Part shown: piece after piece, positions 1 through 23,069 of the stretch
How the letters are laid out: each line of letters opens with the position of its first letter
Position numbering within the stretch: position 1 is the stretch's first letter
The notes under the pieces: generated by a model
Database searches by the model: none
What the model saw: only the letters and a program-made list of their open reading frames with translations
Told to the model about the DNA's origin: nothing
Made by a program: the position numbers and the translations under genes
Source of the DNA: a virus
Strand: one strand, 5' to 3'
IMG/VR virus record: IMGVR_UViG_3300046411_000423
Location: 1 to 23,069 of that record
Length of the DNA: 23,069 bases

Positions 1-618
1 AATCTTGCTATATCCACTTACTGAATGGAAACAGTAAGCGATAAAATCATCACCGCTTCTTTGATAAACACCTGCACCTGCACCTGCTGTAAATACTGTT
101 GATGTTGGAGCTGTATCATTCCAATAAAAATCAGAAGCATTATCAGCATTTGTTAAATCAAGGTGCATAGCTTTTGTCCACCCACTTTCTGAATTACCTA
201 CTACCCAATTATCTGATGAAGTACCTGATGAAATATTTTTCATTATAATTAATTCAGGAGCAGCAGAAAGTCCGTGCCCGATATTTACATCAGAACCATT
301 TGCAGTCCATTTAACAATACTAAATCCTGCATTAGCATTTGCACTAACAATAGAATCTATACTTCCTTCTGTGTTAATTGTCGGTTCGTTATCATCAGTA
401 GCCCAAATCCAAGAAACGTAGTTACTTGAACTATCATTATAATTACCTGAAGCATTATCTAAAGTAAAACCATCTGAATCAAATGATGTTACACTTCTAT
501 TTTCTTGAGCTTCGGTTGTATTAGGTGTTATCTCTTTACTTACCCCTTGAACTATATCAGCTAAATTATGGTCTCTAACTGAATCTCTATTTTTTATCCA
601 AACCATACTTGGTTTAAA
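1..618 (-). repeat. Long protein repeat unit, copy B (truncated by window edge)
   Basis: Second copy of the unit described for 619-1620. It can be followed from FKPSMVWIKNR through GFSIVK, GHGLSAAPE and IAYCFHSV to the window edge. More copies may lie outside. Confidence 0.65.
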
Positions 619-2994
619 ACCCACTCCTGTAATTGCTAAACCATCAACACCTGTACCATCATAAGTAATTGTATTAAAGCTTTTTGCTACTGTTGGTGCT
701 TCTGTGTCAGGATCTGCAGCAAATGCTATATAGATAAAATTACCATTATTAGCATTAGAACCACTTGTTTGTTTTAATTGAAATCCATTAGAAAGAAAAT
801 CTACAACTAAATTATTTGAGACAGTTGATTCACTATCACTTGTATTTGGTCTTAAACCTTTATCTCTTGGGTTTGTCGTGCTTCTTTTATTATCTACTAT
901 TACCCAGTTAGATGTATCATCTGTTTGCTTTGTCATCAAAAACGCAGGTTCAAATCCTGTTTCTACAATAGGTCCATTCTCTGAACCATTACCGACATAC
1001 GAGCCAATCTTTGAAAAAGAATCTACTGAATGAAAACAGTATGCAATTACATCTGTACCGCTTCCGTTTGCACCACTATCAGTTCCTACTGAAAAGACAC
1101 TTGATGTTGGTGAAGTACTATTCCAAATAGTTGATGCAGTTTGCACACCACTTGATGAATCAAGAGCAACATATTTATCTCCACCACCTAAATCTTTATG
1201 CCAAGTCCACCAGTTTGTTGAACCTGATGATAAATTTTTAACTATAACCATTTCAGGAGATGAAGACAAACCGTGTCCTACTGTTGCTGCACTTCCAGTT
1301 CCAGTATATTTAACTATTGAAAATCCTGAATCTTGATTTGCTTGTACTGTACTTGTAATTGTTCCATCAGTATTGCTGCTTGTAGTTCCTCCGTTTGCCT
1401 TGAGGCACCACCCAACATAATCTTGTCCAGTTTCATTAACAGCCGTACCAATACCAAGAGAAAATCCACCAGAATCAAAACTTAAAACAGTAGAGGTGTT
1501 AGTGGATTGAGCAGCAGTAGTTATGTAAAGTTGCTCTTGTATTCCTCTTGTAGAATCAAAAGTAACATTATTACTTGTGCTTGTTCTTTCCTTTATCCAA
1601 ATAAAATCAGGAGTAAAATTCAGCCCATATTCATAAGTAACATTACTTGCAGTACCATCATAATTTCTTGTATCATCATTTGCATTTCCTTCAAATCTAT
1701 AACTTGCTATAAGTGAGTTTTCATTATACAATGTAGTTACTTCACTTGCTGATAATGTTTTGTTGAATATTCTTGTTTGGTCAATTTCACCTTTAAATTT
1801 AGTTCCACCTAATTGATCAGCACCTATACAGCCCCCTGTGTTATTTGATTGTAATGCTATTTCTTTTGTTAATGTACCTGCAGAACTACCATTAATATAC
1901 ATTGTATGTACATTACTTGTAGAATTATAACTAAAAGCTATATGAGTCCAAACGTCAGCACTAAAAGTAAATGAACCTGAAAAGAAATCAGCAGCACCAT
2001 AATTATTATGATAAACTTGATTGTTACCTCTAACAATATACCCTGTTGCTTGAAAAGTTCCTGCATTAGCTCCTTGTGCAAATAAACATTTATCACCTGA
2101 TACATTATCAAACTTTACCCACATACTTACAGAGAAATCTACATCACCTGTTAAAAACCCTAATGCAGATATTGAAACTTTAGAATTACTACCATCATAA
2201 CTTGCTGCTTGTCCATATCTTCCTGCTGCATATTGAATCGCAGCTCCTGTTGCATCATAATTCCCACTTAAATCTGTTTCATCATTTTCAAACTGATAAG
2301 TAGCAATACAAGAACTATCTCCAAGCACTTGTAGTGTATCTGTTGTATCTTCTGATAATGGGTCTAATGATTCTACTGTTGCTGCAGTTTCTGCATATAG
2401 TGTTGAAACTTCTGATGAAGATAATTCTTTTTGGAATATACGAAGTTGGTCTATTTTACCAGAAAAAAATCCACTTGGACTTCCCATATAAGCACCAATT
2501 AAATCACTACTATTATTATCGTTAAATATACTTGTTGTTGAATCACCTGAACCAGCTGCTGAACCATTAATATAATAAGTTAAAAACCCTGTATTATCAA
2601 CAGTCATTACACAATGTTGCCAACTTCCAGTTGCTACTGTACTTGTTGAAGTAATTGTTGTTCCTTGACCAGAGCGAACCATATTTCCTGAACCATCAAT
2701 ATACCAAACTATTGAATTATTACCATATAAATTTACTATTGTACTTACTGATGCAAAAGAATCAGAATATACCCAAGCAGATATTGATAATCCTGTAGAA
2801 GAAAAATTTGGAACTCCTGTAATATCTATATAACCATTACTCCCATTAAAATAAGCACCTGCACCAAACTTACCTCCGTTAATAGAATGTGGTGAAGAAC
2901 CATCACCCTCGTATAATACTACTCCAAAGTGTTCTGATGGTACTAACTCTCCTGCTGCCGCAGCTCCCTGTAATAATCTCTTATTTACAGCCAT
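1..2994 (-). CDS. LamG-domain tail fibre / adhesin, 3' end off window
   Basis: Probable receptor-binding or side-fibre protein; 998 codons are visible and the stop lies beyond position 1. The start is ATG at 2994, two bases after the previous stop. The N-terminus reads MAVNKRLLQGAAAAGELVPS. Two LamG/concanavalin-like lectin domains follow, at about residues 40-198 and 225-423; each ends with the typical pattern G-x-IDQ-x-RIF-x-K-x-LS-x-SEV-x-x-LY. From about residue 458 there are two copies of a roughly 334-residue unit beginning F-x-P-x-x-(I/V)-WIK-x-R and containing GFSIVK, VGHGLS, IAYCFHSV and NWVI motifs; the second copy is cut by the window edge. I know this unit from phage fibre-like proteins (possibly the family called DUF7483). 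LamG domains usually bind glycans, so a host-surface polysaccharide role is inferred. It ends a fibre block that starts at the promoter-like element before 4094. Confidence 0.85.
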   Translation of the reverse strand, partial: MAVNKRLLQGAAAAGELVPSEHFGVVLYEGDGSSPHSINGGKFGAGAYFNGSNGYIDITGVPNFSSTGLSISAWVYSDSFASVSTIVNLYGNNSIVWYIDGSGNMVRSGQGTTITSTSTVATGSWQHCVMTVDNTGFLTYYINGSAAGSGDSTTSIFNDNNSSDLIGAYMGSPSGFFSGKIDQLRIFQKELSSSEVSTLYAETAATVESLDPLSEDTTDTLQVLGDSSCIATYQFENDETDLSGNYDATGAAIQYAAGRYGQAASYDGSNSKVSISALGFLTGDVDFSVSMWVKFDNVSGDKCLFAQGANAGTFQATGYIVRGNNQVYHNNYGAADFFSGSFTFSADVWTHIAFSYNSTSNVHTMYINGSSAGTLTKEIALQSNNTGGCIGADQLGGTKFKGEIDQTRIFNKTLSASEVTTLYNENSLIASYRFEGNANDDTRNYDGTASNVTYEYGLNFTPDFIWIKERTSTSNNVTFDSTRGIQEQLYITTAAQSTNTSTVLSFDSGGFSLGIGTAVNETGQDYVGWCLKANGGTTSSNTDGTITSTVQANQDSGFSIVKYTGTGSAATVGHGLSSSPEMVIVKNLSSGSTNWWTWHKDLGGGDKYVALDSSSGVQTASTIWNSTSPTSSVFSVGTDSGANGSGTDVIAYCFHSVDSFSKIGSYVGNGSENGPIVETGFEPAFLMTKQTDDTSNWVIVDNKRSTTNPRDKGLRPNTSDSESTVSNNLVVDFLSNGFQLKQTSGSNANNGNFIYIAFAADPDTEAPTVAKSFNTITYDGTGVDGLAITGVGFKPSMVWIKNRDSVRDHNLADIVQGVSKEITPNTTEAQENRSVTSFDSDGFTLDNASGNYNDSSSNYVSWIWATDDNEPTINTEGSIDSIVSANANAGFSIVKWTANGSDVNIGHGLSAAPELIIMKNISSGTSSDNWVVGNSESGWTKAMHLDLTNADNASDFYWNDTAPTSTVFTAGAGAGVYQRSGDDFIAYCFHSVSGYSKI
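619..1620 (-). repeat. Long protein repeat unit, copy A (about 1 kb)
   Basis: In-gene tandem unit of about 334 codons. Copy A begins at the codons for FTPDFIWIKER near 1620, and the equivalent point of copy B (FKPSMVWIKNR) is near 618, a period of about 1002 bases. Shared landmarks include GFSIVK, GHGLSS-x-PE, WN-x-T-x-PTS-x-VF and IAYCFHSV. Similarity is clear in protein and patchy in DNA, so the duplication is not recent. Confidence 0.7.
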
Positions 2995-2996
2995 AT

Positions 2997-3479
2997 TTAA
3001 TCTATATTAGGGAAATCGTATTGCATTACTTTCTTTTTAGTAGTAAGTGCACCTATTTCCGATTCAACTGTGTCTGATAATTCTCTTAAAGCTACTCTTG
3101 CATCTACAATATCTGCTGGAACGTCTGCTCCATTATCTGCTTCTCTAATTATATACCAATCAGTCTTTGCAAGTTCGTTTCCTATTTGTGCTTTAAAGTT
3201 GTTTATTCTTTTTTCTTTTAATTCTGCTAATGTTTCACTCCAAGTAATATCTTCTGCATCTTTTCTAAATGCTGATGCTGCTGAATCAAAATATATTTCT
3301 CCAAGTGTGTGTATTCTTGAATCATAACTCTCATCAATAATTACATCAAATAATCCTGCGTTTCTTAATGCGTCAGATGACATAGCTCTTGCGTTTAGGT
3401 GATAACCTGTTGAAGATCTAAATGATTTTGGTACGTCTGGGTACGTTGTGATAATTCCGTTGTTGTTTACTGCTTTCAT
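2997..3479 (-). CDS. Fibre-associated protein, possible tail-fibre assembly chaperone
   Basis: 160-residue soluble protein. I take ATG at 3479 (MKAVNNNGIITTYPDVPKSF) because it follows the previous stop in the tight TAA-T-ATG pattern used elsewhere here; an in-frame ATG at 3524 would overlap the previous gene by 44 bases. The N-terminal half has a TYPDVPKSF-type element. The C-terminal half (about residues 95-150) is helical and charged, with LAKTDWYIIREADNG and a DIVDARVALREL helix. That LAKTDW layout recalls fibre-assembly or chaperone C-terminal domains of many tail-fibre loci. It sits between a short fibre-like protein and the large LamG fibre, which fits an accessory or folding role. No enzyme motif is visible, and function is inferred from position and the C-terminal pattern. 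Confidence 0.6.
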   Translation of the reverse strand: MKAVNNNGIITTYPDVPKSFRSSTGYHLNARAMSSDALRNAGLFDVIIDESYDSRIHTLGEIYFDSAASAFRKDAEDITWSETLAELKEKRINNFKAQIGNELAKTDWYIIREADNGADVPADIVDARVALRELSDTVESEIGALTTKKKVMQYDFPNID

Positions 3480-3480
3480 A

Positions 3481-3927
3481 TTATACTGCTTCTTGTGATA
3501 TTGTGCCCCATTGCTCTGTTGCACCGTTTGTTGATACTACTTGAATCAGGTTTGACACAGTTCCGTCATATGTACCTGAAATTTCTTTTAAACTTGTTGG
3601 TAGAGTTAAACCAAAGTCTCCTGTTACAATGATGTCTTTTACCATTCCTGTAGACACATTACTAAATGTTAATGTTGTTGCTTCAGTTATTGTGAGTGTA
3701 TAAACTTGTGCGTCTGCAAAATCTATATCTACTGTTGCTGCTGCTGTTAAGGCATCTATTGTTGTGAATTCGTCTGCTAGTTTAGAGTATGTAATACTAT
3801 CATCCGCTACACCAGCACCGTTATATAACTCTGTAAAGTTATCGTTAGTTTTATCAAATGCGGATCTTATTGGATCTCCTGTTCCGTCATTTGCTGTTGT
3901 CCCTATATTTATCGTTTGTTTTGCCAT
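3481..3927 (-). CDS. Short tail-fibre-like structural protein
   Basis: 148 residues. The N-terminus MAKQTINIGTTANDGTGDPI, followed by RSAFDKTNDNFTELY, is a widespread opening of phage tail-fibre and tail-associated proteins (INIG-x-x-x-NDGTGD-x-x-R-x-A-F-x-K-x-NDNF). The remainder is a Thr/Val-rich beta protein: an IDALTAAATVDIDF stretch, then GDFGLTLPTSLKEISGTYDG and a C-terminal LIQVVSTNGATEQW strand, much like small fibre-tip domains. It starts just after the 54-residue gene (TAA at 3930-3932) and is followed after one base by the fibre-associated gene. It probably trimerises or forms a fibre connector. Exact location on the virion cannot be told from sequence. Confidence 0.75.
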   Translation of the reverse strand: MAKQTINIGTTANDGTGDPIRSAFDKTNDNFTELYNGAGVADDSITYSKLADEFTTIDALTAAATVDIDFADAQVYTLTITEATTLTFSNVSTGMVKDIIVTGDFGLTLPTSLKEISGTYDGTVSNLIQVVSTNGATEQWGTISQEAV

Positions 3928-3929
3928 AA

Positions 3930-4094
3930 TTAATATAATGTTTTATCTGCTGTATATAATGTTGAGTCTACTAATACTAGCGTTGTGTCTGCTCTAAAAT
4001 ACGAACCGTCAGCGTCAAAAGGATATATTATACCCCATCCGTTTTCTTCATTTACGTTTCCCCACCACGATACGTCATATATTGTTCCAAACAT
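3930..4094 (-). CDS. Small acidic protein, 54 residues, first gene of the fibre block
   Basis: Unrecognised 54-residue protein beginning MFGTIYDVSWWGNVNEENGW, with GIIYPFDADGSYFRADTT and a final VDSTLYTADKTLY. The aromatic, Asp/Gly-rich composition, the normal codon pattern, and its exact fit between neighbours support a real gene. Its stop is three bases from the next start. The start carries one of the five promoter-like elements (4095-4125). The sequence looks like a small beta-structured virion component, but I know of no family, and the role is unknown. Confidence 0.7.
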   Translation of the reverse strand: MFGTIYDVSWWGNVNEENGWGIIYPFDADGSYFRADTTLVLVDSTLYTADKTLY

Positions 4095-4125
4095 ACTATT
4101 ACAATAAGTTTTTTAATTTTTTGTT
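4095..4125 (-). promoter_or_regulatory. Bipartite promoter-like element, copy 5 (before 54-residue gene)
   Basis: On the minus strand AACAAA lies at -31 to -26 and TTATTGTAATAGT runs directly into ATG at 4094. Spacing is identical to four other copies. The upstream half lies within the end of the 36-residue gene, so here the element is partly coding. Reads as the head of the fibre block. Confidence 0.5.
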
Positions 4126-4209
4126 ATTCTTTGTCAAGTCTATAATGTATTTTTTTAATCTTTGCACATTATAAGCTTTTGGTCTGTATTTTTTCTTTAT
4201 AATACCCAT
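4099..4209 (-). CDS. Small Lys-rich basic protein, 36 residues
   Basis: ATG at 4209 overlaps the end of the connector gene by 13 bases in another frame. The product MGIIKKKYRPKAYNVQRLKK, continuing YIIDLTKNNKKLKNLL, has about one third Lys/Arg and an amphipathic C-terminal helix. It fills most of the space between connector and the 54-residue gene, ending TAA-TAG. Its strong charge could suit nucleic-acid or capsid-interior binding, but that is a guess from composition. No family recognised. The gene is short, so it could be fortuitous, though the codons look normal and the coupling is tight. Confidence 0.55.
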   Translation of the reverse strand: MGIIKKKYRPKAYNVQRLKKYIIDLTKNNKKLKNLL

Positions 4210-4697
4210 CCCTCGAAACTAGCATCTTTATCAGGATATACATCCTCGTTAGAGTTACTGTTGTATTCTGGAAAACTGTCATTATTAAAGCTCATATAGC
4301 TAATAAATCTGTCCGTGTAGTATTGAGCTAGATTTCTTTCTTTTTCAATTAGAAAATCTATTTCATTTTTATCTACATTAGAAGCGTTCTCGCTTGTATG
4401 CTTGTAGACTCCTTTATTAGCTACTGTATAGGCAGCAAAAGGAAGGTATTCTACCATAGCCCAATGAATTAGCATTGGTTTTACATAATCACTAACTAAA
4501 CTTAAATAACTTCCAGTTAAGCTACTAGAAATTATATCTGCTTCTATTTTGTTTAGTAAGTCTGTACCTAAATAGTTTTGTATATGAATGTCTTGTGCGA
4601 TCTTGATAAACTGAATAAACTTATCAGTATCAACATTGCCATTCATTGCTGTGAACTTTACTATATCTTTTCTACTAATTAATAATGCTTGTGCCAT
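4197..4697 (-). CDS. Head-tail connector / head completion protein
   Basis: 166 residues, mainly helical: MAQALLISRKDIVKFTAMNG, then DTDKFIQFIKIAQDIHIQNYLGTDLLNKIEADI, a long helix with VKPMLIHWAMVEYLPFAAYTV, and an acidic Asn/Ser-rich tail. The pattern of K-x-x-Q-x-x-x-(I/L)-x-x-x-LG-x-x-L-x-x-x-(I/L) followed by a conserved LIHW/VEYLP helix is the signature I know from Bacteroidetes phage head-tail connectors (DUF6712-like, analogous to HK97 gp6). It follows the portal gene by two bases, the usual position for a protein docking on the portal ring. Named by family pattern plus context. Confidence 0.75.
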   Translation of the reverse strand: MAQALLISRKDIVKFTAMNGNVDTDKFIQFIKIAQDIHIQNYLGTDLLNKIEADIISSSLTGSYLSLVSDYVKPMLIHWAMVEYLPFAAYTVANKGVYKHTSENASNVDKNEIDFLIEKERNLAQYYTDRFISYMSFNNDSFPEYNSNSNEDVYPDKDASFEGWVL

Positions 4698-4699
4698 TT

Positions 4700-6454
4700 T
4701 TATCTAGGGTTTTTATATCCGTTATTTGGCATATCTATTGGTCTAGTTGCCACTTCTTTCTCGTTTTTTTCTGGTTTAAAGCCTTCTCTTCTTGCTTTAT
4801 TCACTGATACTTCAGATCTAGGATTTTTAGGATCTGGATTTACGCCTTCTTTTTTACTCATGTAAGTTTTACGCATCCAGTAGTGATGACAATTTGCACC
4901 ACCTTTATATAACCATATATCATAAGTTTTAACTGAACCTTTAGGTCCAAAACCAGCATTTACTTCTTCAGATGACATTTTATCTATATCTTCTTTTCTA
5001 TAAATCTTTTTTGCTGATACCATTTTTTGACAAAAATCTCTAGAATTATCGCTTACTTTTAAAGGTGCATATTGATACCTTACTCTAAACCTTAAACCCT
5101 CTTCGTTTTCTCCATCTTGTTCTGATTTAGCATTTGGTCTTGCAGTACCTGTGCTTGCAAGATTAATCATTTTGTCTAATGTTGTTTCTTGCTCATAATC
5201 TACAGGTCTCTCATCAACTATCTCCCATCCTTCATCTAACATTTCTTGTTCATCTTGTCCTGCTTCAATTAATTCATCAGCAATAGAAGGAGGTGTTTTA
5301 TAGTCAATGTCTGAACTTAACTTTACTCCTGTCTCTTCTTCTCTTGATTCATCTGTTACTGCGTTATCCGTATCAATAAATGCAAGCGGCTGAAGCGTTT
5401 TAAAGTATAAATTAAGGCTTATCTCGTTCACAGCGAGTATAGAATCCATACAGCTAATTAAAAGCTCTTGATAAGGCTTTATTGTAACGTTGTCAAATAA
5501 CAAAGAAGCTGTCTTAATTTCATCAGAGTTTGATCCTAGTCCATTATTTTCTGTTCTTATACCTAAAAGCAATGGTGATGTTACTCTGTGACCTATAATT
5601 AGCTTATTTGCACATTCTGTAGATAAATACTGATAATGTGCTGGTGCATCATTTAAAGGTACGTCATCTATTGTTGTTTTGCTTTCTGCATTGTTGTTAA
5701 ATGCTATAATTACTTTTTCTCCTCTTGCTCCTGTAAGTTTATTCATTACATCTGACTTAACTTGCATTTGCTTTTCTCTATCAGGCACCCCATTGTTAAA
5801 ATTCACAACTTTAGTTCCTGAAAAACCGTTTTGTACATCATTAATTAAATAGTCTGATATTTCTGATTCTAACTCTGCATATGCTAAAGCTCCTTGATAA
5901 TCTACTGGACAATAATAATCATATCCACTTACATATCTCTTTACAACTTTAATTTCTGGTTCTTTACCATTACCAAATCCAAATGCTGCTATTCTTTTAG
6001 GTTTACTATTTGCTTTTATCTTGGTCCAGTCATGAAAATAGTAATAAGCTTCAATTTCTCCGTCATCATTACATTTTTCTGCTCTTAATGTTTGTCTTGG
6101 AAAGTGTTCTGCTTTTACTACTCTGTTGTCTTGGTATAAAACTTGAAAACTACCTTCTCCTAATAATTTAAGATCTAGAATTACGTTTCTTAAATCTTGA
6201 TCTGGAAAAATAGATCTCATTGCTGCATATTCATCTGGCTTTTGTGAGCTGTCTGTTGCATCAATACCTTTTCCATATACTAATTGCGATATTCCTTGAA
6301 TAATTGCATTGTTTGTTGCAGAATTAATAAATAACTTAATTAAATAAGAATAATAATCATTGTTCTCTCCATAATTAACCCAATCCTTATGTTTATCTTC
6401 TGATATTTTAGGTCTATTATATTCTGATAAGTTTACTATGTGTAGATTGTCCAT
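4700..6454 (-). CDS. Portal protein with C-terminal extension
   Basis: 584 residues. Residues 1 to about 370 form the portal core: WVNYGENNDYYSYLIKLFIN, then ATNNAIIQGISQLVYGKGID (the classic entry helix), an LLGEGSFQVLY strand, QTLRAEK, a clip/stem region with LTGARGEKVIIAFNNN, and GHRVTSPLLLGIR with NNGLGSNSDEI. Such proteins form the dodecameric DNA gate at one capsid vertex. An acidic linker (about 375-430) leads to a basic domain (about 450-584) with RVRYQYAPLKVSDNSRDFC, a GFGPKGSVKTYDIWLYKGG segment and an NCHHYWMRKTYM motif whose Cys and His residues might bind metal. I have seen this C-terminal domain in portal or minor head proteins of Bacteroidetes phages. The gene follows a 115-residue structural gene and precedes the connector, but lies downstream of the capsid gene, unlike lambda or HK97. 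Confidence 0.88.
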   Translation of the reverse strand: MDNLHIVNLSEYNRPKISEDKHKDWVNYGENNDYYSYLIKLFINSATNNAIIQGISQLVYGKGIDATDSSQKPDEYAAMRSIFPDQDLRNVILDLKLLGEGSFQVLYQDNRVVKAEHFPRQTLRAEKCNDDGEIEAYYYFHDWTKIKANSKPKRIAAFGFGNGKEPEIKVVKRYVSGYDYYCPVDYQGALAYAELESEISDYLINDVQNGFSGTKVVNFNNGVPDREKQMQVKSDVMNKLTGARGEKVIIAFNNNAESKTTIDDVPLNDAPAHYQYLSTECANKLIIGHRVTSPLLLGIRTENNGLGSNSDEIKTASLLFDNVTIKPYQELLISCMDSILAVNEISLNLYFKTLQPLAFIDTDNAVTDESREEETGVKLSSDIDYKTPPSIADELIEAGQDEQEMLDEGWEIVDERPVDYEQETTLDKMINLASTGTARPNAKSEQDGENEEGLRFRVRYQYAPLKVSDNSRDFCQKMVSAKKIYRKEDIDKMSSEEVNAGFGPKGSVKTYDIWLYKGGANCHHYWMRKTYMSKKEGVNPDPKNPRSEVSVNKARREGFKPEKNEKEVATRPIDMPNNGYKNPR

Positions 6455-6455
6455 A

Positions 6456-6803
6456 TTATAGTACTATAAAATCGTTTGTTGTTTCTTGTGGTTCATACTC
6501 GTTATTATTTACTGAATAATTTGTTACAGTTTGGTTTGTACAGAATATTTTATCTTTAAATATAACATTGCCACTCTTTTTAATTGTTAACGTGTAAAAC
6601 GTATCTTCTACTAACGTAAATACATCTGAATATTGATAATAATAATCATTTAATGTAAATGCATTTGTATCTTCATCATATACTGACTTGTTTGTAGTCT
6701 CATTTATAATTGATATGTTATAAATGTTACTGCCAGATGCTTCATATTCTCTTGGAATAAAATTTATCGTTTGAGAACTAGAACTGTTCTGTAATATTAT
6801 CAT
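6456..6803 (-). CDS. Small beta-rich structural protein upstream of portal
   Basis: 115 residues starting MIILQNSSSSQTINFIPREY. Alternating polar and aromatic residues (IYNISIINETTNKSVYDED, DYYYQYSDVFTLVEDTFYTL, then TIKKSGNVIFKDKIFCTNQ) predict a small beta sandwich, and there is no enzyme motif. The first 20 residues, with IILQNS and a FIPREY element, resemble short structural proteins of flavobacterial phages whose role is unassigned. The gene is preceded by a terminator and one of the five promoter-like elements, and its stop is one base from the portal start, so it heads the portal operon. A minor capsid or decoration role is possible. Confidence 0.6.
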   Translation of the reverse strand: MIILQNSSSSQTINFIPREYEASGSNIYNISIINETTNKSVYDEDTNAFTLNDYYYQYSDVFTLVEDTFYTLTIKKSGNVIFKDKIFCTNQTVTNYSVNNNEYEPQETTNDFIVL

Positions 6804-6834
6804 ACTAATACAATAAAATAAATGTTTTTTTGTT
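6804..6834 (-). promoter_or_regulatory. Bipartite promoter-like element, copy 4 (portal block)
   Basis: AACAAA at -31 to -26 and TTATTGTATTAGT directly before ATG at 6803, the same spacing as the other four copies. It lies 13 bases beyond the terminator that closes the tail-tube gene, the arrangement expected of a new transcription start. Confidence 0.55.
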
Positions 6835-6847
6835 AATTATTAAGCAT

Positions 6848-6873
6848 AAAAAAAGGTGCCACAAAAGCACCTT
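6848..6873 (-). terminator. Intrinsic terminator after tail tube gene
   Basis: On the minus strand a 7-bp stem AAGGTGC/GCACCTT with a 7-base loop is followed by a run of T (A at 6848-6854 on the plus strand). Separates the tail tube gene from the portal block. Confidence 0.85.
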
Positions 6874-6895
6874 CTTTATCTAATTTAAAGGATTA

Positions 6896-7450
6896 TTAAG
6901 AGTTACTTCCTTCAGTTGGAGTAGCAAACCCAGCATTAGTTAATGCAGTATCTACATCTGCAGCTGATTCTATAAAGTTTGCTGGAACTTTTTCCTGTGC
7001 AGTGAACGTTAATGTATAACCTGAAAGGTCACCCATTGCTGCTCCTGTTACTATTGTTCCGCCACTTACATCCGCTCCGTTTTCTAACCCCATTATAAAT
7101 AGGTTTTCATTATAATCTTCAACAACAATGTGAGGTCTACCATAAGCTAATAATTTTAACTCTTTGTTGTCCTCTTTTGTAAGTTTTTTAAGTGTAAGAT
7201 TTAATGTTTGCTCAAAGAAAGTTGTTCCGTTTTCTCTAGAAGCATTAATTGTTTGTTCAAATGAAGAATTACCTTTTACTTCGTATTTAAAACTAGCAAC
7301 TGATGTTCCTACGCTATCTACTACATCTGTATCAGTAGAATCGTAAGTAACAGCTGTATAGTCACCGAAATCAGAAATATAAATATTTTTAATTCCACCT
7401 ACTACGTCTTTACAAGGTTCTTTTCTTCCTTTAGTTAAATCACAAGCCAT
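6896..7450 (-). CDS. Probable major tail tube protein
   Basis: 184 residues: MACDLTKGRKEPCKDVVGGI, then KNIYISDFGDYTAV, a SFKYEVKGNSSFEQTINASR strand pair, ENGTTFFEQTLNLTLKKLTK, the short helix EDNKELKLLAYG and a C-terminal GAAMGDLSGYTLTFTAQEKV. This is the beta-sandwich layout with one helix typical of tail tube subunits, and the ENGTT-x-FEQ-x-(L/V)-x-(L/V) and DLSGY-x-LTF-x-(A/G)-x-E motifs are familiar from Bacteroidetes phage tube or structural proteins. It is the first gene after the major capsid gene, with a terminator on both sides, as suits a highly expressed virion protein. Tube identity is inferred from fold pattern and position; a head decoration protein is the alternative. Confidence 0.68.
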   Translation of the reverse strand: MACDLTKGRKEPCKDVVGGIKNIYISDFGDYTAVTYDSTDTDVVDSVGTSVASFKYEVKGNSSFEQTINASRENGTTFFEQTLNLTLKKLTKEDNKELKLLAYGRPHIVVEDYNENLFIMGLENGADVSGGTIVTGAAMGDLSGYTLTFTAQEKVPANFIESAADVDTALTNAGFATPTEGSNS

Positions 7451-7465
7451 ATTATTTTTATTTTT

Positions 7466-7503
7466 AAAAAAAAAGGGTGGTAGAATACACCACCTACCCT
7501 TTT
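7466..7503 (-). terminator. Intrinsic terminator after major capsid gene
   Basis: Minus-strand hairpin AAAAGGGT-A-GGT paired with ACC-ACCCTTTT (one bulged A), loop of about 10 bases, ending in a T tract (A at 7466-7474 on the plus strand). No promoter-like element follows it before the tail tube gene, so partial readthrough probably sets the capsid-to-tube ratio. Confidence 0.8.
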
Positions 7504-7522
7504 CTTATGTTAATATATTCTA

Positions 7523-8464
7523 TTACGAGTAAAGAACAATGTCTCCACCGATTGCGTGCTGAATACCAGCAGTAAATCTCATTACAATTCTTACATTTTG
7601 AGAACCATCTAGATCAGCCATATCTAATACTTTTACTTCGTTGTGGTCTGATAATAAACCTGTACCGAAGAATAAGTTTGATTTTTCAGCTGCTACTGCG
7701 TTATCACTTGGTAAACCTTGTGCTAATGCTATTTGGATTCCATCAAACTGAAGACCTTGACCCATTGAATACCATTGAGTACCTTGTCCGTTTGTACCGT
7801 TAGCTCCTAAACCACCAGTTGCAAATCCACCTAATGCTCTAACGTAGTTTCTGTACATGTTAGATGGTAAGTAGATAGTTAAATCTTCTGCACCATAGAC
7901 GGCTGAAGGAACGGCATCTGCAATTTTACCTAATTCTTCGATTATATTCGCGCTCGTAGAAGTCGTACCTGTTACGTCATTTACATCAGTATCTGCTCCT
8001 AATGTAGTTACAAATCCATCAAATTCTCCATCTGTAGCGTTAGTACCGTTCCAGATATTGTTTTCGATTTTTTGTGCAACTTTAGCTGATACATGTCCGA
8101 TTAAGAAATCAGAGAATGATGGAGGTAAAGTTTCGTTAATTGCAGAATATCCCATTTGAACTGCTTCCCAGTCTTGAACGTAGTCTTTTTTACAAAGCTC
8201 TAAATTCACTTGGAATTCTTCTGGTTGTAATATTCTTTCTGTTAAAGTTAATACGTCTGCTTGTCCTGAAAAGTCACATGCTCCGTTTTTAACAATACTT
8301 GTAGAAGCAACTTTTTTCATTACTTCTTTGTATTTAACGTTTGGCTTAACTGTAATTAAGTCATTCGCTAGTGTGTTTCCACTTAAAAGAGCTGCCGAGA
8401 CATATTTGCCTGCAAATTCTCCTGCATAAGTAGAAGTTATTGGTGTTACTGTACTATTTGCCAT
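7523..8464 (-). CDS. Major capsid protein (HK97-fold expected)
   Basis: 313 residues beginning MANSTVTPITSTYAGEFAGK. Visible elements: an N-terminal arm with AALLSGNTLANDLITVKPNV, a strand with ILQPEEFQVNLELCKKDYVQ, the spine-helix region FSDFLIGHVSAKVAQKIENN followed by IWNGTNATDGEFDGF, an ADAVPSAVYGAEDLTIYLPS segment with MYRNYVRALGG, and a C-terminal VRIVMRFTAGIQHAIGGDIV domain. This matches the length and organisation of flavobacterial phage capsid proteins. It directly follows a scaffold-like gene and precedes a terminator and the tail tube gene. No separate N-terminal scaffold (delta) domain is fused, consistent with the separate scaffold gene. It assembles the procapsid with the scaffold, protease and portal. 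Confidence 0.88.
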   Translation of the reverse strand: MANSTVTPITSTYAGEFAGKYVSAALLSGNTLANDLITVKPNVKYKEVMKKVASTSIVKNGACDFSGQADVLTLTERILQPEEFQVNLELCKKDYVQDWEAVQMGYSAINETLPPSFSDFLIGHVSAKVAQKIENNIWNGTNATDGEFDGFVTTLGADTDVNDVTGTTSTSANIIEELGKIADAVPSAVYGAEDLTIYLPSNMYRNYVRALGGFATGGLGANGTNGQGTQWYSMGQGLQFDGIQIALAQGLPSDNAVAAEKSNLFFGTGLLSDHNEVKVLDMADLDGSQNVRIVMRFTAGIQHAIGGDIVLYS

Positions 8465-8475
8465 TTTTATTAATA

Positions 8476-9126
8476 TTAATTAAAATTTGATATTGTTTTC
8501 ATTACACGATCTAAAGTGTTCATAGGTCTGTTAGCTTGACGAATGTTTAATTGTGTTTTCTCTTCGCTTTCAGGATTATGTTTTACCTTTTCAACTTTAG
8601 ATAAATTTTCTTTTGCAGGTTCTTCAGATAATTCTTCTTTAACCTCTTCAGAAGCCATTTCCTCGTCTTTTTTACCGTAACCTAATTCTTCAATCATAGT
8701 TACAATATCTTCAACGGCTTTTTTAACCTCTGCTAACTCTTCTTTTGTAGCGTAATCTGCTGCAGCTTCAACTTCTTCCACTTCAGCTTCGCCCATAGAA
8801 GCAATGATACCTTCTTGCTCAACAGTTAATTTTAAACCATCATCAAGAGTGTATTCTCCAACTGGTAGAGCAACTTTTTCGTCTTCAGTAACGATAAAAA
8901 TTTCATTACCAGCCTCAAAAGCTTCTGCTTCTACTGTTGTACCATTTTCAAGCTGCATAGTTGCTAGCTCTACTTTTGTTTCCTCTACTTTGTCTTCCGC
9001 TAATTCAGTAGTTTCTTCTTTAGTTTCTTCAAGATTAATATCTTGCTCCTCTAAATTTATTTCTACATCTGCAGCGTTCATGCCAAGTAGGTCTTTTACT
9101 TGTTTTAACATTTCTGTCGCTTTCAT
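8476..9126 (-). CDS. Acidic scaffold-like protein
   Basis: 216 residues, extremely rich in Glu, Lys and Ala. MKATEMLKQVKDLLGMNAAD is followed by long acidic segments (INLEEQDINLEETKEETTEL), a small beta region around VEAEAFEAGNEIFIVTEDEK, a coiled-coil helix at about residues 125-150 (YATKEELAEVKKAVEDIVTM), more acidic low-complexity sequence, and a basic C-terminal tip (NRPMNTLDRVMKTISNF). Internal scaffold proteins typically have an acidic coiled-coil rod and a short basic C-terminal capsid-binding segment. The position immediately before the capsid gene agrees. It should line the procapsid and leave or be cleaved by the protease. A promoter-like element lies at its start. Confidence 0.75.
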   Translation of the reverse strand: MKATEMLKQVKDLLGMNAADVEINLEEQDINLEETKEETTELAEDKVEETKVELATMQLENGTTVEAEAFEAGNEIFIVTEDEKVALPVGEYTLDDGLKLTVEQEGIIASMGEAEVEEVEAAADYATKEELAEVKKAVEDIVTMIEELGYGKKDEEMASEEVKEELSEEPAKENLSKVEKVKHNPESEEKTQLNIRQANRPMNTLDRVMKTISNFN

Positions 9127-9157
9127 AGTATTACAATTAAATTAATTTGTGTTTGTT
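9127..9157 (-). promoter_or_regulatory. Bipartite promoter-like element, copy 3 (scaffold-capsid block)
   Basis: AACAAA at -31 to -26 and TAATTGTAATACT directly before ATG at 9126; same spacing as the other copies. Would serve scaffold and major capsid, the most abundant products. Confidence 0.5.
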
Positions 9158-9163
9158 ATATTT

Positions 9164-9643
9164 TTAAGATGCTTTTGCTTGAATTATAAACCATTCAGTA
9201 CCATCACACCATACCGTTATACCTTCATACGCTTTATTAATTCTATAGTGAGTTGTTTCACCATCTAATGTTTGTCCACTTCTTGGTGTTAAATCAGCGT
9301 GTGTGTTTGTTGTATATGAACTGTCTGTTATTAGTCTTATTTGTCTATTTAAGTTTTTTGTTGCTGTTGCATCTGGTAAAGTTATCTCTATTGTATCACT
9401 TCCACCTGACCAGCTTAACTTAATCATCTCTGCATTGTCATAAGCAGAATCATTTAAATCTATATCACTACCTCCAGATATAACCGTAATGTCAGTTGAC
9501 ACTAAATGTGTAACTATTAGATTCTCTAAATTAGATATTGTAGTTTTTTTAGTTTCTGATGAATGAACAATAGCTATTACTTCTGATCCATCTAAATCTG
9601 AAGCTGATACTAAACTTAATTCTGATATTTTTTTATTTGCCAT
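9164..9643 (-). CDS. Small structural protein with KISEL N-terminus
   Basis: 159 residues starting MANKKISELSLVSASDLDGS, then EVIAIVHSSETKKTTISNLE. This KISEL-x(n)-DLDG-x-E-x-(I/V)-x-(I/V)-x-x-x-x-T-(K/T)-K-x-(S/T)-IS-x-L opening is common in phage fibre, decoration and other virion proteins, where it forms a small anchoring domain. The remainder is beta-rich: IDLNDSAYDNAEMIKLSWSG, NLNRQIRLITDSSYTT and a C-terminal YEGITVWCDGTEWFIIQAKA strand pair resembling C-terminal trimeric fibre tips. It lies in the head block between the Cys-rich protein and the scaffold, so a capsid decoration or head fibre is the best guess. A misplaced tail fibre is possible. Confidence 0.65.
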   Translation of the reverse strand: MANKKISELSLVSASDLDGSEVIAIVHSSETKKTTISNLENLIVTHLVSTDITVISGGSDIDLNDSAYDNAEMIKLSWSGGSDTIEITLPDATATKNLNRQIRLITDSSYTTNTHADLTPRSGQTLDGETTHYRINKAYEGITVWCDGTEWFIIQAKAS

Positions 9644-9646
9644 TTT

Positions 9647-9847
9647 TTATAATTCTATTTTACTATTATTTTCTTGTAATATATAATCTCCATTTTCTTG
9701 CAACAAAAATCCTATTGGTCCTGTAAGGTTACCTATTCCTTGTCTCATATAATCTTGATCATTGCAACAATCTATTGAATATGTATTACCATCTCTACAT
9801 AAACATGCTCTTTTATTAGAACTAGGTACGTTATATCTTCTTCTCAT
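9647..9847 (-). CDS. Small Cys-rich structural-block protein, 66 residues
   Basis: 66 residues. MRRRYNVPSSNKRACLCRDG and NTYSIDCCNDQDYMRQGIGN give four Cys (C-x-C and CC) close together, which could bind a metal or form disulfides. A C-terminal repeat, LLQENGDYILQEN, follows. Such short ACLC...CC...QGIG proteins recur in Bacteroidetes phage structural regions, without an assigned function as far as I know. The ATG overlaps the protease stop by one base (TAATG), so it is translationally coupled, and the next start follows after three bases. Confidence 0.65.
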   Translation of the reverse strand: MRRRYNVPSSNKRACLCRDGNTYSIDCCNDQDYMRQGIGNLTGPIGFLLQENGDYILQENNSKIEL

Positions 9848-11088
9848 TACTTTATTGGTACACAGTTAGGAACTCTTCTTCCGTTTTTCATTTTAAAACC
9901 TATCATTTCATATCCTGCTTGACAAGGTTTCTTTAATTCTTGTTCATGCGTTTCACAAGGCATAAACCAAGTCTTTCCTTCTACTTCATGTTCGTGAAAT
10001 CCTTCACATCCCATTTCTTCTGCTTTAATTATTGCTTCTTGCTTTGTGTCGTATGCTCTTTTACCATCTATTACAATAGAAGCTAATTTTTCGTCTTTTA
10101 ACTGATCTAAACTTTTTAATTTACTCTCTGCCCAAGACTTTGCAGATTTACCACCCCATAACAAATAAGAAATATATCCACATGCTTCTGTGTCTCCTGT
10201 CTTATAATACTCTTCTGCTCTAGATAAGTAACTATACATTCTTTTTATTGTTTGTACTGATAGTTTTTCTTTTCTTGCTAGTTGTTGAGCTCTTACTTTA
10301 CCAACTTGTGTTGCACATTTGTTGTTAACTTTCTTGTTTAGATCAATTCCTCTCTTTGCGTTGTTAGCAACAGAGTTAGGATAATCGTTATAAGTTTCTA
10401 ACTCTATAGTTTTACCAGACTTGTATCTTTTGTCTTGTTTTATAATTGCTTTTACAGCACTTAATAGTTCTTGTGCATCTTCTTCTTCTATTTTTTGTAT
10501 TTCTTCATCCTTACAAATACATTCTGCTAATTTTTTTTCACAGCCACAATCTGAAAACTTATTTGGCTCATTAGGTCTTTCTAATTTATCCGCAAAGTAG
10601 CCTTCTATTGAAAAGCCTTTAACCTTACCTGTTTTTATATAGTTATCCCATACATCATCATTGTCTACTTTCATAGAAACCATCCAAGTACCTAATGGTA
10701 CATCCATGTCATATAATCTTGTCTTATCTTGCTCACCTTCTACTATCCAGCTCTCTACTACTGTAAGTCCATTTAATGGTGATTCGTGTTCTAATGTAGA
10801 TCTATGTTGTTTAGCTCTTTTTAAGAATAGTTCACTTGCTTTTCTAACTGTGTTTCTTGAAAAGTATATATAATACTCTTTATCACCACTTTTTCTATAA
10901 ATTGGTTTGTTAGGTATTAATGCTGGTCCTAGTAAAAGCTTTTTCTCTTTATCTAGTTCAGCTAATTTAAATTCTTGGTTTTTTAAAAAGACAAAATCTT
11001 CTTGAATTGCTGGGTTTTCTACTATACTTATCGCATCAATTCCTGAAACGTTATCCTCTTCGTCTATAAATAATTCTATGATGTCCAT
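9847..11088 (-). CDS. XkdF-like prohead serine protease with C-terminal extension
   Basis: 413 residues. N-terminal domain (1 to about 172): a strand with GIDAISIVENPAI, then LLLGPALIPNKPIYRK, the helix NTVRKASELFLKRAKQHRST, an EHESPLNGLTVVESWIVEGE block with candidate catalytic His at 101, PLGTWMVSMKV, and VKGFSIEGYF with candidate catalytic Ser at 160. The Ser context matches the S-I-x-G-(F/Y) site of HK97-type prohead proteases, and the overall order is that of the phage XkdF-like protease family. After a Cys-rich linker (about 178-192) the C-terminal half carries a basic helical module (YNDYPNSVANNAKRGIDLNK) and a last segment GYEMIGFKMKNGRRVPNCVP that I know from flavobacterial phage proteins. 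It should cleave scaffold and capsid during maturation. It follows the tape measure and has a promoter-like element at its start. Confidence 0.8.
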   Translation of the reverse strand: MDIIELFIDEEDNVSGIDAISIVENPAIQEDFVFLKNQEFKLAELDKEKKLLLGPALIPNKPIYRKSGDKEYYIYFSRNTVRKASELFLKRAKQHRSTLEHESPLNGLTVVESWIVEGEQDKTRLYDMDVPLGTWMVSMKVDNDDVWDNYIKTGKVKGFSIEGYFADKLERPNEPNKFSDCGCEKKLAECICKDEEIQKIEEEDAQELLSAVKAIIKQDKRYKSGKTIELETYNDYPNSVANNAKRGIDLNKKVNNKCATQVGKVRAQQLARKEKLSVQTIKRMYSYLSRAEEYYKTGDTEACGYISYLLWGGKSAKSWAESKLKSLDQLKDEKLASIVIDGKRAYDTKQEAIIKAEEMGCEGFHEHEVEGKTWFMPCETHEQELKKPCQAGYEMIGFKMKNGRRVPNCVPIK

Positions 11089-11119
11089 ATTATTACAATA
11101 TTGTTTTTATTATTTTGTT
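11089..11119 (-). promoter_or_regulatory. Bipartite promoter-like element, copy 2 (protease block)
   Basis: AACAAA at -31 to -26 and ATATTGTAATAAT directly before ATG at 11088. It exactly fills the gap between the tape-measure stop (11120) and the protease start, with nothing to spare. Confidence 0.5.
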
Positions 11120-12832
11120 TTAGTTTCCAAGTGCTGCTTGGTTAACTGTTTTTCTATCTAAAGCTTGTTGACTACTTACATCTGTACTAACTACATAAGC
11201 TCTTACTGGTTTTTGTTGTGCTCCTGCTATTGTTTGTGCTAGTTGACTTTCTGCTGTTGCTCCTACCACATTAAACGCTGGTGGAGTTGATAATGCTGGA
11301 GTAGGTACTGATCCTCCTGTTCCTCCTTTTGCAAAACTTGGTGGTGCTGGTTCTTTAGTTGATGTTATATTTCTAATGTTCGCAAAACCTGCTGCAATAA
11401 CTGATGCTGCACCAATAAATCCAAATATACCTCCTTGACCTAAAGCTTTAGTAGCACCTGCATAAGTGTCTATTATAGCTTGTGTTATAGCTATTGCTTT
11501 TCCATACTTACTGTTTTCTCCAACTAAACTAGCCAATGAACCTAATGCTCCAGTGATAGCTGCTACTTTTGCGTCCGCTATCTCTTTATCTCTTTTCTTT
11601 TCCTTTGCATCAGATTCTGCTTTAAATTTATTTAATTCGTTTTGTGCATCTATTTCTTCTTGTGTGCCTATCTTAAAACTATCTATTCTTGTTTGTAAAG
11701 TTTTCTCTATCTCTAATCTTTCCTCTGCTTCTATTTGTTTTAACTTTTCTAATCTTATTACTTCATTATCTATTAATTCTGCATTTGCTAATTTTGTTAT
11801 TTGTGCTACTTCTTGAACTCCTTGTGCTTTTGAAGTCTCTAAATCAATTAATTCTTTTTCTAATGCTGCTTCATTTGTTAATTGTTCTGATCTTTGTCCA
11901 GCTATTGTTGCTCTTATAGCTGCTAATTCATTTAATGCATCTTTTTTTCTAACTTGTGCATCAACATTATCTTCATCTAATGCTAATTCTGCTTGTGCTG
12001 CATCTACTGCTATTTGAGCATTTTCTAATAGTTTTTTCTCTTGGTCATCTAGTATTGTAGCTAGTTTTTGATTTGCAGCAATTCTTTCTGTAACCGCAAG
12101 CCTTGTGTCATCTCTTAATTGTCTTTGTTGTTCTGCTTGTCTATCATAATCTTCTATTAAACCTCTATTTATTGCTTGTGTTACTTTGTAATCGTTGTTT
12201 AATTTTGTAATGTTTTTAGCTTGGTCTATTGTTGCTTTAGTATATTCTGTTGTTGCTTCTATAACTTCTTTTGTTGTTTCTACAACTTTATCTACTGTAT
12301 CATCTACTCCTGTTAATACATCAACATATTCTTTTCCTGCTTCTTTTACAGAATCAAAAGCACCTTTAAAATCTCCTTTAAATACTTTTACAACAGCTTC
12401 ACTTAAAAACCCTATAACTTCTAAAGCAGAATTCAATCTTTCAATAACATTTTGTTTTATTGCTTTACCAAATGCTTTTAAGTTTTCTACTGGATTTTCA
12501 AATATATCTTTAAAGAAACCTACTACTGTTCCTATATTAGACTCTATAAATACAAATAAATCATTAAAAGCTAACTTTAAAGCTGTGGTAGCTGTAGCAA
12601 AAGTATCTACTACTTTTTGATTAGAAAAGAAAGTGTCTTTAAGTGTATTTAATACTGCATCAAATAATTTTGCTGCTCCAACTCCTTTGAATATAGCGTT
12701 TAAACTAAACATTGATTTACCTGCTGCTTTAGCTCCTTCTTGTATACCTTTAAGACCTACACCAATTGTCTGTAAGTTCTTTTCAGCACCTTTAGCTTTT
12801 ACATTAATATCTATGTTTATTTCTTGTGCCAT
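11120..12832 (-). CDS. Tail tape measure protein
   Basis: 570 residues. The N-terminus MAQEINIDINVKAKGAEKNL with QTIGVGLKGIQEGAKAAGKS is typical of tape measures. Hydrophobic/amphipathic helices follow (SMFSLNAIFKGVGAAKLFDA, NIGTVVGFFKDIF), then a long coiled coil at about residues 210-420 rich in Ala, Glu, Gln and Lys. Next come a membrane-like helical pair (AIAITQAIIDTYAGATKALG and IFGFIGAASVIAAGFANI) and a Gly/Pro/Ala linker. The C-terminus AYVVSTDVSSQQALDRKTVN is one I know from Bacteroidetes phage tape measures. It sets tail length; at about 0.15 nm per residue it implies a tail near 85 nm. Its start overlaps the stop of the 46-residue gene. Unusually, the chaperone gene is about 8 kb upstream, not adjacent. 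Confidence 0.9.
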   Translation of the reverse strand: MAQEINIDINVKAKGAEKNLQTIGVGLKGIQEGAKAAGKSMFSLNAIFKGVGAAKLFDAVLNTLKDTFFSNQKVVDTFATATTALKLAFNDLFVFIESNIGTVVGFFKDIFENPVENLKAFGKAIKQNVIERLNSALEVIGFLSEAVVKVFKGDFKGAFDSVKEAGKEYVDVLTGVDDTVDKVVETTKEVIEATTEYTKATIDQAKNITKLNNDYKVTQAINRGLIEDYDRQAEQQRQLRDDTRLAVTERIAANQKLATILDDQEKKLLENAQIAVDAAQAELALDEDNVDAQVRKKDALNELAAIRATIAGQRSEQLTNEAALEKELIDLETSKAQGVQEVAQITKLANAELIDNEVIRLEKLKQIEAEERLEIEKTLQTRIDSFKIGTQEEIDAQNELNKFKAESDAKEKKRDKEIADAKVAAITGALGSLASLVGENSKYGKAIAITQAIIDTYAGATKALGQGGIFGFIGAASVIAAGFANIRNITSTKEPAPPSFAKGGTGGSVPTPALSTPPAFNVVGATAESQLAQTIAGAQQKPVRAYVVSTDVSSQQALDRKTVNQAALGN

Positions 12833-12972
12833 TATTTGTTCGTTTTAAATTGTTCGTATGCTTCTTTTATTGTTTCTGGCATTTTATTTTTACCGAGTGC
12901 TATATCTATATACTTGCCAGATATGTTCTCTTGCTTTGCTAATCTTAATAATTCTAGTACGTTTCCTAACAT
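12832..12972 (-). CDS. Small helical protein upstream of tape measure, 46 residues
   Basis: ATG at 12972 overlaps the end of the glycosyltransferase gene, and the stop overlaps the tape-measure ATG (TAATG), so three genes are coupled. Product: MLGNVLELLRLAKQENISGK, then YIDIALGKNKMPETIKEAYE and a short basic end. It forms two or three amphipathic helices with no Cys and no signal peptide. Its position just before the tape measure is where chaperone-type proteins usually lie, so a small tape-measure partner is conceivable, but the sequence gives no family. Conventional length cut-offs would miss it. Confidence 0.7.
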   Translation of the reverse strand: MLGNVLELLRLAKQENISGKYIDIALGKNKMPETIKEAYEQFKTNK

Positions 12973-13850
12973 ATTGCTTCTAATACTTGCTTATAATAAT
13001 AATAACTACAATGCGTTTTTGTTATATTGAGATCTGATGGTGGAGCCTTTGTCACGTAATGTGATTTTACAAAAAAATCTTTATGTTTATTTGTTACTCC
13101 TGCATTGTGTAAAATTCTTTTATCCTCTAACATATTTAATGGATCTGTTGACCACGCAAATGACAACTCCTTACTTATTTCTGTTCTATAACCTTTTTTC
13201 CAAAACTGCCATAATGTTGCCCACATTTCAGCCGTCCACGCTTGTATAGGGTGTGTTCCCTCGTACTTTTCTTGATGTTCTTGATTGTATTCACGCATAG
13301 CTCGATAAAGTGCGTTAGAATTAACATATACATCTTTCCAGAATTTACTATCTGTTCCAGAAAAAACAAATTGACATCCTCCAGCTTCTAAATCTCGCTC
13401 TTCAAGCATCTTTTTATCTATTTTTGCTGCTTCACACATTTTATCTAAAATTTCTTCTCCTTTAGATCTTATGTATTTTATACCTATGTAACTTCTAGTA
13501 TCTGACATAAAAACTGTATCATGAGGAAACTTTGGTAAAGGCTTGGTTAGTATTGTGTCTGCATCTGCATAATAATATTGCTCACCTTGTGTACATTTAC
13601 AACTACCAAAATATTTACTCATTAAATAAGGTTTTATTGCAGGAGGATATGCTTCATTCTTCCATTCGTATCTGTAAAAGTTTACTGTTGGATATTTCTT
13701 TCTTAAACTATCGCAATTATATTCACCTGTATTACCCCATAAAATAATAATATCATTAGGGTTTACTCCTTGCTTTATATAAGAGTGTATCATTGTGTCT
13801 ATTTGCCACTCATAGTATTTTGATTCAGGTTGTGCTGCTATATATTTCAT
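12966..13850 (-). CDS. Glycosyltransferase-like protein (GT-A type, DxD)
   Basis: 294 residues. MKYIAAQPESKYYEWQIDTM is followed by IIILWGNTGEYNCDS, an NFYRYEWKNEAYPPAIKPYL segment and QYYYADADTILTKPLP, where Asp96-Ala-Asp98 is a DxD motif preceded by a hydrophobic strand: the metal/nucleotide-sugar site of GT-A enzymes. Downstream are an acceptor-side EAGGCQFVFSGTDSKFW block, a Trp-rich helix (IQAWTAEMWATLWQFWKKGY) and HNAGV near residue 250, all as in inverting or retaining GT-A proteins. The general look resembles peptidyl Ser/hydroxyproline galactosyltransferase-type enzymes, a weak match by eye. Substrate unknown. The gene starts one base after the giant Thr-rich tail protein and is coupled to the 46-residue gene, so it is a late gene embedded in the tail block, arguing for virion-protein glycosylation. 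Confidence 0.7.
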   Translation of the reverse strand: MKYIAAQPESKYYEWQIDTMIHSYIKQGVNPNDIIILWGNTGEYNCDSLRKKYPTVNFYRYEWKNEAYPPAIKPYLMSKYFGSCKCTQGEQYYYADADTILTKPLPKFPHDTVFMSDTRSYIGIKYIRSKGEEILDKMCEAAKIDKKMLEERDLEAGGCQFVFSGTDSKFWKDVYVNSNALYRAMREYNQEHQEKYEGTHPIQAWTAEMWATLWQFWKKGYRTEISKELSFAWSTDPLNMLEDKRILHNAGVTNKHKDFFVKSHYVTKAPPSDLNITKTHCSYYYYKQVLEAIC

Positions 13851-13851
13851 A

Positions 13852-16800
13852 TTATGGACAAGATGGACAACTTACTGTTGATAATGTGTTTGATGTTGAA
13901 TTCCAATAATAATAAGTAGAGAAATCTGCAGTAAAATATTGATCTGCACCTAACAAGCTACTACAAGTATCATTAGAATAAATTACTGATGCTGTAGATA
14001 TATCGTTGCTATCCATATATACTGTTCTAGATACTGTTACATTACAACATACATCTAATGCGCTTGTTGACTTATACAATGTTTGAGAACCACAAGTTAT
14101 TGTTGTTGTAGTAGTTGTAGTAGTTGTTGTAATACAAGAACCTGTAATCGTACCGTATGTTGATGGACTTGTAACTAATGCTGTACCGTTTATGTCATAA
14201 CAATTTGCACCATCCGTAGATATTGTGATGTCTGTGTTACCTACTTGGTAAGCTGAATCTAATTGAACATATGTAGAAAAACCATCACTTTGTCTTTCCA
14301 CTACAAATACATTATCTGGTGCTGGTGTTGTAGTTGTAGGAGGTTGAGTTGTGGTTGTTGTTGTACCTGTACAATCTTCACAATTATCATAACCTATATA
14401 ATCATAAGCTGGTTGACCACCAACACAAGACTGTTGTGAAACCCAAGGAGTGCTTTGATCTCCACTTCCTACTGTTGGATTTTTATAACATTCTCCTGTT
14501 GCTACATTCTTAATTACTGCTGGAAACCCACTTGTTGAATTATTACCTACTGTAAAGGTTTCATCTAAACCTGTTGCACAATCTACATATTCTCTAAATA
14601 CTGTTAATGTTGGTTTTGTTGGAATATTGTTACAAGGATCCGTTGTAGGTTTTGGGGGACAAGTACTAACATTCTCCCAAACTTGCGCTGTGTTTGGTTC
14701 ATAATATCTATAATTAACTAGATCTGTATAGAATCCTTCTGGAGCTGTATTGCTTGTTCCAATATTAGCAGCACTTGTATACATGTTATCATTACTTGTA
14801 GCTGATGATAGTGTTTTATTGTTGTCAAAATAATAATAACCAAATACTCCTTGTGAATCATCACAATATTGAGTTAGAGAATTCCATCCTGTACCTAAAA
14901 AGTATAATCCATTCGCATCAATACAATTTACACACACACTAAAACTAGTACCATTCCAATATCTTCTATCTGTATTGTCGTTATCTAATGAATAATATCC
15001 TGTAGGTGCTGCAGTATTACAATTAGAGTAAGTAAACAAATTAGTTACACTACACCAATTACTGTTAGTTTGTGATAAACCAGCTCCATTTACATAATAG
15101 AAGTTTTTAGATTGTTCATTTTCACAAACATCATTAGATGTAGAATATCTTAAATAAAATACTGATTTAGTTGCTAAACAAGGATCTGTTGTTGTTCCTT
15201 GACCTGTACAAGAATTACATCCAGTTCCTTCTCCATTACCAACTGTAATACCATTATTACTTGCCCAATCAGTTTCAAAAGCTGTTGCAGATGTATAGTA
15301 ACATAAGTTATTTATCTTTATATATGTTCCTGTTGTACTGTTTCCTACTGTAAATGTATCTCTTGATCTTACATAAACTGTTTGACCTGATACTGTTTGC
15401 CCTGAACATCCAGTTACAACATAATAATTATAAACTATTAACTGTATTGTTGCTGCAGTAAAGTCTGTGGTTACTGTTTGGCTTGTTGTAAATGTTCCTC
15501 CTGCATTGTTTACTGTAGGAGCTCCACTAACCCATTCAAATCCTGAATTTAAGCTAATGGTTGTTTGGAAATTAAATACTGTTCCTGCGTTTTGTGTTTT
15601 TACTGTACCATTTAAATCACCTCCTAGTGTGAATCCATCATTAACATTTGGAAACCCTGAAGCTGTAATATTACTTGTGTCTACTGCTAATGTTACATCT
15701 ATAAGACTTTGTGTAGTCCATATAACTGTATGTGTATCGGTTGCTGTTATTGTACCATCTGTTGCTGTACAAGTATATGTGTATGTACCTGCACTTGTTT
15801 CTGTAAACGTTATAATTTGTGTTGATCCACTAGCAGAACCACCTGACCAAGAATAACTTGTTGGTGTAAATCCAGAAGGTAAAGCTGTTAATGTTAAATT
15901 ATTATTTACTGTTTTCTGTGTAGGTCCACTAATAGTCAAGAATTGTGATGTTGCTTGAACTGTACCTGATAAAGTTGTATTAACTGTTAAATTAGAAGTT
16001 CCAACTGTACCTTGTGCATTTTGTATTGTTGGTCCTGATGTAAATTGATAACCACTATTTGCAGTTACATTTGTATTAAATGAATATGTATCTCCTTCTT
16101 GTAATAATTGCGTATCACCTGTTTGGTCCCCTGTTATATTATATCCTGCTGCTGGTCCTGTAATATTATTGATTACATTTAAAGTAATTGTATATGTTTT
16201 TGGTGTCCACAGCACTATATGTGTATCTGTAAACTCTGCACTATCATCACTATCTGTAGCTACACAGGTATATGTAACGTTTCCTGTTGTTGCGTTTGTT
16301 ATTGTTATGCTAGATGTTGTTAATCCTGCTGCATTTCCTCCAGACCATAAATAACTAGCTGTTCCTATAAAGTTATTAGCTGTAGCTGTTAATGTTATAT
16401 CTTCTGTTTGTTGTTGGCTTGTTAATCCAGATATAACTAAACTTCTACCTACATCACAAGTTTTATCTGCAGTAGGTGTTAGACTATCTACAGTACAGAA
16501 CGTAGAATCTGCTGTACATTCAGTACACTCATCTTCGTCTGAAGTTGTAGTTGTTGAAATTGGAGTTGATCCTCCTACACTTATTGTTATGCCGTTTATT
16601 AATTCTAATTTAGATTTTCCTGTGCTAAAATCTGTTTCTATTTGATTTATAGTGTAGTTTCTGTCTGCTATAGCTATAGTATCAGCAAGAATAAACTCTT
16701 GCAACATCTTTAATGGTAAATAAGCCTCTACAGTAGTTAGTCTTCTGTTGTTTTGAAATACTTGTGAAATGTAACTTTGATAATATTGTGCAAACAATGT

Positions 16801-18636
16801 TTTATCAAATGCGTTTGTGTTTGTATACTCGTTTATCTCATTTCTAAAATTATTAGATATTTCACTAATACTGCTATCAATATCCACGCTATTAGACGGA
16901 ATAAAATAACTTGTTATATCAGCATATGTGCCAGCGTTCTCTGTTTCTAAAAATCTAATTGCTGTTGCTGATGTTTGATTATATGAATAAAATAATAAAG
17001 GCTTACCATAATAAGGTTCGTTATTATCATCTACAAACCATCCTACCTGTGGTTCTATTGCTGTACTACCATTATACATTCTTTCATACTTCATATGCTC
17101 AAAAGGAGCGATTACTGAATATATTTCTGGATTTGCATCATAATAATCATCACCTGAATAACTTTCTGTTGCCCAAGATGTATTGTTTATTTGTTCGTGT
17201 TGCTTTGCTAGTTTTGTTTCTAATCCTTCGAATTTGAACTCAACTTCTTTATAAGGTAGTGCTACATCAACTGTACTTTTAGTTACATCTACATTATTTG
17301 TAATATCCCAAACTGTAGTAGAATCAGAATAATATTCATTTAATGTTTTAACTATTATTGTTCCATTTTCTGTATATGCTGTTAGATTAAACATTTTAAA
17401 CAATCCAGTCAAAAAGTCTATTACTTTCATCTCTGGCATTTGCTCACTTATAATAAATGATCTTGTGTTGTTAAAAGTAAATGTACTTGTTAAAGGATAT
17501 GCAGCTGCACTATCAGGATAATATGTAGGATCTAAATCCCATTGTGTGTTCGTAGATAAAGTAAAAGATGTTTCAGCTGAATTTATAAATACAGTATATG
17601 TACCATTACTCAAATAACCATTTAAAGTTATTGATGTTCCGCTTATCACTCTTTGATCAAATGGTTGTCCATCTTTTCTTATTATAACTGTTCCATCAAT
17701 ACTTGTTGTTGATTCTATAGTTAAAGAGTATTGTATTGAGCCTGATGTTACGTTTACTACTTGTAATCTATCTGACTCACTTATTACTTGTGGAATTTCT
17801 CCTGCTCTATCTATAGTAAATCCTGTTACTTGTTTTGTTACTGCTGTTTCTTCAAAAGCTTTACCTTTTTTTCTATGTAGCCACAAATACAAACCATAAT
17901 AAGCACTATTAGTCGTGTTAAAGAAGTCATTACTAAAAGTTAAACCATATTTATCTTCTATAGCTCTTATAATAGCATCTACTCTTATAGCGTATTTTAA
18001 TTCTTCGTAATAAACACCTTGATGATTAGTTCCTGATGGATATAAGTTACCACCTAACGCATCTGGATATACAGCTGTTGTAGAAGCTTCATAATAAAGT
18101 CTTGTAGTGTGTGATATTAATGGTGCTATTATTCCTTGTGGATAGCTAATTGTAGACGCATCTGATCTTGTGTATGTTTTGTTAAGACCACTTTCTAATG
18201 CTGTTTTTACTTCAGAAGCTGTATATGATGAATCAAAAGCAGTTAAATCTAAAGCACTTAAATCATCATCACCTAATAAATCATTTAGGTTAATAGTGTT
18301 TCCAAAGAATGTTATTCTGTATGTATTAGGTATTCCGTCTTGTAAATCTACACCATCTAATTTTATCTTACCTGTTTTAAAAGGTCTGCTGTTAAGTTCT
18401 ATTGTTGAATCTTTTTTTAATCTTGCATCAAAACCATCTGTAATAGAATAATTATAATAGTGTTGAAATATCTTGTTGTTTGTTTTAGAAGCTGGTATAT
18501 TAAAAGTTCTTGTAAAATCTACAAATATTTTAGATATATCTTTTACATTTTGAATTGACTGAATTATGCTTACAGATTCATCATCAAACAAATCTACTCT
18601 TGTTCCTTCTATATATAACTGCAAGTATGCTTTCAT
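13852..18636 (-). CDS. Giant tail protein with Ig-like and Cys-rich repeats (tail hub/tip adhesin)
   Basis: 1594 residues. Residues 1 to about 705 look like a tail hub or baseplate protein: MKAYLQLYIEGTRVDLFDDE, DISKIFVDFTRTFNIPASKT, a DGFDARLKKDSTIELNSRPF segment, MPEMKVIDFLTGLFKMFNLT and LPLKMLQEFILADTIAIADR with a KLELINGI end. A Cys linker (about 705-725) leads to two tandem units of about 165 residues (about 732-897 and 898-1062); each has a Cys-containing Ig-like part ending TDTH-x-V-x-W and a second beta domain with GYQF/GFEW. Residues about 1070-1594 alternate two Cys-rich modules joined by Thr/Pro linkers, including a run of ten Thr near 1503-1512, and the protein ends CPSCP. The N-terminal part would attach to the tail; the rest should display outward and bind host. 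The next gene is a glycosyltransferase. Confidence 0.78.
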   Translation of the reverse strand: MKAYLQLYIEGTRVDLFDDESVSIIQSIQNVKDISKIFVDFTRTFNIPASKTNNKIFQHYYNYSITDGFDARLKKDSTIELNSRPFKTGKIKLDGVDLQDGIPNTYRITFFGNTINLNDLLGDDDLSALDLTAFDSSYTASEVKTALESGLNKTYTRSDASTISYPQGIIAPLISHTTRLYYEASTTAVYPDALGGNLYPSGTNHQGVYYEELKYAIRVDAIIRAIEDKYGLTFSNDFFNTTNSAYYGLYLWLHRKKGKAFEETAVTKQVTGFTIDRAGEIPQVISESDRLQVVNVTSGSIQYSLTIESTTSIDGTVIIRKDGQPFDQRVISGTSITLNGYLSNGTYTVFINSAETSFTLSTNTQWDLDPTYYPDSAAAYPLTSTFTFNNTRSFIISEQMPEMKVIDFLTGLFKMFNLTAYTENGTIIVKTLNEYYSDSTTVWDITNNVDVTKSTVDVALPYKEVEFKFEGLETKLAKQHEQINNTSWATESYSGDDYYDANPEIYSVIAPFEHMKYERMYNGSTAIEPQVGWFVDDNNEPYYGKPLLFYSYNQTSATAIRFLETENAGTYADITSYFIPSNSVDIDSSISEISNNFRNEINEYTNTNAFDKTLFAQYYQSYISQVFQNNRRLTTVEAYLPLKMLQEFILADTIAIADRNYTINQIETDFSTGKSKLELINGITISVGGSTPISTTTTSDEDECTECTADSTFCTVDSLTPTADKTCDVGRSLVISGLTSQQQTEDITLTATANNFIGTASYLWSGGNAAGLTTSSITITNATTGNVTYTCVATDSDDSAEFTDTHIVLWTPKTYTITLNVINNITGPAAGYNITGDQTGDTQLLQEGDTYSFNTNVTANSGYQFTSGPTIQNAQGTVGTSNLTVNTTLSGTVQATSQFLTISGPTQKTVNNNLTLTALPSGFTPTSYSWSGGSASGSTQIITFTETSAGTYTYTCTATDGTITATDTHTVIWTTQSLIDVTLAVDTSNITASGFPNVNDGFTLGGDLNGTVKTQNAGTVFNFQTTISLNSGFEWVSGAPTVNNAGGTFTTSQTVTTDFTAATIQLIVYNYYVVTGCSGQTVSGQTVYVRSRDTFTVGNSTTGTYIKINNLCYYTSATAFETDWASNNGITVGNGEGTGCNSCTGQGTTTDPCLATKSVFYLRYSTSNDVCENEQSKNFYYVNGAGLSQTNSNWCSVTNLFTYSNCNTAAPTGYYSLDNDNTDRRYWNGTSFSVCVNCIDANGLYFLGTGWNSLTQYCDDSQGVFGYYYFDNNKTLSSATSNDNMYTSAANIGTSNTAPEGFYTDLVNYRYYEPNTAQVWENVSTCPPKPTTDPCNNIPTKPTLTVFREYVDCATGLDETFTVGNNSTSGFPAVIKNVATGECYKNPTVGSGDQSTPWVSQQSCVGGQPAYDYIGYDNCEDCTGTTTTTTQPPTTTTPAPDNVFVVERQSDGFSTYVQLDSAYQVGNTDITISTDGANCYDINGTALVTSPSTYGTITGSCITTTTTTTTTTITCGSQTLYKSTSALDVCCNVTVSRTVYMDSNDISTASVIYSNDTCSSLLGADQYFTADFSTYYYWNSTSNTLSTVSCPSCP
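14101..14130 (-). repeat. Poly-threonine codon microsatellite
   Basis: Ten consecutive Thr codons (mixed ACA and ACT) in the giant tail protein. The tract separates two Cys-rich modules. Near-repetitive codons make length variation by slippage possible. Confidence 0.8.
14318..14371 (-). repeat. Thr/Pro-rich mucin-like linker
   Basis: Encodes TGTTTTTTQPPTTTTPAP, a mucin-like linker between Cys-rich modules of the giant tail protein; Thr next to Pro is the usual setting for O-glycosylation in other systems. Confidence 0.7.
15440..16440 (-). repeat. Tandem Ig-like double-domain units
   Basis: Two in-frame units of about 165 codons, the boundary near 15940. Paired landmarks are LVISGLTSQQQ with LTISGPTQKTV, SYLWSGGNAAG with SYSWSGGSASG, VTYTCVATD with YTYTCTATD, TDTHIVLWT with TDTHTVIWT, and GYQFTSGPTIQNAQGT with GFEWVSGAPTVNNAGGT. 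Clear internal duplication at the protein level. Confidence 0.8.
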
Positions 18637-19571
18637 TATCTTACTCTATCTATATGCTCGTGAGCGTGTTCAGCTTCTAATGTGTAATTAATTAGTTTAT
18701 CATTAACTTTTGTTTTTATTGTTAATGAATTTGATACTATATCTATTGGATGATATTCTACACCCATTTTCATCCACACTTGTTCTGACAACATTAGTTG
18801 TTTCATTGGCTCATTCATTCCTTCGTCTATAAAACCTGTATTTAATGTCATTCTTTCTTGTCCTGATTTTTTTAGAGTTCTATATTGATGTGACGTTACA
18901 GAATATGTACCTGTAGAAGATATATTGCTGTTTTTATATTTTTGTGATGTTGTTGTTAAAGTTTCTACACTTTTTTTATCAAAATAAATATCTTGTAAAG
19001 CTCCATACTTGTTTACAAATGTCACTTTCATAGGCATATACTTTGAACAAGGTATTCTGTTTATTGTTATTGTTACTGGTGGTGAACCTACAGCTAATGA
19101 TGTTGTACTTGCTGTAAATGAATTATATACTATTTGTCCTGCTGATAAAACTGGTATAAATCCTGATTCTCCTTCTGGTATATAAATAGTTGTATTGTCT
19201 TGCATTAAACAAGATCCAGTAGAACAAAAGTTTTTTGTATAAGATGTGTTATAATAATCCCAATATCCATCAAAGCCATTATAAGTAAATGTTACTGGTG
19301 TTCCAGTAGTTCCTCCTGTTGCGTTAGTTGATAAATACCAAGTTATCTCTCCTGCTATAGTTACTTTTTGACTTTGATAACTTCCACCATAAGTAATGTC
19401 TAAATAGTCTCTTGCTAACTCTGCTATTTCAAATGTTACCGCATTTGTTGGTGTGTCTTTTATAATTGTATATCTCAATGTTCCATCAATCTCTAATTCA
19501 AGTTTTGCTGATTGTGCACCTGACTGTGTGTGATATTCATAATAAGGACTTCTTAATAATATATTTGCCAT
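18636..19571 (-). CDS. Distal-tail-like structural protein
   Basis: 311 residues beginning MANILLRSPYYEYHTQSGAQ. Beta-rich: AKLELEIDGTLRYTIIKDTP, VTFEIAELARDYLDITYGGS, a two-Cys loop NFCSTGSCLMQ, MPMKVTFVNKYGALQDIYFD with KKSVETL, and TLNTGFIDEGMNEPMKQLML with SEQVWMKMG near residue 260. The VTF-x-N-x-YGALQD-x-(Y/W)-F element and the final GFIDE-(G/N)-x-NEP-x-x-(Q/E)-L-x-LSE helix are familiar from Bacteroidetes phage tail genes next to the hub. The stop shares one base with the start of the giant tail protein. It probably forms the ring joining the tube to the tip. The distal-tail assignment rests on context. Confidence 0.6.
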   Translation of the reverse strand: MANILLRSPYYEYHTQSGAQSAKLELEIDGTLRYTIIKDTPTNAVTFEIAELARDYLDITYGGSYQSQKVTIAGEITWYLSTNATGGTTGTPVTFTYNGFDGYWDYYNTSYTKNFCSTGSCLMQDNTTIYIPEGESGFIPVLSAGQIVYNSFTASTTSLAVGSPPVTITINRIPCSKYMPMKVTFVNKYGALQDIYFDKKSVETLTTTSQKYKNSNISSTGTYSVTSHQYRTLKKSGQERMTLNTGFIDEGMNEPMKQLMLSEQVWMKMGVEYHPIDIVSNSLTIKTKVNDKLINYTLEAEHAHEHIDRVR

Positions 19572-19574
19572 GTT

Positions 19575-20105
19575 CTATTGTTTTATTGTATAATCTAAAA
19601 ATTCTTCTATATCTAATCCGTATGCTTCTAATAATTCCTGTGGTAATCTTTTAAATCCTTTCTCAAAAGGTTTTGTAAAAAATAAGCTTGCTTTTATTCC
19701 TTTATTCCATACTGATCTAGATATTACGTATGCTGTTGATTCATAACTTGTAAACCTTCCTTTAGCATCTCTAAATTGAAATCTTCTTGCTTCTACCCAC
19801 TTTCTAATTCCACCAGATAATCCACCTTTCTTGCCTGTACCAGTTCCAAACTTAAATGGACTATTAGTTGATTCTGGATATGTGCTTGTTGCTCCTTTAA
19901 CCCCTTGATCTTGGAACTTACCATAATCTTCCATCTCAAACTTTAACCTAAATGAATTAGGCATAACATCCACTATACCTTTTAGAGAATTATAAAGCTG
20001 TTTAGAAACATTCTTATTCTTTCTAGTTAGATTAGATCTAGACTGTTGAATTACATAATCCTTAAATGCTTCTAATGCTTTTCTTGTGTTCTCGTTGTTT
20101 AGCAT
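19575..20105 (-). CDS. HK97 gp10-like neck / tail completion protein
   Basis: 176 residues. N-terminal helix NTRKALEAFKDYVIQQSRSN, then basic LTRKNKNVSKQLYNSLKGIV, a strand FRLKFEMEDYGKFQDQGVKG, the Gly-rich loop KFGTGTGKKGGLSGGIRKWV, and a helix/strand end with TAYVISRSVWNKGIKASLFF and TKPFEKGF. The Y-x-x-F-x-x-x-GVKG, (Y/R)KWV and G-(I/T)-(K/P)-x-x-x-F motifs match gp10-type minor tail or head-tail joining proteins (YGxxxExG in HK97). It overlaps the tail-terminator gene by seven bases and sits in the tail block. A head-tail connector role is the alternative. Confidence 0.72.
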   Translation of the reverse strand: MLNNENTRKALEAFKDYVIQQSRSNLTRKNKNVSKQLYNSLKGIVDVMPNSFRLKFEMEDYGKFQDQGVKGATSTYPESTNSPFKFGTGTGKKGGLSGGIRKWVEARRFQFRDAKGRFTSYESTAYVISRSVWNKGIKASLFFTKPFEKGFKRLPQELLEAYGLDIEEFLDYTIKQ

Positions 20106-20554
20106 ATTGTCATATCGTTTTGTATCTGTACATCAAATGTTGCTACCCATCCTGCCAGCTTGTTTTCAAATCTATCTACAAAAGGCTCACATGCTACATC
20201 TGATTCTACTTGATACTTGTCTGTGTATAAGTCTCCTCTTTGTAGTAAGCTTACTAATCTATCTAAAACTCCTAGTTGTGTGTTTAGCACATCTTGCTCA
20301 TTGTCATTGCCTCTAAATAAGTCTGTTGTTTCTTCTTTGCTTATGTCTACAATATCCATACACATTACAGAAATATTAAATGTTAGCACTTTAGAATTTA
20401 TAGTACATTGATTTACCATCACGTGGGATAATGGAAATATAGTCTGTTTATTAAGATCTACATTATCAAAGCTTCCATATGAAACATTATTTACAAATGG
20501 TTCTGCTTCTAGTGTTTCCTTTATCTTGTTTGTTATGTTATAAAATCCTGTCAT
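20099..20554 (-). CDS. Tail terminator-like protein
   Basis: 151 residues: MTGFYNITNKIKETLEAEPF with VNNVSYGSFDNVDLNKQTIF (the helix plus strand opening of tail terminator proteins), PLSHVMVNQ, a hydrophobic strand LTFNISVMCMDIVD, a DVLNTQLGVLDRLVSLLQRG helix and a final WVATFDVQIQNDMTIC strand. The order matches gpU/HK97 gp10-neighbour tail terminators, which cap the tube and join it to the head. The start ATG overlaps the TGA of the -1 frame of the preceding chaperone (ATGA at 20551-20554), which couples it to the frameshifted product, not to the shorter frame-0 product ending 82 bases earlier. Confidence 0.7.
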   Translation of the reverse strand: MTGFYNITNKIKETLEAEPFVNNVSYGSFDNVDLNKQTIFPLSHVMVNQCTINSKVLTFNISVMCMDIVDISKEETTDLFRGNDNEQDVLNTQLGVLDRLVSLLQRGDLYTDKYQVESDVACEPFVDRFENKLAGWVATFDVQIQNDMTIC

Positions 20555-20811
20555 CTGGTTTTCTGTTTAATTAAATTTTTCTCTGTCTGTAATTTGTCTT
20601 GCTCATAAGCTAAATAGTATAATGATGAATGTACATTTAATTCACTGACAGATTCAAGTTTGGTTGCATCTCCTCCAGCCAATCTATATAACGAGTTATA
20701 CCATCCCCACTTCCTAGCAAATCCTCCCTCTGCTGAATAGTCATTCCCTTGATCGCCTCCTGATTCAAAGATTTCAGGATAGTTTTCAGTAATTCGTTCT
20801 TTAAATTGTAA
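20551..20811 (-). CDS. Tail assembly chaperone, -1 frame extension (programmed frameshift)
   Basis: 86 codons plus TGA in the -1 frame of the chaperone gene, entered after CTT-TTT-TTT at the T9 tract. The frame contains no ATG or GTG and only one TTG; an upstream in-frame TGA lies at 20839-20841, so it cannot be translated alone by an ordinary start. It encodes LQFKERITENYPEIFESGGD, then FARKWGWYNSLYRLAGGDAT with KLESVSELNVHSSLYYLAYE and QDKLQTEKN. The KWGWY-x-x-(L/I)-x-x-LA-x-GD-x-x-K-x-x-x-V pattern is familiar from short proteins following this gene in related phages. TGA overlaps the next ATG as ATGA. Joined to residues 1-163 of frame 0 it gives a 249-residue GT-like chaperone (20551-21299). 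An indel error in the homopolymer is the alternative. Confidence 0.78.
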   Translation of the reverse strand, partial: LQFKERITENYPEIFESGGDQGNDYSAEGGFARKWGWYNSLYRLAGGDATKLESVSELNVHSSLYYLAYEQDKLQTEKNLIKQKTR

Positions 20812-21299
20812 AAAAAAAGTATAGAACCCATAACTATATCAAGCGGCATCTGTTTATATTTTTCAGAATCTTCAGATCCTTTATAGTCTTCTATTATGTA
20901 TTTATCTTTTAATGTGTCTTTTATTGGTCTGTATAATACTGCCATTGCTTTATGCATGTTGCTCCAATCTCCTAGTGTAGTGTCTAAATCTATATACTCA
21001 CCTAGTGTTATTTTATCAAGATCTGGTACAAAACCATATCCAACACCATCCATTGTAAAAGTTGGTACAAGCTTTGCTTCTTTGCTAAAAAGTTCATTTA
21101 TAATCCTTACTATCTTCATTACGCTGTTATATTCTACTTTAATAACCTTCTGAAGATTAAGATTACAGAATATTTCTACAGTCTTATGTAATAGAAAATT
21201 AGAGTTCTGATTAGCCTCTGTATTTATCTTATGATACTTCTGGTATTGTTCAAGACTAATCTCTCTTAAAGATTCTGGTACTTGTATCTTTACTTTCAT
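20637..21299 (-). CDS. Tail assembly chaperone, frame-0 product
   Basis: 220 residues. MKVKIQVPESLREISLEQYQ with KYHKIN opens a mainly helical protein; an EIFCNLNLQKVIKVEYNSVM helix, TFTMDGVGYGFVPDLDKITL with GEYIDLD, a WSNMHKAMAVLYRPI motif and MPLDIVMGSILFF follow. The PESL-x-(E/D)-I-(S/T)-LEQYQK opening and the FVPDLDKI-x-GEYIDLD / M-x-K-x-MAVLYRPI blocks are features of a Bacteroidetes phage protein in this genomic position. Frame 0 continues 57 codons beyond the slippery tract and ends in EEMQPNLNLSVN. A -1 shift at the T9 tract (20810-20818) would instead make a 249-residue protein. This two-product layout is that of lambda G and GT, which guide the tape measure during tube assembly. 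A promoter-like element and a terminator lie directly upstream. Confidence 0.72.
   Translation of the reverse strand: MKVKIQVPESLREISLEQYQKYHKINTEANQNSNFLLHKTVEIFCNLNLQKVIKVEYNSVMKIVRIINELFSKEAKLVPTFTMDGVGYGFVPDLDKITLGEYIDLDTTLGDWSNMHKAMAVLYRPIKDTLKDKYIIEDYKGSEDSEKYKQMPLDIVMGSILFFYNLKNELLKTILKSLNQEAIKGMTIQQREDLLGSGDGITRYIDWLEEMQPNLNLSVN
20810..20818 (-). promoter_or_regulatory. Slippery T9 tract for -1 frameshift
   Basis: Frame-0 codons CTT-TTT-TTT-TAC contain the perfect heptamer T-TTT-TTT; both tRNAs can re-pair after a one-base backward shift. A nine-base homopolymer would also permit transcriptional slippage. Confidence 0.7.
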
Positions 21300-21330
21300 A
21301 TTATAACAATAAGTTATTCAGTTTTTTGTA
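21300..21330 (-). promoter_or_regulatory. Bipartite promoter-like element, copy 1 (tail block)
   Basis: TACAAA (one mismatch to AACAAA) at -31 to -26 and TTATTGTTATAAT directly before ATG at 21299. It begins one base after the terminator at 21332-21359, so transcription of the tail block probably starts here. Confidence 0.55.
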
Positions 21331-21331
21331 T

Positions 21332-21359
21332 AAAAAAAGAGGACCATTTCTGATCCTCT
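21332..21359 (-). terminator. Intrinsic terminator closing the terminase-side transcript
   Basis: Minus-strand stem AGAGGATC/GGTCCTCT (8 bp with one G-U), 6-base loop AGAAAT, then a run of seven T. It follows the 101-residue gene and directly abuts a promoter-like element. Confidence 0.9.
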
Positions 21360-21387
21360 CAAACATAACTAATTAAAATGAAAAAGA

Positions 21388-21693
21388 TTATTTACTATTA
21401 TCTCTTTTTATTTGTAGCTCTCTTTGTATTGCTTCGTGTGCTAAATTGTAAGCCCATTCATATACTTCTGCTGTTTTATTTTGCAACTCTTCTGAACCTT
21501 GTGAGAATATCTCCTTACCTTTTTTAATCTGACCCTTATAGTCTAGTACAAGCTTTACAGGTGGCTTCTTACCTGTTCTTGTTGGTTCAGGATAAACTCT
21601 TATATCGTTTTCAATACACCATTTGAAGATCTTCATCTCCTTCTCGTACTGATCTCTGGTTTTCAAGTCTATCGATTTCGCTTTCGATTTCAT
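21388..21693 (-). CDS. Small unknown protein (KWCIEN...YP family), 101 residues
   Basis: MKSKAKSIDLKTRDQYEKEM, then KIFKWCIENDIRVYPEPTRT, a KKPPVKLVLDYKGQIKKG strand pair, and a C-terminal helix with EELQNKTAEVYEWAYNLAHE. The (F/Y)-KWCIEN-x-I-x-(I/V)-YP-x-P element recurs in short proteins of flavobacterial phages; no function is assigned that I know. With ATG at 21693 it overlaps the preceding gene by 83 bases in another frame; a second ATG at 21636 would cut this to 26 bases. I keep the longer start because the family usually has some residues before KWC. Terminator follows directly. Confidence 0.68.
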   Translation of the reverse strand: MKSKAKSIDLKTRDQYEKEMKIFKWCIENDIRVYPEPTRTGKKPPVKLVLDYKGQIKKGKEIFSQGSEELQNKTAEVYEWAYNLAHEAIQRELQIKRDNSK

Positions 21694-21811
21694 CTATTAC
21701 TTTTAAAAGTTTTTTAGTTATTCTTATTGATGATCCTTGTGACAATCCTCCGTGATTAAATAATTCACGATTGATTAATTGTAATTTGTTTCTAGCTTCC
21801 TCTAATGACAT
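21611..21811 (-). CDS. Small helical protein, 66 residues
   Basis: MSLEEARNKLQLINRELFNH, then GGLSQGSSIRITKKLLKVID and EIESEIDRLENQR with an acidic tail. Two amphipathic helices joined by a GGLSQGSS turn resemble small antiparallel coiled-coil proteins (Spo0E-like hairpins have a similar shape, but I see no SQELD-type phosphatase motif). The start overlaps the preceding membrane-protein gene by 20 bases. The last 28 codons overlap the next gene. Function unknown. Confidence 0.6.
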   Translation of the reverse strand: MSLEEARNKLQLINRELFNHGGLSQGSSIRITKKLLKVIDEIESEIDRLENQRSVREGDEDLQMVY

Positions 21812-21953
21812 AAAATAAAAAGTTTGTTAGCATTATCATCCAGAAAGTAAATTGTGGTAATCCCCATGCAATATACTTTACTATTCTTCCTTGTAGTTGT
21901 TTGTCTACAGGCATATTAATATCTCTTTGTGTTGCTTTATACATTGTCTTCAT
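21792..21953 (-). CDS. Small single-pass membrane protein, 53 residues
   Basis: I take ATG at 21953 (MKTMYKATQRDINMPVDKQL), which overlaps the previous stop by one base (TAATG); the same frame is open upstream to an ATG at 22028, but that stretch is antisense-like and overlaps the 32-residue gene. A basic N-terminal half (QGRIVKYIAWGLPQF) leads into a hydrophobic helix TFWMIMLTNFLFYVI and a short RGS end. A membrane accessory protein next to another tiny membrane protein could belong to a lysis set (holin or spanin-like), but no lysin is visible in the window. Confidence 0.6.
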   Translation of the reverse strand: MKTMYKATQRDINMPVDKQLQGRIVKYIAWGLPQFTFWMIMLTNFLFYVIRGS

Positions 21954-22051
21954 TATGGTAAATAATAAGTTAATGTTCCTATAATTCCTAATATAATAAA
22001 AATTACTGAATAAGTAATAATTGACCATTTAATAAATTCTAATTTTTTCAT
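21953..22051 (-). CDS. Tiny membrane protein, 32 residues
   Basis: ATG at 22051 encodes MKKLEFIKWSIITYSVIFII and LGIIGTLTYYLP: a short basic N-terminus and one transmembrane helix of about 20 residues. Coupled to the next gene by a one-base TAATG overlap. It starts 16 bases after the structured-RNA candidate. Size and topology fit a small inner-membrane peptide; function unknown. Confidence 0.6.
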   Translation of the reverse strand: MKKLEFIKWSIITYSVIFIILGIIGTLTYYLP

Positions 22052-22067
22052 TTCTTTGTTTCTAAAA

Positions 22068-22149
22068 AGGTGCTGCCTATTCTACCGTGACTACGCTTCG
22101 CTTAATTGCTAATGCTGTTTCTAGTGTACTACAGGTTATCAGCACCTGT
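22068..22149 (-). ncRNA. Structured RNA candidate (leader or small RNA)
   Basis: Less AT-rich island in an otherwise very AT-rich gap. On the minus strand an outer 8-bp helix AGGTGCTG/CAGCACCT (22140-22147 with 22068-22075) encloses about 64 bases and is followed by TTTTT. A competing 6-bp hairpin ACAGGT/ACCTGT (22144-22149 with 22131-22136) uses the same 5' strand, so the two folds exclude each other. Inside are GCGAAGC and an imperfect direct repeat (GTAGTACAC-TAGAA and GTAGT-CACGGTAGAA). It does not fit the tRNA cloverleaf: T-arm consensus and U8 are absent. It could be a small RNA, a regulatory leader for the two membrane genes, or a DNA site such as a packaging signal. Confidence 0.4.
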
Positions 22150-22161
22150 ATATTTATAGCT

Positions 22162-22189
22162 AATATATAAACATTTTTTAAACAATCAA
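22162..22189 (-). promoter_or_regulatory. Possible sigma70-like promoter upstream of structured element
   Basis: TTGATT (22184-22189) and TATATT (22162-22167) separated by 16 bases on the minus strand, 12 bases upstream of the candidate RNA. In AT-rich DNA such matches arise by chance. Confidence 0.25.
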
Positions 22190-22208
22190 AGTTTTTTGTT
22201 AATTATTT

Positions 22209-23069
22209 TTACCAAATGTGATATTCTCCTTTATTAGGATCTTGCAGCTGGGAAGTTAATGCATATCTAGCTGCATCTATTGCGTGATCTCCAGACATAG
22301 GGTTAGGCTTTTGTAGTGTGTTACCTTGTTTATCTTTCATCCAGACATAACCCTGAAGCTCTTTAATTAAGTTCTTTGATCTTTGTGTAACAAATATATT
22401 GTTTTGGTTTATAAGGTTTATTCCATAAACAATACTATCTCTTCCTTTTGTAACTGGAAAGACTTGATGACCATATGTATTTAACTCTGCTATTGTTTTA
22501 GGTTCAGCTGAATCTGCCCATAAGCTTCCTAGTATCTGATTGTTTTTAAGGTATTGGCTTATGTGTGAGTTTAACATTCCTTTTCTATAGAGTACCTCAT
22601 CAAATATGTATGCATCATCTAGTTTATATAGTGCTACTAATGCTGCTTCGTCTACTGAATATCCTAGATCTAATCCATGACATAATAACCTAGCATGAGG
22701 TGGTATAACATCTATTTGTTTCCAATCTGGAATACAAGCTCCTTCAAGTGTTCCTATCTCACCTAGTCCATATACTCTCCACCAATTAGCCCAATAAGAG
22801 CTTTTAGAAGCCTTTAGACGAGCTTTCTCTATTTCTTTGATAATACTATCAGGAAGTTCATTATTGTCCTTATAAGTTAATGTAATGAAGTCTGTATCTT
22901 CTGTATTGATTAATTCTTTATCTACCCAGAATAAATTCGTAGGATTATAATCAAGCCAAATATCTCCAGAGGTTCTTATTGATAATTGCTGGTAAGCTTC
23001 AAAGCTAACATTGTTACACTCATTAATAAATAGATCTGTTCTTCTAGAACCTCTTAACTTATCTGGTTG
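22209..23069 (-). CDS. terL: Terminase large subunit, 5' end off window
   Basis: 286 C-terminal residues are visible, open to the right edge. The first residues, QPDKLRGSRRTDLFINECNN, carry the Walker B-like hydrophobic-acidic stretch of the packaging ATPase (LFINEC), followed by the coupling region with SGDIWLDYNPTNLFWVDKEL. The nuclease domain then shows an RNase-H-like acidic triad: HGLDLGYSVDEAALVALYKL (first Asp near 22668), WADSAEPKTI (second, near 22515) and GDHAIDAARYAL (third, near 22275). This motor packages DNA through the portal and cuts it. The missing part should hold Walker A. The NEC-N active-site form is familiar from Bacteroidetes phage terminases. No small subunit is visible; it may lie to the right. 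Confidence 0.93.
   Translation of the reverse strand, partial: QPDKLRGSRRTDLFINECNNVSFEAYQQLSIRTSGDIWLDYNPTNLFWVDKELINTEDTDFITLTYKDNNELPDSIIKEIEKARLKASKSSYWANWWRVYGLGEIGTLEGACIPDWKQIDVIPPHARLLCHGLDLGYSVDEAALVALYKLDDAYIFDEVLYRKGMLNSHISQYLKNNQILGSLWADSAEPKTIAELNTYGHQVFPVTKGRDSIVYGINLINQNNIFVTQRSKNLIKELQGYVWMKDKQGNTLQKPNPMSGDHAIDAARYALTSQLQDPNKGEYHIW

Follow-up and report, generated by a model that had tools for sequence, protein, structure and literature searches.

The window, a 23,069-nucleotide stretch of viral DNA, holds five predicted transcription units on the - strand, each headed by a copy of the same bipartite element. Unit 1 (11120-21299), outlined from open reading frames and gene families with putative boundaries, includes tape-measure/virion-structural matches to PHROGs within 11120-12832. 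Unit 2 (9164-11088) would comprise a protease-type gene of 413 aa (PHROGs match within 9847-11088) and two small genes, and the putative unit 3 (6896-9126) contains a virion structural gene (7523-8464). Unit 4 (4197-6803) probably spans a 115-aa gene, the portal gene (4700-6454), and a 166-aa gene, and unit 5 (1-4094) appears to run off the window, with virion-structural or tail matches within 1-2994 and 3481-3927; the genes downstream of its element match tail fibre, baseplate, and virion structural families. A terminase large-subunit match lies within 22209-22577. The original prediction had assigned the five heads to tail, protease, scaffold-capsid-tube, portal-connector, and fibre modules. 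PHROGs backs part of these labels, but for several genes the sole matches are to families without a known function. Two intrinsic terminators, each a hairpin followed by a U-run, lie on the - strand at 21337-21360, directly upstream of element 1, and at 6850-6876, upstream of element 4, where transcription unit 3 would end. Folding at -14.2 and -13.7 kcal/mol (z = -4.03 and -4.12), with 0/200 shuffles as stable, supports both hairpins as real, and thus the proposal that two copies of the element directly follow terminators.

The five copies, all on the - strand, match WACAAA-N13-WATTGTWWTA-NN-ATG exactly. With the ATG at +1, WACAAA occupies -31 to -26 and, after a 13-nt spacer, WATTGTWWTA occupies -12 to -3. 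Element 1 (21297-21330), at the tail-type operon head, consists of TACAAA (21330-21325), the N13 spacer, and TATTGTTATA (21311-21302), with the predicted +1 and ATG at 21299. The other four begin with AACAAA. Element 2 (11086-11119), at the protease-type operon head, has its boxes at 11119-11114 and 11100-11091 (TATTGTAATA) and the ATG at 11088. Element 3 (9124-9157) heads the scaffold-like/virion-structural operon (9157-9152; AATTGTAATA, 9138-9129; ATG 9126), element 4 (6801-6834) the portal operon (6834-6829; TATTGTATTA, 6815-6806; ATG 6803), and element 5 (4092-4125) the fibre/baseplate-type module (4125-4120; TATTGTAATA again, 4106-4097; ATG 4094). When up to three mismatches were allowed, the whole window gave six matches, namely the five exact copies and a three-mismatch match at 12990-13023. 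Dinucleotide shuffles gave 1.06 on average and 4 at most, and 0/100 reached six; the sites on which the original prediction was built are thus exact and in excess over shuffled sequence. The backwards-read pattern has no match in the window. As had also been claimed, the boxes are unlike the Bacteroidetes consensus, since a TAnnTTTG downstream box is present in 0/5 window copies. On the other hand, the placing of the boxes at standard -33/-7 promoter positions had to be abandoned, because the 13-bp spacer and the -31 position fit neither -35/-10 nor -33/-7 geometry. Scans for E. coli-type TTGACA-N16-18-TATAAT promoters gave totals of 46 and 54 against shuffle means of 54.1 and 63.3, no more than the shuffles, and in the window none of the five elements was among the sigma-70 matches.

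The element recurs in related phages with the same spacing. Among IMG/VR viral contigs, the ATG-adjacent pattern with N13 was found in at least 119 stretches versus 14 with N12 and 24 with N14; two to four copies per stretch occur in 19 of the 80 N13 stretches listed, and one each in the N12 and N14 stretches. In 31 records, 30 chosen by the motif plus the window itself, exact matches are confined to one strand per record, and the backwards pattern gave 0 matches. At the orthologous head of element 1, 15 of the 16 distinct upstream regions contain both boxes with ≤2 mismatches; this count leaves out rows that are off the query start or close to a locus end and takes each set of identical regions once. 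A position weight matrix from one genome group recovers the operon heads of the other group. Genome G017 has one site at ≤1 mismatch and looser copies at other heads, e.g. ATTGTATATAT-ATG, and Cellulophaga phage phi46:1, checked as a cousin, has neither a motif nor a sigma match. We also examined 80 loci selected by the candidate sigma gene described below. These hold 47 exact N13 copies on the sigma strand and 0 exact copies at any other spacer from 8 to 19, and 12 permuted-box controls gave 0-1 exact copies. At ≤1 mismatch, N13 gave 62 matches on the sigma strand and 1 on the opposite strand, and the other spacers gave 0-19; the motif is present at this threshold in 39/80 loci and in 29/36 of those of at least 9 kb. 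The scan of related phages thus places the element at orthologous operon heads, with N13 strongly favoured over N12 and N14.

In several places, the boxes are detached from the start codon. The terS operon of the relatives keeps both boxes with the ATG 23-25 nt after the box, corresponding to a predicted leader of 21-23 nt, and in loci L021, L022, and L046 the likely orthologs of element 3 keep the boxes 15 nt, versus 2, ahead of the ATG. The start codon is mis-assigned in 4/19 terS rows and 3/4 fibre-type rows with the box, which makes the gaps in these rows artefacts; for two of the mis-assigned terS rows, the correct value is 25. Among loci L001-L119, the ATG is at the usual place in 151/178 exact copies, and in 16 of the 27 others it lies just 1 nt further. 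These offsets lean toward the leaderless layout because the loci were chosen by the ATG-adjacent pattern; the sigma-selected loci are free of that bias.

Leaderless copies favour A at -3 (0.82) and -6 (0.80), and A(-3), A(-6), A(-12), and A(-13) help initiation in F. johnsoniae (PMC6847099), as would suit boxes acting in the mRNA of a leadered transcript as a translation-initiation signal, that is, a Bacteroidetes Kozak-like context with an upstream A-rich enhancer. However, -12 and -13 are mostly T in these copies, and the boxes stand at an exact 13-nt spacing. Since the boxes are kept at terS despite an ATG 21-23 nt past the predicted start, and likewise at some scaffold heads, they point to a DNA promoter rather than a translation signal. 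We therefore rejected the translational explanation as very unlikely. A(-3) also favours translation, so part of the box could serve double duty.

Fourteen distinct exact leadered copies, among which many belong to terS and share descent, have a purine at the predicted +1 in 12/14 and T(-1) in 12/14. This strict recount replaced a looser set of 36 copies, about a third of which were false 2-mismatch sites. Most terS copies carry the palindrome TTGATTAATCAA after the boxes. Together with the conservation of a bipartite DNA site, the palindrome would fit an operator or some other site bound by a regulator or used in packaging or replication, with the true promoter overlapping it. We regard this as extremely unlikely, given the single orientation per record, the placing at operon heads, the two copies just after terminators, and the distance from A(-11)/T(-7) to the purine at +1, which suits a promoter.

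A search for a phage sigma factor outside the window, as the original prediction had suggested, found one conserved protein of ~180 aa in 27/31 records and in 19/20 of those of at least 29.5 kb; the window is a 23-kb fragment, and its sigma gene would lie outside. The protein is present in 0/21 records behind the N12 and N14 matches, and G020, with one motif match, lacks it. Remote homology and a predicted fold point to an ECF-like sigma factor. The PHROG 'RNA polymerase sigma factor' is matched by 16 of 24 members. The G017 protein scores above the curated Pfam cut-off for Sigma70_r2 and below it for Sigma70_r4_2 (11.4 of 25.7 bits); at E 0.01, 2 of the 24 members match Sigma70_r2 and 3 match Sigma70_r4_2, all weakly. 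The YlxM-like HTH family UPF0122 is matched by 11 members. The predicted model (pLDDT 73.9, pTM 0.42) has ECF sigmas as its top PDB matches in Foldseek, with 1/117 passing E 0.001 (best E 4e-4). Full-length TM scores are 0.27-0.36 for SigL/SigH/SigE, and isolated sigma2 or sigma4 domains give 0.60-0.72 (by target) with E values of 2-3. A sequence search of solved structures returned 8 antibody or sybody chains and nothing relevant. In tblastn searches of 50,697 phage records, the G017 sigma gave no match at E 1e-3 and the L204 sigma none at E 10. Genome contigs contain one relative, 51% identical, in a Bacteroidetes MAG contig (5.7 kb) without the motif, so the probable host is assigned mainly through homology with Nonlabens phage P12024S. 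The earlier proposal of a phage-modified polymerase or a phage factor is most simply satisfied by a phage sigma encoded outside the window, rather than by a modified polymerase. A search with PF00940 (single-subunit RNA polymerase) matched 0/17 records, but the controls were likewise without a match, so this negative carries no weight.

In P12024S, the layout is the same and the box is a different one, AACAAA-N13/14-CGTTAATAWA-NN-ATG (clade B; the window's group is clade A). In P12024S and five loci, the N14 form gave 9 exact matches and 16 at ≤1 mismatch, and other spacers gave at most 1 and 4, respectively. The P12024S sigma, gp33, scores above the cut-off for Sigma70_r2 and is a distant relative of the clade A sigma by profile alignment (probability 92, E 6.4e-7). 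In hmmsearch at E 10, neither clade's sigma profile recovered the sigma of the other clade, so the homology of the two sigmas rests on this profile alignment and the PHROG matches. Boxes A and B never occur together at ≤1 mismatch among 11 clade A and 7 clade B sequences, giving two mutually exclusive box/sigma pairs. The clade B sigma is missing from 4/9 clade B motif records, one of them 38 kb, and tblastn of the 50,697 phage records found gp33 only in P12024S/L. The AACAAA upstream box is common to both clades, and the downstream box differs.

The records belong to phages that are related to each other, two lineages underlie the pairing of box and sigma, and shared ancestry could account for part of the co-occurrence of motif and sigma. 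The elements might instead be read by the host RNA polymerase carrying one of the host's own sigmas, either the primary sigma-A or an ECF, perhaps helped by a phage activator, with the phage sigma-like protein acting elsewhere and co-occurring by descent. The binding of the phage protein to the promoter is a prediction, and related phages have genes in common through descent. Moreover, 7 ECF sigmas and a class of promoters with a CGT box are present in F. psychrophilum (PMC9723704), and CGT also occurs in the clade B boxes. Nevertheless, we consider a host sigma unlikely: the box does not resemble TTTG/TAnnTTTG and changes along with the sigma subfamily, and a candidate host-type TAnnTTTG element was seen instead at a likely early gene. 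The promoter is best read as phage-sigma-dependent and as having co-diverged with its sigma.

The original idea of leaderless late promoters read by a phage factor is favoured by the orthologous heads, the exact spacing, the displacement at terS, and the sigma in most records. We assign a probability of roughly 0.8 to the window elements being late promoters, mostly leaderless, read by a phage ECF-like sigma; 'late' is taken from gene content and the +1 at the ATG from sequence. In a phage of ~32 kb with a probable Flavobacteriia host, the sigma, encoded in relatives at a position upstream of the terminase genes, would bind the host core RNA polymerase. Its C-terminal helix-turn-helix may read AACAAA at -31 to -26, and its N-terminal domain may read TATTGTWWTA at -12 to -3. 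The A of the ATG, 7 nt past the near-invariant T(-7), would be the transcription start, and the mRNAs of these operons would thus be leaderless or have a 1-2-nt leader; the terS operon of relatives would use the same promoter with its 21-23-nt leader. Early genes, including that of the sigma, are probably driven by host-type promoters, and accumulation of the sigma would make the early-late switch.

In F. johnsoniae, 87% of the predicted transcripts for which a promoter is probable have leaders longer than 10 nt (PMC6847099); in F. psychrophilum, leaderless messages make up 5.5% of mRNAs (PMC9723704). A late mRNA set that is mostly leaderless would, if true, be notable in flavobacteria, where these two studies found few such messages. 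More speculatively, and less likely than not, the sigma may have a role beyond the timing of late genes: with the +1 fixed on the start codon, it may put most virion operons onto leaderless (5'-AUG) translation, which would amount to a coupled transcription-translation switch, with terS (leader, palindrome at the start site) under separate control. On this reading, clades A and B may represent sigma/promoter sets that are naturally orthogonal and arose mainly through rewriting of the -10 specificity. Phage transcripts are often leaderless according to the AR9 study (PMC5312081), which makes the layout less surprising. The analysis yields a candidate sigma gene and a promoter consensus, and it predicts a regulon of about six operons and their start sites to the base. 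The phage group has a cultured cousin, P12024S/L, and at least 573 relatives of its sigma are present in IMG/VR. With -10 boxes that differ and a -31 box in common, the two related sigmas are useful for studying the evolution of sigma specificity.

In T4, late transcription is phage-controlled through gp55, and the late promoters are not known to contain an upstream box; Thermus phage P23-45 makes leaderless late mRNAs with the host sigma and phage regulators. Among the titles and abstract openings listed in searches of the open-access PMC literature, there is no description of the present promoter or of P12024 transcription. The -10 motif of Deinococcus-Thermus likewise abuts the start codon and gives leaderless mRNA, but the cases described there involve host RpoD and cellular genes (PMC12340547). 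The late consensus of AR9, AACA-(6N)-TA/G, is phage-specific and shares AACA, but it is used by a phage multisubunit RNA polymerase and gives leaders of 26-491 nt (PMC5312081). Bacteroidetes sigma-A promoters (TTTG / TAnnTTTG) are also bipartite, with T(-12), A(-11), and T(-7) in the downstream box; unlike them, the phage box lacks the TTTG ending, and AACAAA lies at -31 with a 13-nt spacer (PMC6847099). Pairs of phage sigma and late promoter are already known, and the clade A and B boxes with their putative sigmas would add further pairs, in agreement with a forecast that more remain to be described (PMC8948821). In phiEco32 (gp36) and phage 7-11 (gp47), a phage sigma likewise has its own consensus at late genes (in phiEco32 also at middle genes), and related phages have different sigma/promoter pairs at similar genome positions (PMC8948821). 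Their hosts are enterobacterial, and the word 'leaderless' is absent from the available text of that paper, which favours independent sigma acquisition; in the present case, a profile alignment links the two sigmas, and both promoters have the upstream box in common. The 7-11 promoters are likewise bipartite (GTAAtg-16-aCTA), with a spacer of 16 versus 13 here, and the phiEco32 box tAATGTAtA is similar to TATTGTAATA (PMC8948821).

The five copies of the bipartite element quoted in the original prediction are all exact matches in the window, an IMG/VR virus record of 23,069 bases with its long ORFs on the minus strand. At three mismatches, the window contains six matches, compared with a shuffle mean of 1.06 and never more than four in 100 shuffles. 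The terminators said to precede elements 1 and 4 form good folds (-14.2 and -13.7 kcal/mol, z about -4). Family searches with the window genes returned portal, protease-type, virion-structural, tape-measure-type, fibre/baseplate-type, and terminase matches; further genes match unknown families only. Since the window portal shares 36.5% identity with the portal of the Nonlabens phages P12024S/L (Inhavirus; host Persicivirga; from seawater), a Flavobacteriia host is likely. A 1,594-aa protein encoded at 13852-18636 on the minus strand matches phrog_38559 (PHROG, unknown function) over residues 6-691.

The element recurs with a fixed spacing: WACAAA-N13-WATTGTWWTA-NN-ATG (the clade A motif) occurs in at least 119 IMG/VR stretches, and 19 of 80 stretches among the N13 matches listed carry 2-4 copies. 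Spacers of N14 and N12 occur in 24 and 14 stretches, respectively, with one match apiece. The window and the 30 distinct contigs of at least 20 kb among the N13 stretches make up a set of 31 records. When the ATG requirement is dropped, each record contains 1-6 exact copies on a single strand, and the pattern read backwards has no match in any of the 31. In ten near-complete relatives, the copies lie at matching head types, i.e., terS (the terminase small-subunit gene), tail, protease, scaffold, connector/portal, and a fibre-like gene; some of the relatives have an additional small-gene head. A weight matrix from the exact sites of near relatives detects heads in the far group, and vice versa, and the background at score 11 is 0-4 per run in Markov-simulated sequence twice as long as the genome. 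A one-mismatch match inside a gene of the relative G002 (12704) is probably due to chance. Another relative, G017, has one copy at ≤1 mismatch and looser leaderless copies at the tail and connector heads. Among loci selected by sigma homology, 39 of 80 have the motif at ≤1 mismatch (29 of 36 when the locus is 9 kb or longer); the remainder is probably due in part to fragments and looser copies.

On sequence grounds, we consider the boxes to be a promoter and not a translation signal. In the stretches selected by the ATG-adjacent motif (L001-L119), 27 of 178 exact copies lack an ATG at the usual place; 16 of these are shifted by 1 nt, and others have the ATG at least 15 nt past the box, as in L021, L022, and L046 at the likely ortholog of the scaffold gene. 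Boxes were also scored at ≤2 mismatches in distinct ortholog upstream regions from loci selected by sigma and not by motif. They are present in 15 of 16 tail regions (the gap is the usual 2 nt in 13 and 4 nt in 2), 19 of 22 terS regions, and at connector (4/4), protease (1/1), and fibre-type (4/7) heads. The terS heads with a clear ATG have a gap of 23-25 nt, corresponding to a predicted leader of 21-23 nt. A strict recount gave 14 distinct exact copies with the ATG at least 9 nt beyond the box, of which 12 have T before the predicted start and 12 a purine at the predicted +1. In MAHGGK-type terS copies at ≤1 mismatch, which are related by descent, T is followed by G in 11/11. This pattern in the leadered copies resembles a start site, which would place the predicted +1 on the A of ATG in the other copies. 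When TATTGT is read as -12 to -7, its A falls at -11 and its last T at -7, positions that sigma factors usually contact. In most terS heads, the palindrome TTGATTAATCAA opens the leader and spans the predicted start site (about 4575-4603 in L204, a relative locus with a terS head; variants occur elsewhere), and it is possibly an operator or the 5′ hairpin of a leadered late operon.

A candidate for the phage sigma factor sought beyond the window was found in its relatives, by Sigma70_r2 and profile scans, as an ORF type of about 180-200 aa. The Sigma70_r2 scan matched 8 of the 31 records, one above the cut-off and all on this ORF type, while profile A2 (24 sigma members, 61-93% identical to the first) detects it in 27 of 31; all 19 records of 29.5-34 kb carry it. 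The four without a profile A2 match are the window (a fragment), G020 (41.6 kb, with one motif match, probably by chance), and G026 and G027 (21-23 kb). None of the 21 records behind the N12 and N14 matches has the sigma. Part of this co-occurrence of sigma and motif is due to common descent, as the phages are relatives of one another. In G004, the sigma gene (6382-6921) lies ahead of terS (10457), and all six motif copies fall within 10.4-30.4 kb. PHROG 1740 'RNA polymerase sigma factor' is matched by 16 of the 24 members and the HTH family UPF0122 by 11; Pfam Sigma70 matches are weak, comprising the G017 protein, above the cut-off, and otherwise 2-3 of the 24. The top PDB matches of the AlphaFold2 model (pLDDT 73.9, pTM 0.42) are ECF sigmas, namely SigL (E 4e-4) and then SigH and SigE (E 0.004-0.02), with 1 of 117 under E 0.001. 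The putative sigma assignment rests on remote homology and a model of moderate confidence. A 51%-identical relative is encoded at 1586-2107 of L279. This contig, assigned to the bin of a Bacteroidetes MAG (CANHGM010000057.1), is possibly from a phage, and the motif is absent from its 5.7 kb.

P12024S contains no match to the window's motif at ≤1 mismatch. Its upstream regions, read by eye, show the same layout with a different box, AACAAA-N13/14-CGTTAATAWA-NN-ATG (clade B), before the genes at 3031, 5412, 21280, 23961, 25201, and 26802 (two with one mismatch), and a weaker seventh copy, also read by eye, lies at 179 (AACACG-N14-CGTTACTATA-GT-ATG). In P12024S and five loci with its sigma, two and three of which are close to each other, this pattern has 9 exact matches and 16 at ≤1 mismatch at N14, and 0-1 and 0-4, respectively, at other spacers from 9 to 17. 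The P12024S sigma, gp33, scores above the Sigma70_r2 cut-off, and its pairwise alignment with the profile of clade A covers 146 columns at a probability of 92 (E 6.4e-7); its PHROG 31712 is matched by one clade A member (E 1.7e-4). However, hmmsearch with either sigma profile did not retrieve the sigma of the opposite clade at E 10. The gp33 model (pLDDT 62.2) is weaker than that of clade A; its top PDB matches are likewise ECF sigmas, with no match below E 0.001. The clade B sigma is present in 5 of 9 clade B motif records, and the four without it are 4.1, 5.6, 16.5, and 38.1 kb long. In the 11 sequences of clade A and the 7 of clade B that were compared, the other group's box is absent at ≤1 mismatch. 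The clade B box and sigma appear to be a second pair, co-diverged with that of clade A. The temperate Cellulophaga phage phi46:1 matches neither sigma and contains neither box.

The closest system, described in PMC8948821, is the phage sigma/late-promoter pairs of phiEco32 (gp36 with tAATGTAtA) and 7-11 (gp47 with GTAAtg-(16)-aCTA), both at late heads. The window-group promoters are predicted to work likewise, through phage sigmas at late heads; new relative to that system are the start-codon placement, a spacer of 13 bp, the host group, and the occurrence of two related pairs with a common upstream box. Phage mRNAs that lack a leader have precedent, as PMC5312081 calls phage transcripts 'often leaderless'. 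By contrast, studied flavobacteria have few leaderless mRNAs, i.e., 5.5% in F. psychrophilum (PMC9723704), with leaders >10 nt in 87% of predicted transcripts in F. johnsoniae (PMC6847099). Placement of a -10 box directly against the start codon, predicted here for the window group, is described for Deinococcus-Thermus in PMC12340547.

The host-type element TAnnTTTG as such shows no coding-strand enrichment (12-25 vs 19-37 on the other strand in ten relatives; 13 vs 13 in the window). As read from the list of matches, TAACTTTG or TACCTTTG of this type precedes a small gene in several relatives, e.g., G004, G005, G013, and G007, with similar elements in G006, G009, G011, and G015. The -7 element TAACTTTGGTGGG lies upstream of this gene (MDDIRRLADKI...), which is probably early, at G004 3794, G005 30406, G013 10889, and G007 10313, and is a candidate early promoter. 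In the window, a TAnnTTTG at 21360-21367 on the minus strand lies just before the terminator preceding element 1, and a host promoter there would yield a very short RNA only. Similar elements occur at the corresponding place in G004, G005, G006, and G013.

Follow-up and report, generated by a model that had tools for sequence, protein, structure and literature searches.

A conserved T9 run joins two overlapping reading frames in a large phage gene family and may set a protein ratio through polymerase slippage

The window analysed here is the whole 23,069-nucleotide stretch of a viral record (IMG/VR IMGVR_UViG_3300046411_000423). On its minus strand it carries a gene with a tract of exactly nine T's (20810-20818), read in the gene's own frame (the 0 frame) as the codons CTT-TTT-TTT-TAC. 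The -1 frame at this place is closed upstream by a TGA (20841-20839), ends downstream at another TGA (20553-20551), and contains neither ATG nor GTG. A shift at the run would join 163 codons of the first frame to 86 codons of the second, giving a protein of 249 aa whose junction falls between ...SILFF and LQFKER. The -1 stop TGA and the ATG of the next gene overlap as ATGA. A preliminary description of this DNA, made from its letters, had reported the T9 tract in its codon context, and also the 86-codon frame that lacks ATG and GTG, its blocking TGA and the ATGA overlap; we found the tract exactly as described and confirmed every detail of the second frame. The features of the locus are the following.

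20637..21299, minus strand: 0-frame gene encoding the 220-aa short form, phrog_32199 (function unassigned); pN/pS 0.135 upstream of the run
20810..20818, minus strand: putative T9 slippage run (CTT TTT TTT T), T9 or T10 in homologues
20551..20811, minus strand: -1 extension of 86 codons, from TTA (20811-20809) to the stop TGA (20553-20551), with a conserved KWGWY segment, predicted to give the 249-aa form; pN/pS 0.176 past the 0-frame stop
20640..20809, minus strand: dual-coding overlap, both frames open and under purifying selection
20839..20841, minus strand: TGA that shuts the -1 frame upstream and so leaves the -1 segment without a start
20099..20554, minus strand: next gene, 151 aa, phrog_30964, in ATGA overlap with the -1 stop; synteny in the homologous loci L204 and L123
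19575..20105, minus strand: following gene, 176 aa, phrog_29822, a conserved neighbour in L204 and L207

In the window, the frameshift gene lies between terL (22209-22577) and small putative neck genes. L204 has the order terL, frameshift gene, phrog_30964, phrog_29822, phrog_35281 as well, and L123 and L207 have part of it. A tape-measure-like gene (11120-12832) is found 8 kb downstream of the frameshift gene, and positions 6896-7450 encode a candidate tail tube protein. Elsewhere in the window, positions 9847-11088 encode a 413-aa protein that combines a phage serine protease domain (Peptidase_S78_2) with a DUF3721 at its C-terminus, and positions 13852-18636 encode a structural protein of 1594 aa that has stretches rich in threonine (TTTTTTTTTT) towards its C-terminus.

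Shuffling of the AT-rich window showed that a T9 run is by itself not rare, and the case for a frameshift therefore depends on conservation. We scanned IMG/VR with the two halves of the protein and then with alignments of ever more distant members. Several of these scans each gave more than 580 relatives, of which up to 80 per scan were taken, and to these were added seven loci from metagenome-assembled genomes (MAGs; five labelled as Bacteroidota or Flavobacteriaceae genera) and the Nonlabens phage P12024L. The frames of each locus were subjected to profile searches and duplicates were removed, resulting in 161, then 296, and finally 336 distinct sequences; the first 296 represent 59 lineages under 60% identity. 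Two of the MAG contigs that carry the frameshift gene, L207 and L208, are labelled Euryarchaeota and Pseudooceanicola and are probably misbinned phage contigs. The virus in the window probably infects Flavobacteria-like bacteria, and many members of the phage family probably infect Bacteroidota.

In all 336 distinct homologues, with up to 80 relatives taken per scan, the second segment is read in the -1 frame relative to the first, and the junction is an unbroken T9 or T10 in every one of them, with no exception. The loci that lacked the second segment all stop at a contig edge. Since the scan patterns for the first half exclude the junction, the search itself did not select for this invariance. 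For comparison, 843 kb of other long ORFs from these loci hold only two T-runs of at least nine.

A missing T through sequencing error was considered and is excluded by the agreement of the 336 sequences; homologues with T10 need a -1 shift as well. The preliminary description had named a single 249-codon ORF as an outcome that would count against a hidden extension, and no homologue in the family sampled has one. A related explanation is phase variation, in which replication slippage alters the length of the run and turns the long form on or off, or an artefact of sequencing that mimics it. Homopolymers are mutable, and T9 and T10 both occur in the family; nevertheless, all 336 sequences need the -1 shift, the T10 cases have a compensating context, and the in-frame variants that would be expected in close relatives were not seen. 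We consider such an origin highly improbable.

The -1 segment might instead be a separate small gene, translated either from a start codon in its frame or through coupling to termination in the 0 frame. This is how the segment is annotated in GenBank for Nonlabens phage P12024L (P12024L_41, 55 aa), and the length of the PHROG family phrog_38404, 55 residues, agrees with that annotation. However, an ATG for the -1 frame is present upstream of the run in just 2 of 161 sequences and in the first part of the overlap in 1 of 161, and the -1 frame of the window has no ATG or GTG at all. In the sampled alignments the conserved -1 protein starts at the run itself, with FFL invariant, and thus ahead of any possible start; furthermore, conservation of T9 would be without reason if the segment were a gene of its own. 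Homologues with two separately started genes, the other outcome foreseen as contrary to the extension, are thus nearly absent, and a separate gene is scarcely credible to us.

Substitutions were analysed in 39 independent close pairs. Upstream of the run they track the 0 frame (third position 0.235, pN/pS 0.135), and past the 0-frame stop they track the -1 frame (third position 0.177, pN/pS 0.176); between these, in the overlap, the three codon positions are all slow and pN/pS is near 0.5 in both frames. When the -1 frame was resampled synonymously in 65 lineages, the 0 frame stayed open for 16 codons on average, compared to 55 observed; permutation within the region gave 33 codons against the same 55. 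In the reverse resampling, the -1 frame stayed open in 1.5% of resamples, or in 9% under within-region permutation. The overlap of about 58 codons is thus dual-coding, with purifying selection on both frames. Taken together, the conserved -1 relation and the selection on two frames strongly support the hidden -1 extension, with forms of 220 and 249 residues, that had been proposed at the outset. These sequence patterns imply that a short form of 220 aa and a long form of 249 aa, extended in the -1 frame, are both made.

The same long protein can arise in two ways, either from a ribosome slipping back on T_TTT_TTT or from an RNA polymerase adding one U. These mechanisms differ in what they need conserved: a ribosomal heptamer calls for 7, 8 or 9 T's, the number being set by codon phase, while polymerase slippage requires the length of the run in any phase. 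Across the family, the run is found in three codon phases, namely xTT TTT TTT T, which is common, TTT TTT TTT followed by a base other than T, and xxT TTT TTT TTG. Whatever the phase, its length falls below nine in none of the 336 homologues. The two ends of the run compensate for each other: the preceding codon is TTT in all 11 sequences in which the following codon starts with a base other than T, as against 10 of the 285 others (by lineage 6/6 versus 1/53; Fisher 1.6e-7, a value that ignores kinship). A tree of 90 fused proteins requires at least 13 changes of run class, none of them to below nine, and its starred branches alone force several such changes.

The second Phe codon of the run is informative in the same way. 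A TTC there would change the residue in neither frame (TTC; CTA) and would leave the heptamer intact, and TTC makes up 121 of 484 (25%) upstream Phe codons; yet C at this wobble position occurs in 0 of 58 T9 lineages. After T10 runs, C or G does occur next. Outside the junction, A and T runs of this length are strongly avoided. In the 843 kb of other long ORFs, the T-runs of at least nine number 2 where synonymous shuffles predict 12, and A-runs of at least nine number 14 where 97 are expected, while A8 is only mildly depleted (103 versus 143). The A-runs thus show a sharp threshold, with a roughly sevenfold reduction at nine or more and near-normal numbers at eight, which suggests hosts whose RNA polymerase slips at nine. 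It has been reported that nine is the threshold for slippage, the run length at which selection is seen, in many bacteria (PMC1088944), and the avoidance of such runs in other ORFs fits the threshold expected where polymerase slips.

Programmed -1 shifting by the ribosome, with two Phe-tRNAs slipping back one base on T_TTT_TTT, has to be weighed against this evidence. It is the usual mechanism in genes of this kind, as in many phage tail assembly chaperones, and all homologues carry the T_TTT_TTT heptamer in frame. The two-form architecture is also like that of lambda G/GT (PMC5009743). Yet the heptamer would be satisfied by 7, 8 or 9 T's according to phase, whereas at least nine are kept throughout, and the change of the eighth T to C, which keeps a heptamer, was never found in the 58 T9 lineages. 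Stimulators of ribosomal shifting are likewise missing: a search of 65 lineages upstream and downstream of the run gave no stimulatory RNA structure (mean z about 0), Rfam has no match at the site, and a Shine-Dalgarno-like (SD-like) motif, tried as a candidate stimulator, is near the run in only 8 of 65 lineages and was rejected. In addition, E. coli ribosomes shift poorly on U_UUU_UUU, far less readily than on A_AAA_AAG (PMC5009743). We regard ribosomal shifting as possible but rather doubtful.

A length that is kept while phase is free, ends that compensate, runs that are avoided elsewhere and the lack of stimulators lead us to favour RNA polymerase slippage over ribosomal -1 shifting as the probable mechanism, a preference that comes from patterns of sequence conservation. 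Several observations weigh on the other side. Any T9 also holds an in-frame T_TTT_TTT heptamer; constraint on the amino acids of the two frames can account for the first and ninth T in the common phase; and the changes of run phase cluster in few clades. To our knowledge, moreover, the well-studied shifts in tail assembly chaperones are all ribosomal.

Under polymerase slippage, one gene would yield two proteins through a programmed frameshift at the T9 run. The majority of mRNAs would carry nine U's and be translated into the 220-aa short form. In some transcripts the polymerase would slip and add one U, and ordinary translation would then pass into the -1 frame and produce the 249-aa form, which would end in a helical C-terminal domain of 86 residues. 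Transcripts with one U less or two extra would enter the +1 frame and meet a stop two codons past the run. We observed this +1 stop two codons past the run in the window and at the median of the 296 sequences (TTA then A or G); it may result from dual coding or may guard against other products of slippage, and we do not claim selection for it. The two forms would most likely act like lambda G/GT, with a common N-terminal part and a rare C-terminal extension that would bridge to a second virion protein in tail assembly. The ratio of the two products, like polymerase slippage itself and the chaperone role, is deduced rather than observed.

The preliminary description had called the gene a tail assembly chaperone, an identity that is plausible by analogy. 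The two-form architecture agrees with it, as does one weak structural match; the position of the gene next to terL does not, and no named homologue was found by sequence. We modelled the two halves separately with AlphaFold and obtained moderate to good confidence (pLDDT 83 for the first half and 74 for the -1 half), the -1 half being modelled as helices throughout. Foldseek matched the fold of the first half to many uncharacterised phage proteins, some of 244-267 aa matching both halves, and, weakly, to a named tail assembly chaperone (ctCpR1, E=0.012). Among the former are the viral BFVD entries A0A516L5A8, A0A516L611, A0A6J5N0W0 and A0A6J5MY57 (244-267 aa), whose predicted folds match both halves; judging from these models, the long form may be encoded in a single frame in some more distant phages. 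Profile and fold searches of the PDB (Foldseek, VIA) gave no convincing solved structure for either half, which does not imply a novel fold. Searches of Pfam and NCBIfam returned no match for the frameshift gene family, and PHROGs gave only families of unassigned function, apart from one member's weak match to phrog_166, 'tail protein'. A comparison with lambda G and T by hhalign, a weak test since single sequences were used, detected no similarity. Because the genome position is mismatched and these searches gave no clear homology, we describe the gene as G/GT-like by architecture and do not file it as a member of G/GT.

Frameshifting in tail assembly chaperones is generally attributed to the ribosome. 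In the open-access literature on transcriptional slippage in phage tail genes and on frameshifted chaperones in Bacteroidetes phages, we found no report of this phage gene family. On balance, we lean towards the view that in a very large family of phages, many of them probably infecting Bacteroidota, a G/GT-like protein ratio is set not by the ribosome but by polymerase slippage on an invariant T9, with selection on both frames of the overlap of about 58 codons. If so, the same regulatory end, a fixed ratio of short to long assembly protein, would be attained at another step of gene expression, and 'at least nine T's, any phase' would be a simple motif with which to find hidden genes in viral metagenomes. 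In hundreds of metagenomic contigs and in the cultured Nonlabens phages, the predicted long protein has gone unrecognised: it appears there as two annotated fragments or has no annotation. The predictions are open to direct test in a cultured phage.

The cultured homologue is found in Nonlabens phage P12024L/S, genes P12024L_40/41 (phrog_32199 and phrog_38404), where both the phase of the T9 and the -1 segment match those of the window. Unlike the gene in the window, it is annotated as two hypothetical genes without a frameshift, and its 0-frame tail is shorter (27 codons past the run). In P12024L (positions 5001-5695), P12024L_40 and P12024L_41 are the halves of one T9-frameshifted gene. The 55-aa CDS of P12024L_41 covers just the last part of the -1 segment, a fragment from which phrog_38404 seems to have been built.

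The shift site of lambda G/GT is a mixed heptamer, whereas here T9 is kept by its length. In lambda, G and T overlap by 19 nt and the gene order is V-G-T-H, with G and T flanked by the genes for the major tail protein and the tape measure. Chaperones of this type bind both of these tail proteins and are absent from the virion. The parallel with lambda that was drawn from the sequence stands in part. In both systems a single late-region gene gives a short form and a -1 extended long form (here a predicted pair), and the second frame lacks its own start; here 336 of 336 sequences show the -1 relation, and starts are all but absent among the 161 sequences checked for them. The differences lie in the overlap (19 nt in lambda, about 58 co-selected codons here), in the place of the gene, which here follows terL, in the run, which here appears to act as a slippage site, and in sequence, with no similarity detected between single sequences. 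Frameshifted tail assembly genes are conserved in long-tailed phages, according to Xu, Hendrix and Duda 2004 as cited in PMC5009743.

The genes that use transcriptional slippage include Thermus dnaX (A9), Shigella mxiE (a U run), Citrobacter tssM (A11) and IS elements (PMC1088944, PMC4256274). In this class the mRNA is heterogeneous in run length. They resemble the present gene in having at least nine identical A's or T's at the frame junction, as in all 336 homologues here, in the avoidance of nine-base runs in other coding sequence, and in the use of both products, which for the phage gene is predicted; the length of the phage run is kept across three phases. In contrast, none of Thermus dnaX, Shigella mxiE, Citrobacter tssM and the IS elements is a phage structural gene, and the site described here is held across a very deep phage family, together with an overlap that is dual-coded.
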